Positions 1-64,000 of a stretch of DNA of 64,000 nt are shown here, piece after piece. Origin of the DNA: Pseudoalteromonas ruthenica (lineage in GTDB: Bacteria > Pseudomonadota > Gammaproteobacteria > Enterobacterales > Alteromonadaceae); NCBI RefSeq assembly GCF_008808095.1, contig NZ_CP023397.1:372001-436000 (forward strand). Reading direction: 5' to 3'. Under the pieces are notes generated by a model, which was given only the letters and a program-made list of their open reading frames with translations, was not told where the DNA came from and ran no database searches. Within the stretch, counting starts at the first letter, position 1; each line of letters starts with the position of its first letter. Both the position numbers and the translations under genes were made by a program.

Positions 1-2722
1 CCTCTATTCTCCTGAAAAGACCCACGATACCTCGTACATGTCGAACTATGCCGATTTGTATATCAAGGATGAGTTGGCACGCCTGAGCAGTGTTGGCGAT
101 GTGCAGATGTTTGGTGGTGGTAAATACGCTATGCGCGTGTGGCTCAACCCCAGTGCGCTGGCCGAGCGTCAGCTAACGGCTATGGATGTGGTTGCGGCGC
201 TGCGTGAGCAAAACCAGCAAGTCGCAGCGGGTAGCCTGGGCGCGCAGCCTTCACCAACGAGCAGTCAGTTTCAAGTGTTGCTAAACGTCAAAGGGCGATT
301 ATCCAGCGTTGACGAGTTTGAGCAGGTGGTGGTGCGTGTTGATGACAACGGCGCAATTACCCGCTTAGCCGATGTCGCTCGTATCGAGTTAGGGCAAGAC
401 AACTACGCCCTGCGGGCGATGCTAGACGGGCAACCGGCGTTAGCCATTCCGATTTTCCAGCGTCCGGGTTCGAACGCCATTGAACTTTCTGATAATGTTC
501 GTGCAACCATGGCGCGCCTGTCACAAGACTTTCCTGCTGGCGTAGAATACGATATTGCCTACGACCCTACCGTGTTTGTGCGCGGCTCGATTGATGCGGT
601 GATCAAAACCTTGCTGGAGGCGATTCTACTGGTTGTAGTGGTGGTGATCTTATTCCTGCAAACCTGGCGTGCATCCATTATTCCGCTTATTGCGGTGCCG
701 GTCTCGCTCATTGGTACTTTCGCGGTGATGCAGTGGCTCGGTGTATCGATTAACACCTTGTCGTTATTTGGGCTGGTACTGGCCATCGGCATTGTTGTTG
801 ATGATGCCATTGTGGTGGTCGAAAATGTCGAGCGTAATATTGAAAATGGCCATAGCCCATTGGCGGCCACGCGCATTGCCATGACCGAAGTGACCGGGCC
901 CATTATCGCCATTGCCTTGGTGTTATGTGCGGTGTTTATTCCCACGGCGTTTATCACCGGGCTATCGGGTCAGTTTTATAAGCAGTTCGCGTTAACCATT
1001 ACTATCTCCACGCTTATCTCGGCGTTTAACTCCTTAACCTTATCGCCAGCGTTGTCTGCTTTATTGCTTAAGCCCCATGATGCCAAGCCTGACAAGCTAA
1101 CACAGCTGTTGGAGCGGTTATTTGGAACTTGGCTATTTAAACCTTTTAATCGCCTCTTTGACAAAGGCGCCAACGGCTATGAGCGACTGGTTAAAAAGCT
1201 ATTGCGCATGAGTGTGGTCGTCGGTGCCGTGTACGTGGTATTAGTGGGCTCCACCGTGGGGTTATTTCAGCAAGTCCCGGGTGGGTTTATTCCGGCGCAA
1301 GATAAGCAATATTTGGTTGCGGTGGCGCAATTGCCCGACGCGGCCAGTTTAGAGCGTACCCACAAAGTGGTGCAGCAAATGGAGAAAATTGCGCTGCAAG
1401 TTCCCGGTGTGGCTAATACCGTGTCTTTCCCTGGGTTATCGGTGAACGGGTTTACCAATAGCACCAACAGCGGCATTGTGTTCACGCCCCTTGATGACTT
1501 TGATAAGCGCAGTGATCCGAGCATGTCGGCACACGCTATCGCAGCCCAGCTTAACCAGCGTTTTGCGGCTATTGATGAAGCCTATGTTGCAGTGTTTCCA
1601 CCGCCGCCCATTCAAGGCCTTGGCACCACAGGTGGCTTTAAGTTGCAGCTTGAAGACAGAGCAAATAAAGGCTTTGAGGCGCTCTTTTCCGCGCTGCAAA
1701 AAGTCATCGCCGAGGCGCGTCAGCAACCGGAGTTAACGGGGTTATACTCCAGCTTCAGGATTCAAGTGCCGCAAATGAACATTGATATCGACCGCGAGCA
1801 AGCACTGCTGCAGGGGATCCCGCTCAATGAGGTGTTTGATGCGCTGCAAGTGTATTTGGGCTCACTGTATGTGAATGACTTTAATGTCTTTGGTCGCACC
1901 TATCAGGTGACAGCCCAAGCCGATGCTGATTATCGCCAGCAACGCGAGCAAATCGCCCAGCTTAAAGTGCGTAATCGCAGTGGCGACATGGTGCCTCTAG
2001 GCTCGGTATTAAAGGTCACGCCTACCACCGGCCCTGATCGTGTCATGCACTACAACGGCTACCCCAGTGCCGAGCTAAACGGCAGTCCGGCACCGGGTTA
2101 CAGCTCAGATCAAGCGAAGTTGGCCATTGAGCAGGTGCTCAGCGACACCTTGCCTAACGGCATCGCCTATGAGTGGACCGAAGTCACCTATCAGCAAATT
2201 CTTGCCGGTAATACCATGGTCTACGTATTCCCCTTAGTGGTGCTGTTGGTATTTATGGTGTTGGCGGCGCAGTACGAAAGTTTACGCTTGCCGTTGGCGA
2301 TTATTATGATTGTACCGATGACGATTTTCTCGGCATTACTGGGAGTGTGGCTACTTGGTGGCGACAATAATATCTTCACGCAAATCGCCTTAATTGTATT
2401 GGTGGCGTTGGCCTCTAAGAATGCCATTTTGATGGTGGAGTTTGCCCGCGATAGTCACAAACAAGGGCGCAGTCATTGGCAGGCCATTATTGAAGCATGT
2501 CGCTTGCGCTTACGCCCGATTCTTATGACCTCTATCGCCTTTACAGCGGGGGTTGTGCCTTTGGTACTGGCCTCTGGGGCCGGTGCAGAAATGCGCCATG
2601 CCATGGGTAATGCGGTGTTCTTTGGCATGATTGGCGTGACTGTATTTGGGCTACTATTTACGCCAGTATTTTACTATGTGGTGACCTTAGGGCAAAAAGG
2701 AGCGCATCATGAACACAACTAA
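1..2722 (+). CDS. RND efflux pump inner-membrane subunit (HAE1, MexF/OqxB-like), 5' end cut by window
   Basis: The reading frame is open from base 2, upstream of the first in-frame ATG at 38, and the residues there (SPEKTHDTSYMSNYADL) match the porter domain of AcrB-family proteins, so the gene begins outside the window. It is the proton-driven transporter of a tripartite drug or solvent efflux pump. Visible parts are the PN/PC porter region with the GVGDVQMFG loop, a hydrophobic block (about residues 187-350) with the acidic TM4 stretch (IVVDDAIVVVENVER), a second porter half and a C-terminal TM block ending near 890. Wording of the porter loop is closest to MexF/OqxB. It overlaps the next gene by 14 bases, as in an operon. 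The membrane-fusion partner must lie upstream. Family is sure; substrate is unknown. Confidence 0.95.
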   Translation, partial: LYSPEKTHDTSYMSNYADLYIKDELARLSSVGDVQMFGGGKYAMRVWLNPSALAERQLTAMDVVAALREQNQQVAAGSLGAQPSPTSSQFQVLLNVKGRLSSVDEFEQVVVRVDDNGAITRLADVARIELGQDNYALRAMLDGQPALAIPIFQRPGSNAIELSDNVRATMARLSQDFPAGVEYDIAYDPTVFVRGSIDAVIKTLLEAILLVVVVVILFLQTWRASIIPLIAVPVSLIGTFAVMQWLGVSINTLSLFGLVLAIGIVVDDAIVVVENVERNIENGHSPLAATRIAMTEVTGPIIAIALVLCAVFIPTAFITGLSGQFYKQFALTITISTLISAFNSLTLSPALSALLLKPHDAKPDKLTQLLERLFGTWLFKPFNRLFDKGANGYERLVKKLLRMSVVVGAVYVVLVGSTVGLFQQVPGGFIPAQDKQYLVAVAQLPDAASLERTHKVVQQMEKIALQVPGVANTVSFPGLSVNGFTNSTNSGIVFTPLDDFDKRSDPSMSAHAIAAQLNQRFAAIDEAYVAVFPPPPIQGLGTTGGFKLQLEDRANKGFEALFSALQKVIAEARQQPELTGLYSSFRIQVPQMNIDIDREQALLQGIPLNEVFDALQVYLGSLYVNDFNVFGRTYQVTAQADADYRQQREQIAQLKVRNRSGDMVPLGSVLKVTPTTGPDRVMHYNGYPSAELNGSPAPGYSSDQAKLAIEQVLSDTLPNGIAYEWTEVTYQQILAGNTMVYVFPLVVLLVFMVLAAQYESLRLPLAIIMIVPMTIFSALLGVWLLGGDNNIFTQIALIVLVALASKNAILMVEFARDSHKQGRSHWQAIIEACRLRLRPILMTSIAFTAGVVPLVLASGAGAEMRHAMGNAVFFGMIGVTVFGLLFTPVFYYVVTLGQKGAHHEHN

Positions 2723-4133
2723 AATGAGTGTCATTGCCCTGAGTATCGCAGCCTTAGCAGGCTGCGCTGCTCCCGGCGAGCGTGTTATTGCTCAGGCGCA
2801 ACAGGCAGACAAACAAACGCAGCAGCGCCTTGAGCGCAATCAGGTGCTGATGGCGCAGCGCAGTGCGGATGAAATCGGTTGGTGGCAGCAACTGCATAGT
2901 GATGAGCTAAACCAGCTGGTGGATAGCGTGTTGGTGCGCAACCAAGACTTACAAGCCGCCAGCGCACGTATTAAGGCGGCATTGGCCAATTTGGATGTCA
3001 GTGAGTTTGCCTACTGGCCCAATGGTGGCCTGAATGCTCAAGCGCAGCGTGGTAAGAACGTTCAAACTGCATATAGTGGCGTGCAGGAACAGGCCAGTGC
3101 GCGCGGTGTGCTCAATTGGCAGCTGGATTTATCAGGACGTCTGCGCGCGCTTGCTGATGCTGCCAGTGCCCGCACCCATGCCCAACTTGCGGCACATCAA
3201 CAGCTCAGTAAAGAGCTGGTGGTTACCACGGTGCGCAGCTATATGCGTTGGCAAGGGTTTGCCCAACAACAGCAGCTGACCGAGCGGCAACTTGAGGCGT
3301 TATCGCAAAGTATGGATATACTGGCGGTACAAGTCGAAGAGGGCGTAGCGACCGAGTTTGAACTCAATCGCACCCGCTCACAGTACTTCCAGCTCAAACA
3401 ACGCCTGCCACAGCTACAAGCCTTGATGCTGGCCGAGCGTGCCACCTTAGCTATGATTCTCGATAGCAGCGCGCAGCAGCTCCAGCTAACGGCGCTAAGC
3501 GAGGCGCAATATCAACAGTGGGCGCTCAACCTCGCCTTGTTAGACCCACAACAAGCGCTTATGCAACGCCCCGATGTACGCCGCAGTGTTGCCCAATTAA
3601 CCGAACAGGCGGCGTTGAGCACCAGCGCTCAACGTGCGTTGTACCCCGATGTAAGCCTTAGTGCGTTTGCCGGTGTGTTGGGCGTAGGTGGCAGTCATTT
3701 TCAACAGACTCAGGGGCAGTGGCAGGTTACGCCGCAAGTGCAATGGTCGCTGTTTAGCTACCCTGAGCTATTGGCACAATTGCAGCAACAAAAAGCCCTA
3801 TCGCAGGCGCAGTATCATAGCTATCGGCAAACCTTGAGTAATGTCATAGCCAGTGCGGAACTTTCGCTGCAAACCGTTTTCCAACAACAGCAAACATTGA
3901 ACTTGGCGCAATCGCGTTTACAAGCGTCGCAACAGGCTTATACACAAGCGCGTGCTGCATACGAGGAAGGGCAGTTGCCATACCTTGAGTTGTTGGACGC
4001 CCGTCAAGATGTTTTAATAGCACAGCAGGATACCCTGATCACGCGTGACACTTGGCTCAATGCCCAGGTTGGCGTATATTCCGAGCTCAGTGGGCGTTGG
4101 AGTCGCGCACTGCACAAGGTGCCGGTCATCTAG
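2709..4133 (+). CDS. Outer-membrane efflux channel lipoprotein (NodT/OprN-like)
   Basis: 474 aa. The N terminus is a lipoprotein signal with lipobox LAGC (Cys19), followed by a long helical, Gln/Ala-rich protein with the twofold repeat of TolC-like factors: one half about residues 60-260, the second about 270-470, each ending in a long coiled coil. The motif QRPDVRRS (around 285) is the usual marker of the NodT subfamily. It forms the outer-membrane and periplasmic duct of the pump encoded just upstream; the 14-base overlap suggests translational coupling. Length is normal for the family. Confidence 0.93.
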   Translation: MNTTKMSVIALSIAALAGCAAPGERVIAQAQQADKQTQQRLERNQVLMAQRSADEIGWWQQLHSDELNQLVDSVLVRNQDLQAASARIKAALANLDVSEFAYWPNGGLNAQAQRGKNVQTAYSGVQEQASARGVLNWQLDLSGRLRALADAASARTHAQLAAHQQLSKELVVTTVRSYMRWQGFAQQQQLTERQLEALSQSMDILAVQVEEGVATEFELNRTRSQYFQLKQRLPQLQALMLAERATLAMILDSSAQQLQLTALSEAQYQQWALNLALLDPQQALMQRPDVRRSVAQLTEQAALSTSAQRALYPDVSLSAFAGVLGVGGSHFQQTQGQWQVTPQVQWSLFSYPELLAQLQQQKALSQAQYHSYRQTLSNVIASAELSLQTVFQQQQTLNLAQSRLQASQQAYTQARAAYEEGQLPYLELLDARQDVLIAQQDTLITRDTWLNAQVGVYSELSGRWSRALHKVPVI

Positions 4134-4175
4134 GGGTTCTGCGCATGAACAGTATTTAAGAGGTGAGTCAGAGTT

Positions 4176-5180
4176 ATGGCAGAGTCAGCACAGCAAATGA
4201 CAACGATGGTGATCAATGAACCGTCGCCGCAATTTGCCCTTTGCATGAATAAGCAGAGCGTTCCCGTCGCTGATGACAATGAGTTGTTAGTGGCGATTGA
4301 ATATGTGGCGTTAAACCACATCGACGCCAAGCTGGCAGCAGAAGGCTTTTGCCATTGGCAATATCCTCATGTGCTGGGCCTAGATGCGGTGGGAACGGTA
4401 CTGAACGCGCCCGCAGGCGTGTTTCCCGCCAAGGGCGCACGGGTGATGTTTAACGCCAGCCTCGGCTCGCAAGGCATGCTCAAAGAGTATGCCACCGTTC
4501 CTAACTATGCGGTATCGGAAGTCCCCGCTGAGGTGCCGAGTGAGGTTGCAGCAACCTTGCCCAATGCCGGTATGACGGCCTTAGCAGCGCTCGACAAGCT
4601 GCAGCTTGAAGAAGGAGACAGTCTGTTGATTGACTCTGGCTGCGGGGCGGTGGCGCATTTTGCTATTCAGTATGCCAAGCTGCGCGGAGCTATGGTGTTC
4701 GTTTACAGTGAAGCAGGGGAGCATGAGCGGCTGAAAGCTTTGGGGGCCGATGTGGTATTTGATGCCAATTGCGAAGGGCTGGAGTGCAATATTAAACATG
4801 AGCTGGGTCCGGGCGGCTTTGATGCCATCCTTAACACCTGTGGTGGTGATTCATTCTTATGTGACTTAGAGCATTTGCGTTTTTGTGGCCGCATCGCCTG
4901 TTTGAATGGCTTTCCTAGTATTCCCCAAGAACTGTTATTCCGCCGCGCACCGAACATCTCTGTGGTGTCCCTCGGCGGTGCTTGGCTGGCGAACAGCTTA
5001 TGCGCACAGCAAAAGCTTAGCTTTATGGGGCAACAGTTGATTGGAGGCGTGCAATCGGGAGCGATTATTGCCCCCGATCTGGAAGTGATCCCGTTTGCCG
5101 AAGCGGCAGTGCGAGATGCGCTGACGACCTTATACAATCACAGTGCGCGATTGCGCCCAGTGGTCAAAATTCAGCCTTAA
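4176..5180 (+). CDS. MDR-family NAD(P)H-dependent oxidoreductase (quinone reductase / zinc-less ADH type)
   Basis: 334 aa medium-chain dehydrogenase/reductase. The N-terminal GroES-like half carries ALNHIDAKLAAEGF and GLDAVGTV; the C-terminal Rossmann half has DSGCGAVAHFAIQYAK and the coenzyme-loop segment LKALGADVVFD. The usual structural zinc cysteines are absent, so it resembles quinone or enal reductases. It lies 42 bp behind the OprN-like gene on the same strand. In Pseudomonas aeruginosa the oxidoreductase MexS sits beside mexEF-oprN, so a detoxifying role linked to the pump is a reasonable inference, but the sequence alone does not prove orthology. A bidirectional terminator follows. 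Confidence 0.85.
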   Translation: MAESAQQMTTMVINEPSPQFALCMNKQSVPVADDNELLVAIEYVALNHIDAKLAAEGFCHWQYPHVLGLDAVGTVLNAPAGVFPAKGARVMFNASLGSQGMLKEYATVPNYAVSEVPAEVPSEVAATLPNAGMTALAALDKLQLEEGDSLLIDSGCGAVAHFAIQYAKLRGAMVFVYSEAGEHERLKALGADVVFDANCEGLECNIKHELGPGGFDAILNTCGGDSFLCDLEHLRFCGRIACLNGFPSIPQELLFRRAPNISVVSLGGAWLANSLCAQQKLSFMGQQLIGGVQSGAIIAPDLEVIPFAEAAVRDALTTLYNHSARLRPVVKIQP

Positions 5181-5204
5181 TGCGGGTGTAGCAAATTGTT
5201 TTAT

Positions 5205-5228
5205 AAAAGGGCGCTTAGCGCCCTTTTT
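5205..5228. terminator. Rho-independent terminator shared by convergent genes
   Basis: Perfect 9-bp stem AAAGGGCGC / GCGCCCTTT with a 3-base loop. The A-run on one side and T-run on the other allow it to work in both directions, between the reductase (ends 5180) and the PagL-like gene on the minus strand (ends 5233). Confidence 0.9.
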
Positions 5229-5232
5229 GCTG

Positions 5233-5763
5233 TTAGAAGAAATGAGTGTAAGAAAAAGAGATAAAATCCAGGCCAGGATTCGGGCTTTTAAACCCCGCAT
5301 TCGAATAATGCATATAGCGCACACCAATATCGGCATTTTCCATTTTATAAACCACCCCAACTCTGTCTTCAAATTGGTAGTGAGTGCTTACGTTTTTGCC
5401 AGCAAATTGGGTGTCGTCAAGTAGTGATACACCAATACCAAACTCCAGCACCAAGGGTCGTCCTTTGAATGTGGTCATCGGGTATTGAAACACCGGTGAT
5501 AGTGCCACCACCACATTTTGATCGTGTTGATTGTCCTTGCCGTAACGCCAAAAATTGATGCTGCTCTCGAAGTACACATCAAACTGGGAGAATTGCTCGG
5601 GTAAATAGTCGTTGACGTAGTACTGATAGGCCAATTTTATGCCTTTAACATCACCCTCACCTTGAATGTAGTGACTGGCAACACCATGGCGAGGCCCTGC
5701 CTGAGCAGGCGTGATAACGAGCGAACTTAGCGCTAAGGTTAATGGGATGATTACTGCTTTCAT
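5233..5763 (-). CDS. pagL: Lipid A 3-O-deacylase, PagL-like outer-membrane barrel
   Basis: 176 aa with a signal peptide cut after PAQA (about residue 22), then alternating beta-strand sequence ending in an aromatic residue (THFF), as in small eight-stranded outer-membrane barrels. The segment MHYSNAGFKSPNPG (about 151-164) is the PagL active-site signature, giving His152 and Ser154. PagL removes the 3-O acyl chain of lipid A in the outer membrane. In the P. aeruginosa enzyme the third catalytic residue is a Glu twelve residues after the Ser; here that place appears to hold Asp166, a conservative change. Single gene, convergent with the reductase. Confidence 0.82.
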   Translation of the reverse strand: MKAVIIPLTLALSSLVITPAQAGPRHGVASHYIQGEGDVKGIKLAYQYYVNDYLPEQFSQFDVYFESSINFWRYGKDNQHDQNVVVALSPVFQYPMTTFKGRPLVLEFGIGVSLLDDTQFAGKNVSTHYQFEDRVGVVYKMENADIGVRYMHYSNAGFKSPNPGLDFISFSYTHFF

Positions 5764-5997
5764 ACGTCTGTGTTTAGCTGCTAAAAAGTAGCGGTAATAT
5801 CTATATCCACCCCTTTAGTTTCAATGCGCACCCGTGCACAACAACTGTGCCTTTATGGCACAAAAACCTTAATTATCTGATTTTACTGGTGTTATTGATA
5901 TGTGCATTTTTGGAACCAATGCTGTGCATTATTGTTTCTTACTTTGCGAAGGCCGCTGCGCTAGAATTTCACCATTCACAGCTCATTGGAATGCACT

Positions 5998-6596
5998 ATG
6001 AAAGCATATCGTTATTTTTTATTACTCTTTTTTGCTGTTGCGTTTGGCTCAGCTCATGCTGCGCAAACCAATACGCCATTTTCTCTGCTCAAGCAAGTGG
6101 GCGATAAGCTCTTTGTCGATATCGCCGCAGTCGATGCTCAAGGTGATGACAAAAAGCCAAACTTAAAGAAGTCGTGAAAACACGGTTAATACCGCACATT
6201 GATACTAAGTTTGTGTCGTTTAAGTTATTGGGTAAACACGTGCGCGAGATTAATAAGGGGCAGGCGCTGGCGTTTATCGATGCGGTGGAGTCTTACTTAA
6301 CGGTGACGTATGCCGATGCATTGATGAGTTATAAAGGCCAAGAAGTGCGTTTTATTAAACCTAACGGCCACGGTGACAATGGCTATGCCTCGGTAAAAAC
6401 CGAAATTGTTGAGCCCGGTAAGCCAACCATAGATATTGTGTTTAAGCTGCGCCGCGATAAATCTGGCACCTGGCGTGTGTACGACCTCGTAGCTGAGGGC
6501 ATCTCTTTACTCAACGCGAAGCAAAAAGAGATCATTGCACGTATTAGCGAAGTGGGTATTGACCAGGTCAATCAAGAGCTCTCAGCGAAAAGTTAA
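5998..6596 (+). pseudogene. MlaC/Ttg2D-like periplasmic phospholipid-binding protein, one-base frameshift
   Basis: Two overlapping frames rebuild one MlaC-type protein. The first (from ATG 5998, after a GGA box) has a signal peptide ending SAHAA and then FSLLKQVGDKLFVDI...NLK before a stop at 6175. The second continues with EVVKTRLIPHIDTKFVSFKLLGKHVREI, the core of the Tol_Tol_Ttg2 family, to 6596. Adding one A to the three-A run in TTAAAGAAG (about 6163-6167) joins the two without any gap, so a one-base deletion or a base-calling error is the cause. MlaC carries phospholipids between the outer membrane and the MlaFEDB transporter. No mlaFED genes are nearby, so this would be an orphan copy. 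Confidence 0.8.
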
Positions 6597-6608
6597 TCCC
6601 TTCCCTTT

Positions 6609-6669
6609 GGGGTGAGCGAGTAGCCTTTTACCCATGAGGCTCCCGATAAGGCGCTCACCCGCTTTTTAT
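6609..6669 (+). terminator. Probable Rho-independent terminator after the MlaC-like gene
   Basis: GGGTGAGCG (6610-6618) pairs with CGCTCACCC (6652-6660), followed by GCTTTTTATT. The loop of 33 bases is long but can form a smaller inner stem. It lies 13 bp past the stop codon. Confidence 0.65.
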
Positions 6670-6704
6670 TATTAATGTAGTATTCCTTTACTACCCTTAG
6701 CGAC

Positions 6705-6974
6705 TCAGCTTTGTTTACACTGGTCTAAGTACGTTAAACACGTGACTCTTAGCATTGAGGCAAGGTTGGTTATGCTGCCATGACGCTCAATCACCTCCTG
6801 ATACAAGGTGGAAATAAATTCCGCTAAGGGCAGCTGCTCTTGGGCAGCAATGCGTTCCAAGGTATGCCAAATTTCATTTTCTAAAGCGAGGCTGGTAACC
6901 ACACCTTGAATACGAATAGAGCGCTTTTTAACACTGTAGCGCTCGGGGGGAGTTGATGCATAGAGTTCACACAT
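6705..6974 (-). CDS. Ribbon-helix-helix domain protein
   Basis: 89 aa if started at the ATG at 6974, which has a GAG box and removes a 46-residue unlikely extension that would run into the gloA coding region. The sequence RSIRIQGVVTSLALENEIWHTLERIAAQEQLPLAEFI, ending in a NLASMLRV segment, matches the RHH_4 type of small DNA-binding proteins found next to many proteobacterial genes. The targets are unknown. It is divergent from gloA; only 20 bp separate the two starts, so promoter or operator overlap is expected. Confidence 0.72.
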   Translation of the reverse strand: MCELYASTPPERYSVKKRSIRIQGVVTSLALENEIWHTLERIAAQEQLPLAEFISTLYQEVIERHGSITNLASMLRVTCLTYLDQCKQS

Positions 6975-6994
6975 AGATTTCTCAGGGGTAAATA

Positions 6995-7390
6995 ATGGCC
7001 AAAATGATTCATTCCATGATCCGCGTGAAAGACGCGCAACGTTCGATTCAATTTTACCACGATGTATTCGCATTGCAGGTGAAAAGAAGGGTCGATTTTG
7101 CTGATTTCTCACTTATTTATTTAGCTAATGAACACAGCAGCTTTGAATTAGAGCTGACCTGGAATCATCACAGTGATAGCGATTATGACTTGGGTAACGG
7201 CTATGGCCACCTCGCTTTTGCCGAAGAGCATCTCGAGTCGCTGCACGGCAAAGCCATCGCCGCAGGCTATCAACCCAAAGAAATTAAGTCCTTTTATAAT
7301 GGTGATGACTTAGTCGCTAAGTTTTTCTTTATCAAAGACCCTGACGGCTATGATATTGAAGTGATCGAACGCTCAGAGGTGTACAGGTAG
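6995..7390 (+). CDS. gloA: Lactoylglutathione lyase (glyoxalase I)
   Basis: 131 aa, the usual size of the bacterial nickel-type enzyme. It isomerises the hemithioacetal of methylglyoxal and glutathione to S-lactoylglutathione in the cytoplasm. The two beta-alpha-beta-beta-beta modules are clear, and the four metal ligands fall where expected: His6 (MIHSMIRV), Glu53 (ELELTWN), His72 (GYGHLAF) and Glu122 (GYDIEVIE). ATG 6995 follows a weak AGGGG box. A strong hairpin follows the stop codon. Confidence 0.95.
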   Translation: MAKMIHSMIRVKDAQRSIQFYHDVFALQVKRRVDFADFSLIYLANEHSSFELELTWNHHSDSDYDLGNGYGHLAFAEEHLESLHGKAIAAGYQPKEIKSFYNGDDLVAKFFFIKDPDGYDIEVIERSEVYR

Positions 7391-7391
7391 G

Positions 7392-7419
7392 AACGAGCCA
7401 AGCACAGACTTGGCTCGTT
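7392..7419. terminator. Hairpin terminator between convergent gloA and lipoprotein gene
   Basis: Perfect 11-bp stem AACGAGCCAAG / CTTGGCTCGTT with a 6-base loop, directly after the gloA stop. The T-tract is short (AAACTTT), so strength is uncertain. Confidence 0.7.
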
Positions 7420-7464
7420 AAACTTTGGCGGCAACATAGTTGCCATCAACTGTGTGAGCAAAAG

Positions 7465-7746
7465 CTAAATACATTGAAAGTGGATTTCTGTTCGCGGATA
7501 ATTACCGAGAATATAGGGTGGTTCAGCATCTATCTCTTTCAAAACCTTCACTTGCTTACCCGAATTCGCGCAATGTGCGCTGGCTTCCTCAAGAGCTTCT
7601 GATTTCAAGTTGCCCATTCCCGAAAAACCAGTGGCTGCTTGCCTAGAGACCATAAATGTATTTTCACCATAAGGGATTACACCTGAATTCTTGGCACATC
7701 CTAAAAGCGCTAGGAATCCTATCGTTATAAGTGTAAAGCGTTTCAT
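7465..7746 (-). CDS. Small outer-membrane lipoprotein, unknown function
   Basis: 93 aa from ATG 7746. An upstream in-frame TTG would add only two residues. The signal sequence ends in lipobox LLGC. The mature part, with YGENTFMVS, EALEEASAHCANSGKQVKV and a C-terminal FQC, has two Cys that could form a disulfide, and resembles short lipoproteins described only as hypothetical in gammaproteobacteria. Function is not recognised. Confidence 0.7.
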   Translation of the reverse strand: MKRFTLITIGFLALLGCAKNSGVIPYGENTFMVSRQAATGFSGMGNLKSEALEEASAHCANSGKQVKVLKEIDAEPPYILGNYPRTEIHFQCI

Positions 7747-7965
7747 TAACAAGCCAACCTAAAATCTATCTGATACTAATTGAGTATTGTTAAGTTAGCA
7801 GCTTTCTTTAATTCTGCTAAATAAATAAACCCAATATCGAAAAGTTAGCCTGACTAGAAATGCGGTAACTTTCTCCATAACCTGCATTTCGTATTTTTTA
7901 TATCCATCACGATAGACCTACTTTAAATATAATTTTACAGAGAGTGAGTCATTGATAAGTAATTA

Positions 7966-8838
7966 TCGATTCAAAGAGTCAAAATTTATTGCGTGAATAA
8001 AAGTCAGTTATCACTAAGGGTATAATCTGCAAGCCTATTGTCAGCTTCTTCAACGGTCGGTATGCTCTAAGGTATATTGACTGAGAATATTTCCTGGCGG
8101 CATATCAAGTCAGTAAGGTAGATGGAAAACTGTATACTAAGTCATTGATGGCGCAGTTAATAAGAAGATTTAGTGAGAAAATCCTGAACTTTAGGGGGGC
8201 ACTAAAAAGTGCACAATAACCCTGATTCACTCATATTTTATTAGGAGTTTTAGATGAGGGTGAGTGAAATTTACTCCCTTTTACTCGTTTTTTTATTAGT
8301 GGCGACAACGAAAAGCTTTGCCAATAATAACGCAATACTGAAATTGCTAGACGAAGATGTGAAAGCGAAAATTGTACTTTTATCTGCCAAGATTACAAAG
8401 TGCAAACAGCAAGCTCAATCATCATCTTTGGTACTTGAAACAAACGTATTTAAAAAGTTTAAGGTCAACAGAGAAGATCTTTTAAAAGCACTCTACTACT
8501 TAAACATACGAAATAAAAACCTTTGTGAAGATGGCCTTCGAGAGTCGCTTGCGTATGCAATTGGCCAATTAGCTTATACGCGCAACGAACTAGGGCTGGC
8601 TGTTTCAGATTATTCTAAAGCAAGCGCTGAGCTTTTATATGAATCTACAAACTTCTTAAAAGTTAGGGCTCACTATGAAAGTCAAAGCAAACCTTTTCGA
8701 GATGAATTAGAAAAGCAAATAGGTACCACCGTTTTTGATTTCAATTCTCTTTTAGAGACCCTGAATACAGATGAATGGTAATTATTGGAAGCGTAATTTC
8801 ACATTGCTGATATAAACAGCAATGGGAAATTATCCTGT
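7966..8838. repeat. Tandem duplication, copy 1 (about 870 bp)
   Basis: From CGATTCAAAGAGT to ATTATCCTGTG this block is repeated about 927 bp further on with roughly a few percent mismatch. It holds a whole transcription unit: about 285 bp of upstream sequence, one secreted-protein gene (8254-8781) and a short 3' flank. The conserved upstream region suggests that the promoter was copied with the gene. Confidence 0.93.
8254..8781 (+). CDS. Secreted helical protein, duplicated copy 1, unknown function
   Basis: 175 aa with a strong TAGGAG box before ATG 8254. A signal peptide (MRVSEIYSLLLVFLLVATTKSFA, cut near 24) is followed by a hydrophilic, mostly helical protein with only two Cys (CKQQAQ and NLCEDG). 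No known domain is recognised. It is nearly identical to the next copy, differing at about ten positions. It lies beside a candidate toxin-immunity locus on the other strand, so a periplasmic protective role is possible, but nothing in the sequence proves it. Confidence 0.8.
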   Translation: MRVSEIYSLLLVFLLVATTKSFANNNAILKLLDEDVKAKIVLLSAKITKCKQQAQSSSLVLETNVFKKFKVNREDLLKALYYLNIRNKNLCEDGLRESLAYAIGQLAYTRNELGLAVSDYSKASAELLYESTNFLKVRAHYESQSKPFRDELEKQIGTTVFDFNSLLETLNTDEW

Positions 8839-8840
8839 GT

Positions 8841-8872
8841 GATCATCAAGGGGTCGGATCATCAAGGGGTCA
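8841..8872. repeat. Two 16-bp direct repeats at the duplication junction
   Basis: GATCATCAAGGGGTC(G/A) occurs twice back to back, followed by AGAGTTGTTGAAATTT. GGGGTCAGAG-type strings are common next to REP-like elements in Alteromonadales. They sit exactly between the two copies of the large duplication and may mark the recombination point. Confidence 0.6.
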
Positions 8873-8892
8873 GAGTTGTTGAAATTTGATTG

Positions 8893-9764
8893 TCGATTCA
8901 AAGAGTTAAAATTTATTGCGTGAATAAAAGTCAGTTATCACTAAGGGTATAATCTGCAAGCCTATTGTCAGCTTCTTCAACAGTCGGTATGTTCTAAGGT
9001 ATATTGACTGAGAATGTTTTCTGGCGGCATATCAGGTCAGTAAGGCAAATGAAAATCTTTATACTAAGTCAATGATGGCGTAGTTACTAAGAAGATTTAG
9101 TGAGAAAATTCTGAATTTTAGGGGGCACTAAAAAGTGAACAATAACCCTGAGTCACTCATATTTTATTAGGAGTTTTAGATGAGGGTGAGTGAAATTTAC
9201 TCCCTTTTACTCGTTTTTTTATTAGTGGCGACAACGAAAAGCTTTGCCAATAATAACGCAATACTGCGAGTGCTAGACGAAGATGTGAAAGCGAAAATTG
9301 TACTTTTATCTGCCAAGATTACAAAGTGCAAACAGCAAGCTCAATCATCACCTGTGGTGCTTGAAACTAACGTCTTTAAAAAGTTAAAGGTCAAGAGAGA
9401 AGATCTTTTAAAAGCACTCTACTACTTAAACATACGAAATAAGAACCATTGTGAAGGTGGCCTTCGAGAGTCGCTTGCGTATGCTATTGGCCAATTAGCT
9501 TATACGCGCAACGAATTAGGGCTGGCTGTTTCAGATTATTCTAAAGCAAGCGCTGAGCTTTTATATGAATCTACAAACTTCTTAAAAGTGAGGGCTCACT
9601 ATGAAAGTCAAAGCAAACCTTTTCGAGATGAATTAGAAAAGCAAATAGGTACCACCGTTTTTGATTTCAATTCTCTTTTAGAGACCCTGAATACAGATGA
9701 ATGGTAATTCTTGGAAGCGCAATTTCACATTGCTGATATAAACAGCAATAGATAATTATCCTGC
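8893..9764. repeat. Tandem duplication, copy 2 (about 870 bp)
   Basis: Second copy of the block at 7966-8838, again including the upstream region, the gene and the 3' flank up to ATTATCCTGCG. Both reading frames are intact, so both copies are probably under selection or the event is recent. Confidence 0.93.
9180..9707 (+). CDS. Secreted helical protein, duplicated copy 2, unknown function
   Basis: 175 aa, same signal peptide, same TAGGAG ribosome site and same C terminus as the gene at 8254. Changes cluster in the first half: ILRVLDED for ILKLLDED, SPVVLET for SSLVLET, KLKVKRED for KFKVNRED, and NHCEGG for NLCEDG. Both Cys are kept. Function is unknown. Such patchy change between tandem copies is typical of small families that adapt to varying partners. 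Confidence 0.8.
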   Translation: MRVSEIYSLLLVFLLVATTKSFANNNAILRVLDEDVKAKIVLLSAKITKCKQQAQSSPVVLETNVFKKLKVKREDLLKALYYLNIRNKNHCEGGLRESLAYAIGQLAYTRNELGLAVSDYSKASAELLYESTNFLKVRAHYESQSKPFRDELEKQIGTTVFDFNSLLETLNTDEW

Positions 9765-9879
9765 GTCACGAAGTGGTGAGCAAAAAGAGTTTTATTTGGA
9801 TTAGTTCGATTTTCAAGGCCCCTAAACCTGTGTCGGCAATTCTATAGCCCTTTGTAATGGTCGCCATAGGTATCTATAA

Positions 9880-10224
9880 CTAGTATGGGTCGAAGTAGGC
9901 GATCAACACTACAGTGATACCAAAGCCGATAGCAGAGAATAAATAGACGCCAGCCAGTATTTTATCTATTATTCTGGCATATTTTGGTACTAGATGACCA
10001 TCGAAAAGTGGTGTGGGAATTCGCCCTCGTTTGAAAAAAATAGCGCACACATAAAATGGCCCGCTTCCCCCCAGCCCTTTATCCCAACTGGGAGGGTAGA
10101 CGCCATCAGATTTCATGCATTTATTTATGTAAGCAACAGAAACACGCTGAAATATAACCGTCATAAGCATGGACAGCGGCACAAAAATTATAAACAATAA
10201 GTTTATTAAAGCTTCAATTTTCAT
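9880..10224 (-). CDS. Small membrane protein, candidate immunity protein copy 3
   Basis: 114 aa with one N-terminal membrane helix (about 5-30), a hydrophilic middle with PPSWDKGLGGSG and FKRGRIPTPLFDGHLVPKYARIIDK, and a C-terminal helix (about 88-112). It is a clear paralogue of the proteins at 10405 and 10946, and all three follow the putative effector at 11287-12315 on the same strand. Families of small two-helix membrane proteins behind membrane-acting toxins are usually immunity proteins that block the toxin in the inner membrane. This is the most diverged copy. Its role is inferred from context only. Confidence 0.68.
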   Translation of the reverse strand: MKIEALINLLFIIFVPLSMLMTVIFQRVSVAYINKCMKSDGVYPPSWDKGLGGSGPFYVCAIFFKRGRIPTPLFDGHLVPKYARIIDKILAGVYLFSAIGFGITVVLIAYFDPY

Positions 10225-10404
10225 AAATCACCGATGTTAAAGCGTGCTTAGATGATAATCGCACTCCCTTGAACTTTATTGGTAAGCGCACAGAAAAAAC
10301 TTGTTTGTTATATACGAATATTTCAACTGGGAATGGATGAGTAATTTTTAACAATCAATTGCTGCGTTTATAAAAAGCATTTTTCTGCTCATATCGACAG
10401 CAAG

Positions 10405-10725
10405 CTACTGATAAACGTCGAAATAGGCAGCCAATATCAACGCGATGCCAAAACCCAACGTGGAAAAAAGATAGATACATGCCAGCACTTTATCTACAGT
10501 TCTAGCATATTTGGGAACGAGTCGACCATCAAACATAAATGTTGGGCCACGCCAGCGCTTGAAAAAATAGCCATAACATATATCCCAGCTCGGTGGCAGC
10601 ACCCCTTCAGACTCCATACCTTTGCTAATATAAGCGGCAGAGACCCGATGGAATAGTGCCGTCATCAATAAAAACAGCGGCATAAAAACTATAAACATTA
10701 AATGTACAAAACCTTCAATACTCAT
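10405..10725 (-). CDS. Small membrane protein, candidate immunity protein copy 2
   Basis: 106 aa, same plan as its neighbours: N-terminal helix (FVHLMFIVFMPLFLLMTALF), PPSWDI, FKRWRGPTFMFDGRLVPKYARTVDKVL and C-terminal helix (LYLFSTLGFGIALILAAYF). It lacks about seven residues after PPSWD compared with the copies at 9880 and 10946. It is separated by about 220 bp from the first copy, so it may have its own promoter. No known domain is recognised. Confidence 0.68.
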   Translation of the reverse strand: MSIEGFVHLMFIVFMPLFLLMTALFHRVSAAYISKGMESEGVLPPSWDICYGYFFKRWRGPTFMFDGRLVPKYARTVDKVLACIYLFSTLGFGIALILAAYFDVYQ

Positions 10726-10945
10726 TAGTGATGCTTTAATCAGGTTTCCAAAGTTCTAAGTTAATATACACTTTGATGTGTATTGTATCCTTATTCGAAA
10801 AAGATAAGGTTGAATTGGATTATCAGCTCACATATCCTGCTAACAGGAACTGTACAGCATAAGGGCGAAAAGAAAATTTATCGGTCTCAAGGGTAACAAA
10901 AAAAATCATTCTTAAAAAGCCAGCCATATTGAGTACGGCTAGTTA

Positions 10946-11287
10946 CTAGTGGTCAAAATAAGCTGCTAAGATTAGAGTGGCACTAACACCAATGACAGAA
11001 AATAAATAGATAGCGGCTAGTACTTTGTCAATAGTTCTGGCGTATTTGGGAACAAGTCGGCCATCAAACATAAACGTTGGGCCACGCCAGCGCCTGAAGA
11101 AAATGGCCATGGCATAGCAGGGAGCACTAGCACCCAGCCCTTTATCCCAGCTCGGTGGCGGCACCCCTTCAGACTCCATGCCTTTGCTAATATGAGCCGC
11201 CGAGACGCGCTGAAATACAACCATCATTAGCAAAAATAGTGGCATAAAGATGATGAGCATCAAGTTTATAATACCCTCTATGGTCAT
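10946..11287 (-). CDS. Small membrane protein, candidate immunity protein copy 1 (coupled to effector)
   Basis: 113 aa, two predicted membrane helices (about 5-28 and 88-110), with PPSWDKGLGAS and WRGPTFMFDGRLVPKYARTIDKVL between them. Its ATG overlaps the stop codon of the upstream effector gene in a TAATG junction, so translation is coupled. Coupled toxin-then-immunity order is the standard layout of contact-dependent and type VI effector cassettes. It is the cognate immunity candidate; the two paralogues further downstream would be extra or older specificities. Confidence 0.72.
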   Translation of the reverse strand: MTIEGIINLMLIIFMPLFLLMMVVFQRVSAAHISKGMESEGVPPPSWDKGLGASAPCYAMAIFFRRWRGPTFMFDGRLVPKYARTIDKVLAAIYLFSVIGVSATLILAAYFDH

Positions 11288-12315
11288 TAGAAGTTGACTC
11301 CAGATGGCATTTTTCTATCGTATACATGCTCGCTTAGTTTTTTCCCATATTTGTTGCCAAGCACTGAAGCTTGAAAACCTAAGTACAATCCGATGCCAAG
11401 AGCAATAACCCACCCATACGGCGTCAACATTAAAGTTGCAGATAAAGTATTTGTAACCACAGTGGCTATACCAATTCCGAACGCAGTGGAAACACCAAAA
11501 GCGGTCATTTCGGTGGCTAGAGTTCTATGCCAGTCCTTACCATTTTCATAGTCTTCATAGACCTTGTTAGCTCTCAACCCCCCATCTAGCAATATCATCG
11601 TATTGCCTAGCCATTTAGCAGACTGCTCCAGCCTTTTAATTTTTTGGAACTCTTTTGTGGTCTTAATATTGAGGTTTGCTGAGTGCCTAGTGCTTTTCGC
11701 AATGTTGATTCCCCGGTTGGGGTTTGACCAAATAGTGCCACGCTTGCTTGCTTTATTTATATTCATAAAACGCTGTAATTCAGCTCTGAACGTTGTCTGT
11801 AGCTCCTTATAAATAGAGAAAGCTTTTTGTTCTAGCGCAACAACATGATACTTCGGTACCCCGGACTTATGAGCCCTGCGTATTTCTTTTAATGATTCGG
11901 AGTACTTGTTTGCCAGCTTCACAAAGTTGCTGCTTCTTGCTTCGACTGAAGTTGCCCCGGAACCTAAAATTCCATGGCTATTTTGTTTCATATAAGGCAC
12001 TAATATTTCTGATTGGAAATCTGACAGAGCTGTAAGCAGATCGCTGTTATAGTCGCGGAGCATAGCAGCAATGTTACGGCGGGATTGGGCCGGTAGCATC
12101 GACAGTTCTCGGAAAATAGCCTGTTGTTGTCCGCTTGGAGGAGGAAGAGGACCTGAGTAATCAGAGCGAACTATATAAGGAGTGCCTGAGGTTATTATTT
12201 CAGTAGATTTGAGATGCGAGTTATCACTTTCAAACGCTTTATTACCCTTTCCTTCTTTACACTTCACTACTTCTTTAGTCACAGGGTCGAAGCAGATCAC
12301 AATTTCTAGAGCCAT
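11287..12315 (-). CDS. Candidate membrane-acting (pore-type) toxin/effector
   Basis: 342 aa from ATG 12315, chosen because GGAAGGA lies 6 bp before it; an in-frame start at 12339 has none. The N-terminal 60 residues are polar (ICFDPVTKEVVKCKEGKGNK) and end in a Pro-rich linker (GPLPPPSGQQQ). The middle (65-235) is helical and charged. The C-terminal part (about 271-317) is a Gly/Ala/Thr-rich hydrophobic hairpin broken at LTPYGW, like the hairpins of colicin-type pore formers and some type VI effectors. There is no signal peptide. Coupled two-helix membrane proteins follow. A toxin role is inferred from this layout; no named family was recognised, and no VgrG, PAAR or Rhs gene is in the window. 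Confidence 0.62.
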   Translation of the reverse strand: MALEIVICFDPVTKEVVKCKEGKGNKAFESDNSHLKSTEIITSGTPYIVRSDYSGPLPPPSGQQQAIFRELSMLPAQSRRNIAAMLRDYNSDLLTALSDFQSEILVPYMKQNSHGILGSGATSVEARSSNFVKLANKYSESLKEIRRAHKSGVPKYHVVALEQKAFSIYKELQTTFRAELQRFMNINKASKRGTIWSNPNRGINIAKSTRHSANLNIKTTKEFQKIKRLEQSAKWLGNTMILLDGGLRANKVYEDYENGKDWHRTLATEMTAFGVSTAFGIGIATVVTNTLSATLMLTPYGWVIALGIGLYLGFQASVLGNKYGKKLSEHVYDRKMPSGVNF

Positions 12316-12499
12316 GGTAAATCCTTCCCATTCTATCAAGTCCGTTTTTATGAGGTGCTACCTCTTTAAGAGAGTAATTATAGTACCTGAGCCTATTAGT
12401 GTGCAAGCACTATAACTTTCTCGCAATTAGAGAAAGGTCTCCAATAACGATGCACTATTAAAAAGAGTGACCTGCTGAGCTGATTCGTAATTTGTTACT

Positions 12500-12631
12500 T
12501 CATAAATAGGCACCACCAGACTCCATGCCTTTAATAACATGAGATGTGGGCCATATCCGAAATATAACCACCATAAGTACCGAAAGCTTCATAAAAACAA
12601 TGAGAATCAAATTTATAGACGCGTCAACAAT
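12500..12631 (-). pseudogene. Decayed fourth copy of the immunity-like membrane protein
   Basis: Reading the minus strand gives INLILIVFMKLSVLMVVIF followed by HVIKGMESGGAYL and a stop, which aligns with the first 40 residues of the copy at 10946 (INLMLIIFMPLFLLMMVVF and HISKGMESEG). The start codon is lost and the protein stops before the PPSWDK segment. It lies upstream of the effector, so the array once extended on both sides or the effector was inserted into an older array. Confidence 0.75.
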
Positions 12632-12803
12632 AAGGTTATTTCTGTGAGTTCCCAGTTATGAACCATGAAGACAGTTATTATATTTCCTTACAATAGCGCT
12701 TTGCTAGCCGGCTAACACCAAAAGTTAAATAGCTTTGACTTGGATTTGATTTATAAATAAGGCAAGCTTGTACCAATATCAAAACAAAACATGGAGTGTT
12801 TAA

Positions 12804-15581
12804 ATGAAACTAAAACACAGTTTATTAATCTCGGCCATTACTCTCGCACTTGCCGCTTGTGGCAGCTCATCAGACAATGACGAAAAGCCTTTAGATAAGA
12901 CCCCTGACGGTCTTACATTTCCAACGGTCGATGGCGCACCTCTAAATGAGTGGGTTGAATCAGAACCTGTTTCAATTAAAGGTATTGATGAGAGTGTATC
13001 AGTCTCAATTGAAAATGGTGAATATAGTATTGATGGAGGCGAATATACCACAGCAAATGGCACCATTGCTGCAGGAGAAACGCTACAAGTCAGAGTGAAA
13101 ACCCCAACCTCAAGGACCACATTGGTCGAAGCTACAGTTACTGTAGGAGAAAGCGTTGTCAGCTTTAAAGCAAAGACTGCATCACAAATAGCGTTTATGG
13201 GCTGGGATGTTAATTATGGAAATGAGCCGCGTATTTCCAACTTAGCTATGAATAATGCTTCCTTAGTTGTGGATGTAAATACTCAAGAGGCTGATGCTTT
13301 AGAGGGTGAAAAAATCAAGTCTTTGGTAAAAACTTCAGACGAGTTGTTTTTTTGTCGTGGAGATGTTGGTGCAAACTACTCTGATACACTTTATGTCTAC
13401 AACTACGTAACAGAGAATACGTCACATTTAGGTACACTCTCTGCACTTACCAAAGAGGATAGTCAGTGTATTGAGCAGTTTGAATTAGAAAACCGCCTCT
13501 ATGTTATTACCGAAAATGCAAGTAAAGAGCGTTATTTATGGGAGATAGATAGAAACAAGGAAGGCAAGTTAACCAAAGTTAGATCTTATCCTAAAAATGA
13601 GGTCCAAAAAGACTATGGCACAGGGACCAATGACACTTTTGAGGTTGTTAGATATGGCAAGTTGCTCTTAAAAATAGCAAACATCAATATGGGGTCATAC
13701 ATAGCAACTCGCTACACGGTCGAGTCTTTGCTAGAGAGTGATAGACCTGCCCAGAATTTTAGAACTCACGAGTTTTTAGGGGAAAAAGAAGGACTACTTT
13801 ATTTCAGGAGTTCGAATCAGTACTGGCGTACAGATGGAACTGAAAGTGGAACATTCGAAATTTCCGAAGAACAATATGATGTTTTATTCAACAGGGAGAA
13901 TGAAGACTATTACGTTGACCAAGGCTCGTTTTTATGCAGAACAGATAAGGTCGACTTTTACTCAGTGGAACAGTTCCCTAACCATGACTTCTATTCTTAC
14001 GATAGAGAAACGGGTGCCAACGAACGCCTTTTAACTCAGGTGAAAGAAGATAGTGTTAAATGTCACGATGATTATGCAGTCGTTATTCAGCCTGTAGATA
14101 ATGGTGAATATTTATGGCGCTCTGGGGGAGTGGCAGAAAACACCTTTACCCTGAAGGAAGCCGCATCAGGGGATCTTGAGATCTTCCAAACGATCAATAC
14201 TTTTTATATTCGCCATGACAGTGACCTTTATTTTATCAGTGAATCTGGTGAGCATGCGGACCAAGTTGCTGTGCAACAGACAATAAAAGATGTTTTTGTC
14301 CAAGACAATACACTCTTTTACAATGGTTACACTGATACTGAAGGCACTGAACTTTGGGCTGCTAATGGCTTGGATATTAGCCAACTTACCGCCGATTCTT
14401 TTGCCCCCTCAAGTACTACAGGAACACAAAGCTTCGACTATCAATCTACAGCTCTACTTGGCGACCACACCATGATTGCCTTGGACAATGAAAGTGTTTA
14501 CGCGATCGATATGAATGCTAATGGAGACGTTTATAAATTTAATGTTAACGGAGATGAACAAAGTACCTTTCAAAGAAAATCCATAAGTTTCACCAACGAA
14601 ATCACTAAGACACAAAAGTATGGGTATTTTGAGTCTTGGGTGGATACGTCGATGGGAGCTAAAGAGTTTCAATACTACCGTACTGATGGTGTAGAGACTG
14701 AGTTAGTTGGTGATGCGACATTTATAACGTCAAGCATAGCCGCAATCAGTGATACCTTCCTTAAGTTAGATAGTCGAGGCGGTGATTTTAATTTATACGA
14801 TGACTCTAAACCTTTGAGTGAGTTTGTATCAGGTCAGGTCCCCCAAGTAACATCAGGCGAAGAGTTTCAGCGCAGTATCAATGATATTATAGGTACAACA
14901 AATGATTTCTTTTATGTCCGCAAGAAGCTTTTGATAGACATAGGCAACGAAGCGGCAGGAGGAGAGCAGCATTTGTATCGTATTGGCACTGATGGTTCAA
15001 TGGAGAGTATTTATAGTGAAGAAAACTTAGCTTTCGGAGAGGTTCGATTCCTTTTGAGTGGTGATGGCAGTGCATACTTCTTGAACCCATCCGAAAGTGT
15101 TAGTGAGGTGCTGGTTTATAAAGAAGAATCTAACTCAACTGAGGTACTTTTCAGTTTAGATGGTAGTTTTAATGCTGACGATCTGCTCTTTTATGAAGTT
15201 GACTCTCAGGTTTATATGTTAGTTTCAGGAGGCAGTGACTCCGCAGGCTTGTATACCTTTAGCTCTCAAGATGAGACGCTAACGCGGATATCAGAACAAG
15301 GCCTGCTCCTTGGTATGGTCGCTAATGATGAAAATATCTACGTCCTTGGTGAATCAGGTATATGGCTTCTGGAGAATGATTCTTTGCAGTTGCTTATTGA
15401 TGAATCGGTAATACCTGATAGCAACTTCATTGTTACAAGTAATGCCAATACTGCGGTTGTAGACAATAAGCTACTATTTGAAGCAAACCATAAATTATGG
15501 ATTTCAGATGGCACATTAGAGGGAACTCAAATGTTAAATGACAATTACGTCGTAAACAGTTCAATTCATACGTTGCGATAA
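12804..15581 (+). CDS. Large surface/periplasmic lipoprotein with ELWxxDGT-type propeller repeats
   Basis: 925 aa. The signal sequence ends in lipobox LAAC (Cys19), followed by a Ser/Asp/Lys-rich linker GSSSDNDEKPLDKT. A small beta-sandwich-like part follows to about residue 125, then repeated beta-strand blades. Short motifs recur: YWRTDGTESGTFE, ELWAANGLDIS, YRTDGVETEL, YRIGTDGSME and LWISDGTLEGTQ. These are typical of bacterial ELWxTDGT or hyalin-like propellers, which are usually structural or binding modules. No catalytic motif is seen. The region is AT-rich like the toxin block just before it. The ribosome site is weak (GGAG 9 bp before the ATG). Function is unknown. Confidence 0.75.
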   Translation: MKLKHSLLISAITLALAACGSSSDNDEKPLDKTPDGLTFPTVDGAPLNEWVESEPVSIKGIDESVSVSIENGEYSIDGGEYTTANGTIAAGETLQVRVKTPTSRTTLVEATVTVGESVVSFKAKTASQIAFMGWDVNYGNEPRISNLAMNNASLVVDVNTQEADALEGEKIKSLVKTSDELFFCRGDVGANYSDTLYVYNYVTENTSHLGTLSALTKEDSQCIEQFELENRLYVITENASKERYLWEIDRNKEGKLTKVRSYPKNEVQKDYGTGTNDTFEVVRYGKLLLKIANINMGSYIATRYTVESLLESDRPAQNFRTHEFLGEKEGLLYFRSSNQYWRTDGTESGTFEISEEQYDVLFNRENEDYYVDQGSFLCRTDKVDFYSVEQFPNHDFYSYDRETGANERLLTQVKEDSVKCHDDYAVVIQPVDNGEYLWRSGGVAENTFTLKEAASGDLEIFQTINTFYIRHDSDLYFISESGEHADQVAVQQTIKDVFVQDNTLFYNGYTDTEGTELWAANGLDISQLTADSFAPSSTTGTQSFDYQSTALLGDHTMIALDNESVYAIDMNANGDVYKFNVNGDEQSTFQRKSISFTNEITKTQKYGYFESWVDTSMGAKEFQYYRTDGVETELVGDATFITSSIAAISDTFLKLDSRGGDFNLYDDSKPLSEFVSGQVPQVTSGEEFQRSINDIIGTTNDFFYVRKKLLIDIGNEAAGGEQHLYRIGTDGSMESIYSEENLAFGEVRFLLSGDGSAYFLNPSESVSEVLVYKEESNSTEVLFSLDGSFNADDLLFYEVDSQVYMLVSGGSDSAGLYTFSSQDETLTRISEQGLLLGMVANDENIYVLGESGIWLLENDSLQLLIDESVIPDSNFIVTSNANTAVVDNKLLFEANHKLWISDGTLEGTQMLNDNYVVNSSIHTLR

Positions 15582-15594
15582 TTGCTTACCATCA

Positions 15595-15624
15595 GAGAAA
15601 GCGTCTCGGTGTAGACGCTTTCTC
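15595..15624. terminator. Strong hairpin between convergent genes
   Basis: Perfect 12-bp stem GAGAAAGCGTCT / AGACGCTTTCTC with a 6-base loop, 14 bp past the lipoprotein stop. There is no proper T-tract on either side, so it may work as an RNA-stabilising hairpin or a weak terminator. Confidence 0.65.
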
Positions 15625-15713
15625 ATAAAACTAAATCCTCTAAGGGCGAGCGCCCAACCCATAAAGTGTGGTGAGCCTGACAGCACACCACCTCTTCGTT
15701 ATACTCTGAGTTG

Positions 15714-16940
15714 TTACAGACTCTTTTTCGGTGGCAGGACTACATTGGCGAAGATAAGCCCGGCGACCAGCGACATAAAAATCAAAAAGGTTTGTTGGCC
15801 GATGTGATCGGCATACACGAAGTCCTGTCCTTCAATTAGGGAGTTCAAGCCAATATAGGTTTTTGAACCCGGCACCAGTACGATTAGCCCTTGCATAGCC
15901 ACAATGGAAGCGGGGGCGTTGGCAATGCGATTAAATAGATTACTAAAAATGCCTACGGCTAGGGCACCGACAAAGGTGCCGAGGGTGTAATCTAAGTAGG
16001 CGGCGGAGCCAATGCTGGCACCATAGGCAATAAACCCCGAGGCGATAGACCACAGTGCATGTTTGGTTTTGGTGCGAAAAATAACTACCAAAGATAAGCA
16101 TAACAGTAAAATTGCGAGCCAGGCGGTCCATTTCGGCAGCGGTTGCGGGGCCACAAAGTCAGCCTGACCAAACAGCGCAAAGCCCAGGCCAATGCCGATA
16201 AAAGCACCAAAATACAGCTTAAACAGCAACATGAAAGAGTCCATAACCCGTGCCGTGCCCGATACCAGATGCCGTGCCGCCAGCTCGGCGAGCCCGAGCG
16301 CCAGGGCGAGACCGGGAATAAACACAATAATGCTGGAGAGCACCACCAAGCGGATATTGATGTAAGGGTCGAGGTAGACACTGACGGCGCAGGCGATAAG
16401 CGCCGAGACTACCGCCACTAAGGGCTCTAGCATGTGTGCCACGCGCTTTGAGCGCCCGGACCATAACACAAATAGATACACCACCAAGGTCAGCAATGCT
16501 GACCACAGCACATCGTTCCAGCTCGTGCCCATCAGCATAGCAAAGGCACCGCCGGTCATGGCAAAGGCACCTGCGGTGGTAAGTTTATTATAAGGCGCGG
16601 GCATCACGGCTATGTCGTCAAGGCGCTGATCAGCCTCACTAATGCTGAGCTCGCCATTAAGCAGCAAGTTTACCACTTCATCGGTATTGGCGAGGGAGCC
16701 AAGGTCGTGATCGCCGGGGTCGACGCGAGCAACATGAGTGTATTCATTCTCATGGCCTTCTGTCCAAATCACAAAGGTCACCGAGGTGGGCGACATTACA
16801 AACGAGGATTTGAGTTCCAAGTAGGTCGCCACCTCCATCAAATGCGCTTCTAGGCGGTAGGCTGGGGTGCCATACTTATGCAGCATTTTACCGAGCTTAA
16901 CGATAAATTTACGCTTTTCTTTAAATTGGGCGTCTTCCAC
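15714..16940 (-). CDS. Threonine/serine exporter family membrane protein (ThrE type)
   Basis: 408 aa, about ten hydrophobic helices. The N-terminal soluble region (KLGKMLHKYGTPAYRLEAHL, then SFVMSPTSVTFVIW and HVARVDPGDHDL) is the ThrE/YjjP domain, and the C-terminal half (from about 275) is the YjjB-like domain with the VLVPGSKTYIGL motif. In E. coli these parts are two proteins; here they are fused as in Corynebacterium ThrE. It would export L-Thr/L-Ser or related small molecules by proton exchange. It starts at GTG 16940 with a GAGGT box. Confidence 0.88.
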   Translation of the reverse strand: MEDAQFKEKRKFIVKLGKMLHKYGTPAYRLEAHLMEVATYLELKSSFVMSPTSVTFVIWTEGHENEYTHVARVDPGDHDLGSLANTDEVVNLLLNGELSISEADQRLDDIAVMPAPYNKLTTAGAFAMTGGAFAMLMGTSWNDVLWSALLTLVVYLFVLWSGRSKRVAHMLEPLVAVVSALIACAVSVYLDPYINIRLVVLSSIIVFIPGLALALGLAELAARHLVSGTARVMDSFMLLFKLYFGAFIGIGLGFALFGQADFVAPQPLPKWTAWLAILLLCLSLVVIFRTKTKHALWSIASGFIAYGASIGSAAYLDYTLGTFVGALAVGIFSNLFNRIANAPASIVAMQGLIVLVPGSKTYIGLNSLIEGQDFVYADHIGQQTFLIFMSLVAGLIFANVVLPPKKSL

Positions 16941-17034
16941 GCAGTGACCTCAAATCTTTAAAATAAAACAGCACCTTGCATTGCAGGCGCTCGCGCATTT
17001 TATTGATCTAAGGTTAACTGTCTACTGATTTCTA

Positions 17035-18264
17035 TCAAGGTTTAAATGAATTTTTCGCTTCAATCCACTGCGCCATATATTGGGTGCTGCGCATGGTGTG
17101 GTGTTTGAGCATTTGCCCGGTGAAGTTATTGCGGCGATGGCCAGCTAAATCGGCGCGTATCCCTTCAAGAGCCGTGATCAGTTGCTTACCGAGAGCTTCG
17201 CCGTTATAAAAACGTTGCAGCAACTCATCGCCATGACGTTGTGCAGCAGTAAATTCGCTGGGTTGTTGATAAAGCTTAACTGCGGCATCGGCAAACAGCT
17301 GCGCGTCATTGCAAATGGCGCCATTCCAAGGCAAATCCCCATGCATGCCCTCAGCGCCAATGGCGGTGGTAACCGAAGGTGTACGGGTGATCATGGCTTC
17401 GAGTAATTTGCCTTTGATGCCCGCACCAAAGCGCAGCGGCGCAAGACATACCCGTGCCGAGCCCATGGCCTGATGTGCATCTTCGGCCCAGCCCTTGATG
17501 ATAAAACCGGTTTTCGGATTATGTAATGCAGTGGCCTTAGGCGGTGGGTATGAGCCGTAGATATGTAACTCAGCCTTAGGTAGCTGTTTGCGAATAAGAG
17601 GCCAAATTTGTTGTAAATACAGCACCGCATCCCAATTTGGCGCGTGGCGAAAATTACCAATGGTCATAAAGTGTTGGCGTTGCTCAAAACTCGGCCAATG
17701 CGAATGCAGCGCGGCGGTATCAACCATAAACGGCAAATGATGCACTAAGGCGCTATCAACCTTGAACACCTGCTCTAACAGCTGCATTTCGTAGCTGGAG
17801 ATAATCAAGCTCAAATCGCAGCGTAAAATGGCGGCGATTTCTCTTTTGGCTAGATCACCGTGTAGGTCGTTATGACTAAACTCACGGCCCGCTTTGTGCG
17901 CTTCATGGCGAGCGCCGCGCAGGCATTGCAAGTCCTCGGTATCGAGCAGTTTCAGTGCCTCGGGAGCAAACTTATCCACGCGCCAGCCAAATTGCTCTTC
18001 CATCATAAACCGGTCGAACATAACAATATCCGGCTGCAACTCGCTGATATAGGCATCAAAGCTACTGCAATTAAGGGCGATATCGCGACAGGTGATACCA
18101 TATTCGGTCAAATCTTGCATGTGTTCGGAGCGCTGTGCAGGAGAGGCAAACTCGACCTGCCACCCTTGACTGCGAAACAACTTTAATAACGACATCATGT
18201 GGCTGCCCGCCGCCGATGAATTCGGCTCTGGCCACACGTAGCCAATCACTAACACTTGGGTCAT
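17035..18264 (-). CDS. Glycosyltransferase, GT-B fold (GT4-like)
   Basis: 409 aa. The N-terminal Rossmann-like half starts VLVIGYVWPEPNSSAAGSHM; the C-terminal half holds the donor-binding signature LRFGAGIKGKLLEAMITRTPSVTT (about 295-318), with the Glu of the EX7E motif, and IHIYGSYPP-like strands before it. It transfers a sugar to an unknown acceptor. It shares a 4-base ATGA overlap with the LacI regulator upstream, so the two are translated together. No other polysaccharide genes are near, which is unusual for this family. Confidence 0.85.
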   Translation of the reverse strand: MTQVLVIGYVWPEPNSSAAGSHMMSLLKLFRSQGWQVEFASPAQRSEHMQDLTEYGITCRDIALNCSSFDAYISELQPDIVMFDRFMMEEQFGWRVDKFAPEALKLLDTEDLQCLRGARHEAHKAGREFSHNDLHGDLAKREIAAILRCDLSLIISSYEMQLLEQVFKVDSALVHHLPFMVDTAALHSHWPSFEQRQHFMTIGNFRHAPNWDAVLYLQQIWPLIRKQLPKAELHIYGSYPPPKATALHNPKTGFIIKGWAEDAHQAMGSARVCLAPLRFGAGIKGKLLEAMITRTPSVTTAIGAEGMHGDLPWNGAICNDAQLFADAAVKLYQQPSEFTAAQRHGDELLQRFYNGEALGKQLITALEGIRADLAGHRRNNFTGQMLKHHTMRSTQYMAQWIEAKNSFKP

Positions 18265-19274
18265 AGGCTTGACTCCCGTACTTGTAATTCAACATCTATC
18301 AAGGTGCGCACAGGGGCTTTATTACCTGCCATGATTTCTTTTAACACCGCCGTGGTGCGTCGGCCGATTTCTGCAGCGTCAATGCGCACTGAGCTCAGCG
18401 CTGGGGTCATCAACGCCGAATCATCCAAATCATCAAAGCCCACCACTTTAATGTCTTTCCCTGGGGTCAAGCCAACCTCGCGCATGGCCTCAATAAAGCC
18501 GTAGGCGATGACATCGGAAAAGCACACCACCGCTTGCACCGAGGGTGCTTGGCGGCGCAGTTTCTGAAAGGCTTGATGCCCGCCTTGGCGTGTCGTCGCA
18601 GAGTTAATGATGTGGCTGTGTACAGCGCTTGGGTGCTCACTGAGCGCTTGTTCAAACCCCGCGAGACGCTCATGATAATCAGAGATATCACTATTGCCGC
18701 CGATAAATGCTAGCTCCTGCACCGCTTGGCTGAGGAGGTGTTCGGCGGCTAAAAATGTGCCTTTGCGATTGTCAGGCAAAATACATGGCGCGCTGCTTAA
18801 GCTAATTTCGCGCATGATATTAATAACTGGGAAGCCGCTTTGGATCAGCTCATTCTGCCATTGCTTATCCGTTGCCGGCGCAGGGCACATAACAAATGCG
18901 GCGACATTATACTCTTTTAGGGTGTTGACCACTTGTTGCTGGCGAGCAAAACTCTCGCCGGTGTTAACCAACATGGGAACGAGCCCTAAATCATAAATAT
19001 ATTGCTCCAAGCCCACCGCTAACTGCGCCGAATACGGATTGGTTAAATCATTAATCACCAAAGCCACTAAACGAGAGCGCCTTGAGCGCAACGACGCCGC
19101 ATCGCGGCTGTATACGTAGCCCAACTCGGCAATGGCGCGCTCGACTTTTGCCTTACTTTTATCACTGACCTTGTCACTGTGGGTGAGCACTAAGGAGACC
19201 GTTGATTTTGATACGCCTGCGTGCTCGGCGACATCAAATATGGTGATTTTATCGTTGGGGTGCTTTTTTATCAT
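18261..19274 (-). CDS. LacI-family transcription regulator
   Basis: 337 aa from ATG 19274. A longer frame to 19433 adds 53 residues that do not look like any LacI protein and runs into the divergent SDR gene. Residues 10-60 are the LacI DNA-binding unit (ITIFDVAEHAGVSKSTVSLVLTHSDKVSDKSKAKVERAIAEL, with hinge SLRSRRSRLVALVI), followed by a periplasmic-binding-protein-like sensor domain ending VGFDDLDDSALMTPALSSVRID. The effector is unknown. It is divergent from the SDR gene and coupled to the glycosyltransferase; either could be a target. Confidence 0.92.
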   Translation of the reverse strand: MIKKHPNDKITIFDVAEHAGVSKSTVSLVLTHSDKVSDKSKAKVERAIAELGYVYSRDAASLRSRRSRLVALVINDLTNPYSAQLAVGLEQYIYDLGLVPMLVNTGESFARQQQVVNTLKEYNVAAFVMCPAPATDKQWQNELIQSGFPVINIMREISLSSAPCILPDNRKGTFLAAEHLLSQAVQELAFIGGNSDISDYHERLAGFEQALSEHPSAVHSHIINSATTRQGGHQAFQKLRRQAPSVQAVVCFSDVIAYGFIEAMREVGLTPGKDIKVVGFDDLDDSALMTPALSSVRIDAAEIGRRTTAVLKEIMAGNKAPVRTLIDVELQVRESSL

Positions 19275-19395
19275 GGCGTAATACAGCTGCAATATGACGG
19301 GCCATACTAGCTTAAATTGACCTAAATAGCAGCCTTGTGATGATGACTTTGTTACGCTGGGCATAGACCTATGACAGACGCGCAAGGAGACATTT

Positions 19396-20088
19396 ATGCC
19401 CCAGGTTTTAATCACCGGTGCCAATCGCGGCATTGGCTTAGCCCTAGTACAAGAGTATTGTCAGCAGCAGTGGCAAATAATCGCAACCTGCCGCCATCCA
19501 GAGCAGGCGCAGGCCTTACAACAACTGGCGCAAGCGCACAGTAACATCAGCATTGAGGCGTTAAATATCGGCGATAATGAGCAAATCGCGGCGCTTGCAG
19601 AGCACTACCGTGACCTTGCGATTGATGTGCTGATCAGTAACGCCGGCATCTATGGCCCTAAAGGCTACAGCCTAGCTAATCTTGACTTTGCTGCTTGGCA
19701 ACAGGTCATGGACATTAATGTGTTAGCACCGGCTAAACTGGCGCAAGCCTTTTTCCCGCATTTAGCGCGCGCCGACAGCGGCGTGTTTGCTGCGTTGTCA
19801 TCAAAAGTAGGCAGCCACACCGAAAACACTAAAGGCGGTGGCTATATTTACCGCAGCTCTAAAGCTGCGTTGAACTCAGTGGTGAAAAGCCTGAGTAATG
19901 ACTGGCGTGAACACGGCATTAAAACGGTGTCCTTACATCCGGGTTGGGTGCGTACACAAATGGGCGGACCCCATGCGCTTATTGATGCCAGTGACTCGGC
20001 CCGTGGCCTAAAACAAGTCATCGACTCGTTGCAGATGTCGCAAAGCGGCGGTTTTTATAACTATCGCGCAGAGCATTTACCTTGGTAA
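19396..20088 (+). CDS. Short-chain dehydrogenase/reductase
   Basis: 230 aa classical SDR, with TGANRGIG (7-14) for NAD(P), NAG (about 88-90) and the YxxxK catalytic pair in YIYRSSKAALNS (Tyr about 152, Lys about 156), preceded by the Ser in ALSSKVGS. PGWVRTQMGG completes the C-terminal signature. AAGGAG lies 7 bp upstream of the ATG. Substrate cannot be told. It resembles C-factor-like SDRs. It lies 121 bp from the divergent LacI start. Confidence 0.9.
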   Translation: MPQVLITGANRGIGLALVQEYCQQQWQIIATCRHPEQAQALQQLAQAHSNISIEALNIGDNEQIAALAEHYRDLAIDVLISNAGIYGPKGYSLANLDFAAWQQVMDINVLAPAKLAQAFFPHLARADSGVFAALSSKVGSHTENTKGGGYIYRSSKAALNSVVKSLSNDWREHGIKTVSLHPGWVRTQMGGPHALIDASDSARGLKQVIDSLQMSQSGGFYNYRAEHLPW

Positions 20089-20182
20089 CCGGGCATTGGA
20101 CCCAAAAAGTTGCTCAGTAACACTTAGGCATTAGAATACCTTTAAGACATTAACAGGAATCCATAACAATAAAGGAAAAATA

Positions 20183-22624
20183 ATGAAAAAACGCTTTATT
20201 GCCAGTGTGTTGGGCTTAGCTTGTACGCTAAGCCTCAACATTCATGCAGCCCCTTCACAGGCTGCGGCACAATCGGGCTATCAAATGCCCTCGCCAGAGC
20301 TGGCGCAAGTCGTAGAAGCGAAACTTGCACCCCGGTCGATGTTATCTCCTGATGGCCAATATGTGGCCTTACTTGAGCGTCGTCGAGTTGAAAGCTTGCA
20401 AGCATTGGCTAAACCGGAGCTCAAGCTCGCTGGTATTAAACTAAATCCAAAGAACTTCTCTCGCTCTCGCGTACGTAATAAATACACGGCGTTAAGCTTT
20501 AAGGCAGTGGATGGCAGCAAGAGTATCGAAGTCGACGGTTTAGGTGAGGGTATTATGCGCTCACCGCAATGGTCCAGTGATAGTCGCTACCTTAGTTTTG
20601 TGTGGGAAACTCCAGATAGCGCCACATTGTGGTTTTATGATATTGAAAACCAGGCACTGCAGCAGCTTTCAGATTTAGCCCTGAACTCAGTGGTGGCAGC
20701 TAAGCCCTATCAGTGGCTACCCGATGCCAGCGGGGTGATTATCAACCATGCTATCAATGCCGATAAACAAGCCCCTGAAGATGATGCCAGTACCGTGGTG
20801 CCGGTGATCCAGCAAACCACAGGGGAAAAAGCACCGGCCCGTACCTATCAAAACTTGCTCACCAGCCCTCATGACGAAGCGTTATTCAAGTTTTACGGGC
20901 AAGGGCAGCTGTATCGCGTTAGCCTCGATGGCAAGGCGACAAAAGTAGGTAAACCCGCGTTATTTCGTCGCTTTAGTGTTTCACCCGATAGCACCAATCT
21001 CTTGATTGGCGCATTGAATGAGCCGTTTTCTTATCAGGTGCCTTATTATCGCTTCGCCGCGACTTGGTCTGTCTGGGGCATGAGTGGCTATGAGCGTAAA
21101 CAGCTGGCGCAACAGCCACTGGCGGATAATATTCCCCAGGGCTTTGACAGTGTGCGCACCGGCCCTCGTGACTTTGAATGGCGTGCTGATAAAGGGGCAA
21201 CGGTGATCTGGGCTGAGGCTCAAGATGGCGGCGATATGAAAACCGATGTGCCGCACCATGATTACGTTTATAGCTTGAGTGCACCGTTTAAGCGTAAACC
21301 TAAGCTGTTTACTAAAGTAGAGCGTCGTTTCGCTGGTATTACTTGGGGTAACGATACGGTGGCAACCCTCAGTGAATGGCGCTTTAGCGATCGCATGTTA
21401 CGTACTTGGGTTATTCAACCTGACGATGCATCCAGCTCACCGGTGCTTTTCTCAGAGCGCAGCTATAACGACGCCTACAAAGACCCCGGTAATCCGATTT
21501 ACACCACCAACGACCTCGGCGCTCGAGTAATGAAAGTCATCGGCGACCGCTATGTGTTTTTACGCGGTAATGGTGCTTCAGAAAAGGGCAATATTCCGTT
21601 TCTAGACCGCTATGATGTAAAAACCAACAGCACCCAGCGGTTGTGGCAAAGTGAAGCGCCTTATTATGAGCGCGTGGTGGGGATGCTTGATGATGAAGGG
21701 CGCCGTTTTATCACCGTGCGTGAGTCAAAAACCGAGCAGCCTAATTTATTTATTCGTGATTTAGACAATAATGCGTTAACTCAGCTGACCGAGTTCCCGC
21801 ACCCGTACCCGGCATTTAAAGGGGTGCAAAAAGAGCAACTGCGTTATCAGCGCGATGACGGTGTTCAGCTCTCGGGTACTCTGTATCTACCTCCAGGTTA
21901 TGACCCTTCACAGGGCAGCATTCCGGTACTGATGTGGGCCTATCCACTTGAGTATAAAGATAAAGGCGTGGCTTCTCAGGTGCGGGAGTCGCCCTATGAA
22001 TTCACCTATATCGGCTATTGGGGCCCAATGCCGTATCTCGCTAAAGGTATTGCCGTGTTTGATGACCCGAAAATGCCCATTGTCGGCGTGGATGGCAAAG
22101 AGCCTAACGACACCTTCCGTAAACAGTTAGTAGCCAGCGCCCAAGCAGCGGTGGATGTACTGGTAGAAAAAGGCGTCGCCGATAAAGACAACATCGCTAT
22201 CGCCGGGCACTCTTATGGCGCCTTTATGGTGGCTAACTTGCTTGCCCATAGCGACTTGTTCAAAGCAGGAATTGCCCGCAGTGGCGCTTATAACCGCACC
22301 CTAACGCCATTCGGCTTCCAAGGTGAAGAGCGTAACTTCTGGGAAGGGCAAGACGTGTACGCCAACATGTCGCCATTTTTCCATGTCGATAAGATTAACG
22401 AACCGATGTTGATGATCCATGGCAAGGAAGATCCCAACAGCGGTACCTTCCCCATGCAAAGTGAACGTATGTATGCGGCGATGAAGGGCCTAGGTAAGGA
22501 TGCTCGTTTGGTAATGCTGCCTTACGAGGCCCACGGCTACCGTGCCCGTAAGAGCCTGCTTCATGTTTTATGGGAGCAAGAGCAGTGGCTAGATAAGTAT
22601 CTGCTCAATACCCCTAGCGAATAA
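20183..22624 (+). CDS. Secreted S9-family peptidase (prolyl oligopeptidase-type)
   Basis: 813 aa. The signal peptide is cut near HAA (about 23-25). Residues about 30-560 are a WD/TolB-like propeller (SPDGQYVALLERR, SPQWSSDSRYLSF), and about 560-810 an alpha/beta-hydrolase domain. The catalytic triad is readable: Ser677 in GHSYGAF, Asp750 in HGKEDPNSG and His784 in EAHGY. S9 enzymes of this plan cleave short peptides in the periplasm, often after Pro or acidic residues. It lies directly upstream of the POT peptide transporter, so it probably feeds it. It has no copy of the GntR operator found before the transporter, and ends in its own terminator. Confidence 0.92.
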   Translation: MKKRFIASVLGLACTLSLNIHAAPSQAAAQSGYQMPSPELAQVVEAKLAPRSMLSPDGQYVALLERRRVESLQALAKPELKLAGIKLNPKNFSRSRVRNKYTALSFKAVDGSKSIEVDGLGEGIMRSPQWSSDSRYLSFVWETPDSATLWFYDIENQALQQLSDLALNSVVAAKPYQWLPDASGVIINHAINADKQAPEDDASTVVPVIQQTTGEKAPARTYQNLLTSPHDEALFKFYGQGQLYRVSLDGKATKVGKPALFRRFSVSPDSTNLLIGALNEPFSYQVPYYRFAATWSVWGMSGYERKQLAQQPLADNIPQGFDSVRTGPRDFEWRADKGATVIWAEAQDGGDMKTDVPHHDYVYSLSAPFKRKPKLFTKVERRFAGITWGNDTVATLSEWRFSDRMLRTWVIQPDDASSSPVLFSERSYNDAYKDPGNPIYTTNDLGARVMKVIGDRYVFLRGNGASEKGNIPFLDRYDVKTNSTQRLWQSEAPYYERVVGMLDDEGRRFITVRESKTEQPNLFIRDLDNNALTQLTEFPHPYPAFKGVQKEQLRYQRDDGVQLSGTLYLPPGYDPSQGSIPVLMWAYPLEYKDKGVASQVRESPYEFTYIGYWGPMPYLAKGIAVFDDPKMPIVGVDGKEPNDTFRKQLVASAQAAVDVLVEKGVADKDNIAIAGHSYGAFMVANLLAHSDLFKAGIARSGAYNRTLTPFGFQGEERNFWEGQDVYANMSPFFHVDKINEPMLMIHGKEDPNSGTFPMQSERMYAAMKGLGKDARLVMLPYEAHGYRARKSLLHVLWEQEQWLDKYLLNTPSE

Positions 22625-22639
22625 CTGAAACCATGCTAA

Positions 22640-22667
22640 AAGCCCGAGTTTATCTCGGGTTTTTTTA
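22640..22667 (+). terminator. Rho-independent terminator after the S9 peptidase
   Basis: CCCGAG / CTCGGG stem with loop TTTAT and a following run of seven T, 16 bp past the stop codon. It separates the peptidase from the transporter promoter. Confidence 0.9.
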
Positions 22668-22771
22668 TGCCTGTAAGCGTCAGTAAGACGGTGTGTTAGT
22701 CGCTGGATATTTGCTTCGCTGGTCAGAGGCGCTGGTTGTGGTTGAGAAGCACACTATAAGTATGATATGTA

Positions 22772-22785
22772 TATTGTATACAATA
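22772..22785. promoter_or_regulatory. GntR/FCD operator copy 1 (before POT transporter)
   Basis: Perfect 14-bp palindrome TATTGTATACAATA, 16 bp before the transporter ATG at 22802. The centre GT-AT-AC fits the GT-N(0-3)-AC core of FadR-subfamily GntR operators. The same sequence stands before the hydroxyproline operons, the TonB receptor and the collagenase. Its place between promoter and start codon fits repression. Confidence 0.82.
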
Positions 22786-22801
22786 ATAAAAAGACATCAT
22801 T

Positions 22802-24532
22802 ATGACCACTTCGCTGCAAGCTCAACAACCCGCAACCAAACACTGGCGCTTCGGTGCTCGATTCTACATTGCTAACTTAATGGAGGTATTTGAACGCCTC
22901 GCTTGGTATGGCTTTTTCGCTGTTTCATCGGTGTATATGACTACACCACAAAGTCATGGAGGGGTCGGTTTTAGCGATAGTCAACGCGGTGCTATTCAAG
23001 GCATTATTCCCTTCTTTTTGTATTTATTGCCGGTGTTAACAGGGGCCTTGGGCGATCGAGTGGGCTATCGCAAGATGTTTATTGTGTCATTTATGCTGAT
23101 GGCGCCAGGGTATTACCTGTTAGGGGAGGCGCGTAGCTTTTGGCCGTTTTTTGCTGCGCTGTCGTTGGTGGCATTGGGGGCGGCCTGTTTTAAGCCTGTG
23201 GTGGTTGGTACCATTTCCCACAGCACCAATGATCATAACCGGGGCGTGGGCTTTGGCGTTTTTTATACCATGGTTAATATTGGCGGTTTTATAGGCCCTA
23301 TGGTTGCTGGAGCGATGCGAGCGATTAGCTGGGATGCGGTTTTTCTTATGTCGGCAGCATGGATAGTGCTGAACTTTATTCCGGTGTTGTTGTTTTATCG
23401 TGATCCGCCTGCTTTGCGTCAACAACACGCCTCACTCAGTTTGATATTGAAGCAGGCGCAGCAGGTCCTGGGCAATGCCCGGTTTGCTCTGCTCATTGCC
23501 CTGAGTGTAATCGTGCTGATGAGCGCCGGTGTACAATGGCTCAGCTATGGCAGTGCATTTCTCTTGATTGCTCTGTGGGTTGGGGCCAATTTGCTCTGGG
23601 ATAGGCTACCCGTGGCAACAATGAGCGCCAAGACTTGGTGGCGACAACCTATCCGTATTAGTAACCCGCGTTTTGCCTTGTACTTGTTGATTCTGACGGG
23701 ATTTTGGACCGTCTATAACCAGCTTTTTTATACCTTGCCTTTGTATATTCGCGACTACGTTGATACCGGCGATGTGCTGGCGCTACTGGCAGTATTTGGT
23801 GACTCGGCGGTGAACTTTTTTGCCCATGTCGATCAAGATGCCTTAGCACAAGCCGTTAATGCATTGTTTTTGCAGCTGCAACAAGGCCCAAGCAACATCG
23901 ATTTAGAGGCGTTACGGTTGCAGTGGGTGCATTACAAAGTCAATGTTCCCAACGCAGAGCTGGCGGTGCTGGTGGAGCGCTTGTCACTGTTGGCTCAGCA
24001 ACAAGCGCAGCTCAGTACGGTGCAACTTACGGTCATGGTCGATGCGCTTTCGGCATATCGGCAAGTCAATCCAGAGTACCTTATTAATTTAGATTTTGCC
24101 GCCATCGTGTTGCTGCAAATCGCGGTAAGCGCACTGTGTCAGCGCTTTAAAACATTTTATGTATTAAGCGCAGGATTAGTGGTGATGGCTATGGCGTTTT
24201 GCTACCTCATAACGATGGATATGCATGCCAGTGGTTGGGCTGTGGTTTGCGTTATTTTGCTTATCGCCTTGGCAGAGATGCTCACTTCACCAAAAAGCCA
24301 AGAATACGTAGCCAGCATTGCCCCAAAGCAGCAAGCGGCGCTCTACATGGGTTACTATTTTGTTTCCATGGCTCTGGGCTTTTTGTTTGCCGGGTTTTTA
24401 TCTGGGTGGAGTTACTCGCAGCTTACCTTAGCGCTCGGGCGTCCAGAACTAATGTGGGGGCTGTTTGCCGGGATAGCTGCGCTCACGGCAGTCGCACTTA
24501 TTTGCTTTCATAGCTCGGCAAAGCAGCAATAA
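22802..24532 (+). CDS. POT/PTR2-type peptide transporter (MFS) with large internal insertion
   Basis: 576 aa. The first half has the proton-coupled oligopeptide transporter marks: ExxFERLAWYG in TM1 (EVFERLAWYGFF), GALGDRVGYRK between TM2 and TM3, and FYTMVNIGGFIGP in TM5. About 105 hydrophilic, Gln/Leu-rich residues (roughly 320-430) are inserted between two membrane blocks, where standard bacterial POTs have a short loop. A second helix block follows, with LTSPKSQEYVASIAPKQQAALYMGYYF. It imports di- or tripeptides with protons, plausibly Pro/Hyp-containing ones given its operator. Start ATG 22802 has no strong ribosome box. Confidence 0.88.
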   Translation: MTTSLQAQQPATKHWRFGARFYIANLMEVFERLAWYGFFAVSSVYMTTPQSHGGVGFSDSQRGAIQGIIPFFLYLLPVLTGALGDRVGYRKMFIVSFMLMAPGYYLLGEARSFWPFFAALSLVALGAACFKPVVVGTISHSTNDHNRGVGFGVFYTMVNIGGFIGPMVAGAMRAISWDAVFLMSAAWIVLNFIPVLLFYRDPPALRQQHASLSLILKQAQQVLGNARFALLIALSVIVLMSAGVQWLSYGSAFLLIALWVGANLLWDRLPVATMSAKTWWRQPIRISNPRFALYLLILTGFWTVYNQLFYTLPLYIRDYVDTGDVLALLAVFGDSAVNFFAHVDQDALAQAVNALFLQLQQGPSNIDLEALRLQWVHYKVNVPNAELAVLVERLSLLAQQQAQLSTVQLTVMVDALSAYRQVNPEYLINLDFAAIVLLQIAVSALCQRFKTFYVLSAGLVVMAMAFCYLITMDMHASGWAVVCVILLIALAEMLTSPKSQEYVASIAPKQQAALYMGYYFVSMALGFLFAGFLSGWSYSQLTLALGRPELMWGLFAGIAALTAVALICFHSSAKQQ

Positions 24533-24722
24533 CACAAGTAGCCTTATCACTAAGCTTAAAGGTTCAATCTATTTTTATACCCTAAGTTGTGCTGCTCACC
24601 TGCACAGGCTACAAAGGTCAGTGGTTATCGAAGGCAATGGTTGGAGCAGTGATCTGAGTCATTGTTTATCTATGAAAAGAGTGTTAATAATTGCTCAGGT
24701 TTCATTGGCAAATAATATAATA

Positions 24723-25115
24723 ATGACAAGTTTGTCCCATGGTACATCGCAAGTTAGCGCCCAGGATGGGGTAATAGAGGCGCGCTTTATTGGCAGCTTT
24801 AACGCGTTCGGCGTACAAGAATATGCACGTAAAGTAAAAGCGCTTGTTGCGGGTTTTGACGGTGCGAAGTTCTCAATGCTAATTGATAACACGGGGTTCG
24901 AAGGAGGCACACCAGAAGCTTATCAAACCCTCGATAATTACAATGACTGGTTGAACTCGCAAGCACTGATAGCCAAAGCCTTTGTCATTCAAAGCACCAT
25001 GAATAGGCATATTTTGATGCAGCGCACGCCCGCATTAGCGACCCAAAAAGTGGCCTTTTTTACCGATATTAATGAGGCGAGAGCCTGGCTGAAAAAGCAA
25101 GACGATAACGTTTAG
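24723..25115 (+). CDS. SpoIIAA-like (STAS-fold) small cytosolic protein
   Basis: 130 aa if begun at ATG 24723; a longer frame starts at 24621 but lacks supporting sequence features. No clear ribosome box is seen for any start. The segment VIEARFIGSFNAFGVQEYARKVKALV, then FSMLIDNTGFEGGTPEAYQTLD and a C-terminal KVAFFTDINEARAWLKK, match the SpoIIAA-like family of small STAS-fold proteins in marine bacteria. Function is unknown. The 3' end overlaps the convergent HxlR gene by 4 bases. Confidence 0.62.
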   Translation: MTSLSHGTSQVSAQDGVIEARFIGSFNAFGVQEYARKVKALVAGFDGAKFSMLIDNTGFEGGTPEAYQTLDNYNDWLNSQALIAKAFVIQSTMNRHILMQRTPALATQKVAFFTDINEARAWLKKQDDNV

Positions 25116-25474
25116 CTTGGCAGATTATTCGACTCCGACCACTGCCTGAGTTCTTCAAGTATACTCAAGGCTGACTTGCCAAACTCGCTAAGCTCATAAG
25201 TTACTGCCACAGGACGCGTGCTGATCACTTTGCGTATAACCATGTTGTTGGCTTCTAACTCTTTAAGGCGCTGATCAATCATCTTTTTACTGGCTCCGCC
25301 TAGCATGCGTACTAAGTCATTAAAACGCACTGGCTCATCTTTTAAGTGATAGATCACTGAACCCGTCCACTTTCCGCCGATAAGGCGCATCCCTTTTTCA
25401 ATAGCGCAAGGCTCGGTGCACGCGTTCAACACTTTTTTTCTGCCCTTACTATCTGTTTTTACAGAACTTTGCAT
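25112..25474 (-). CDS. HxlR-family (DUF24) redox-type regulator
   Basis: 120 aa winged-helix protein with CAIEKGMRLIGGKWTGSVIYHLKDEPVRFNDLVRMLGGASKKMIDQRLKELE, the standard HxlR core. The conserved Cys19/Cys23 pair just before the core (ACTEPCAI) is where YodB, HypR and QorR proteins sense quinones or electrophiles. It is divergent from the quinone reductase mdaB and very likely represses it until thiol oxidation or alkylation releases it. Confidence 0.9.
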   Translation of the reverse strand: MQSSVKTDSKGRKKVLNACTEPCAIEKGMRLIGGKWTGSVIYHLKDEPVRFNDLVRMLGGASKKMIDQRLKELEANNMVIRKVISTRPVAVTYELSEFGKSALSILEELRQWSESNNLPS

Positions 25475-25500
25475 GATAGACCCTCGTCTTTTTGTTAGGT

Positions 25501-25559
25501 TACTAAAAGTATACTAATTGTTTTTGGTTTCTAGGTCACTATTATAAACCACGTGGTTT
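25501..25559. promoter_or_regulatory. Divergent HxlR-mdaB control region with two palindromes
   Basis: TACT-AAA-AGTA (25501-25511) matches the inverted-repeat form bound by YodB/QorR-type HxlR proteins. A second perfect 14-bp palindrome AAACCACGTGGTTT lies at 25546-25559, 32 bp before the mdaB start. One or both are candidate operators for the HxlR protein. Confidence 0.5.
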
Positions 25560-25591
25560 TAAAGTTAAACATTCACCTAGGAGCCTTGCAT

Positions 25592-26173
25592 ATGAGTAAC
25601 GTACTGATCATTAATGCACACCATCACTACCCGTTTTCGCCGGGAAATCTCAACCAAAGCTTTGTTGATAAAGCACAAACACTATTAGCAAACAAAGGTT
25701 ACAACATCCAAATAAGCAAACCCTCAGAAGGGTTTGATGTGGAAGCTGCGCTAGCACAGCACCAATGGGCCGATATCGTGTTAGTGCAAATGCCTTTGAA
25801 TTGGATGGGGGTCCCCTGGTCATTCAAAAAGTATATGGATGAAGTGTATACCGCTGGTATGGGCGGAGCACTGTGTCATGGCGATGGACGCAGTGCCGAT
25901 GCACCGCAAAAAAACTACGGCCGTGGCGGTACCTTAGGCGGTACTCGTTATATGTTGTCGGTGACGGCCAATGCGCCGCAACAAGCCTTTAATGACCCTG
26001 AAGAGTTTTTTGACGGTCATAGCATCGACGATTTATTAATGCCCATGCATATGAACTTTAAGTTCTTTGATATGACGCCAATGCCGACATTTAGCGCCTT
26101 TGACGTGATGAAAAATGCTCAGCCTGAGGCCGATTTTGCGCGCTTTCAAGATCACCTAGAAGCACATTTTTAA
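25592..26173 (+). CDS. mdaB: NAD(P)H quinone reductase, MdaB family
   Basis: 193 aa from ATG 25592, which follows TAGGAG; an in-frame start at 25553 lies in the operator. Flavodoxin-like fold with LIINAHHHYPFSPGNLNQSF at the FMN phosphate site, VQMPLNWMGVPWSFKKYMDEVYTAG, the classical MdaB active-site segment, and the GRGGTLGGTRYMLSVTANAP strand. It does two-electron reduction of quinones in the cytoplasm and so avoids semiquinone stress. First gene of a three-gene operon with the redoxin and cupin. Confidence 0.94.
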   Translation: MSNVLIINAHHHYPFSPGNLNQSFVDKAQTLLANKGYNIQISKPSEGFDVEAALAQHQWADIVLVQMPLNWMGVPWSFKKYMDEVYTAGMGGALCHGDGRSADAPQKNYGRGGTLGGTRYMLSVTANAPQQAFNDPEEFFDGHSIDDLLMPMHMNFKFFDMTPMPTFSAFDVMKNAQPEADFARFQDHLEAHF

Positions 26174-26183
26174 GGAGCTCGCC

Positions 26184-26732
26184 ATGAACGAATATACGCA
26201 AAAGTTACACGCTGGCAGCGAGTTTCCAGTTATTAAAGTGCCGACGTTGGCGGGCGCTGAAGTGCAATTAGGGCATACCCGATCACCTTATGACTGGCAG
26301 TTGGTGGTGGTTTATCGGGGCCGACATTGTCCCATGTGTAGCAAGTATCTTACCCAGTTATCGGCCGTGACTGAGCAACTACATAGTCTGGGGGTTGATG
26401 TTATTGCGGTCTCTGCTGATAGCAAAGAACAACTTGAAAGACACCTTGAGGAGTTGACTGTGACTTTCCCCATTGCCTATAACTTAAGCCTTGCCCAGAT
26501 GCGGGCTTTGGGGTTGTATGTCTCGGATCCTCGCTCGCCAGAGGAAACAGATCACCCCTTTGCCGAGCCCGGACTCTTTGTGGTCAACGCTCAGCAGCGC
26601 TTGCACGTGGTGGATATTTCTAACAACCCCTTTGTACGCCCCGAGCTCAATACCTTGGTTAGCGGCCTCAAATGGATACGTGATGTTAACAATAACTACC
26701 CCATTCGGGGCATGCGTAAAGAGGTGGACTAA
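26184..26732 (+). CDS. AhpC/TSA-family redoxin (peroxiredoxin-like)
   Basis: 182 aa thioredoxin-fold protein with YRGRHCPMCSKYL (CxxC, about Cys50 and Cys53), then VIAVSADSKEQLERHL and a FPIAYNLSLAQMRALGLY strand. The CPMC form belongs to the peroxiredoxin-like proteins that often accompany quinone or organic-peroxide genes. It has a good AAGGAG box and starts 11 bp after mdaB, so it is in the same operon. Probable thiol-dependent reductase of peroxides or oxidised adducts. Confidence 0.85.
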   Translation: MNEYTQKLHAGSEFPVIKVPTLAGAEVQLGHTRSPYDWQLVVVYRGRHCPMCSKYLTQLSAVTEQLHSLGVDVIAVSADSKEQLERHLEELTVTFPIAYNLSLAQMRALGLYVSDPRSPEETDHPFAEPGLFVVNAQQRLHVVDISNNPFVRPELNTLVSGLKWIRDVNNNYPIRGMRKEVD

Positions 26733-27095
26733 ATGAATACTCAGTTAGTTATTGCCATGATGACGCTGTTGGCAAGCCTGCAAGGAGTAGCTAAGGCGGC
26801 GATACCAGCGCATAACGCTGCGCCAGCGCAGTATCAAGTGCTGTTTGAGAATGACCAAGTATTGACCTTGAAAATGACGCTGGCCGCCAATGAACGAGAT
26901 AAGTGGCACAGCCATCACAGTGAAACGGTTTATTTTCAGCGTGGCGGAACTCTTGCTATTGAAACCGAGCATGGTGTGCAAGAGGTCACTGTAGCCGATG
27001 GTGAGGTCATGTGGCATCCGTCTTGGCGCCATCGCGTCACAAACCTCAGTGCCCACCCCGTAGTGGCGATTATTGTCGAACAAAAGCCACAATGA
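26733..27095 (+). CDS. Secreted small cupin-domain protein
   Basis: 120 aa; the ATG directly follows the TAA of the redoxin gene. A hydrophobic N terminus (cut near KAA, residue 22) suggests export. The cupin core follows: WHSHHSETVYFQRGG (metal ligands His59, His61 or His62 and the Glu) and WHPSWRHRVTNLSAHPVVAIIVE. Substrate unknown. As the last gene of an HxlR-controlled operon it may act on a toxic aromatic or quinone. Confidence 0.8.
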   Translation: MNTQLVIAMMTLLASLQGVAKAAIPAHNAAPAQYQVLFENDQVLTLKMTLAANERDKWHSHHSETVYFQRGGTLAIETEHGVQEVTVADGEVMWHPSWRHRVTNLSAHPVVAIIVEQKPQ

Positions 27096-27108
27096 CTGAG
27101 GGGGTTAT

Positions 27109-27150
27109 GGTCGCAGCTGATATCAATTTGACATCGGCTGCGACCTCTTT
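27109..27150. terminator. Terminator between convergent cupin and M24 genes
   Basis: GGTCGCAGCTGAT pairs with ATCGGCTGCGACC (13 bp, one G-T pair) around a 10-base loop, followed by TCTTTGTT. Confidence 0.8.
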
Positions 27151-27151
27151 G

Positions 27152-28360
27152 TTACAACCCAAATGGGTTATCAATGCTGTGTGCCGGCTCAGTAAACCAC
27201 TTTGGCCCCTCAGCCGTGGTGTAAAAGTGATCTTCTAAGTGGATACCAAATTCGCCGGGAACCACCAGCATTGGCTCATTAGAAAAACACATATGTTCTG
27301 CTAACACCTGAGGGTTATCTTTGACTAAATAAGGCCATTCGTGGATATCTAAACCAATGCCGTGCCCTGTGCGGTGGGGGCAACCAGGTAATTGGTAGTC
27401 TGGCCCCAGACTTTGGGCGCTGAGATAATCGCGCGCGGCTTTATCTACATCGCCACAGGTGTTGCCTACTTGGGCGGCAGCAAACGCTTTTAACTGGGCG
27501 TTTTTCTCATACTGCCAAAACTGTTGTTGTCGAGCGCTTGCCTCACCAAACACATAGGTGCGAGTGATATCGCTGAGATAACCGTGTAATTGGCAACCGG
27601 TATCAATTAGCACCATATCCCCTTGTTTCAGTGTTTGTGGGTCTTTCACTCCGTGGGGGAAGCTGGTGGCTTGGCCAAAGAGCACAATGCAAAAGTAGTT
27701 GCCGCTGGCACCGACTTGTTTATGCGCTGCATTAATAAATGCCTCGACCTCAGTTGTGGTGATCCCCTCATGTAACATCGACGCCGTGGCTTTGTGCACT
27801 TCTAAGGTCATGTCCATTGCCCGCTGAATAAGGGCAAGCTCGTGAGTGGATTTGTGCATGCGACAATGGGCTGTGACTTCGCCAGCATTGACCAGCGTTA
27901 ATTGTGGCGCCGCTTTAGTAATACCATCGGCGATGAAAAATTGCGCGCTTTCGTCAATGCCCAGCACCGCATCGTCGCCACAACCCATGCCTTTTAGCAC
28001 CTCGGCAATCAATGCATAAGGGTTTTGCTCTTCTTGCCAACCATGAATATCGGCATCAATCACCTGGTAATCTCGCAACGAGCCTATTTCAAAAAAAGGC
28101 GCGACGAAGGCCAGCTCGCCTTGGGCAGGCAGTAACGCGCCCACCAAGCGCTCACTGGCATACCACTTTAGTCCCGTGAAATAGGTCATGTTAGTACCAG
28201 CATTTAAATAAAGGGCATCAATGCCATTTTCCTGCATAAAAGCCTGGGCTTTGGCGATGCGTTGGCGATATTCGTGCTCTTCAATGGCGCTGATATCGCC
28301 GGTCATATCGCTCAGTTGTGCTAAGGCTTGTTGTTGGTTTTGATAGCCAATGCCTTTCAT
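27152..28360 (-). CDS. M24-family Xaa-Pro peptidase (aminopeptidase P/prolidase-like)
   Basis: 402 aa pita-bread metallopeptidase without signal peptide, so cytoplasmic. An N-terminal creatinase-like domain (about 30-165) precedes the catalytic domain, whose five metal ligands are all present: Asp253 (LIDTG), Asp264 (SDITRT), His333 (TGHGIGLD), Glu362 (SNEPML) and Glu376 (HLEDHF). It removes residues before Pro, and probably Hyp. It is coupled (4-base overlap) behind the D-amino-acid dehydrogenase, so it is made together with the enzyme that burns the released D-Hyp. Controlled by the operator at 29765 in the divergent promoter. Confidence 0.93.
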   Translation of the reverse strand: MKGIGYQNQQQALAQLSDMTGDISAIEEHEYRQRIAKAQAFMQENGIDALYLNAGTNMTYFTGLKWYASERLVGALLPAQGELAFVAPFFEIGSLRDYQVIDADIHGWQEEQNPYALIAEVLKGMGCGDDAVLGIDESAQFFIADGITKAAPQLTLVNAGEVTAHCRMHKSTHELALIQRAMDMTLEVHKATASMLHEGITTTEVEAFINAAHKQVGASGNYFCIVLFGQATSFPHGVKDPQTLKQGDMVLIDTGCQLHGYLSDITRTYVFGEASARQQQFWQYEKNAQLKAFAAAQVGNTCGDVDKAARDYLSAQSLGPDYQLPGCPHRTGHGIGLDIHEWPYLVKDNPQVLAEHMCFSNEPMLVVPGEFGIHLEDHFYTTAEGPKWFTEPAHSIDNPFGL

Positions 28361-29640
28361 AACGCTTTGCTCCTGTTACCTTGAAACCGCGCGATGCTCA
28401 AGGCATCGATATTCATCGCGGTGGGTTGTTGATTTATGAGTGCAGCAATCAACTCACTGGTGATGGCTGCTTGGGTTAACCCCAAATGTTGATGGCCCAG
28501 TGCCAGCAATAGACTTGGATGCCTGGGAGCTGCGCCAATGACCGGTAATGAATCTGGCAAAGAGGGTCGCGCCCCTTGCCAACAGGCCTGCTCGTCAAAC
28601 TCAGTGCCTAGTTGCGGCAGCAACTCCCGCGCATGAGCCAATAGAGCGTGAGCGCGCGCCATATTTGCAGGCGCTTGCAAACCGGCAAATTCAACCGTGC
28701 CGGCCAGTCGCAGGCCTGCACTCATGGGCGTCATAATAAACTGTCGCTCAAAGCTGGCCACCGGGCGTTTGAGCCCGAGGTGTTCGGATAACTGATAATG
28801 ATAGCCGCGCTCCGCCTCTAGCGGCAGGGCATAGCCTAATTGCTGACACAGTACTTTACTCCATGCGCCGGTACAAACAACCGTTTTGCGATAAAGCTCG
28901 CGGCTGGTTGCGGTACTCACCCGACAATGTGAATGCGCACAGGTCAAGGAAGTGACTTTCTCGGCGCGGTAGTGCCCGCCTAAAGCACAAAACTGGCTGA
29001 ATAAGTATTGGCTTAATGCGCCAGGGTCGGTGCTGTGGCCCACGGCTTTAAAATAAAGCGCGCCGTCGATATGGGCAGTTAAAGCGGGCTCTAGCTCATT
29101 GACCTGAGCACGCTTGAGTATCGATACGTCCACGCCTTGGTGCGAGTACTGCGCAGCCACGGCTTTTATTTTATTTGTTGTCGTGCTCTCGAAGGTTAAC
29201 AGCGAACCCTGGTGTTGTACGTACTGGTGGTAATCATTTGCGAGTAAGCGCTGCCACGCGCCAAGGGCATGGCTGTTTAAGGTGCTCAAGACTTCAGTGT
29301 GGCGACGATAACGATGCGGCATCATATTGGCCCCAAAGCGAGCAAGCCATGGTAGTAGCTGGGGTAGGTATGTGGGCGCAATACGCAGGGCAGAGCGCTG
29401 GCTGAGCAGCATTTTAGGCAGCTTAGGGAGTAATGAAGAGCAGGCCATGGGGAACACTTGTTCGGTGGCAAAGTGGCCGGCATTGCCAAAAGAGCATTGG
29501 CTGCCCGGCGGCTCAGGGTCATACAAGGTGACTTGATAGCCTTGGCGCTGCAATTGATACGCACAGCTCAAGCCAATAACGCCGGCACCGAGCACCGCAA
29601 CGCGGTTGTTAGCAGCATGATGTTGAGCCTGACTTTGCAT
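28357..29640 (-). CDS. FAD-dependent D-amino-acid dehydrogenase, probable D-hydroxyproline dehydrogenase
   Basis: 427 aa DAO-family flavoprotein, DadA-like. The FAD Rossmann motif VAVLGAGVIGLSCAYQLQ is at 14-31, then YDPEPPGSQCSFGNAGH. VVCTGAWS and the C-terminal GHQHLGLTQAAIT segment complete the fold. In the known bacterial pathway, cis-4-hydroxy-D-proline made by the epimerase is oxidised to pyrroline-4-hydroxy-2-carboxylate by such an enzyme, passing electrons to the respiratory chain. It faces the deaminase-epimerase operon across a shared operator. D-Hyp as substrate is inferred from these neighbours. Confidence 0.87.
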   Translation of the reverse strand: MQSQAQHHAANNRVAVLGAGVIGLSCAYQLQRQGYQVTLYDPEPPGSQCSFGNAGHFATEQVFPMACSSLLPKLPKMLLSQRSALRIAPTYLPQLLPWLARFGANMMPHRYRRHTEVLSTLNSHALGAWQRLLANDYHQYVQHQGSLLTFESTTTNKIKAVAAQYSHQGVDVSILKRAQVNELEPALTAHIDGALYFKAVGHSTDPGALSQYLFSQFCALGGHYRAEKVTSLTCAHSHCRVSTATSRELYRKTVVCTGAWSKVLCQQLGYALPLEAERGYHYQLSEHLGLKRPVASFERQFIMTPMSAGLRLAGTVEFAGLQAPANMARAHALLAHARELLPQLGTEFDEQACWQGARPSLPDSLPVIGAAPRHPSLLLALGHQHLGLTQAAITSELIAALINQQPTAMNIDALSIARFQGNRSKAL

Positions 29641-29764
29641 CCCTCGTTTTCACCTCTTAGATATTTCTTTTTATAAAATTAAACTGCTTATAACTCATGC
29701 TATTACGTTTACGAGTGCGCTCATTTAGCTGGCTTACACAGGTTTTGTTAATTTTGCATGTTGA

Positions 29765-29780
29765 ATATTGTATACAATAT
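29765..29780. promoter_or_regulatory. GntR/FCD operator copy 2 (hydroxyproline divergon)
   Basis: Perfect 16-bp palindrome ATATTGTATACAATAT in the 179-bp gap between the divergent dehydrogenase and deaminase genes, 40 bp before ATG 29820. It can control both operons at once. TACAAT within it could also serve as a -10 box. Confidence 0.85.
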
Positions 29781-29819
29781 ATCTATGATGGCAAGCATAA
29801 CGACAACAGAGGAACTAAT

Positions 29820-30734
29820 ATGAACGTAAATTGGAAGGGTGTTTATCCGGCAGTCACCACGCAATTCTATGATGACGACAGCATCAACTTTAAAGCCACC
29901 GCAGCGATGATTGATAACCTTATTAATGAGGGGGTGCATGGCATTATTGTGCTTGGCACCGTCGGTGAGAACTGCTCGCTGCGCAGTGAAGAAAAGCGCC
30001 AAGTGTTGGAAATGGCAAAAGAGGTGGTTGGTACACGTGTGCCGCTATTAACCGGGGTGGCTGAAACAACCACGCAATTTGCCATTGAATTTGTCGCCGA
30101 TGCGCAAGCTGCAGGAGTGGATGGGTTAATGGTATTGCCGGGCATGGTGTACCGCAGCACTGAGCGCGAGGCCATTGATCACTATCAGCGCATTGCTAGG
30201 TCGACCCAGTTACCTATTATGATTTACAACAACCCGGTGACCTATGGCGTCGATGTGTCTATTGCCGGCATGCACACCTTAGCGCTTGAGCCAAACATCG
30301 TCTCGGTAAAAGAGGCGACTGAAGATACACGCCGTATCACCGAGCTGCTTAGTGCGTTTGGTGAGCGTTTTGTGGTGTTTGGTGGTGTTGATGACATCGC
30401 TCTTGAGTCCTTGATGCTCGGCGCCACGGGTTGGATATCGGGGCTTACCAATGTCTTTCCCCGTGAGCCTGTGGCCATTTACCAATTGGCTCAGCAGGGG
30501 CGTTATGAGGAGGTGCGGGAGCTTTGGCAATGGTTCTTGCCACTGCTGCGTCTAGATACTATTCCCACCTTAGTGCAATGCATTAAATACGCTGAACAAC
30601 TGGCTGGACGAGGCAGTGAGCGCACGCGCGCACCGCGCTTGCCGCTAACCACAGAACAAAAAGCTGAAGTGGAGCGCCTCTATAACACGGCCATTGCCAA
30701 TCGTATCGACTTAAGCAAGTACAACCTGGACTAG
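29820..30734 (+). CDS. DHDPS-family pyrroline-4-hydroxy-2-carboxylate deaminase (candidate)
   Basis: 304 aa from ATG 29820 (GAGGAAC box); a longer in-frame start would place the operator inside the gene. TIM-barrel aldolase of the DapA/NanA family: GTVGEN (46-51), Tyr136 in MIYNNPVTYG and Schiff-base Lys164 in IVSVKEATEDT. In hydroxyproline users the DapA-like gene beside the epimerase deaminates and dehydrates the pyrroline to 2-oxoglutarate semialdehyde. Its place here, followed at 3 bp by the epimerase and then the semialdehyde dehydrogenase, supports that role. Confidence 0.88.
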   Translation: MNVNWKGVYPAVTTQFYDDDSINFKATAAMIDNLINEGVHGIIVLGTVGENCSLRSEEKRQVLEMAKEVVGTRVPLLTGVAETTTQFAIEFVADAQAAGVDGLMVLPGMVYRSTEREAIDHYQRIARSTQLPIMIYNNPVTYGVDVSIAGMHTLALEPNIVSVKEATEDTRRITELLSAFGERFVVFGGVDDIALESLMLGATGWISGLTNVFPREPVAIYQLAQQGRYEEVRELWQWFLPLLRLDTIPTLVQCIKYAEQLAGRGSERTRAPRLPLTTEQKAEVERLYNTAIANRIDLSKYNLD

Positions 30735-30737
30735 TCT

Positions 30738-31739
30738 ATGAACCGGGGGACCTTTTTCTGTATTGACGGCCATACCTGTGGTAACCCGGTGCGCTTGGTA
30801 ACAAGCGCCCACCCACCGCTGCGCGGCCAGAGTATGAGTGCGAAACGACAACACTTCTTGCAGCATTACGACTGGATCCGTCAAGCGCTGATGTTCGAGC
30901 CGCGCGGGCATGACATGATGTCCGGGGCTTTTTTGTATCCGCCGACCACAGCAGATGGCGATGCCGGGATTTTATTTATTGAAACTTCGGGCTGCTTACC
31001 TATGTGCGGCCACGGCACCATAGGCGCCCTGACATTTGCATTGGAAAATGGCCTGCTGACACCACAAGACCCACATCGGGTGCGCTTAGATACGCCGGCC
31101 GGGCGCGTAGATGCTCATGTGCGTCGTAGTGGCGACAAGGTCGAAGCAATCAAGCTTTATAACGTGCCTGCCTTTTTGGCCTTTGAGCAACTTACTATTG
31201 AGGTGCCTGAGCTGGGGGCGCTAAGCGTGGATATTAGCTTTGGCGGCAACTTTTACATCATTGTTGAGCCGCAAGCTAATTTTGCAGGCATAGAGCATTG
31301 CAATGCTTCGTTTTTACTGCGCTACAGCCCGTTGATCCGCGATATTGTCAACGCCCAAGTCGAGTGCATCCACCCGCAAGACCCCACCATGCGCGGGGCA
31401 TCCCACGTGCTGTGGACCGGACAGCCCAAACACACCAGCTCCGATGCCGCTAATGCAGTGTTTTATGGCGACAAGGCCATAGATCGTTCGCCCTGTGGCA
31501 CCGGGACCAGCGCGCGCATGGCACAGTTATATGCGCAGGGGCGCTTGCCTATCGGGCAAGCCTTTGTTCATGAAAGCTACATCGGCAGCCAATTTATTGG
31601 CTGCATCGAGGCGGTGACCGAAATCGCAGGGCGCACCGCCATTGTTCCTAGTATCGAGGGCTGGGCCCGCGTCACCGGTCACAACTGCATTGTGGTTGAC
31701 GATGACGACCCCTACGCCTTCGGCTTTCAAGTGTTATAA
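30738..31739 (+). CDS. 4-hydroxyproline 2-epimerase (proline racemase family)
   Basis: 333 aa. Both catalytic cysteines are present: Cys90 in LPMCGHGTIGA and Cys253 in SPCGTGTSARMA. This separates it from trans-3-hydroxyproline dehydratases, which carry Thr at the second site. It turns trans-4-hydroxy-L-proline, released from collagen, into cis-4-hydroxy-D-proline in the cytoplasm. It starts 3 bp after the deaminase stop and ends 10 bp before the dehydrogenase start. Proline racemase itself is the less likely alternative because of the neighbours. Confidence 0.93.
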   Translation: MNRGTFFCIDGHTCGNPVRLVTSAHPPLRGQSMSAKRQHFLQHYDWIRQALMFEPRGHDMMSGAFLYPPTTADGDAGILFIETSGCLPMCGHGTIGALTFALENGLLTPQDPHRVRLDTPAGRVDAHVRRSGDKVEAIKLYNVPAFLAFEQLTIEVPELGALSVDISFGGNFYIIVEPQANFAGIEHCNASFLLRYSPLIRDIVNAQVECIHPQDPTMRGASHVLWTGQPKHTSSDAANAVFYGDKAIDRSPCGTGTSARMAQLYAQGRLPIGQAFVHESYIGSQFIGCIEAVTEIAGRTAIVPSIEGWARVTGHNCIVVDDDDPYAFGFQVL

Positions 31740-31749
31740 GGAGACCAAG

Positions 31750-33246
31750 ATGGAGAACTACACAGCAAGCCTGAGTGGCCTTAGCTTTATCGCTGGCCAG
31801 TGGCAAAGTGAGCAACAGCAGGCATTTCATGCCTTTTGCCCGGCGCGCAATGAGGACATGGCCACACCCTTTTACAATGCCTCTTTGCAGGATGTAGAGA
31901 GTGCTTGTGCGAGCGCTGAGCGCGCTTTTATCGCCTATCGGGGCACCTCGTATCAGCAGCGCAGTGAGTTTTTGCACGCTATTGCCGATGAAATTGAAGC
32001 GCTCGGCGATGAGTTACTCAATACCACTCATCTAGAAACCAATTTGCCCTTGGCCCGGTTACAAGGTGAGCGTGGGCGGACGATGAATCAACTACGCGCA
32101 TTTGCTGATGCCTTAGAAGACAATTTGGCGCCTTTGCACTTGCACTATCACGATGCTGGCGAGCCAAATCGCACCCCGTTGCCTAAGCCTGACACCACCT
32201 TGCGTTTTTTACCCCTGGGGCCAGTGGCGGTTTTTGGCGCCTCTAACTTTCCTTATGCATTTTCAACTCTCGGGGGAGACACCGCAGCGGCGTTAGCCGC
32301 CGGCTGCCCGGTGATAGTCAAAAGTCACCCAGCACACCCGGGAACCAGCGAGTTGATGACCCGAGCCATTGCTAAAGCAATAAGCCGCTGTCAGATGCCT
32401 GAGGGAACCTTTGCCATGTTACAGGGTACCGACCATAGTATTGCTCACCAACTCGTCAGTGCTAAGCAAATTAAGGCGGTGGGTTTCACTGGCTCTTTAA
32501 CCGTGGCCAAGGCGTTAATGAGTACCATACATAGCCGTGAAGAGGTGATCCCTTTCTATGGTGAGCTTGGCGCTATCAATCCACAGATTATTTTACCCCA
32601 GGCGCTGGCAAGTGCGCGTACTTTAGGGCAACAGCTGTGTGCTTCATTGCTGATGGGTCATGGCCAGTTCTGTACCAGCCCAGGGCTATGGTTAGTGCCA
32701 ACACACGGCAGCGATGAGCTTATTGCGGCAGTACGCGAGCACATAGGCGATGCGCCATCGGATACCCTGCTTAGCCCAAGTATTATTGACGCCTATGAGC
32801 GTGATACCAAAGCGTTAGCCCAATGCAACGGTGTACAATTGTTGGCACAAGGGCATAAAAGTGCGCCATTCCACGCGCAAGCACAGGTGTTTACTTGCAG
32901 CGCTGAGGGTTTTATCAATACGCCGATGCTGCATCAAGAGGTGTTCGGTCCGGCAGCTCTTGTTGTTCGTTACGATGATGAGCAGCAGCTTATGCATGTT
33001 ATTGATGCCTTAGAAGGACAGCTAACCGCTTCAATCTACGGTGAACAAGCCCAGCATCAGCCGCTTATTGAACGGTTAAGTTATAAGGTAGGGCGATTGA
33101 TTTATGGGCAAATGCCTACCGGTGTAGAGGTGTGCCAATCAATGAATCATGGCGGCCCATACCCGGCTGCCACCGATGTGCGTTCGACCTCGGTTGGGTT
33201 AGAGGCGATGCGGCGGTTCTTGCGGCCACTGTGTGTGCAGCGCTGA
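31750..33246 (+). CDS. 2-oxoglutarate semialdehyde dehydrogenase
   Basis: 498 aa aldehyde dehydrogenase from ATG 31750 (AAGGAG box at 31739; a longer in-frame start overlaps the epimerase gene). LGPVAVFGASNFPYAFSTLGGDTAAALAAGCPVIVKSH (156-193) is typical of the ketoglutarate-semialdehyde subfamily. Glu272 and Cys308 (GHGQFCTSPG) are the catalytic pair. It oxidises the deaminase product to 2-oxoglutarate, delivering hydroxyproline carbon to the TCA cycle. Last gene of the operon, followed by a strong terminator. Confidence 0.93.
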   Translation: MENYTASLSGLSFIAGQWQSEQQQAFHAFCPARNEDMATPFYNASLQDVESACASAERAFIAYRGTSYQQRSEFLHAIADEIEALGDELLNTTHLETNLPLARLQGERGRTMNQLRAFADALEDNLAPLHLHYHDAGEPNRTPLPKPDTTLRFLPLGPVAVFGASNFPYAFSTLGGDTAAALAAGCPVIVKSHPAHPGTSELMTRAIAKAISRCQMPEGTFAMLQGTDHSIAHQLVSAKQIKAVGFTGSLTVAKALMSTIHSREEVIPFYGELGAINPQIILPQALASARTLGQQLCASLLMGHGQFCTSPGLWLVPTHGSDELIAAVREHIGDAPSDTLLSPSIIDAYERDTKALAQCNGVQLLAQGHKSAPFHAQAQVFTCSAEGFINTPMLHQEVFGPAALVVRYDDEQQLMHVIDALEGQLTASIYGEQAQHQPLIERLSYKVGRLIYGQMPTGVEVCQSMNHGGPYPAATDVRSTSVGLEAMRRFLRPLCVQR

Positions 33247-33277
33247 GCCGATAACGTTTTCGTTTTAAGTGTCCCCC

Positions 33278-33314
33278 AATGCGGCCAACACTCCCTCTGT
33301 TGTCCGCATTTTTC
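33278..33314 (+). terminator. Rho-independent terminator of the hydroxyproline operon
   Basis: AATGCGGCCAACA pairs with TGTTGTCCGCATT (13 bp, one mismatch), loop CTCCCTC, then TTTCT. It lies 32 bp past the semialdehyde dehydrogenase stop. Confidence 0.88.
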
Positions 33315-33362
33315 TAATTGTAAAACAGGTACATAGATAGCACTCGCAAGATAAATATAGGG

Positions 33363-33379
33363 TGGTATACTGTATTCCA
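33363..33379. promoter_or_regulatory. Imperfect operator-like palindrome before the GntR gene
   Basis: TGGTATAC-T-GTATTCCA is a 17-bp inverted repeat with one mismatch, 24 bp before the regulator ATG. It keeps the GTATAC element of the four perfect sites but has a one-base spacer. A weak autoregulatory site is possible. Confidence 0.4.
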
Positions 33380-33403
33380 TGGACCACCTACCAACACTCT
33401 TAT

Positions 33404-34069
33404 ATGGCAATTGAGCATAAAACCCGTACCCAACTAGTTGCTGAAGCAATTCGCGAAAAAATCTTACTTGGCGAGCTAAAATCAGGTGCGCCACTGCGCC
33501 AAGCGGCGTTGGCACAAGAGCTCAATGTTAGCCGTATTCCCGTGAGAGAGGCTCTACTGCAGCTTGAATCTGAAGGGTTAGTGAACTTTGAGGCCCACAA
33601 AGGAGCAACGGTAACCGAGGTGAGTGCATCTCAGGTGGATGAAATTTTTGACTTACGGGCACTGTTAGAAGCCGAGCTACTGCGTCATTCTCTAACTAAG
33701 CTCACCGATGCTGATTTCAGCGAAGCCGAGGTGCTATTGCAAGATTTAGAAGCGGCGATGGCAGCAGGGGATACGCAAGCCGCAACTGGGCACCTTAACA
33801 GCGCATTTCATGCCAAATTATATAGCCGTGCGCAGCGCCCGCAAACCCGTGAATTAGTTGAGCAATTTAGCAAAAATTCAGAGCGTTACGTGCGCATGCA
33901 TATTCTTCTTGCCGGGGGGTTAGATACCGCACCGGAAGAGCATCGTGAGTTACTTAAACTGTGCCGCGCGCAACGCGTAGACGATGCCTGTGCGTTTTTA
34001 TATCGCCACATCAGTGGCGCTAAAGACGATATTAAAGAGCTGTTATTAACCATGGAAGCGCAGGATTAA
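33404..34069 (+). CDS. GntR/FCD-family regulator, probable regulator of hydroxyproline/collagen regulon
   Basis: 221 aa from ATG 33404; an in-frame GTG at 33362 would sit inside the palindrome. The winged helix covers about 5-72 (VAEAIREKILLGELKSGAPLRQAALAQELNVSRIPVREALLQLESEGLVNF), with the FCD all-helical sensor after it. Three of its metal-site His are visible (AFHAKLY, EEHREL, LYRHIS), so it likely binds a metal-held carboxylate such as a Hyp-pathway acid. It lies next to the catabolic operon, and the FadR-type core GT-AT-AC is found in four promoters of related genes, so it is the best candidate to bind them. Confidence 0.88.
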   Translation: MAIEHKTRTQLVAEAIREKILLGELKSGAPLRQAALAQELNVSRIPVREALLQLESEGLVNFEAHKGATVTEVSASQVDEIFDLRALLEAELLRHSLTKLTDADFSEAEVLLQDLEAAMAAGDTQAATGHLNSAFHAKLYSRAQRPQTRELVEQFSKNSERYVRMHILLAGGLDTAPEEHRELLKLCRAQRVDDACAFLYRHISGAKDDIKELLLTMEAQD

Positions 34070-34095
34070 CAAGCCATCTGCTCAAGGAAGAAACA

Positions 34096-34926
34096 ATGAA
34101 ACGATTCACTCACTGCTTGCTGGGCTTGCTACTTATTTGCACCAGCGCCCAGCTTTATGCCGGTTCGCGCGACTACCCCACAGTGAAAATTGGCGCATAT
34201 GACGTTGAATATGAAATCGCAGGGAGCGGCGATGTTACCTTGCTACTTGAAGCCGGCGGCTCTGCCGGGCTGGATGATTGGCAACCTATCTTTTACGCGT
34301 TAGCCGAGCATGCCCGCGTGATCCGCTACTCTCGCGTCGGTAATGGTGGCTCCAGTGCGGTAAAAAAACACTATAGCTCAGAGCAGTATGCTCAAGAAGC
34401 GCTGGCTCTGCTGCAAGCATTAGCTATTACTGAGCCGGTGGTTTATATCGCGCACTCCTATGGTGCGTACATCGCGCGCACCTTCGCTGCGCGTTATCCC
34501 GATAAAATAGCGGCACTGATGCTTATTGATCCGGCCTCCGAGCATGACGTTGATATTATGCGGCAAATTGACTTGGCCACCGCTGAGCGGCAAATCGCGC
34601 AAGTTAAGCGCGATGATATGAAAAATGGCATGTCTAATCAGTATTTAGATTTTTGGTCCAAGCGGCCATTGCCAGACTACCCAGACATACCCGATATTCC
34701 AGTAACCGTTATTGCTTCGGTGAAAACCTATGAAGAGCCCTCACTGCTTTTATTTACTGATCAAGGCCGAGCAATGTGGGGCGACCTGCATAGCCAATGG
34801 GCCCAAGCCTTCCCACAAGGAGAGGCGATACTGACCGATAAAAGTTACCACTTTATCCACCATGAGCAGCCGCAGTGGGTAGTGGAGCATATACAAACCC
34901 TGATAAAGCGGGTACGGATAAAATAA
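34096..34926 (+). CDS. Secreted alpha/beta hydrolase
   Basis: 276 aa. The signal peptide is cut near LYAG (about 22), then a classical fold with GSAGLDDWQPIFYAL (oxyanion region), nucleophile Ser121 or nearby in IAHSYGAY, an acid in the PDIPVTVIAS to LLLFTDQG region and His in KSYHFIHHEQP. It lies 26 bp after the GntR gene and could be co-transcribed. The fold covers proline iminopeptidases and esterases; substrate cannot be read. Confidence 0.8.
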   Translation: MKRFTHCLLGLLLICTSAQLYAGSRDYPTVKIGAYDVEYEIAGSGDVTLLLEAGGSAGLDDWQPIFYALAEHARVIRYSRVGNGGSSAVKKHYSSEQYAQEALALLQALAITEPVVYIAHSYGAYIARTFAARYPDKIAALMLIDPASEHDVDIMRQIDLATAERQIAQVKRDDMKNGMSNQYLDFWSKRPLPDYPDIPDIPVTVIASVKTYEEPSLLLFTDQGRAMWGDLHSQWAQAFPQGEAILTDKSYHFIHHEQPQWVVEHIQTLIKRVRIK

Positions 34927-34951
34927 TAATGACACACTAGGGAAAGTGATA

Positions 34952-35362
34952 ATGAAAGACAATAAAACCGCCGCGCTAAGAATACCGGCATTTTTCATTG
35001 ATGCAGCGTTCGTAGTAGCAGCCCTTGTTGGCCTGCTCGAGCTCTTGTTGTTTACTAGCACTATAAAAGAGCCGCCGGCTGTCGAACTGGTGATGTTTGT
35101 TTGTGTACCAGTTGGCTTTTTTGTCTATTGGGCGCTCAACATTAACCTTGGCAAGCGCATATTTAAGCTGGTTATTGTTGACGAGCTTAGCGAAGAAAAG
35201 GCGTCAATATGGCAGTTGTTTTTGAGGTCGATACTCTTTTGTATGTTAGTTTCGTTTAATATAGTGCTACTACTGCCCCTGTTTATTTCAAAAAAGAACC
35301 AAGGTTTGCATGATATGTTAGCGAAAACACGAGTTATTAAACGTACTGGCGAACATAATTAG
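34952..35362 (+). CDS. RDD-family small membrane protein
   Basis: 136 aa from ATG 34952 (AGGGAAA box; an in-frame GTG lies two codons earlier). The RDD signature is present: RIPAFFIDAAF at the start of helix 1 with the conserved Arg and Asp, and NLGKRIFKLVIVD after helix 2. Three hydrophobic helices. Function of the family is mostly unknown; some members act as sodium/proton antiporters. Confidence 0.82.
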   Translation: MKDNKTAALRIPAFFIDAAFVVAALVGLLELLLFTSTIKEPPAVELVMFVCVPVGFFVYWALNINLGKRIFKLVIVDELSEEKASIWQLFLRSILFCMLVSFNIVLLLPLFISKKNQGLHDMLAKTRVIKRTGEHN

Positions 35363-35376
35363 TAATAGGGGCAGTC

Positions 35377-35847
35377 ATGTCAAAATACACAGCTAAGGTG
35401 ATATGGTCTCTCCCTCAGGGTGAGAGCTTTTTAGATAACACGTATAGCCGAGGCCATCGTTGGCAATTTGATGGCGGAATTGAGGTTATGGCCTCGTCGT
35501 CACCTCAAGTGGTGCCCATACCCTACTCGGTCAGTGAATACGTGGACCCCGAAGAGGCCTTCGTTGCTTCGGTATCCAGTTGCCATATGCTGTGGTTTTT
35601 AGCTTTAGCGAGCAAAGCAGGGTTGGAGATCAGTGCTTATCATGATCATGCCCAAGGCGTGATGGCAAAAAACCAAGCTGGTAAATTGGCAATGACGGAA
35701 ATAACCCTGTTTCCAGAGGTTAAATTTGCCGACCACACGACTCCCTCACAGCAGCAGCTAGATGCCCTACATGAAAAGGCCCATAGCCAATGTTTTATTG
35801 CCAATTCCATTCTTACAGAGGTGCGGGTTGTGGGCACGCTAACCTAG
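35377..35847 (+). CDS. OsmC-family peroxide-reducing protein
   Basis: 156 aa. The two reactive cysteines sit in SVSSCHMLWFL and HSQCFIANS, and Arg/Glu-containing strands precede them (GGIEVMASSSPQVVPIPYS, then DPEEAFVAS). OsmC/Ohr-type proteins reduce organic hydroperoxides in the cytoplasm. This one is nearer the OsmC-like than the Ohr subgroup. It starts 15 bp past the RDD gene. Confidence 0.87.
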   Translation: MSKYTAKVIWSLPQGESFLDNTYSRGHRWQFDGGIEVMASSSPQVVPIPYSVSEYVDPEEAFVASVSSCHMLWFLALASKAGLEISAYHDHAQGVMAKNQAGKLAMTEITLFPEVKFADHTTPSQQQLDALHEKAHSQCFIANSILTEVRVVGTLT

Positions 35848-35856
35848 TGAGCTGTG

Positions 35857-36360
35857 ATGAGCGAAAGAGCGAATACTGAAGTTGCTGAGCACGCCCACTC
35901 ATCGGTCACAGAACTATGGCTGCGCTACCTGGATACCCTTGTGGGTGAGCCCCGAGCGCAGGCTCGGCTGCAAGGTGTTTGGCATTTCTGCGATAATGAA
36001 CACGACGCCAATGCCTGCGCGCGGTGGGTATTACAAGGAAGAAAACAAGCCACAGCTCCGAGTTTGTGGGAGTTAGAAGCTGCCGCAGAGCCGCTACCGC
36101 AAGTTGGAGATATTCATATTGTCACCAATTGGCAGGGGCACGCACAGTGCGTGATCCGCATATGTGCGGTGGAGGTGCTTAGCTTTTCCGCCGTAACTGA
36201 GGCTCACGCTGCTTTAGAAGGCGAAGGCGATGGATCATTAGCGTATTGGCGCCGCGAACACCAAGACTACTACCAGCGGGTACTCGCAGGCAGTGAGAAG
36301 GTGTTTACTCCCTCTATGCCCATCGTATTTACGAGCTTTGAGGTGCTATTAAAAAGCTAG
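35857..36360 (+). CDS. ASCH-domain protein
   Basis: 167 aa, ATG 35857 chosen over a GTG one codon earlier. ARWVLQGRKQATAPSLWELE is the ASCH motif GKKTAT-like stretch, followed by VGDIHIVTNWQGHAQCVIRI and the C-terminal WRREHQDYYQRV typical of the YqfB/ASCH group. Some members are amidohydrolases for N4-acetylcytidine, others bind RNA. Exact role unknown. It lies 10 bp behind OsmC. Confidence 0.8.
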   Translation: MSERANTEVAEHAHSSVTELWLRYLDTLVGEPRAQARLQGVWHFCDNEHDANACARWVLQGRKQATAPSLWELEAAAEPLPQVGDIHIVTNWQGHAQCVIRICAVEVLSFSAVTEAHAALEGEGDGSLAYWRREHQDYYQRVLAGSEKVFTPSMPIVFTSFEVLLKS

Positions 36361-36396
36361 CGTTTCACTCACCGATGTGTGCTCTGCATTGTCGCA

Positions 36397-36870
36397 CTAC
36401 AGGTGCTGGGCTACATAGCGCGGCACATCGAAAGGGGCACCATCTAGGCTAAAGTGATTATCTAAGGCGTAGGCCATTTTTTCTAATGGCGCATCCATAT
36501 ACCCGACACTTTGAATTTCCTGCATATAGCGAGCAATAAATTGCGCCATACCAAGGTGCTGCCATTGGGCGACATGTACTAACTCGTGAAAGTGAACACG
36601 GAGGTTTTTTGCCACATGAGGCTGCAAGTAATAGGTGTTGTTATAAGTGATACCAACGGCATCCATATCGATAAAAGTGCCAAGCCCAAGCTGCCGAAGC
36701 TCTGGAAAGTCGGGTTTAGGAAGGGTATCGACGACAACAAAATAGGCATTATGTAGAAAGGCCGTAGGATAAAAATCAGCAAAGTTATCCATTAACTGAT
36801 AACAACTCTGCCTCTGCAGTGTAAACTCATTGTTGGTATGCTCTATCCATTGGGTTATCTGTTCTAACAT
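36397..36870 (-). CDS. Putative zinc metallopeptidase-like protein (HELVH motif)
   Basis: 157 aa from ATG 36870, preceded by GGAAGG; the frame extends to 36933 without support. HFHELVHVAQW (about 95-105) gives an HExxH motif, and GVGYMDAPLEKMAYALDN-like residues downstream supply a candidate third ligand (Glu). No signal peptide. It resembles small minimal metalloproteases often annotated as hypothetical. Function not established. Confidence 0.7.
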   Translation of the reverse strand: MLEQITQWIEHTNNEFTLQRQSCYQLMDNFADFYPTAFLHNAYFVVVDTLPKPDFPELRQLGLGTFIDMDAVGITYNNTYYLQPHVAKNLRVHFHELVHVAQWQHLGMAQFIARYMQEIQSVGYMDAPLEKMAYALDNHFSLDGAPFDVPRYVAQHL

Positions 36871-37101
36871 TGATACCTTCCTTGTAATTGGGGGCAGTGG
36901 CAGCCTAATGGCTGGGTCCCGTTCGCGCAACACATGTCTTTTTCATAGTTTCCAATATATTAATGTATAGGGCAAGCAATGCTTAAAATCATCGATAAAT
37001 ATGAATATTGGTAAGGTTTAAGATGGATTTGGTTGTTAAGGGCGGTTATTTTAAATTTAGTTTAATGCATATTTAAAGGTGCTTTTTTAAGTGGAGATGG
37101 T

Positions 37102-37509
37102 GTGAGATTTTTATTGTTAATTATTCCTTTTTCGTTTTCATTGTGTGCTGAAGAGTCAGGCGTTATCCCAAAAAGTATTAACTTTGTTTCAACTCATTGG
37201 GTGCAAGGAAAAGGAACTTTTAGGGTAATTAGTTTTAACTCAGAGTACGAACCCTGTTTTATCATTGAAAACTATGAAGGCGGCCTCCACGCTGGTTTAA
37301 CAAGTAGCAATAAGGTGTGTTCAGTTAGCGTACCAAGCAACGAGGTTGTAAATATCAATCACGATAGGTCAGGGGGGAGTTGGTTTGAAGACTTTGAATG
37401 GGTAGATGATGGGCTTTCCTTTGCGTTTGACTCCGCAAAGGGAAAGTTTAATTGTATTGCTGGGCTACCTATCTCCGTTGGTGATTTACCCCAGTGTATG
37501 GAAAAATAG
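37102..37509 (+). CDS. Small secreted protein with four cysteines, unknown function
   Basis: 135 aa with GTG start at 37102 and a GGAG box. The signal peptide is short and hydrophobic (MRFLLLIIPFSFSLCA). The mature part is beta-rich, with EYEPCFIIENYEGGLHAGL, NKVCSVSVPS, FNCIAGLPI and PQCMEK; four Cys could form two disulfides. No family recognised. The area is AT-rich compared with the preceding genes. Confidence 0.65.
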   Translation: MRFLLLIIPFSFSLCAEESGVIPKSINFVSTHWVQGKGTFRVISFNSEYEPCFIIENYEGGLHAGLTSSNKVCSVSVPSNEVVNINHDRSGGSWFEDFEWVDDGLSFAFDSAKGKFNCIAGLPISVGDLPQCMEK

Positions 37510-37855
37510 AATAGTTAAATGGATTTATAGACTTTCGCTCATTATTACCGAAAGCAGATTAAAATTTTAATTACTCTTATGCCTGTCCAATTATCTACTT
37601 ACCAACCCAAGAATCGCAATAAGCTAGGGCTTAATTACTTTAAAGAACCAATATAACTCCCTACTGCCATGAGCAAAAGCCTTGCCGCAATGCTGATTAA
37701 AGCTTGTAACCACGCTTATTTCAGGCCAAAGCGTGATTCTCAGTGCTGAAACCTAAGCGCGTGATTACACCGAGGATTTTGTTACAACCTAAGCTTGCAT
37801 TGAACCGCCTTCCTTATAGACTAGGGATCAATAAAAAGAACAATTCGAGCCATCA
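37510..37855. other. Non-coding stretch upstream of the wHTH gene
   Basis: 346 bp with no convincing gene on either strand and no strong palindrome or terminator. It presumably holds the promoter of the gene at 37856. Confidence 0.5.
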
Positions 37856-39919
37856 ATGGAATGTATTTTCTTTGGCGAGTATCGGTTTGATACCAGCACC
37901 CATGAATTAAAGAACCAAGAATATTCCGTTTCCTTAGACCCAAGAATGGTTGCGCTGTTGCGCTTTTTTCTTGCCAACCCAAACAGAATTATTAGCCGAG
38001 ACGAATTGCAACAAGCCATCTGGCAAGGGGTGATAGTCACCGACAACGCTATTAATAAGCTTGTTGCCAGCTTGCGAAAAACATTGGCCGATGATCCTAA
38101 ATCGCCGCGTTATATTCAAACTGTGCCAAAGCAGGGCTACCGCTTTATTGCCACTGTACGCACTCAAGATAGTCTCAACACAAACGGGCATGTGGATGAA
38201 ATTAACACCAACACCCAGCCCAAAAGCCGCAACCTTGCCGTTAAAGCTGCGGCGCCCGTACTAATTTGTGCGGTGGTTGTATTGTTGTTACTTTGGCAAA
38301 GCGGAGAGAACGGCGGCCTAAATTACGGTGAAAATACCGTACTAACCCGCGTTGACGGGGCTAAAAGAAGCCCAGTGGTGGCGCCAAAAGGGAACACTGT
38401 AACCTTTATCAATAATACCTATGCCAATGGTAATGAGTTATGGCATAAGCGCTTGGACAACAACAATGACGATGTTGGTGCGGTTATTGAAAGTAAAGAT
38501 TATTATTTTGACTCCCTTATTGCTCAAACCGCCAACGCACTGATTGTTAAAGGCTACTACCAAGACCAATGCGGCTGGTTCAAGGTGCCGTTTAGTCGTG
38601 AAAGTGCAGCACTGACTGCACCAAGTGCACAAATACTTGATTGCGAGAGCTTAATATCGCACCGATACACTTTTGATACACAAACCGAGTCGGTTTGGCT
38701 GCTTGGTCATGCCCGCAACCATGAGCATAGAAATAGGCTCTATCGAATTAATCTGAACCAAGGCCTTGAGCCGGTGGCTGTTGAGTTGCCCGAGCAATGG
38801 CATTTAGTTGATCTTGACTTAAAGCCCGGAGCCAAAAATTTGTTATTGGTTGCCAATAATAGTGAAGGGCAAAGTCGACTTTACCAGGTTGACCTTGCTA
38901 CTGGGGCGGCAGAGCCTTTGATTGATGTTGCGCAGCAGTTGAATCAAGCTATTTGGGGCCATGCGCAGCATCAGCTTATTTATGTTTCCGCATCAAAACC
39001 CGCACAACTACAAATGCTGAATATTCAAAGCGGTGAGTCTCAGGTAATCGCCAGTTTAGGCGATAGACTATGTTGCGCGCTGGCGCGCCACCCCAATGAG
39101 AAAGATTACATCTACTCAACCTACGATAAAAACATAGATATTCGCTGGCAAAACCCTGGATTTGAGCTGGACAACAGTAATGGCAATGAGCGATTGCCGG
39201 CATTCGCTCATACTCAACCCGGTATTTACTTTGTTTCCAATCGTGCTGGCAGCGACCATATTTATTTTCAGGCCCCAGGACAAAGAGCACAGCAAATAGT
39301 GCCTATGTCCGAGCATATGGTATTAAATGAGCTGGCGGTTTCACCAGACGATAGGCTGGCCGTAGTTAATCATGATAATCGTCAGCTCTGGCTGGTGGAT
39401 ATTGTAGAGCACGGTATAGCCAAACGAGCACACATAGATGGCTATGGCTTTGCACTGTCTTGGCTTAACCCGACGTTGTTTTCTTTAACGGTGAAGAATC
39501 AGCACCAGCGCCGAGTGAGGATTTACAACCGACAGATGTAGTTATTGGCTGAGCTAGACGCTCCTTGGGTACGCATTCTCGTCGATAACAGCGAGCCACA
39601 ATTTGCTTACCTCATAAATCAAAGCAATGAGTTGTATCGTTTTTCCTTTTCCGAGATTCTTGATGGCCGGCTACCCGAGGCTGAGCCGATAGGAGAAGTG
39701 GCAAGCTATGCGAATGCCATTATTGATAACGGGGTGTTGTATTTAAATAACTATAAAGAGGCGCAGCTTTCCTCCTACAAGATAAATTCAGCCTCTTTGC
39801 AGCTGTTAACTAAGCAACCAGTTAATGCTTACTATGGCTTTGATGTTGAAAATGGGCAAATTGTCTATGGTGGTACGCGTGCGTTTAGCAGTGATCTGTA
39901 TACAACACACGCGCAATAA
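37856..39919 (+). pseudogene. CadC-like membrane regulator (wHTH-TM-TolB propeller), split by in-frame TAG
   Basis: The frame from 37856 gives a winged-helix OmpR/PhoB-type DNA-binding domain (1-100, with NPNRIISRDELQQAIWQGVIVTDNAINKLVASLRKTL and YIQTVPKQGYRF), one membrane helix (about 128-148) and a periplasmic propeller. It stops at TAG 39539-39541. The same frame continues at once with LLAELDAPWVRILVDNSEPQFAYL and ends at 39919, completing the propeller; together they make about 687 codons, the usual length of these proteins. A single C-to-T change of CAG (Gln) explains the stop. Either the gene is truncated by 125 residues, the stop is read through, or the base is wrong. It would sense an envelope signal. 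Confidence 0.78.
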
Positions 39920-39965
39920 CAGGTTATGGCTTAAAAAGGGGGAGGGAGCTGTTAGCTTCGTGGCG

Positions 39966-42155
39966 CTACCATCTGTAGGTGTAGGCCATTTTTATAGCGG
40001 TTTCGTCAAACACTTGCTCCCGTTGGTGCCAGCCCTGCTGCAAATCGTAGCCCCGGTTAAGGCTAAGCAAGTACACGGCGTCTGGCGACGGCTCATAACG
40101 CACTCGACTGAAAACTGAAAAACTGTCAGCTTGGGTGTTATGCTGCAGCAGGTTATTCCACGACCATTCAGTGTTAAAGGCGATATTCACGCGTAATTGA
40201 GTGTTGAAGAGCTTATCAGCGGCGGTGTCGGTATCGTAGTAATACATATCGCGGCTCAGTTCCAAATACAAATGCCTATTCGGGCGGTAATTAAGGGTGG
40301 TGCTGAGTCGTTCAAAGTCGGCATCGTAAAACATCCCTTTTGCGAGTCTGGCGGTGACGTAAAAAGGTTTACTGTTCGCTGTTCTAAAATAGAGCTCATT
40401 GTGGCTGTAGTTATACTCTCCGGCTGTGAAGGTCAATTTATCGGTAAAGTTAAATGGTCGCTCGAGTACTTTTTGATAGCGGTTGTGACTGAGAAAAAAG
40501 AAGTTATCACCTTTGGTTTCAACCTGAAGCGGCCTTATAAATACGCTTTGCCCTTGGCGATGCCCCTCAGTGTTCTCCCTTAGATAATAAAAACCAGTGA
40601 ACTGATAATAATTAATATGCTGAGCTAACCAACCCGATTTCGGCCGTATCCGATAATGACTCACGCTCTCGTAGTAGCGTAAATCTCTGCGATTCACAAA
40701 CCCCAAAGCAGGGTTAAAGTCTTTACCTATATATTGAAAGCGCCCGCGTAAATAAAAAGCGTCGTTTAGCAGCCTCAGCGAGGCGCCATATGATGCTTTA
40801 TCAGCATCGTTAGGCTGCACTTTATCTGCCAGCTCCGCTTGCTGGTAGAAGGCATGGGCAACTAGAGGATAGTCATTAAACAGCGTACTTTGGTAGCGGT
40901 AATCGGCACCTATTAGGGTTCTATCCCCCGAATCATCTGGGCTGCCATGAGTTAAAATGGCGCCAAGCTGATGCGCAGGGGCAACTTGATGAGTTAATCG
41001 CGCTACACTTAGTTGCGTTTGTTGTGCTCGCGAAGTATCGCTATCTTGATTGACGCTTAATATCCCTAAACGAGTGTCGCCGATTTGCCCTGTGAGCTTG
41101 GTCCCCCAGTTGATATCCAGTAAGTTCGAGTCTTTACCTTGTCCGATGCGCCGGGAGTAAAACGCCATGCCGTTCGCGTAGTTATCATCCATACCGCCAA
41201 AGCGAAAGATCTGACTATCCTGCAAGAAAAAATCGCGCTTTTCAGTAAAATACTGGCTAAAGCGCGTGGTATTAAGCGGCACTTCGTCCACTTCTGTGCC
41301 GGAAAAGTCGGTGTTGAGGGTTAACATTCCCGAGAGACTTGGGGTCAGTTTATAGAGTAGGTCCAACGATGGCGCTAAGTCGCTCTCACTTTGGTTACGT
41401 TTATAGGCCAAGCTCGGCTTTGCTTCAATTCCAAGCCCTTGCTCTAAGCCCGTTAAACCGCTAATGGGCGCCAATTGATTGGTATGCCAGGCATAATTGC
41501 TGGGGTTATTGAGGTTCCAGTACACCTGAGTGTTCGGGCTCGCAACCCTATGGCGAAGCTGTAGCCCCCAGTTTTCGGCATCTTTTTCAAATGAGATGGA
41601 CTGCATGGGAATAGCAATTTCCACATACCAACTTTGTGCCTCAATACTGGTTTTGGCATACCAAAGGGTCTTCCACTCGCCAATATAGCGGGTGCCATCG
41701 ACTAGGCCGTCTTCTTTTACACCGGAGGGGGTGACATGAAAAAGATAGGCATCAGATTTATCGAAGTTGGTATCTAACACCAAACCGAAGTAATCTTCAT
41801 GCCACATGTACTCACCTTGAGTGAGCACCCTGTCGGTGAGAGTTTGCTCAGGCTGGCTGATCTTCGCCGCTACGTAAAAGAACTCGCTATCGTAGCTGAT
41901 ATAAGCTTGTACCGGATAATCGGGGCGCTCGCCTATATTTGGGCGAAAAACGACAAAGTCCTCTATGCGTTTTGCATCTCGCCACTCACCCGCAGCGAAT
42001 TTGCCATCGATTTTGGGTTTATTTTTTAAGTTGGGAATGGGCGTATCGGTTTGGGTGAATTGTTGCCACTTTGCCTGTACTGGCGCACCTATTAAGCAAA
42101 TAAATAATATGAGTAACTTAACAAAGTAGCGTTGAATGGTTAGAGCGTCTTTCAT
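39966..42155 (-). CDS. DUF5916 outer-membrane barrel with N-terminal CBM9-like domain
   Basis: 729 aa from ATG 42155, chosen because the upstream extension lacks signal-peptide character. Signal peptide cut near VQAK. Residues about 35-210 form the CBM9-like sugar-binding sandwich (KIDGKFAAGEWRDAKRI, YISYDSEFFYVAAKI, WHEDYFGLVLDT). The rest is long beta-barrel sequence with TDFSGTEVDEVPLNTTRFSQYFTEKRDFFL, the DUF5916 signature, and ends in an aromatic strand (YTYRW). The role is unknown; members are common in marine polymer degraders. Convergent with the wHTH gene, 46 bp apart. Confidence 0.85.
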   Translation of the reverse strand: MKDALTIQRYFVKLLILFICLIGAPVQAKWQQFTQTDTPIPNLKNKPKIDGKFAAGEWRDAKRIEDFVVFRPNIGERPDYPVQAYISYDSEFFYVAAKISQPEQTLTDRVLTQGEYMWHEDYFGLVLDTNFDKSDAYLFHVTPSGVKEDGLVDGTRYIGEWKTLWYAKTSIEAQSWYVEIAIPMQSISFEKDAENWGLQLRHRVASPNTQVYWNLNNPSNYAWHTNQLAPISGLTGLEQGLGIEAKPSLAYKRNQSESDLAPSLDLLYKLTPSLSGMLTLNTDFSGTEVDEVPLNTTRFSQYFTEKRDFFLQDSQIFRFGGMDDNYANGMAFYSRRIGQGKDSNLLDINWGTKLTGQIGDTRLGILSVNQDSDTSRAQQTQLSVARLTHQVAPAHQLGAILTHGSPDDSGDRTLIGADYRYQSTLFNDYPLVAHAFYQQAELADKVQPNDADKASYGASLRLLNDAFYLRGRFQYIGKDFNPALGFVNRRDLRYYESVSHYRIRPKSGWLAQHINYYQFTGFYYLRENTEGHRQGQSVFIRPLQVETKGDNFFFLSHNRYQKVLERPFNFTDKLTFTAGEYNYSHNELYFRTANSKPFYVTARLAKGMFYDADFERLSTTLNYRPNRHLYLELSRDMYYYDTDTAADKLFNTQLRVNIAFNTEWSWNNLLQHNTQADSFSVFSRVRYEPSPDAVYLLSLNRGYDLQQGWHQREQVFDETAIKMAYTYRW

Positions 42156-42424
42156 CTTTTTTTCTCGTTGTAAAACACCACTGGATGATGCGCGAATGAG
42201 CGCAAATAAAAGTGATAAAGACGAGAAATTAAGTGACAAAGTTGTGATTAAAGGTGATAAAGCAATGCCTAACAGGCTGAATATAAATAATTTTTATCAG
42301 AAAGCTTTATAAAAAGTAGAGATTGCTTTAAAAGCCGAGTATCAATATCAAGGGAAGTTAACCGTGGCTTGAGAAGCACAAGATAGGCACAATGGTAAAG
42401 CTACAGTAAAGGAGTTTATGCAAA

Positions 42425-42883
42425 GTGATAAAAACCAAAAAAGGAATAGTTTATAAATTTGTTCTGGCATTTTGGCTGTCTATGGGGGTTGTAAAGGCAC
42501 ATGCAATCGATAATCCGGATGCACCAGACTTAATTGGAGAATTTGTAAAACGCGAGGCTAGCTATTTGTTAGCGATTGAAAACCCTAAAAATAGTACAAG
42601 TGACTATCTTGTTGCCTATAACCATTACTTGAACTTTTTGAATGAAGAGCTTGAGAAAGCTGCGCAAGAAATGACGTCCAGATTACCAGATAATAGACGT
42701 TCAGAGTTGATGGCTGCGCAGTTGAACTGGGTAAAGTATCGTGATGCGGAATTTGAGTTTATTAAGAATACTTGGAACCGTAAAAGTTTTGGTAGCTCCG
42801 CAGCGATTTCTCGTGGTGGTTATCGGGCAAGTATAGTTAGAGATCGTATTTTTCAATTGTTGCATTACACAAAGAACTTCTGA
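42425..42883 (+). CDS. LprI-like (DUF1311) secreted protein
   Basis: 152 aa, GTG start 11 bp after AAGGAG. Signal peptide cut near AHA. The C-terminal half has the DUF1311 marks: RRSELMAAQLNWVKYRDAEFEFI and RDRIFQLLHY, the helical core found in mycobacterial lysozyme inhibitor LprI. Two of the usual Cys are absent. Possible inhibitor of host or competitor lysozyme; unproven. Confidence 0.75.
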   Translation: MIKTKKGIVYKFVLAFWLSMGVVKAHAIDNPDAPDLIGEFVKREASYLLAIENPKNSTSDYLVAYNHYLNFLNEELEKAAQEMTSRLPDNRRSELMAAQLNWVKYRDAEFEFIKNTWNRKSFGSSAAISRGGYRASIVRDRIFQLLHYTKNF

Positions 42884-43086
42884 GCACAGGTACTGTAAAG
42901 CAGATGATATTTTAGATACTTGCGAGCACTGAGTCATAAGGGGTGAGGTGAGTAGGGCGATAAAAGCCGAGCGTAGCAATAACTGTTTGGTAAAGCCATT
43001 TTTCGGCTCCCCAAGTGCGCGAATCGTAACCCAATACTCTCCACAAGCTTAATACCCTTCTACCAAAGGGAGCCTAAACTTTGCAC

Positions 43087-43566
43087 CTATGGGAGTTCAT
43101 GGTCAAAGTCTTCTTTTTCAATAGTCCTAGGCAATAGAGCCGTATTAATGCCAAACAAACTATCATCAAAGTCAGTGCAAGCAGTTTTAACTTGGACTTT
43201 ATCCCCATTGAGCACCATCACTCCTGCGGATTCTGATTTGCTCCAGAGGGTATCGTTGATCCGATATGAGTTACACATAACATCATAAACAACGTAACTG
43301 GTATTTCCGGTTTTAAACCTTACCCTATTAACAGCCCCTCCGGAGCAAGCCGCGCTACTGAAAATAGGAGAACTCAATTGGCGTTCAATGTTATCCCGAG
43401 TTCCAAAAAGGTACTTAACTGAGCCAGTAGAGGTTAAGCACACAGAAATGTTTTTTGTCCCTACCTCACAAGAAAAGACTATTTTATCGTCATATTCGCA
43501 GAGGTTTTTTCCAAATGCGGGAAGGCAAATGATTGATGAAACAATTAAGAAAGTTACAGATTTCAC
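43087..43566 (-). CDS. Secreted cysteine-rich small protein, unknown function
   Basis: 159 aa from GTG 43566, which follows AAGGAG by six bases; an earlier in-frame GTG at 43587 has no box. The signal peptide is cut near FGKN. The mature protein is beta-rich with six or more Cys (NLCEYDDKIVFSCEVG, ISVCLTS, SAACSGG, VMCNSYR, KTACTDF), so it is probably disulfide-stabilised in the periplasm. Family not recognised. It starts 33 bp after the IS-split lipoprotein gene on the same strand. Confidence 0.68.
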   Translation of the reverse strand: MKSVTFLIVSSIICLPAFGKNLCEYDDKIVFSCEVGTKNISVCLTSTGSVKYLFGTRDNIERQLSSPIFSSAACSGGAVNRVRFKTGNTSYVVYDVMCNSYRINDTLWSKSESAGVMVLNGDKVQVKTACTDFDDSLFGINTALLPRTIEKEDFDHELP

Positions 43567-43598
43567 TATTCGCTCCTTTGCCTTCACACTTTCGTTAG

Positions 43599-43746
43599 TT
43601 ATTTTGTAAATTTAAATTGAACTGATTTAATGTCGACCCACATGGACTCTCCTTCGGTTAAATCTGTGGTTGCATCATCAATGACCATTTCAGGGTAAAG
43701 GCTAGGTTGAGTAAAACCTTGCTCTGGAAGGAAATCTCTATGGATC
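43599..43746 (-). pseudogene. C-terminal piece of the IS-split lipoprotein gene
   Basis: On the minus strand this reads HRDFLPEQGFTQPSLYPEMV, then DDATTDLTEGESMWVDIK and VQFKFTK before TAA at 43599. It has no start of its own. Removing the IS and one GATC copy joins it in frame to the N-terminal piece at 44939-45832 (WSSK-I-HRDFLP), which proves that they were one gene. Confidence 0.88.
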
Positions 43747-43815
43747 TGTCCACTTCCCATAAACTGAGACAGACATAATTAGAGTTTTCTGTAATGATTA
43801 ATGCAGGAGACGACT

Positions 43816-44085
43816 ATGAAAAAATCACGCTATACAGAATCTCAGATCATCGCAGTATTAAAAGAAGTCGATGCGGGTAGGAAGGTTGAGGAAGTGTGCC
43901 GTCAGCACGGTATCAGTAGTGCAACCTATTACAACTGGAAGTCCAAATACGGTGGGATGGAAGCCTCTGACGTCAAACGGTTGAAGGAGCTTGAAGAGGA
44001 AAATGCCAAGCTTAAAAAGATGTTTGCAGATGTTAGTTTGGAAAATCATGCGATTAAGGAGCTTTTCGCAAAAAAGGGTTGGTGA
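43816..44085 (+). CDS. IS3-family transposase OrfA
   Basis: 89 aa from ATG 43816. HTH region KKSRYTESQIIAVLKEVDAGRKVEEVCRQHGISSATYYNWKSKYGG, followed by a leucine-zipper-like helix (LKELEEENAKLKKMFADVSLENHAIKEL). It binds the IS ends. The A-AAA-AAG run at 44070-44076 near its end is a -1 slippery site to make the OrfAB fusion. Confidence 0.95.
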   Translation: MKKSRYTESQIIAVLKEVDAGRKVEEVCRQHGISSATYYNWKSKYGGMEASDVKRLKELEEENAKLKKMFADVSLENHAIKELFAKKGW

Positions 44086-44924
44086 CAGCGGATAAACGAG
44101 AATGCGTCAGCGTAATGGTTGGTGCGGGGCTAAGTATCGTAAGGGCTTGTCTGTTTGTTGGCATTGGCCGTTCGACCTTTTATCGCCCTGAACGAGACTG
44201 GCGTAAAGCAGATGCTGCTGTCATTGATGCTATCAATGCCGAGCTTGAGAAGTCGCCACGAGCAGGCTTCTGGAAGTGTTTTGGCCGAATGCGCTTCAAA
44301 GGCTTTCCCTTCAACCATAAGCGCGTTTATCGCGTGTATTGCCAGATGGGGCTGAACCTAAAACGAAGAACGAAACGTGTGCTACCCAAGCGAATTGTTC
44401 AGCCCTTAGAAGTGCAGGAGCAAGCCAATCACCAATGGGCGCTCGATTTTATGCATGACACATTGTATTGCGGTAAACGATTCAGAACGTTAAATGTGGT
44501 GGACGAAGGAACGCGAGAGTGCCTTGCAATTGAAGTGGATACCTCGTTGCCCGCTAGCCGTGTCGTACGCGTGTTAGAGCAGCTTAAGGCTGAGCGCGGA
44601 TTACCGAATCAGCTGCGCGTAGATAATGGCCCAGAGTTAATATCGGCCACCCTGACTGATTGGTGCGAGGCCAATCACATTGAGCTGATGTATATCCAGC
44701 CTGGCAAGCCGCAGCAAAATGGCTTTGTTGAACGCTTTAACGGTTCATTCCGCAGAGAGTTTCTTGATGCCTACTTGTTTGAGAATCTCAGCCAAGTGCG
44801 AGATATGGCTTGGTTCTGGCGATTGGATTATAACGAAGAAAGAACCCATGAAAGTCTCGGAAACCTGCCACCGGCTGCTTACCGAGCAAAACTGGAAGAT
44901 TCTAATTTAGAACTGTGTCATTAA
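44079..44924 (+). CDS. IS3-family transposase OrfB (DDE catalytic part)
   Basis: 281 aa in the -1 frame relative to orfA, probably made as an OrfAB fusion. The rve integrase core holds Asp123 (WALDFMHD), Asp182 (LRVDNGPE) and Glu218 (NGFVERFNG), with the exact D(35)E spacing. It ends 14 bp inside the right end of the IS. Confidence 0.95.
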   Translation: MVTADKRECVSVMVGAGLSIVRACLFVGIGRSTFYRPERDWRKADAAVIDAINAELEKSPRAGFWKCFGRMRFKGFPFNHKRVYRVYCQMGLNLKRRTKRVLPKRIVQPLEVQEQANHQWALDFMHDTLYCGKRFRTLNVVDEGTRECLAIEVDTSLPASRVVRVLEQLKAERGLPNQLRVDNGPELISATLTDWCEANHIELMYIQPGKPQQNGFVERFNGSFRREFLDAYLFENLSQVRDMAWFWRLDYNEERTHESLGNLPPAAYRAKLEDSNLELCH

Positions 44925-44938
44925 CGGGGAAGTGGACA

Positions 44939-45832
44939 GATCTTACTTGACCAGTTCCAAGGTCCGTCTTGCCAACCTTCTAACACTTCGGGCTCAGGTT
45001 GTGGATAACTAAGGTATGTACTTACCTGCACAGGAGTATCCTCACTTATGTGAGCCAGCAAGGAACTTTGGTTAGTATCAAAATTTAAAATTAAGCTGTT
45101 ACCTGTTTGAGTTAACTGCACAGTATTATTATCTTCGTTACTATCAGTGGTGGACGTTATAGAATCTGTCTGGTGCTGTGGTAAGAGAGTCCAAATTTTA
45201 CTCCCTAATTCAGCAATCGAAATTTCATGGTTATCTGTATAGTCATCCGCTCCCTTGTAGTGCTTGACGTTTATAGAGATATCACCAGAGTCCAACACAC
45301 CATTTTTATTGATATCAAAATTAATTCCATAGTCATATTCGACATACCCATATTTTTGGGCATTTCGGTTAATCGTTATATAAGAGGGTAAATATGAAAG
45401 TTCTAGCTTGACCTCAACATTTTCTACACCGTAGAAATTTTCGCACCCAGGGTACGGATTAAAGGAATTAGCTTTTGAAAAAGAGAGCATATATCCATCT
45501 TCTTCGATAATTAAATCCGAACCTTGTAACTGAAAATTAGATGTTGCTCGTTCGCCTGACTGTATGTCGGTTGCAGTTAATGATGATGCAGTACTGCTAT
45601 TTACCTGAAATAGTCCAGATTCATAACAACCCCGCTCTTCATCTAAGGCAAAGGTTGTTATAGAGTCTTTTGAAATAGCCACGTGAACCAACGGACCAGT
45701 TGACCATACTCCGTAAAATTTACTATCTAATGGTTCGTCTACTGTTTCTTGTTGTTCAGCTTTATCGCTTGAACCACCACAACCGGCTAGTACTGCACAA
45801 AATATGATTGAAAGGGAATGATTTTTAACCAC
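44939..45832 (-). pseudogene. N-terminal piece of a lipoprotein gene broken by the IS
   Basis: The frame starts at GTG 45832 (AAGGA box) and codes a lipoprotein with lipobox LAGC (Cys18), then GSSDKAEQQETVDEP and a beta-rich protein. Residues near 165-180 (NFDINKNGVLDSGDISI) look like a dockerin/EF-hand-type calcium loop. After WSSKI the frame runs into the IS and ends at 44921. The missing C terminus is at 43599-43746. Original protein about 345 aa; function unknown. Confidence 0.85.
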
Positions 45833-45853
45833 AATATATCCTTATCTTTTTGA

Positions 45854-46001
45854 AATAACTGCTAAATGACAGCGTTAAATTTGACATGATGTACCGACGC
45901 TTCTTTTTGGGGAATCGCTCGTTGGCGATACTTGCGCTATGCACCGGGTCGGTAGGTAATTGTTCCTGTGAGTTTACGAGTGAACGTTAGAGTTTGTTAT
46001 T
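45854..46001 (-). other. attC-like recombination site 1 (degenerate)
   Basis: On the minus strand it starts TAACAAACT, with the TAA serving as stop codon of the gene at 45997, and ends near GCAGTTATT. Inner inverted parts include CCGAC/GTCGG and ATCGC/GCGAT. It fits a gene-cassette attC but the ends are diverged. Confidence 0.5.
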
Positions 46002-46602
46002 TTTTCCAGGCGTCTTGTTCATTTTTGCAGCTACATAATAGACCCACAAAAAATAATGAAACCAAGTCTAAACCAACGCCAAAACCTAAATGACTCCCCC
46101 ATAATAAATGAAGTGAGGGGTCAAATAATGAAGCTTTCAGTGATATTCCATCTTGTAAAACAACCGCTAGGTATCCAAGGCCTGAATATGAGTAATAGAT
46201 GAAGCCCAAATTCAATGACAGCAACTGAGCAACTTGGTTGAACAAAGACAAATGAAACCCTGACTTTTTCCTCTTTAGCAGCAAATAACCCGCTAACCCA
46301 TTGAGTATTGAGGCCACTAGGAGGATTGCGACATTCAATAATGTCACCTGCTCAAATAAACTAGCAACACCAACATATAAAAACCCGATGCAAGTGATGA
46401 TTTGAAGCCAAGCAAGAATGTTTAAGCGGCTATTTACTGTGATATGGAACTTGTCTTCTTCGTTTTGCTGGTATTGTTCTACATCTTCTTTTCTTACTTC
46501 CAACTCATTAAGCAGTTTTTGATATCTATCGGGGTAGGCATGCTTATCAATGTTGCTTAAACTTTCTTGTAATTCTGGGATGGAGTAACTTGAATAGTCC
46601 AC
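45997..46602 (-). CDS. Small integral membrane protein, probable integron cassette gene
   Basis: 201 aa, GTG start 46602 after CAGGAG. The N-terminal 60 residues are charged (SIPELQESLSNIDKHAYPDRYQKLLNELEVRKEDVEQY), followed by four hydrophobic helices (about 62-195) and an end CKNEQDAWKK. No family recognised. Its stop codon is part of the attC-like TAACAAAC string and its start lies just after another attC-like site, the standard layout of a gene cassette. Confidence 0.7.
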   Translation of the reverse strand: MDYSSYSIPELQESLSNIDKHAYPDRYQKLLNELEVRKEDVEQYQQNEEDKFHITVNSRLNILAWLQIITCIGFLYVGVASLFEQVTLLNVAILLVASILNGLAGYLLLKRKKSGFHLSLFNQVAQLLSLNLGFIYYSYSGLGYLAVVLQDGISLKASLFDPSLHLLWGSHLGFGVGLDLVSLFFVGLLCSCKNEQDAWKK

Positions 46603-46617
46603 TTATTCTCCTGAAAA

Positions 46618-46708
46618 ATAACGTCCTGTTAATAATGAAAATATAGTTGGCTAGTATAAGCCACGAAGAAGCAAAGCCAACTGTATTTTATCCTAGAAGG
46701 TGGTTAGG
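46618..46708 (-). other. attC-like recombination site 2
   Basis: On the minus strand it runs from TAACCACCT to AGGACGTTA, whose ends pair. Inside, AGTTGGCT pairs with AGCCAACT around a 22-base loop, extended by AAAATA/TATTTT. About 90 bp, within the usual attC range. It shares its core sequence with the site at 47181. Confidence 0.65.
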
Positions 46709-46709
46709 G

Positions 46710-47165
46710 TTATTGCTTATGCGGGAATCCACATTGCTTCTGTGCTTCAGCTTTATTTTTAGAATTATTGACCATAAAGTCCAACTTGATTGTAGTTAGT
46801 ACTGGCGCTTTATCAGTATTTTTATCTGAAGCTGACCACTGCCAATTATTTAATGCTGCTGCTGCATGCTTGTCAAAGACCCCTTCAGGGTATGACTTTT
46901 TGACTTTATAACCTCCCGCTTTCCCGTTTTCCTTGATGCCTACAACAAGCTCTACGCAGCCAGATAGACCTTCCTTAGCAGCACCAACTGGGTATTTGGG
47001 GTCTTGTCTTTTTTCTAATATCCAATACTCATTAACTAATTCCTTTTTATCGTCTGAGGTCAAATCAATATACTGAATTTGCTCTTTAGGAGAAGTAGGG
47101 GGAGTCGTTGAGACACATGATATCAAAAAAAAGCTAAAAATTGATAATGTAACTGTTTTTCTCAT
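46710..47165 (-). CDS. TonB-C-like domain lipoprotein, probable cassette gene
   Basis: 151 aa with AAGGA box. Lipobox LISC (Cys17), Thr/Pro linker (STTPPTSPKEQ), then a TonB C-terminal-type domain: DPKYPVGAAKEGLSGCVELVVGIKENGKAGGYKVKKSYPEGVFDKHAAAALNNWQW. There is no N-terminal anchor as in real TonB, so it is a TonB-domain protein of unknown partner. Flanked on both sides by attC-like sites, all on the same strand. Confidence 0.78.
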   Translation of the reverse strand: MRKTVTLSIFSFFLISCVSTTPPTSPKEQIQYIDLTSDDKKELVNEYWILEKRQDPKYPVGAAKEGLSGCVELVVGIKENGKAGGYKVKKSYPEGVFDKHAAAALNNWQWSASDKNTDKAPVLTTIKLDFMVNNSKNKAEAQKQCGFPHKQ

Positions 47166-47180
47166 TGCTAAGTCCTTATG

Positions 47181-47262
47181 GCACTAACGTCCTGTTAATA
47201 ATAAAAAATTTGATTGGCCAGAATAAGCGACGAAGGAGTAAAGTCAATAGTATTTTGTGCTT
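47181..47262 (-). other. attC-like recombination site 3
   Basis: Shares with the site at 46618 the string TTATTAACAGGACGTTA and the arm-loop core (CTTCGTNGCTTAT), about 80 bp in all. The start of the next gene follows the GTTA end by 17 bp. It lies only 70 bp from site 4, so a gene-less cassette may lie between. Confidence 0.55.
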
Positions 47263-47331
47263 TTTTAAAAAGCTTACTGGATAAAACTTCACCACTGATG
47301 TGCGGGAAAATGAGTTACCTTATTACTGTCA

Positions 47332-47417
47332 ATTAGCGTCCAGCCTGTTGATTATCGATCATATAAATTCATTAGCTAATGCCCAGCAGTATGGGTAAGT
47401 CCTAGCCGCTTGTTAAC
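47332..47417 (-). other. attC-like recombination site 4
   Basis: On the minus strand it begins TTAACAAGCGGC, where the TAA is the stop codon of the desaturase gene, and ends GGCTGGACGCTAA. The ends are partly complementary. About 86 bp. Confidence 0.55.
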
Positions 47418-48378
47418 TGTTTCTCCTGATGAATTTTGCAATTTTACACTCTTCAGGAACACGCTCTATTCGACGCTCAAGGTCTGTAGCTTCTGTGACT
47501 AACTCTGAACGATGAGGTAATTCCTTTGGTAGCTTAATGTTTTTAACGACCCCTAGATTATGAAGAGCGTTTAATACCCACCAACCTGGGTCCGGTTCAT
47601 CTTTGTATAAACCAAGCATAGCTGAGCCGGGGTATGCGTGATGATTGTTGTGCCACGCCTCACCCATTGATAGAAAACCGGCAATACGAATATTGTGTCC
47701 CTGAACAGCCGCACCTTCGACTGCCCAAGTCCGTTGCCCGTGGTTATGAGCAAAGTAACCAATAAGCCAATGACCACCGACAGAGATGACAACCCGTACA
47801 GAAATACCCCATACTAGCCACGGTAAACCACCCAATAGATATAGAGGAATTGCGAAGACTAACTGTTGAAGCAACCAATATTTTTCAATAAAAAGGTAGA
47901 ACCTATTCTTTGACACTTCATCTTCGATCGTAAACTCAGGTGGATATTTCAAATTGAGGTCACAGTTGAGCTGCCACCAACCATCTTTAACTATTTTTGA
48001 TCCATGCAATAAGAAATCATGGCATTTTTTCTGGCGTTGCGCCCAATCTCTTAAGTCGTGCTGCTTCATCATTCCAATTGGCCCAGCCATACCAACTAGC
48101 ACACCCAAGTAGACAAATAAATATTCCATCCATTTTGGACATTCATAAGATCGGTGAATTAGCAATCTATGCATTCCCAGGGAATGTCCAAAGCAGAGTG
48201 TTACAGCAGTCAACGAGACAAATACGATAAGAGCTGAAAATGAAAATACGAAAGGAGCGATGCATAACGCAGCGAATAGATTTGAAAGAAACCAAATTGA
48301 TTTCAAAGGGCTCCATACTACGTCACCCTCAAATGCGCTTTCCGATCTTTCTGAATTGACTCTTTCAGTATTTCGCAT
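47413..48378 (-). CDS. Membrane fatty-acid desaturase (acyl-CoA delta-9 type), probable cassette gene
   Basis: 321 aa from ATG 48378; the frame runs up to 48438, but that part lies in the attC-like site 5. Histidine boxes of di-iron desaturases are present: HRLLIHRSYE (box 1), a modified box 2 HDLRDWAQRQKKCHD, and HNNHHAYPGSA (box 3). Four or more membrane helices. It introduces a double bond in acyl chains, adjusting membrane fluidity. Box 2 lacks the normal HxxHH spacing (there is no HRxHH), so activity should not be assumed. An enzyme of this size is unusual in a cassette. Confidence 0.82.
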   Translation of the reverse strand: MRNTERVNSERSESAFEGDVVWSPLKSIWFLSNLFAALCIAPFVFSFSALIVFVSLTAVTLCFGHSLGMHRLLIHRSYECPKWMEYLFVYLGVLVGMAGPIGMMKQHDLRDWAQRQKKCHDFLLHGSKIVKDGWWQLNCDLNLKYPPEFTIEDEVSKNRFYLFIEKYWLLQQLVFAIPLYLLGGLPWLVWGISVRVVISVGGHWLIGYFAHNHGQRTWAVEGAAVQGHNIRIAGFLSMGEAWHNNHHAYPGSAMLGLYKDEPDPGWWVLNALHNLGVVKNIKLPKELPHRSELVTEATDLERRIERVPEECKIAKFIRRNS

Positions 48379-48393
48379 AACTTCCCAGATACA

Positions 48394-48447
48394 GTTAACG
48401 CCTTGGTGACATGCGCCGCCAGGCGTCATGTTGACCAATTTGTTAGC
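48394..48447 (-). other. attC-like recombination site 5 (clearest copy)
   Basis: On the minus strand it runs TAACAAATTGGT ... ACCAAGGCGTTA: the outer arms pair (TAAC/GTTA and TTGGT/ACCAA), and an inner stem ACATG-CGCC / GGCG-CATGT closes the hairpin. Length about 54 bp, as in short attC sites. The TAA is the stop codon of the zinc-ribbon gene and the desaturase starts 16 bp beyond the GTTA end. Confidence 0.75.
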
Positions 48448-48940
48448 TTATTTTATCTACTTTATTCTTGTTTCTAATATAACCTAGCTGGAAAAGCTCT
48501 AGTGCTATGTTTTTTAGATCCTTAGTTTGAGCTTCTGATCTTTCGCTCTTTGTAAGCAACTGCTCGTACTTACTCATAAGATGCTTAACTTCTTGTTCTT
48601 TTTTACGACAATTAACGCACTTCACACAGTCAGCATCGATATAAAACCTTAATGACTCGTACCAATATTTCTGCTCTTTAGCAAAGAACAGGAACCATTT
48701 ACCACACGATTCACATTTTTTCTGAATATCTACATATATCGGTCTGGGATAGATAGAGTAGTTTTGTTTCTCTATATCAGCTTTAATGGCCGTTTCAGGA
48801 AATATGGAATCTTCAGAATATCTCCAATGAGCACGCAATATCTCCTCGAGGGTAAATTTTTCCCCTGAGTAAATGGGCTTATCACCGTACCTCGGGTGAT
48901 CTACATATTCTTTGAATCTAGATTTCCGTTTCTTGCTCAT
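48443..48940 (-). CDS. Zinc-ribbon protein, probable cassette gene
   Basis: 165 aa from ATG 48940 (MSKKRKSRFKEY); the frame extends 11 codons upstream without support. Two CxxC pairs form a zinc ribbon: CESCGKWFLFFAKEQKYWYE and CVKCVNCRKKEQ, matching the short 'probable zinc-ribbon' family (KWFLF...KEQKYWYE). Nucleic-acid or protein binding is likely; role unknown. Its stop codon is inside attC-like site 5. Confidence 0.78.
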   Translation of the reverse strand: MSKKRKSRFKEYVDHPRYGDKPIYSGEKFTLEEILRAHWRYSEDSIFPETAIKADIEKQNYSIYPRPIYVDIQKKCESCGKWFLFFAKEQKYWYESLRFYIDADCVKCVNCRKKEQEVKHLMSKYEQLLTKSERSEAQTKDLKNIALELFQLGYIRNKNKVDKIS

Positions 48941-49359
48941 ACTTTTACAAGCTAACAGTGTATTAGCGTGCATTTCGGGTTAAGCCAGAAACTTAAATAA
49001 TAAACACTTAGTTGCACACTTAATATTTGTCCATAAATTCATAAAGTTACCAGAGTAGATTGGTAATGTCTAAATAGAATAGGGTGGTGGGAAACGAGCA
49101 TTGAGATATCCGAGCCTAACAATGGCACGGTATGTAAAATAGTAACTTTAATATTTTCAGTGCTTTAGCCTGATTTTCTACTTATTCGAGCCAAAAGCTG
49201 TTCTGTATAACGAGCCTCATTTTGACCTTAGTGGACAACTTCACTTATTCCAAATTTACATGCTGGTGCGCATCACCACTGAGCGACTCCGAAAAGCCAA
49301 GTAGCGCAGCTATTCTTGCTTTTGGCTGTTATGCACTCATGGCACAACAGCGTGTATGC
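48941..49359. other. Non-coding stretch at the edge of the cassette array
   Basis: About 420 bp without a convincing gene. GCTTAACCCG and CTGTTAGCTTG near 48953-48990 on the minus strand look like the ends of a further degenerate attC. The rest, up to dabA, shows no hairpin with T-tract and no integrase. Confidence 0.45.
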
Positions 49360-51765
49360 TTAGCAGGTTTGCCACGCGCCGTCACAAAAGCGTTCAATCT
49401 GGCCATCGTCGTCCCAGCGCATTAAGTTGAGCCAACGGTTATCAACCAGGCTTTTAACGCTTTCGTGGCGCGCATAAATAGACTCAATAGGCTTTCGTGG
49501 CGCGGCGATGTACACGCTCAAACGCAGTGGCTCGTGCATCCAGCGTTCGCCATTGTGGATAGATTGCATCGCCAGGCCAATACGTAAGTCGCCGCCGTTA
49601 CCCTCAAAGATCCCTATGTTACCGCCTACCGCATTGTGCAATACCTTATTGCCACTGCCGTATTTGTAGTTATCGGTGACCGATGCGGTATATTGGCTGT
49701 TGATCCAATTGGTTACTATCATTGGCGCGGTCATAATAAGCTCTAAAGTGCGAAAGGCTTCATCATGTTGCCAGTGGTAGTCGTGCAAAAAGCTACGCCC
49801 TTGCAGGTTTGCATTGCGTGTCCAGCTACGCGGTGCGACGATAAAGGCGGCATTATTTGCCAGCCCCCATTCCGGGCGCACTTGCGACCAGTCGCCGGCG
49901 CGGTTTAAATAGGCTTTGTCGATGTCTTTATCGCTGTGCTCTTTAAGCTCAGGGGCAATATTGACCAACCGTTCGCGCTGAGCTGTATTTGTGGCGTTAT
50001 CGAGCCACTGACGGCTTTGCTTGTCCAACTCGCTATCAAAAATCTGAATATGGTCGGTGGTGGTGCTATGCAGCGCGGCAACAAACTCGGTAACGCTAGG
50101 AATAGTGATTCCTTTGCTTGCCACCTGTTCACGTACTTTTTCGTCATTCAATAATTGCGCTAACACACGCACATTCACCTCGCCACTTTGTCCGCCACAG
50201 GCGCCGCACTCAAGGCCGGCAGCGTGAAGGTTATTAGTGGTGTGGCTGCCGTGACCCACTAATAACACCTTGGGCGCATACCGTTGTATGCCCATGGCTT
50301 TGAGTACGCCGTAGGCGAACTCAGCTTGCTGCGCTAAGCTTAGGTTATGGTCGTCCTTATGCAGTTGCCACTCAATGTGCTCATTGTGTGCGGCTTTTTT
50401 GGCTCGTTTAAATGAGTTTTTCAGCATTTTCAGGGCGTACATCCAGCCTGCGGATTCCACCATCGAAAATGACGACGGCGCCGCCTTTGACCAGCCTTGC
50501 CAATGAGCACTGAAGTGGCGTTTGCGTTTTGCACCTTTAGGCGCCTGCGCTTCACTTACTTTGATAACAGGTTTAAGCAGCCCCGGAAGTTGTGGGCGTT
50601 TGAGCGCGCTGTCCGCCGGTTGATACTCTAGCGGCAAGCCAAAAAAGCCAGCAAAACCAAAGGTATGAATGTGCTCACTTTGTGCCTCTAAGGCACGGCG
50701 CATCACTTCTGAGCGCACATCAATACAAAACACAGCCTGTAGCGCACTTTCGCTAGGGGGAGCAGGCTCTGCTGCTTTGAGTGTGGCATGCAAGTTTTGC
50801 TGATAATTGACCTCTAACGCTTTGGCCCACACCCACAAAGGTTTTTGCGCTGCTTTAAACGCTTGTGTTCGCTCAGGAAGGTGCTGTTTTTCACATTGCC
50901 ATTGCTCATGTAACACCGCGAATGTGCTAGTGTGTTGCGCTTTTAAATAGCGCCAAATGACCACATCCCAAGCCATGCGGATCGCCAGCAGTTGTAGCAT
51001 GTCGTCTTGCGGTTGTTGATAGAGCCGGCCTTGCCAGCGAATGTAGGCCACCCATGAGGCCCAGCCGTTCATATCGAGCAATAAGGCATGGGCATAGGGC
51101 TCAAGCATGTCATCATCAAGCTCTAATAAGCGCAGGCTTTGCGATAATAGCTCATCAGCCGTTTCCGGTAGTTGCTGAAAATATTCATGCAAACCAGCTT
51201 CATCCATGACGATACTGATGCCTTTGTCAGCACGAATAACACTGAGCCAGTGTTGGTATAAGTCTGGCATTGACGAGACATCGTCACGGTACAGCATTGG
51301 CCTTAATTTCTGGTAATGGGCGGCGCAAAACTGACTGATCTGATGGATTATTTCATCCCGCCACGCCATTTTGTGGGCCGGGCGGTGGGCGTCTAGTAAA
51401 TCGGCGATATTGTGCCAATGCTGTTGTGGCAGCGCGATTTCCAAAGCACTGTGTAGTTGCTCGGGGGTGAAGTCATAGCCTAGTTGACTGTTGGCCATGG
51501 CCAAATGCGCATCGGTGATGTCGCCATCAGCCCAGCGCTGGCGATAATACGCACGAGGCATGAGCAAGTCGACATTGGCCAAGGTTGCCAGCCGGGCAGC
51601 CACATCTTCAATGGCAAGGCCGCGCATTTCCCAAAACGGATTAACCGCTATCATCTGATCTAACGGCCAGTTCGGCGCTATGTATTGGCACGCTTGAGTA
51701 ATAGCTTGTTGCTGCGTGGTGCTCAAGCTAAATAGCGGTGAAGGCGAGGGTTGCTGAGCGCTCAT
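49360..51765 (-). CDS. dabA: DabA, zinc subunit of energy-coupled inorganic-carbon uptake (DUF2309)
   Basis: 801 aa, normal size. The beta-carbonic-anhydrase-like zinc site is complete: Cys347 and Asp349 in FCIDVRSE, His505 in LVGHGSHTTNN and Cys520 in GLECGACGG, with the 15-residue spacing seen in Halothiobacillus DabA. With DabB it hydrates CO2 to bicarbonate one-way, driven by an ion gradient across the inner membrane. Its ATG overlaps the dabB stop (TAATG), so it is translated second in the operon. Confidence 0.94.
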   Translation of the reverse strand: MSAQQPSPSPLFSLSTTQQQAITQACQYIAPNWPLDQMIAVNPFWEMRGLAIEDVAARLATLANVDLLMPRAYYRQRWADGDITDAHLAMANSQLGYDFTPEQLHSALEIALPQQHWHNIADLLDAHRPAHKMAWRDEIIHQISQFCAAHYQKLRPMLYRDDVSSMPDLYQHWLSVIRADKGISIVMDEAGLHEYFQQLPETADELLSQSLRLLELDDDMLEPYAHALLLDMNGWASWVAYIRWQGRLYQQPQDDMLQLLAIRMAWDVVIWRYLKAQHTSTFAVLHEQWQCEKQHLPERTQAFKAAQKPLWVWAKALEVNYQQNLHATLKAAEPAPPSESALQAVFCIDVRSEVMRRALEAQSEHIHTFGFAGFFGLPLEYQPADSALKRPQLPGLLKPVIKVSEAQAPKGAKRKRHFSAHWQGWSKAAPSSFSMVESAGWMYALKMLKNSFKRAKKAAHNEHIEWQLHKDDHNLSLAQQAEFAYGVLKAMGIQRYAPKVLLVGHGSHTTNNLHAAGLECGACGGQSGEVNVRVLAQLLNDEKVREQVASKGITIPSVTEFVAALHSTTTDHIQIFDSELDKQSRQWLDNATNTAQRERLVNIAPELKEHSDKDIDKAYLNRAGDWSQVRPEWGLANNAAFIVAPRSWTRNANLQGRSFLHDYHWQHDEAFRTLELIMTAPMIVTNWINSQYTASVTDNYKYGSGNKVLHNAVGGNIGIFEGNGGDLRIGLAMQSIHNGERWMHEPLRLSVYIAAPRKPIESIYARHESVKSLVDNRWLNLMRWDDDGQIERFCDGAWQTC

Positions 51766-53333
51766 TAAAAGTTCTCCTTAGCTGAACTGGCGGACGAGTG
51801 TGAGGCTGTTTTAGCATTTTGCCGGGTAGGCAAGCGCGTAGGCCATATTCTCAGAGTGAGTCGAGTCAGCCATTCATCTAAGTACAAACCTGCGAACAAG
51901 ATAGCCGAGAGTGCTTGCACTCTAGGTTTATGGTTTTGATAGCGTAAAACATAACTGCAACACATCAGACTGACAATCAGTAATAAGGTCCAAAGATCGG
52001 CAGCACTCAAGGGGGCCTCTCGCCAGTTACTTGCGGGCACAGCAACCGCAAATAGCGATTTAAGGGCTGCATAACAGCTGGCCAGAGCCAAAGCTAACAG
52101 TGCCATGGTGACAAAGTGGCCGTTGGTGATAAGCCCACGACGAGTAGCAATAAGCACACTCAAGGCGAGGGCAACCAAGGCCCATACACTGATGGCGCCG
52201 TAGTAACCGCTAAAATGGTATACCAAAGCTACGGCAATGCAGGAGAACACGCCACTGGCAAGCCAGTCTTTGCCATTGGGTGAGCGCCCTGGTGACAGCC
52301 GCCGAGCGATATCTTCTTGCACGGCGCTGCCTGAATTTAAAAATGCGTGTGCTTTGTAGGCTGAGTGGGTCACAAGGTGCAGCAGGGCGAGCTCAAACAG
52401 CCCTAATGCGCATTCAACCAGCATTAACCCCATTTGTGCACTGGTGGACCACGCCAAACGTACTTTCACGCTTACCCGAGTGGTCATCACAAGGGCGCTG
52501 ATCACTGTGGTGAGTCCGGCAACGATAAGCACTAACCATTGTCCCACGGTGGCTTGCATAAATAGGGGCGCGAAGATGATTAACAAAAAGCCGCCTAGGT
52601 TGATAACCCCAGCGTGTAAAAGCGCACTAACCGGGGTCGGAGCTTCAACTACTTGCATTAGCCAACCATGAATGGGTAGCTGTGCACACTTAATCAAGGC
52701 CGCTAGGGCAATAAAAAACCCAGCGCAGTGTTCGGTAAGTGTCAATGGCACCGTGTTGTTAACATAAGAAGCGGTAATTTCATTGATTAACAAGCTATCG
52801 TGATGCCAATAAAGCAGAGCAAAGGCCACTAACAGCGAGGTTTCTGCGCAGCGTGCGACAATAAACTTTTTATGGGCAGCCATCACCGCACGCGGTCTGT
52901 CAGGATAGAACATCAGCAATCTGTGGAGGGCGAGGCTAATGGCCACCCAGCCCAGCCAAAACAGCACAAGGTGGTTACTAATTACCACTAAGGAGACCGC
53001 ACTTAAGGTAGCGATTAAGCGTCGCCAAAATAAGTTGATTCGCTGCTCACCGGCCATGTAATTGCGGCAAAACTTTATTAATATCAAACTCATGAAAAGG
53101 ATAAGACCAAGGACGATTAAGCGCGCTGGGGACAGTGTTAATACGCTAAGGGGAGTGGCATCAAATTGGCTGTAAAGCACCGCTGTGGCGGCGAAAATTA
53201 AGCCAAGTAGAGAGATAAGGCGAAACGCTCCGTTGCCATTGTTGGCACGCTTCTGCGTCCCTATATACCAAGAACTTAGCGCCAAGCTCACAGGAATAAA
53301 GGCCAGTAAAACAGAAATTAACATGTCACTCAT
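51765..53333 (-). CDS. dabB: DabB, proton-channel-like membrane subunit (NuoL/MrpA family)
   Basis: 522 aa, about 13 hydrophobic helices, AAGGAGCC box before ATG 53333. It is a member of the complex I antiporter-like family: HKKFIVARCAETSLLVAFALLY, LPIHGWLMQVVEAPTPVSALLHAGVINLGGFLLI (the proton-path segment) and HLVTHSAYKAHAFLNSGS. It supplies ion-gradient energy to DabA. It is first in the operon, divergent from a LysR gene 97 bp away. Confidence 0.94.
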   Translation of the reverse strand: MSDMLISVLLAFIPVSLALSSWYIGTQKRANNGNGAFRLISLLGLIFAATAVLYSQFDATPLSVLTLSPARLIVLGLILFMSLILIKFCRNYMAGEQRINLFWRRLIATLSAVSLVVISNHLVLFWLGWVAISLALHRLLMFYPDRPRAVMAAHKKFIVARCAETSLLVAFALLYWHHDSLLINEITASYVNNTVPLTLTEHCAGFFIALAALIKCAQLPIHGWLMQVVEAPTPVSALLHAGVINLGGFLLIIFAPLFMQATVGQWLVLIVAGLTTVISALVMTTRVSVKVRLAWSTSAQMGLMLVECALGLFELALLHLVTHSAYKAHAFLNSGSAVQEDIARRLSPGRSPNGKDWLASGVFSCIAVALVYHFSGYYGAISVWALVALALSVLIATRRGLITNGHFVTMALLALALASCYAALKSLFAVAVPASNWREAPLSAADLWTLLLIVSLMCCSYVLRYQNHKPRVQALSAILFAGLYLDEWLTRLTLRIWPTRLPTRQNAKTASHSSASSAKENF

Positions 53334-53430
53334 CGATGGCTCCTTGGTTGAGTGCAGCTAGTATGGCAAAGATGCAAAAGTAAAAAAAATATATATAATT
53401 TAACGAACCGTTCTGTTTTGTATAAGTATA

Positions 53431-54318
53431 ATGAATCGACTCAACTATCATCACCTGTATTACTTCTGGCGTGTCGCTCGTTTGGGAAACCTAACCCAAG
53501 CAGCGCAGGAGTTGCACGTATCGCAATCAGCGTTATCGGTACAAATTAAGCAGCTCGAACAATCAATGGCAATTAAGTTGTTCGCTCGCCAAGGTCGCAA
53601 CCTTGTGTTAACCGATATGGGTAAGCGGGTATTGGCCTATGCCGATGATATATTTAATAAAGGTGAAGAGCTCTCGTCGTTTTTATTAAAAGGAGTACAG
53701 CAAGAGAAACAGCATTTGTCGATTGGTGTGCTTAACACCTTATCGCGGAACTTTATCGAGGGCTTTATTACCCCACTACTGAATCATCAAGATGTGAGCT
53801 TTTCTTTGACTGCGCGGCGCATGGAGGGATTGCTCAATGGTTTGATTGATCATGAACTGGATGTGGTGCTAACCAATCGCGCCATCAGCCCAAACCATCA
53901 AGACGATCTCTGGCAGAGCCGGTTGCTATCCCGTCAAGCCTTGGCGATAGTCGGGCCGCCGAGTACTAAAATAGACAGTGATTTTCCCTTGGGGTACGAG
54001 CAGGTGCAGTGGGTGGTGCCGAGCGAAAACTCAGAAATTCGTGACTCTTTTAACGCCTTGTGCGCACGATGGCAGTACAAACCCGATATTAAAGCACAAG
54101 CAAATGATATGGCGATGCTTCGGCTATTGGCACGGGACAGCGGTGCGCTGGCGGTGCTACCACCGGTGGTGGTAAAAGATGAAATAGAGCAAGGCATATT
54201 GTGTCAGTATCAAAGCCTGCCGGATGCTTACGAGCACTTTTACGCCATCACCGCACAGCGCAAATTTATGCCCGATGCCCTCGCTCAGCTATTTGAGCAG
54301 GTTGCGGTGATCCCCTAA
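53431..54318 (+). CDS. LysR-family regulator, probable regulator of dabAB
   Basis: 295 aa. The N-terminal HTH (about 1-60: MNRLNYHHLYYFWRVARLGNLTQAAQELHVSQSALSVQIKQLEQSMAIKLFARQGRNLVLT) resembles NhaR. The substrate-binding domain follows (about 90-295). The divergent position and shared 97-bp promoter region suggest that it controls dabBA, as LysR proteins do near many DAB and CO2-concentrating genes. The effector (bicarbonate, pH or Na+) is unknown. Confidence 0.9.
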   Translation: MNRLNYHHLYYFWRVARLGNLTQAAQELHVSQSALSVQIKQLEQSMAIKLFARQGRNLVLTDMGKRVLAYADDIFNKGEELSSFLLKGVQQEKQHLSIGVLNTLSRNFIEGFITPLLNHQDVSFSLTARRMEGLLNGLIDHELDVVLTNRAISPNHQDDLWQSRLLSRQALAIVGPPSTKIDSDFPLGYEQVQWVVPSENSEIRDSFNALCARWQYKPDIKAQANDMAMLRLLARDSGALAVLPPVVVKDEIEQGILCQYQSLPDAYEHFYAITAQRKFMPDALAQLFEQVAVIP

Positions 54319-54401
54319 CGACCCCGACCGCCGCTATAACCGCGATGATCTCTTACTCATAAGAGAATTGACTAAGTATATAAGCATTTTGTGTATATTT
54401 A

Positions 54402-54417
54402 ATATTGTATACAATAT
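54402..54417. promoter_or_regulatory. GntR/FCD operator copy 3 (before TonB receptor)
   Basis: Perfect 16-bp palindrome ATATTGTATACAATAT, identical to the site at 29765, 64 bp before the receptor ATG. A TTGTGT at 54389 could be a -35 box, placing the site over the -10. Confidence 0.85.
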
Positions 54418-54480
54418 GTAAAAGCGATATGGTGTGTTCGCCTTGAGCAATAAAACAACAACATCAAACAGGATAAAACC

Positions 54481-57400
54481 ATGGCAACAGCATCAAAGCG
54501 CCGCTCCCGCAAGGGCATGCAGGCATCGTTAAATCGTCTTTTTCAAGTTAGTACCTTGGCCCTTGCAGTAGCCAGCGCTACGCCGGCAATGGCGGTGGAT
54601 GGCAGCAGTATCGTTAAAGGCACCATAGTCAGCAGCGCCGGTGAAGATATTACCCGTGCCACCATCACTTTAGTGCATATCAGCAAGGGGTTAACTTATG
54701 AAGTCCGCACCGACGCCGATGGCGAGTACATTTTGCGGAACGTGCCGGTGGGCACTTACAACGTCACCGTAAGCAAAGAGGGTTATCAAAACGTCATTGA
54801 GCAAGGTGTGAAAGTAAGCATTGGTCAATCCATCATCTTAGACGCGCAAATGCTACAGGCCGGTGCGCAGCCCATGGAGCGCATTGCTGTTACCGGTGCT
54901 GCCATTCGCCGTGTCGATTTAGGTTCATCGACTTCTGGGTTAACTTTCTCTGATGAGGAAATCAAGGTTATGCCCGTGCAAAGTGGTTTTGAAAGTATCG
55001 CTTTACTGGCACCGGGCACCGCCGCTGCTGGTGGCAGCAGTTTTAATGGCGCTTCTAGCTTTGGCGGCGCATCTTCTGCGGAAAATGGCTATTACTTTAA
55101 TGGTTTGAATGTAACCAGCATTCGCACTGGGCTTGGCTCTATTCGCCTGCCTTGGGAAGCTATTTCGCAAACCCAGGTCAAAACTGGGGGGATCAACCCT
55201 GAATTTGGCGGCGCAATGGGGGTATTGTCAATGCAGTGTCTAAATCCGGTGATAATGACTTTAGCGCTGGCGCCGAGGTGCGCTGGGAGGGGGATAGCCT
55301 GCGCTCCCAGCATGACTCAATTTACCAAAGTAATGGCACCATCAGCACCAATACTCAGCGCAGTGCCTACGACTTCAGTGAGCTGCAAGTATGGGCCAGT
55401 GGCGCCCTGATTGAGGACACCTTATTTGCCTATGCTTTGTTTAATCCGCGCCGCGAAAGCTCAGAGGGCGCAGGGCAAACAACCTTTAGTGATTTCTCCC
55501 GCGATGAAGACCGCTGGTTCAGCAAGTTAGATTGGTTTATTAACGAAGACCACGCCGTTGGCTTATCGGCGATGAACAACAAACGCGAATGGGAAACGGA
55601 CACCTACGGCTACAACTGGCAGCAAGACCGCATTGGCGATCAGCAGGGAGTGACGGCACCCGGGGAGGACGGCGGCAACATGTATAGCCTGTCGTACAAT
55701 GGCTACCTCAGTGATTATTTTTCTGTGTCGGCGGTAGCCGGGCGCGTTACCGAGAATGTTGAAAATGTGGTTGCTTCAACGAACCCGGGAGTTTGGGACG
55801 AACGCGATGGGTTTATTACGCTTTCGGAGCACACCAATGCCAATGTCTCGGCAGAGGAATATACCCGAGACCAACTGCGGCTAGATTTTAACTGGGACTT
55901 AGCCGCCCATGCGCTGCAGTTTGGCGTTGATTACACTAAGGTCGAGGTGGATTACTTCTCCGGACAAAATGGCGAAGGTGATGCCATGGGCTGGTGGACC
56001 ATTGCCACCGCCGCAGACAATGATATTTCCGGTGCCGCCGCTGGTGAAGATTACATTGAGCGACGAGTACGCACCCGGGCCGTTGATTCCGATACCAGTG
56101 CGTTGGCGTTTTACATTAACGACTCATGGCAGGTCAGCGAGCAGCTGGTGCTGAATTTGGGCTTGCGCTATAGCCAATTTGAAAACACCGTCAGTGACGG
56201 GCGCGCCTATGTTGATATTGACAACCAGATAGCGCCGCGCCTGCAAGCCATATATGACTTATGGGGCGATGGCAGTGCCAAGGTCTATGCCACGTATGGG
56301 CGTTATTTTCAGCCCGTGTCGGCGAATATGAACATTACCCAAGGTTCGGCATCGGTGGAATGGTTTGAATACTTTGAGCTCGACGAGCTCAATGGCTCGG
56401 GCGAACCTATCTTACTTGCGGATGGCTCCCCTAGTCGGGGCGCGATGCTACGCGACAGACGCTGGCGTCAACGCGGGATCACTGAGCCGGGGCTGATTGC
56501 ATCCAGTAATCTTAAACCTATGTATTCCGATGAGTGGACTGTTGGCTACCAACAAGAAGTGTTCAGCGACATGACCTTTGGAGCACGTGCCATTTATCGC
56601 AAGCTTGGGCGTAGTGTCGAGGACACAGATGTAGGGCCGGTGCTGGCGAAAAAGCTGGCTGAATTAGGCATTGCCGATAATGTCGGTCAAGGCTCCTATT
56701 ATGTGCTCAATAACCCCGGCGAGAGTGTGCAAATGAGCTATGACTTCGACGGGGATGGACAAGTTGATGAAGTGACCTTAAGTGCCCAAGAGCTGGCATT
56801 GCCAAAGGCTGAGCGCAAATACCTGGCTTTTGAGTTCACTTTAGATGGCGCCATCACCGAGCAGCTGCGCATTGACGCTTCTTACACCTGGTCGCACAGC
56901 TGGGGCAACACCGAAGGCTTGGTGAAAACCGACAACGATCAAGCCGACCCCGGTTGGACAACCTCTTATGACTATGGCGATTTAATGGACCATGGTTATG
57001 GCAACCTGCCGAATGACCACCGTCACGCAGTTAAGCTCTCGGGAACGTATGATATTACCGACAATTTAACCTTTGGCCTGGTTGCCCGTGGCACCTCAGG
57101 TCGCCCGAAAAGCTATTTCAGTGTACACCCCGAGGGCGTTGATAGCTGTGCTCCTGGCAACCCCTGGGATGCGTGTATCAGCCGCTACTACGATCATGCC
57201 TCGCATTATGATGAAAACGGTGAGCCAGCACCGCGTGGCAGCAAAGGCAACTTACCTTGGAGTACACAAATAGATATGTCGTTAAGCTACTACGGCGAGC
57301 TATTTGGTCAAGAGCTGATGCTTAAGGGCACCGTGTATAACGTGCTGAACGATGATACCGCCATCGCCATTAACGAAGAGCGCACGCAATATGGTGCCAA

Positions 57401-57488
57401 TGGCCTCGAGCTGAACCCAGATTATGGCATGACAACCTGGCGTCCAGCGGCGCGTTACGCCTCATTGGTGGCGCGTATTCGTTTTTAA
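54481..57488 (+). pseudogene. TonB-dependent receptor (Oar-like, CarboxypepD_reg N-domain) with one-base frameshift
   Basis: Two frames give one receptor of about 1000 aa. The first (54481 on) has a long signal peptide ending TPAMAVD, a carboxypeptidase-regulatory-like domain (SSIVKGTIVSSAGEDITRATITLVH to VPVGTYNVTVSKEGYQNV) and the start of the plug, up to GGINPEFGGAMG. The second picks up at SKSGDNDFSAGAEVRW and forms the barrel to the final aromatic strand (LVARIRF). The five-G run at 55218-55222 needs a sixth G to give GAMGGIVNAVSKSG, the usual plug motif. It would import peptides such as collagen fragments, judged from its operator and the M24 and OCD genes behind it. Confidence 0.87.
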
Positions 57489-57517
57489 TTCCCTGAACTG
57501 CGTTATGACGCAACCCC

Positions 57518-57546
57518 GCCGGGCACCTTAGGTGCTCGGCATTTTT
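57518..57546 (+). terminator. Rho-independent terminator after TonB receptor
   Basis: GCCGGGCACC / GGTGCTCGGC stem (10 bp, one G-T), 3-base loop, then ATTTTTC. It lies 29 bp past the stop and may reduce read-through into the M24 gene. Confidence 0.88.
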
Positions 57547-57615
57547 CGTTAACGACTAAGGTGCGATATGTGCGCCTTAGCGGCAATCACTATAGAGGAA
57601 CTAGAGCGAGGAATT

Positions 57616-58722
57616 ATGGCGATAACATTTGATTTTCAGCGCCGTATGGCGCGCTTAAGAGCACAGCTTGAGAGTCATCAAGTACAGGCATTTATCATTC
57701 ACAGCGGTGAAAACATTGCTTATCTCTGCGGGTTTAGTGGACATGGCGCCACTTTAGTTGTCAGCGCCGAGCAAGCGTTACTGATCACCGATTACCGTTA
57801 CTACTTGCGTGCGCTAGAGGAAACCTCAGGGATGGAGGTTATCCAGCGCGATCGCGACCGCGAAAGCCTTGGGCAATGTTTGGCCCGGGTGTGCGCCAAG
57901 CACAGCGTTCTGGGCTTTGAAGCAGAGCATTTTAGTGTTGGTCAATGGCAGCATATCGCCGAACATTTGCGCGCTAATACCTGTGTTGCCACAGTGCAGG
58001 TGGTCGAAAGGTTACGCCGTGTTAAAGATAGCCAAGAGGTTGCCTGTATTCGTGGCGCTGCTGAGATTGCCGATGCGGCCTTAGCCGATACGCTCACTTT
58101 GCTTGAGAGCGGCATAACTGAGCGAGAATTGGCAATAGAGCTTGATTATCAAATGCAACGACGTGGCTCGCAAGGGGTGTCTTTTGACACTATTTTACTG
58201 TTCGCCGAGCGTACGGCCTTGCCCCATGGTGAGCCGGGAGCAAAGCGCTTATGCGAGGGCGATTTAATATTGATTGATTTTGGCGCTGTGCGCAGCGGCT
58301 ATCGCTCAGATATGACCCGCACCTATGTGTGGGGCGAGCCCACTAGCGAGCAGCAAACCTTGTTTGACACCGTTGCCAAGGCACAACAAGCAGCGCTGCA
58401 ACAGGTCTGCGCAGGCATTTGTTGCCATGAGTTAAACCACGCCGCTCAGCAAGTGTTGGCCTCGAGCCCGTATCATCGTTATGCCGGCGAAGGGTTGGGG
58501 CACGGTGTTGGCCTAACCCTTCATGAGTTGCCTTTTATTAAAGCCAATGCCCCCTATCAACTAGAAAGTGGCAACGTCATCACTATTGAGCCCGGTATTT
58601 ACATTCCCAACTATGGCGGTGTGCGTTTAGAAGAAGACATTGTCGTTACCGAGACAGGCTATCAGCGCCTGACTCAGGCCCCTCAACAATTCGCGCTAAG
58701 GAGTGAACATGGAGATTATTAA
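57616..58722 (+). CDS. M24-family Xaa-Pro peptidase (PepP/PepQ-like), second copy
   Basis: 368 aa from ATG 57616 (GCGAGGA box; an in-frame start at 57568 lacks one). Cytoplasmic. An N-terminal creatinase-like domain (about 8-130) precedes the catalytic domain with all five metal ligands: Asp221 (LIDFGAV), Asp232 (SDMTRT), His296 (GLGHGVGL), Glu325 (TIEPGIY) and Glu339 (RLEEDI). It cuts Xaa-Pro or Xaa-Hyp bonds of imported peptides. Only about 30% like the copy at 27152 by eye, so not a recent duplicate. Overlaps the next gene by 14 bases. Confidence 0.93.
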   Translation: MAITFDFQRRMARLRAQLESHQVQAFIIHSGENIAYLCGFSGHGATLVVSAEQALLITDYRYYLRALEETSGMEVIQRDRDRESLGQCLARVCAKHSVLGFEAEHFSVGQWQHIAEHLRANTCVATVQVVERLRRVKDSQEVACIRGAAEIADAALADTLTLLESGITERELAIELDYQMQRRGSQGVSFDTILLFAERTALPHGEPGAKRLCEGDLILIDFGAVRSGYRSDMTRTYVWGEPTSEQQTLFDTVAKAQQAALQQVCAGICCHELNHAAQQVLASSPYHRYAGEGLGHGVGLTLHELPFIKANAPYQLESGNVITIEPGIYIPNYGGVRLEEDIVVTETGYQRLTQAPQQFALRSEHGDY

Positions 58723-59656
58723 TCAACAGCAAGTACAGCAAGTGATGGCCTATGCGCCATTGTTAAAAGCGCTACAACAAGGCTTTGCTGGTCAAGCCAC
58801 TATGCCCAGACGCAATGTCTACCCGCTCAGCCCCGAGAGCGATAACCATGATGCGTTCGCGGTGCTGCCGGCATGGAATGATCAAGTCATCGGGGTTAAA
58901 GCTTTTACTTATTTCCCAGATAATGAGCACCATGGCAAATCCAGTTTGTATTCCAAGGTGATGTTATTTTCGCGCCAGCATGGCGAGCCGCGAGCGCTGG
59001 TGGATGGCACCGAAATCACCTTGTGGCGAACCTCAGCAGTGTCGGCATTAGCGGCCAGTTATTTGGCTGCCCAACAAGCGAAAAAGCTGGTGGTATTTGG
59101 TTCGGGTAAGCTTGCTCCGTGTATGATCCGCGCGCACCTGAGCGTGCGAGATTATCAACAAGTCAGTCTGGTTGCCCGCAACACCGCCAAAGCCGAAGCC
59201 ATCCTCGCGCAACTGCGCCAAGAGTTTGCTCATTGTCAATTTGAGCATACTTCAGCCAGTGAAGCGCTTATTGCCAGTGCCGATACCATCTGCTGTGCTA
59301 CCGGCAGTCATGCACCGCTGTTTCGTGGTCAATGGCTAACGCCAGGGACTCATATCGACTTAATAGGCAATCATCATCGCGATGCTCGTGAGTGCGATAG
59401 CGAAACGATAAAACGTAGTCGCGTGTACGTGGATAGCCGCGATAACGTCCTCAATGAAGCCGGGGAGCTATTAATCCCCATCAGTGAGGGGGTATTCTCA
59501 CCCGAGCAAATACAAGGTCAACTCAGTGATTTGGCCAGCATCAATCGTCCGGCGCGCCAAGGTGATAATGATATTACCTTATTTAAATCCGTGGGGACTG
59601 CGCTCAGTGACCTCATTGCGGCCAATTATGTGTACCAGCAACTCAGCGACCGCTAA
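58709..59656 (+). CDS. Ornithine cyclodeaminase/mu-crystallin family reductase (ketimine or Pyr2C reductase candidate)
   Basis: 315 aa from ATG 58709, six bases after AAGGAG; a GTG two codons earlier is less likely. NAD-binding Rossmann part KKLVVFGSGKLAPCMIRAHLSVRDY (about 127-150), preceded by DGTEITLWRTSAVSALAASYLA, the substrate-pocket segment. The GxGxxA motif is altered to GSGKLA. Members include ornithine cyclodeaminase, L-alanine dehydrogenase and pyrroline-2-carboxylate reductase. In a Pro/Hyp setting the last is most likely: it would make L-Pro from the ketimine left by Pro or Hyp oxidation. Overlaps the M24 gene, so they are co-translated. Confidence 0.83.
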   Translation: MEIINQQQVQQVMAYAPLLKALQQGFAGQATMPRRNVYPLSPESDNHDAFAVLPAWNDQVIGVKAFTYFPDNEHHGKSSLYSKVMLFSRQHGEPRALVDGTEITLWRTSAVSALAASYLAAQQAKKLVVFGSGKLAPCMIRAHLSVRDYQQVSLVARNTAKAEAILAQLRQEFAHCQFEHTSASEALIASADTICCATGSHAPLFRGQWLTPGTHIDLIGNHHRDARECDSETIKRSRVYVDSRDNVLNEAGELLIPISEGVFSPEQIQGQLSDLASINRPARQGDNDITLFKSVGTALSDLIAANYVYQQLSDR

Positions 59657-59861
59657 AGTCAAAGTGCAGTGCTGCGAAGTACTGACAATCACCCGGGGGC
59701 GTAGCCTACGGGCTATGCCTATGGAGCTGATGAGCCTCAGGCCTTATTTGTTGACCTACCGATACGGCGGCCGAGTCAATTCATATATGTTTTATAGCCA
59801 TGCGGCACCGCCGCGCTGGCTTTATATTAGCAAGCGCGGGGACGTTGTTATGCATTCACGC
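59657..59861. other. Non-coding gap between convergent genes
   Basis: 205 bp between the OCD and ADH stop codons. It has an inverted CCGTAGGC-like element (GTAGCCTACGGGCTATGCC, about 59699-59717), but no T-tract and no convincing gene. Confidence 0.4.
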
Positions 59862-61106
59862 TCAGCGATACTGGCCTGTCAACGACTGTTGCTCGTTTGT
59901 TTGCTTGGAGTGCTGCTGTTGTGGCAGTAGCGAATACAGTATTGTTTCGATGTCGTGCTGGTTAAAAAAACAGGGCACCGGGTAGTCAGGATGGGCTTCA
60001 GCAATCGCTCGTTTAGCTATTGTGGCGATGTCTTCTTGGCGCAGTTGCGCAATTGTATTAGGGATAGCGCAGTCATGTAGCAAGGTGGCAATCGCCGCGC
60101 GCATATCTTGAGCATCGCTATTTGCTGCCAAAGTTTGTTGTGCCAGCGCCGTGAGGTGAGCATCGATGCGCTGTCCATAGGCATTGAGCACTGGCGCTAA
60201 CAGCAGGGCGTTGGCTAGGCCGTGGCCAATGCCGTACAGCGCTCCCAATTGATGGGCAATCGCATGCACATAACCCACCGAGGTGCGGGTAAAGGCTTGG
60301 CCAGCATAAAAGGCCGCCCATAACATGTGCATGCGCGCATCGATGTTGTTGGGCTGTTGGTAAACCAGGGGTAAATTAGAGAGGATCAGTTTAGTGGCAG
60401 CCACGCTTTTTGCTTTACTAAAGCGCGTTGCATTAATGCCAATATAGGACTCAATCGCGTGAGTGAGGGCGTCTATGGCGGTGGTCGCACTGAGCTGTGG
60501 GCTCAAGCCAAGGGTTAGTTCAGGCAGCAAGAGTACCCCTTTTGGTACTAAACTTAAGTCATTGATGGCGAACTTTATTTGTCGCTGATGGTCGCTGACT
60601 ACGGCGGCTACCGTGACTTCCGATCCGGTGCCCGCCGTGGTTGGCACTGCATAAAGTGGCACCAAGGGGCGCAACACCTTAAATAACCCCTGCATTTGCT
60701 GTAGGGATTTACTCGGTCGAGCAATGCGTGCGGCGATCAGTTTGCCGCAGTCCATCACCGAACCACCGCCAATGGCGATAATACCTTGGCAATGGTGTTG
60801 CTGATAGCAACTTACCCCTTGCTCAATGCAAGGTATCCCTGGATTGGCCTCAACATCGCTGTAGAGCACCGTATTAACCCCTTGCTGATGTAATGCCGAA
60901 ATTATGGGTTGCTGCAAATTCAAAGCAACGATGCCTGGGTCGCTGACCACTAACAAGGTGCGCAGATTTTGCTTTTTAACCTCACAAAGCCATTGTGACA
61001 CCGCTTGCTGCCCGGCATAAACATGCGGCGTGCGAATGGGCAAAAGCGCCGCTGCGAGGCGAAGACCGAAATGATAAAGCCGATATAACCTATGTGTGAA
61101 CGTCAC
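59862..61106 (-). CDS. Iron-containing (group III) alcohol dehydrogenase
   Basis: 414 aa from GTG 61106, chosen because GGAGG lies four bases upstream; an ATG frame to 61196 has no box. NAD-binding GGGS motif in IAIGGGSVMDCGKLIA, Thr-rich site in VPTTAGTGSEVT, and metal ligands Asp in DALTHAIESY plus His in HAIAHQLGA and GIGHGLANALL. Oxidises or reduces small alcohols and aldehydes with NAD(H). Convergent with the receptor operon and in line with the collagenase, 186 bp beyond. Its link to Hyp use is unclear. Confidence 0.9.
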   Translation of the reverse strand: MTFTHRLYRLYHFGLRLAAALLPIRTPHVYAGQQAVSQWLCEVKKQNLRTLLVVSDPGIVALNLQQPIISALHQQGVNTVLYSDVEANPGIPCIEQGVSCYQQHHCQGIIAIGGGSVMDCGKLIAARIARPSKSLQQMQGLFKVLRPLVPLYAVPTTAGTGSEVTVAAVVSDHQRQIKFAINDLSLVPKGVLLLPELTLGLSPQLSATTAIDALTHAIESYIGINATRFSKAKSVAATKLILSNLPLVYQQPNNIDARMHMLWAAFYAGQAFTRTSVGYVHAIAHQLGALYGIGHGLANALLLAPVLNAYGQRIDAHLTALAQQTLAANSDAQDMRAAIATLLHDCAIPNTIAQLRQEDIATIAKRAIAEAHPDYPVPCFFNQHDIETILYSLLPQQQHSKQTNEQQSLTGQYR

Positions 61107-61291
61107 TTCGCCTCCAAGATGATATTGCTGTGCAGATACAGGGCGCGCACCATTGCTTACCCTTAGCAGTATAGATGTTTTCACAAAACTGACCATAAAA
61201 CATTAAGTTATAGCTTTATGGCGGTAAAGCGGCGAGGGGCAATCACGGTGCTAACACCTTACCTTAGCACCGTGCGTAAAGGGGCTTTACA

Positions 61292-62992
61292 TTACAACAA
61301 GTGACGGTGATGCGCATCGTAGCTTAGGTGTGAGGGCATTAGGTAGTCACGATAAAGGTATCGGTATAGTCGGTTTTTAGTCTCACTCGGTTGCCGCTTG
61401 GGCTCAGTAGCTGCAAGTGCATTCACAAAGCGGGCAAAGTGCGGTTGATGCTGCTTAGCGATATGTGTGAGTGTGCGCGTGTAGCCTTGATAAGAATCAC
61501 CGCTAAGGTGGCGCTGCAGTGAGCGCAGCGCATCAATATCATGCTGCTGTAAATAACGCATGGCTAAGTATGACCATTGATAAATTTGCTCGCTGCTATC
61601 GTTGTAATCAGTGGCAAAAATAGCCTGTAAGCTTGGTCTTTCGTTGGCATCGGTGTCTTTTATGACTTCGATTGCACGAGGGTTGTGCTGAGCTTTGGCG
61701 ATGAGTTCTGCAAGGCCTTCGCTCCACCACACTAGGTGCTCGGCAAAGTGGCCAAAACCGCCATATTTATTATAACGGCCGTCAAGGTAGTGCACATATT
61801 CATGATTGAGATTCCACACCCGGTTAGTATCGGCCAGCCAAAACGCACGGAATGAGTAAAACGTTGCTTGGTTTTGCGGATCGCTGGGCGTCCCCTCTAT
61901 GTACATACCACCGTTGTTAGTTTGAATATCAAAAAGTAGCTGGCCATAACGATTGTAGTCGCTGTAATTGTCGAATATGACCACCCGTAAGGCATGGTTG
62001 TGATCGTTGGCCACGGGCGTATAGTCGCTGGCGAATAGTTCATGAAAGTCTTGTTCTTGGGCGATTAAGCGGCGGCAGCTGTATTGCAGTTGCTCACTAC
62101 TAAGGGAAGTGGCGCGGATAAACAAGCGTTCACTACACCGGTGGTTAATCGGTAGTACATCATCAATATTGGGGCTCGCACAGCGCGCTTGGAAGCCCTC
62201 TTTACAGTAGCTCAAACCACGAAAACTATTGACCAAATATACAGTTGAAAATAATCGCTGTTGCTCGTTTTCATCGTCAGTACTTTGTTGCACTGCTCGC
62301 CAAATCGCGGCATCAAGCGCGTGTTGTTGTGGCAGAGGTAACAATTGATGCCAATAGCCCAATACCCAAAGTGCATGCTGTTGTTGCCATTGCGAGCGGG
62401 AAAGGGCATCACTAAGCACCGTCAAGGTTGAGGGCGAGTGGACAAGTGTGTGTTGCAGCGGCGCTTCGGTGCGCGCGCTGAAAGCCAAAAAGGCCAGTGC
62501 CCGATAACTTTCCCAAAGCGCATAGTCAGCGTGAATGGTTGTAGTATCAGGCTGCATGGCAATAAAGTCAGTGAGCGTGCTAATCCAAGAGGATGCCTTA
62601 GGGTGCAATGCGGGGGTATCAAGCAAGCGATAGATGCTCACCGCATAATGCTCCATAAAGCGATAATACTCGGCGCTATCCGTCTCTTTGGCCTTGTTAG
62701 CTAAGCGTTGTAAAGAGTTGGCGAGCTTAGTTCGCAGGCGCTCGCTGAGTTTATCGGGTTCGCCGAGATAGCTATATGAGCGTAAGAAATAAAGCACCGC
62801 ATTAATCTGCTGCCACTGTGGGTGTGTCTGGTTCGCTTGGCTGTGCAAAAAGATAACGGCTTGCTTTGCCTCGGCCAACCTTGGCGTGCTCGACCAGCCA
62901 TCGATTGCGGGGGCAAGAGCGGATTCATCACGAGGGAGTGATGCACACCCAGTGATGAGTATTAGTAAAAGGATGAGCGTTATTATCTTCAT
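61292..62992 (-). CDS. M9-family collagenase lipoprotein (minimal collagenase unit)
   Basis: 566 aa. Lipobox ITGC (Cys16) with Ala at +2 suggests outer-membrane anchoring. Residues about 40-300 are the helical activator-like (peptidase M9 N) domain. The catalytic part has His397, Glu398 and His401 in NHEYVHYLDGRYNKYGGF and the third zinc ligand Glu425 in VWWSEGLAEL, the exact signature of Vibrio and Clostridium collagenases. Secreted relatives carry PKD and PPC binding domains; both are missing here, so it is probably a cell-bound enzyme that trims collagen or gelatin fragments. It is controlled by the operator at 63038, 46 bp upstream of the start. Confidence 0.92.
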   Translation of the reverse strand: MKIITLILLLILITGCASLPRDESALAPAIDGWSSTPRLAEAKQAVIFLHSQANQTHPQWQQINAVLYFLRSYSYLGEPDKLSERLRTKLANSLQRLANKAKETDSAEYYRFMEHYAVSIYRLLDTPALHPKASSWISTLTDFIAMQPDTTTIHADYALWESYRALAFLAFSARTEAPLQHTLVHSPSTLTVLSDALSRSQWQQQHALWVLGYWHQLLPLPQQHALDAAIWRAVQQSTDDENEQQRLFSTVYLVNSFRGLSYCKEGFQARCASPNIDDVLPINHRCSERLFIRATSLSSEQLQYSCRRLIAQEQDFHELFASDYTPVANDHNHALRVVIFDNYSDYNRYGQLLFDIQTNNGGMYIEGTPSDPQNQATFYSFRAFWLADTNRVWNLNHEYVHYLDGRYNKYGGFGHFAEHLVWWSEGLAELIAKAQHNPRAIEVIKDTDANERPSLQAIFATDYNDSSEQIYQWSYLAMRYLQQHDIDALRSLQRHLSGDSYQGYTRTLTHIAKQHQPHFARFVNALAATEPKRQPSETKNRLYRYLYRDYLMPSHLSYDAHHRHLL

Positions 62993-63023
62993 ACTGAATC
63001 AGTTTTTATTATTTAGCTAGACC

Positions 63024-63051
63024 ATACACTTAGTGTATATTGTATACAATA
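63024..63051. promoter_or_regulatory. GntR/FCD operator copy 4 plus overlapping palindrome (collagenase promoter)
   Basis: TATTGTATACAATA at 63038-63051 is identical to the site before the POT transporter. Directly adjoining it is ATACACTTAGTGTAT (63024-63038), a 15-bp palindrome that could be a half-strength or second-regulator site. Both lie in the 125-bp divergent gap between the collagenase and gpx. Confidence 0.83.
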
Positions 63052-63081
63052 AATAAAACTTGAAAGCATTTATATTGCGAT

Positions 63082-63107
63082 CAATTATATTGTGCACAAT
63101 ATAATTG
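63082..63107. promoter_or_regulatory. Perfect 26-bp palindrome, probable OhrR operator
   Basis: CAATTATATTGTG followed by its exact complement CACAATATAATTG, 10 bp before the gpx ATG. AT-rich TTGT/ACAA repeats are the usual form of OhrR sites, and an ohrR-like gene is second in this operon, so autoregulation is likely. Confidence 0.75.
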
Positions 63108-63117
63108 CGAGGTATTT

Positions 63118-63600
63118 ATGTCTATTTATCAGTTTAACGCAGTCAATAACCGTGGCGAGCAAGTGTCACTTGAGCAATATCGAGGCAAAGTCTTACTGAT
63201 CGCCAATACTGCAAGTAAGTGCGGCTTTACACCGCAATACCAAGGGTTGAACGCGCTTTATCAAGACTTTGAAAATAAGGGGTTGGTGGTGCTCGCTTTT
63301 CCATGTAACCAGTTTGGCGCTCAAGAGCCTGGTGATGATGCGCAGATAAGTGAGTTTTGTGAACTTAATTACGGCGTGTCGTTTCCGGTAATGACTAAGG
63401 TGGATGTTAATGGTGCCGATGCCCACCCTTTGTTTTCCTATTTAAAGCAACAAGCGCCGGGCGTGCTAGGCTCTAAGGCCATAAAGTGGAACTTCACTAA
63501 GTTCTTAGTTGACCAGCAAGGGCAGGTAGTGAAACGTTACGCACCGACGACAAAACCCGAAGCTATACGCGCCGATATTGAACAACTATTAGCACCCTAA
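63118..63600 (+). CDS. Glutathione peroxidase family (thioredoxin/glutathione-dependent peroxidase)
   Basis: 160 aa. Catalytic Cys35 in NTASKCGFTPQ, Gln69 in FPCNQFGAQEPG, and Trp/Asn in KWNFTKF form the tetrad. It reduces H2O2 and lipid hydroperoxides in the cytoplasm. GAGG box before ATG 63118. The TAA is followed immediately by the ATG of the ohrR-like gene, so it is a two-gene operon. Confidence 0.94.
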   Translation: MSIYQFNAVNNRGEQVSLEQYRGKVLLIANTASKCGFTPQYQGLNALYQDFENKGLVVLAFPCNQFGAQEPGDDAQISEFCELNYGVSFPVMTKVDVNGADAHPLFSYLKQQAPGVLGSKAIKWNFTKFLVDQQGQVVKRYAPTTKPEAIRADIEQLLAP

Positions 63601-64000
63601 ATGACAGATAACAGCACCTTATATTTGCAAAACCAACTTTGTTTTAAGCTCTACACTGCCTCTCGGCTAGTTGTGCGGGGCTATCAACCTATGTTGAATG
63701 AGCTGGGCCTGACCTATCCTCAATATCTAGTGCTTTTGGTGCTTTGGCAGCGCCATGAACAGCAACAATTGCCCATGAGCCTTAAATCACTTGGCGCAGA
63801 GCTGCACCTTGACTCAGGCACATTGACGCCGCTGTTAAAACGGATGCAAAAGCAGGAGCTGCTATCTCGAGTGCGCAGTGATGATGATGAACGGCAATTG
63901 CAAATAGCGCTTACTGAGGCGGGCTTGGCGCTGCAAAGCAACGCTAAGCAGTGGCGAGACACCCTAAGTCAATCTCTGCAGTGTCAGCGAGAAGAACTTA
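63601..64000 (+). CDS. ohrR: MarR-family organic-peroxide sensor OhrR-like, 3' end cut by window
   Basis: 133 residues visible; the stop lies outside the window. LCFKLYTASRLVVRGYQPMLNELGLTYPQYLVLLVLW gives the OhrR N-terminal helices with the peroxidatic Cys14 in LCFKLY. The winged helix is LGAELHLDSGTLTPLLKRMQKQELLSRVRSDDDERQL. A second Cys (Cys128) near the C terminus suggests the two-cysteine type, in which peroxide forms a disulfide and releases DNA. Controls ohr in other bacteria, but here it stands behind gpx. ATG directly after the gpx stop. Confidence 0.9.
   Translation, partial: MTDNSTLYLQNQLCFKLYTASRLVVRGYQPMLNELGLTYPQYLVLLVLWQRHEQQQLPMSLKSLGAELHLDSGTLTPLLKRMQKQELLSRVRSDDDERQLQIALTEAGLALQSNAKQWRDTLSQSLQCQREEL

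Follow-up and report, generated by a model that had tools for sequence, protein, structure and literature searches.

A predicted HypR regulon for the utilization of collagen and hydroxyproline in Pseudoalteromonas ruthenica

In a 64,000-nt stretch of the Pseudoalteromonas ruthenica genome (the window), which sits on the smaller of the genome's two contigs, we identified a predicted HypR regulon for the utilization of collagen and 4-hydroxyproline (Hyp). A GntR/FCD protein encoded at 33404, which we will call HypR, very likely represses five transcripts (Table 1) by binding, as a dimer, to TATTGTATACAATA in their promoters. Binding, repression, the dimeric state, and an inducer are proposed from what we observed here: the sites, the gene families behind them, the rarity of the motif in the genome, its co-occurrence with the regulator, and its conservation. 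Collagen is a rich source of carbon and nitrogen in the sea, and from the regulon it appears that a single switch linked to Hyp couples an extracellular collagenase to uptake and catabolism.

Table 1. Predicted operators, genes, and one terminator-like hairpin of the regulon, in window coordinates.
Feature	Coordinates	Strand	Evidence or remark
Predicted HypR operator 1, before POT	22772..22785		exact 14-mer; matrix score 25.9
POT/MFS di/tripeptide transporter (PdtP-like)	22802..24532	+	PTR2, MFS_1; subfamily TIGR00924 below its cut-off
M24 Xaa-Pro-type peptidase	27152..28360	-	PF00557, 189 bits
FAD D-amino-acid/D-hydroxyproline dehydrogenase, HypO-like (DAO)	28357..29640	-	PF01266, 206 bits
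Predicted HypR operator 2, divergent promoter DAO/DHDPS	29765..29780		16-bp perfect palindrome; score 28.5
DHDPS-family deaminase (HypD-like)	29820..30734	+	PF00701, 214.6 bits; start codon chosen in this analysis
4-hydroxyproline 2-epimerase (HypE)	30738..31739	+	NCBIfam equivalog PRK13971, 555.5 bits (cut-off 376)
Aldehyde dehydrogenase (HypH-like; ALDH)	31744..33246	+	PF00171; start codon chosen in this analysis
Terminator-like hairpin between ALDH gene and hypR	33278..33310	+	-14.3 kcal/mol, z -4.7, 1/200 shuffles as good; then T run
HypR, GntR/FCD regulator	33404..34069	+	PF00392 and PF07729
Predicted HypR operator 3, before TonB receptor	54402..54417		16-bp palindrome; score 26.4
TonB-dependent receptor gene, frame-broken	54481..57488	+	ORFs 54481-55410 and 55236-57488; Pfam on both pieces
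Second M24 peptidase (M24b)	57568..58722	+	PF00557, 211 bits; regulon membership uncertain
Ornithine cyclodeaminase/mu-crystallin family protein (OCD)	58703..59656	+	PF02423, 165 bits; membership uncertain
M9 collagenase (566 aa)	61292..62992	-	PF01752, 251.8 bits (cut-off 26); HEYVH in translation
Predicted HypR operator 4, before M9 collagenase	63038..63051		exact 14-mer; score 26.9

The 14-mer occurs exactly at 22772, 29766, 54403, and 63038, just as the initial annotation of this DNA had reported. It had also noted that two copies extend to 16 bp; these are the operators at 29765 and 54402, both perfect palindromes. If up to two mismatches are allowed, the window contains five matches, versus 0.29 expected, and none of 100 shuffled sequences reached five. 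A search of the whole genome (two contigs, 4,117,705 bases), which the initial annotation had proposed, returned only these four exact copies, all of them inside the window. Also as claimed, the sites are close to start codons or in a divergent promoter, with gaps of 16–64 bp: 16 bp to POT, 40 bp to DHDPS, 64 bp to the TonB receptor, and 45 bp to M9. Operator 2 is also 125 bp from the start of DAO, on the side opposite DHDPS, and operator 4 is 66 bp from the start of a GPx gene (63118).

We also scored sites with a weight matrix derived from related HypR loci (59 distinct 20-mers, from the best 80 of 408 relatives). The four operators score 25.9–28.5; the next place in the window scores 12.5 (at 63088), and the one after that 5.5. 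Two one-mismatch places elsewhere in the genome (C1:1122513 and C2:254952) were rejected as sites because they lie inside coding ORFs, and those two-mismatch places that were scored (L008-L015) all have matrix scores below 9. Of the sigma-70-like matches near 29766, the best (minus strand, 10/12) overlaps the operator, although such matches are not commoner than in shuffled sequences; no promoter-like matches were found overlapping the sites at 54403 or 63038. Judging by title, none of the matches listed in a literature search for TTGTATACAA was on a bacterial regulon.

Pfam and NCBIfam searches confirmed the gene identities that had been assigned behind the sites. The hyp genes (29820-33246) stand directly upstream of the regulator gene. 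The window also contains a LysR gene at 53431 and a MarR-family ORF from 63601. On the genome's other contig, a one-mismatch site (C1:974608, score 21.6) precedes a second, larger M9 collagenase with M9_N, M9, PKD, and PPC domains. This site is 8 bp from the first ATG and 54 bp from the next ATG, which precedes a signal-like stretch. Given this site, the regulon probably extends over both contigs.

We compared 36 genomes of the genus, including P. ruthenica itself, and counted homologues of HypR at E ≤ 1e-20. The regulator is found in 22 of the 36 genomes, and the 4-hydroxyproline epimerase is present in the same 22. The 14-mer is present in 20 of the 22 HypR-bearing genomes versus none of the 14 without HypR (reversed control, 0), and its 12-bp core, ATTGTATACAAT, is present in 22/22 versus 1/14 (Fisher p = 3e-8 for the 14-mer and 6e-9 for the 12-mer, both overstated because the genomes are related). 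Single 12-mers can arise by chance, as the reversed 12-mer has 6 copies in 5 of the 36 genomes. The lone 12-mer in a HypR-less genome (G015) lies inside an unrelated 356-aa ORF and scores 13.2, so we rejected it as a site. The distribution of the 12-mer thus supports the earlier proposal that the motif is the probable target of the protein at 33404. Of 24 genomes from outside the genus, one (G039, with no HypR match at E ≤ 1e-20) contains the 14-mer, and a genome with a full hyp operon (G050) has a one-mismatch site that scores 23.4. GntR homologues of 48–51% identity in three other genomes (G040, G049, and G059) have no adjacent hyp genes or sites.

Related HypR loci gave a similar picture. 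Among the best 80 of 408 relatives, which we take from their record titles to be mostly Alteromonadales, the loci contain 53 exact sites (reversed motif, 0), 42 with one mismatch (reversed, 0), and 35 with two mismatches (reversed, 12). At least one site with a matrix score of at least 13 is present in 70 of these 80 loci, versus 1 of 80 with the reversed motif, and 10 of the 80 have no such site; this comparison is partly circular, as the matrix was trained on these loci, and the related genomes are not independent. The arrangement with an operator in the divergent promoter of DAO and DHDPS also recurs in relatives.

The genes behind the sites are also similar across relatives. Of 46 exact sites (45 in 19 genomes of the genus, and one in G039), 15 flank a Hyp operon, 15 a TonB receptor, and 4 an M9 collagenase; the rest of the fitting neighbors are a lipoprotein of about 795 amino acids (4 sites, one of them divergent to POT), M24, S9/DPPIV, and a member of the proline-racemase family (1 each). 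So 41 of the 46 sites adjoin a gene for Hyp catabolism or from one of these families. The other five flanks are a GH18 gene, a GEVED gene, ORFs of 279 and 152 amino acids without a confident family, and the site in G039, which has no adjacent gene within the limits that we set.

Across the genus, M9 matches over the cut-off are found in 22 of 36 genomes: all but one of the 22 HypR-bearing genomes have such a match (21), as does one that lacks HypR (G019). We collected 53 upstream regions from 54 over-cut-off M9 matches (the remaining match shares its frame with L231, and 3 below-cut-off matches were left out). A matrix score of at least 14.9 was reached by 40 of the 53 regions. When 650-bp stretches of the same loci were shuffled, 0.09% of 2120 reached it, and when they were reversed, none of 53 did. 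Thirteen regions score below 14.9, including that of L231, truncated at the start of the gene. G019 has neither HypR nor an epimerase match, and it has TATTGTATGTAATG at -89 before M9, with a score of 4.4; TATTGTATACAATG precedes M9 at -89 in G030, which has HypR, and at -88 in G005. We read TATTGTATGTAATG as a decayed operator left in place where the regulator is absent. This natural control is suggestive but, as a single genome, not decisive.

HypR from the window shares 87% identity with its homologue in Pseudoalteromonas sp. T1lg75, 74–78% with most others from Pseudoalteromonas, 57% with those at L159, L166, and L177, and 55% with a protein from Shewanella corallii, whose hyp locus has a site (all among the best 80 of 408 relatives). 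H136, H180, and H202 are invariant in HypR and its homologues (9 aligned), and the FCD metal sites of TM0439 and of Streptomyces HypR likewise have three histidines (PMC6608401). Among the same 80 loci, 15 have a site with a matrix score of at least 13 in the 300 bp upstream of the gene for the regulator. Upstream of hypR in the window, there is no recognizable operator (best matrix score 0.4), and, together with the hairpin upstream of hypR, this leaves direct autoregulation unsupported in the window.

We also considered that another regulator encoded nearby, from the LysR gene or the MarR-family ORF, might bind the palindrome instead of the GntR protein. For two of the four sites, those genes are closer than hypR, and a 26-bp palindrome with similar half-sites (63082-63107) lies 10 bp before GPx, which the MarR-family ORF then follows. 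The place at 63088 is part of this palindrome, and with its score of 12.5 we rejected it as a fifth HypR site. But the motif follows the GntR gene across the genus, and the GPx palindrome is largely conserved, although imperfect, at the same position in a genome without a HypR match (G011); it therefore seems to be an operator in its own right, probably that of GPx and MarR. We therefore view binding by another regulator as very improbable. Nor do we favor HypR as an activator, or as a dual regulator, at some promoters, such as those of M9 and the TonB receptor. FadR is described as repressing or activating depending on the position of its site (PMC6608401), and the gap between site and start codon varies: it is 16–64 bp in the window and, in relatives, reaches well above 100 bp. 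However, a site 16 bp before the start codon of POT suits blocking, and the Hyp regulators of Sinorhizobium meliloti (as cited in PMC5343134) and Streptomyces coelicolor (PMC6608401) are repressors, so activation seems unlikely.

The extent of the regulon differs somewhat from that first proposed. The initial annotation had it begin at 20183, where there is an S9 peptidase gene; this gene has no site (best score -10.1) and is separated from POT by a terminator-like hairpin (22638-22664), so we rejected it as a member. The TonB receptor, M24b, and OCD genes had been proposed as one unit. The site before the receptor gene stands, but that gene is frame-broken: its two ORFs overlap at 55236-55410 in different frames, and in one relative with an intact receptor the pieces correspond to residues 1-242 and 248-997. 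Either it is a pseudogene or a G-rich stretch was sequenced wrongly. Downstream of it is a hairpin (57518-57540) with 10 pairs and a T-rich tail (-20.5 kcal/mol for the stretch), which makes the membership of M24b and OCD uncertain. If this hairpin ends the transcript, then both genes would be outside HypR's control, and indeed the matrix found no site between the TonB receptor and M24b in the window, while M24b homologues in some relatives (such as at L100, L121, L124, and L133) have sites of their own. On the other hand, a single hairpin may only weaken read-through past the receptor gene, and ornithine cyclodeaminase and proline dipeptidases are among the published members of the HypR regulon (PMC5343134). 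We consider it possible that the two genes escape HypR, but we do not favor it.

The repressor model that we prefer would work as follows. A putative HypR dimer on TATTGTATACAATA would repress POT; DAO-M24; DHDPS-HypE-ALDH; the TonB receptor, perhaps with M24b-OCD; and M9. The collagenase with PKD and PPC domains on the other contig, with its one-mismatch site, would be the sixth transcript. Collagen-derived 4-hydroxy-L-proline, or an early intermediate of the pathway, would enter the FCD pocket, and repression would be lifted, so that the cutting of collagen, the uptake and cleavage of peptides, and the catabolism of Hyp to 2-oxoglutarate would rise together. By analogy with what is reported for S. 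meliloti (as cited in PMC5343134), relief by 4-hydroxy-L-proline is the best-supported model.

With the operator as a tag, unannotated genes of collagen use can be found as well. The lipoprotein mentioned above is an example. Among 7997 scored candidates that shared the most words with the query (793 aa), we found 101 homologues and aligned 43, with lengths of 700–892 aa. H180, E181, H184, and E203 are invariant in all 43 (HExxH...E, gluzincin-type). The lipoprotein was not found in the P. ruthenica genome itself. Within the genus, 13 of 36 genomes have one long copy each, and two more (G017 and G023) have weak fragments; all 15 carry HypR. All 13 long copies have a HypR-type site upstream, with scores above 21 for 12 of them and 14.6 for the other (G034). 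One of the genomes with the lipoprotein (G022) has the Hyp pathway, yet no match to M9. Two members scanned singly against Pfam matched no family at E ≤ 0.001; at laxer thresholds, the query had only weak matches to M1, DUF1570, and BSP, and searches of PDB sequences returned nothing useful. The NCBI names shown are "hypothetical protein", but some UniRef labels are "Peptidase M60 domain-containing" or DUF1570, so the guess that it is a peptidase is already in the databases. We judge the chances to be about even that the HypR regulon of Pseudoalteromonas and its relatives includes this poorly annotated family of secreted HExxH...E metallopeptidase lipoproteins (about 700–890 aa). The family looks like a gluzincin that is used with collagen, and it may be a new enzyme that cleaves collagen or Hyp-containing peptides.

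Several related systems have been described. Rodionov et al. 2011 (PMC3223726) predicted a GntR-family HypR for hydroxyproline and proline utilization in Shewanella; according to PMC5343134, that regulon includes putA, whereas the P. ruthenica genome has no exact or one-mismatch site at putA. In Sinorhizobium meliloti, HypR is a GntR repressor of the hyp genes with 4-hydroxy-L-proline as the inducer (White 2012, as cited in PMC5343134); that system uses the ABC transporter HypMNPQ, and the account of it given there mentions no collagenase. In S. coelicolor, HypR is a GntR/FCD repressor of Hyp catabolism and of a putative M9 collagenase, SCO5912 (PMC6608401). Our regulator is similarly a GntR/FCD protein with genes for Hyp catabolism and M9 collagenase, but the S. 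coelicolor operator, CTNTGC(A/C)ATGTCAC, is from another phylum and has no clear palindrome, while ours is palindromic. The closest match is the HypR regulon of Proteobacteria described by Leyn et al. 2016 (PMC5343134), which has a GntR regulator and the hyp genes as its core. As they describe it, the Alteromonadales regulon adds the collagenases colA1-3, a TonB receptor, proline (di)peptidases, and the di/tripeptide permease PdtP, and some species add an ornithine cyclodeaminase. The main text of that paper does not name Pseudoalteromonas. It reports autoregulation of hypR in 32 of 46 cases, so this is usual but not obligatory; unlike that usual case, we did not find a site for autoregulation in the P. 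ruthenica genome. Because the published regulon, so far as it is described there, covers all of the gene classes found here, our regulon is not new in kind. Otherwise the likeness is close: a GntR regulator with an FCD domain beside the hyp genes; hypE, hypO, hypD, and hypH behind an operator; and sites at POT, the TonB receptor, DAO-M24, M9, and a second M9. Matched by regulator family and by gene classes, the locus is a well-supported further example of the known HypR regulon.

Genes for a family of HExxH lipoproteins lie behind HypR-type sites (operators predicted by matrix for HypR, the GntR/FCD regulator) in L134 and also in L078, L139, L141, and L142. The family is present in 13 of the 36 genus genomes that we compared; none was found in P. 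ruthenica's own genome.

In the hydroxyproline catabolism (hyp) operon of G049, the top HypR-type score in our matrix scan was 5.9. The regulator was possibly replaced there. Matches in pieces were seen in two other genomes: in G017, the HypR match is in two pieces with ~1.7 kb between them, and G022 has, alongside intact copies, an additional HypR fragment and a fragment of the epimerase HypE with stops.

Within the window, the regulon's two halves are separated by a transposase-like integrase ORF, and its blocks by a gene for a DabA-type inorganic carbon transporter and its Proton_antipo_M partner. The TonB receptor gene is split over two frames and is intact in relatives; it is either a pseudogene or a sequencing error.

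The palindrome before the glutathione peroxidase gene is likely to be the MarR operator. A similar element is present in G011 (L311), which lacks HypR.

Locations of the features
Feature	Location	Strand	Remarks
26-bp perfect palindrome	window 63082-63107		10 bp 5' of glutathione peroxidase gene (63118)
MarR-family ORF	window, from 63601		near the palindrome
hyp operon	L302 (G049) 9182-14713		first gene is a different GntR gene, 29% identical
HExxH lipoprotein gene	L134:255-2639	minus	HypR-type site in front
Split HypR match	G017:C1:1242329-1244659
HypR and HypE fragments	G022:C2:304755-306567
Integrase ORF	window 44079-44921		rve, HTH_21
DabA-type transporter gene and Proton_antipo_M partner	window 49360-53333		adjoining LysR gene
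TonB receptor gene	window 54481-57488
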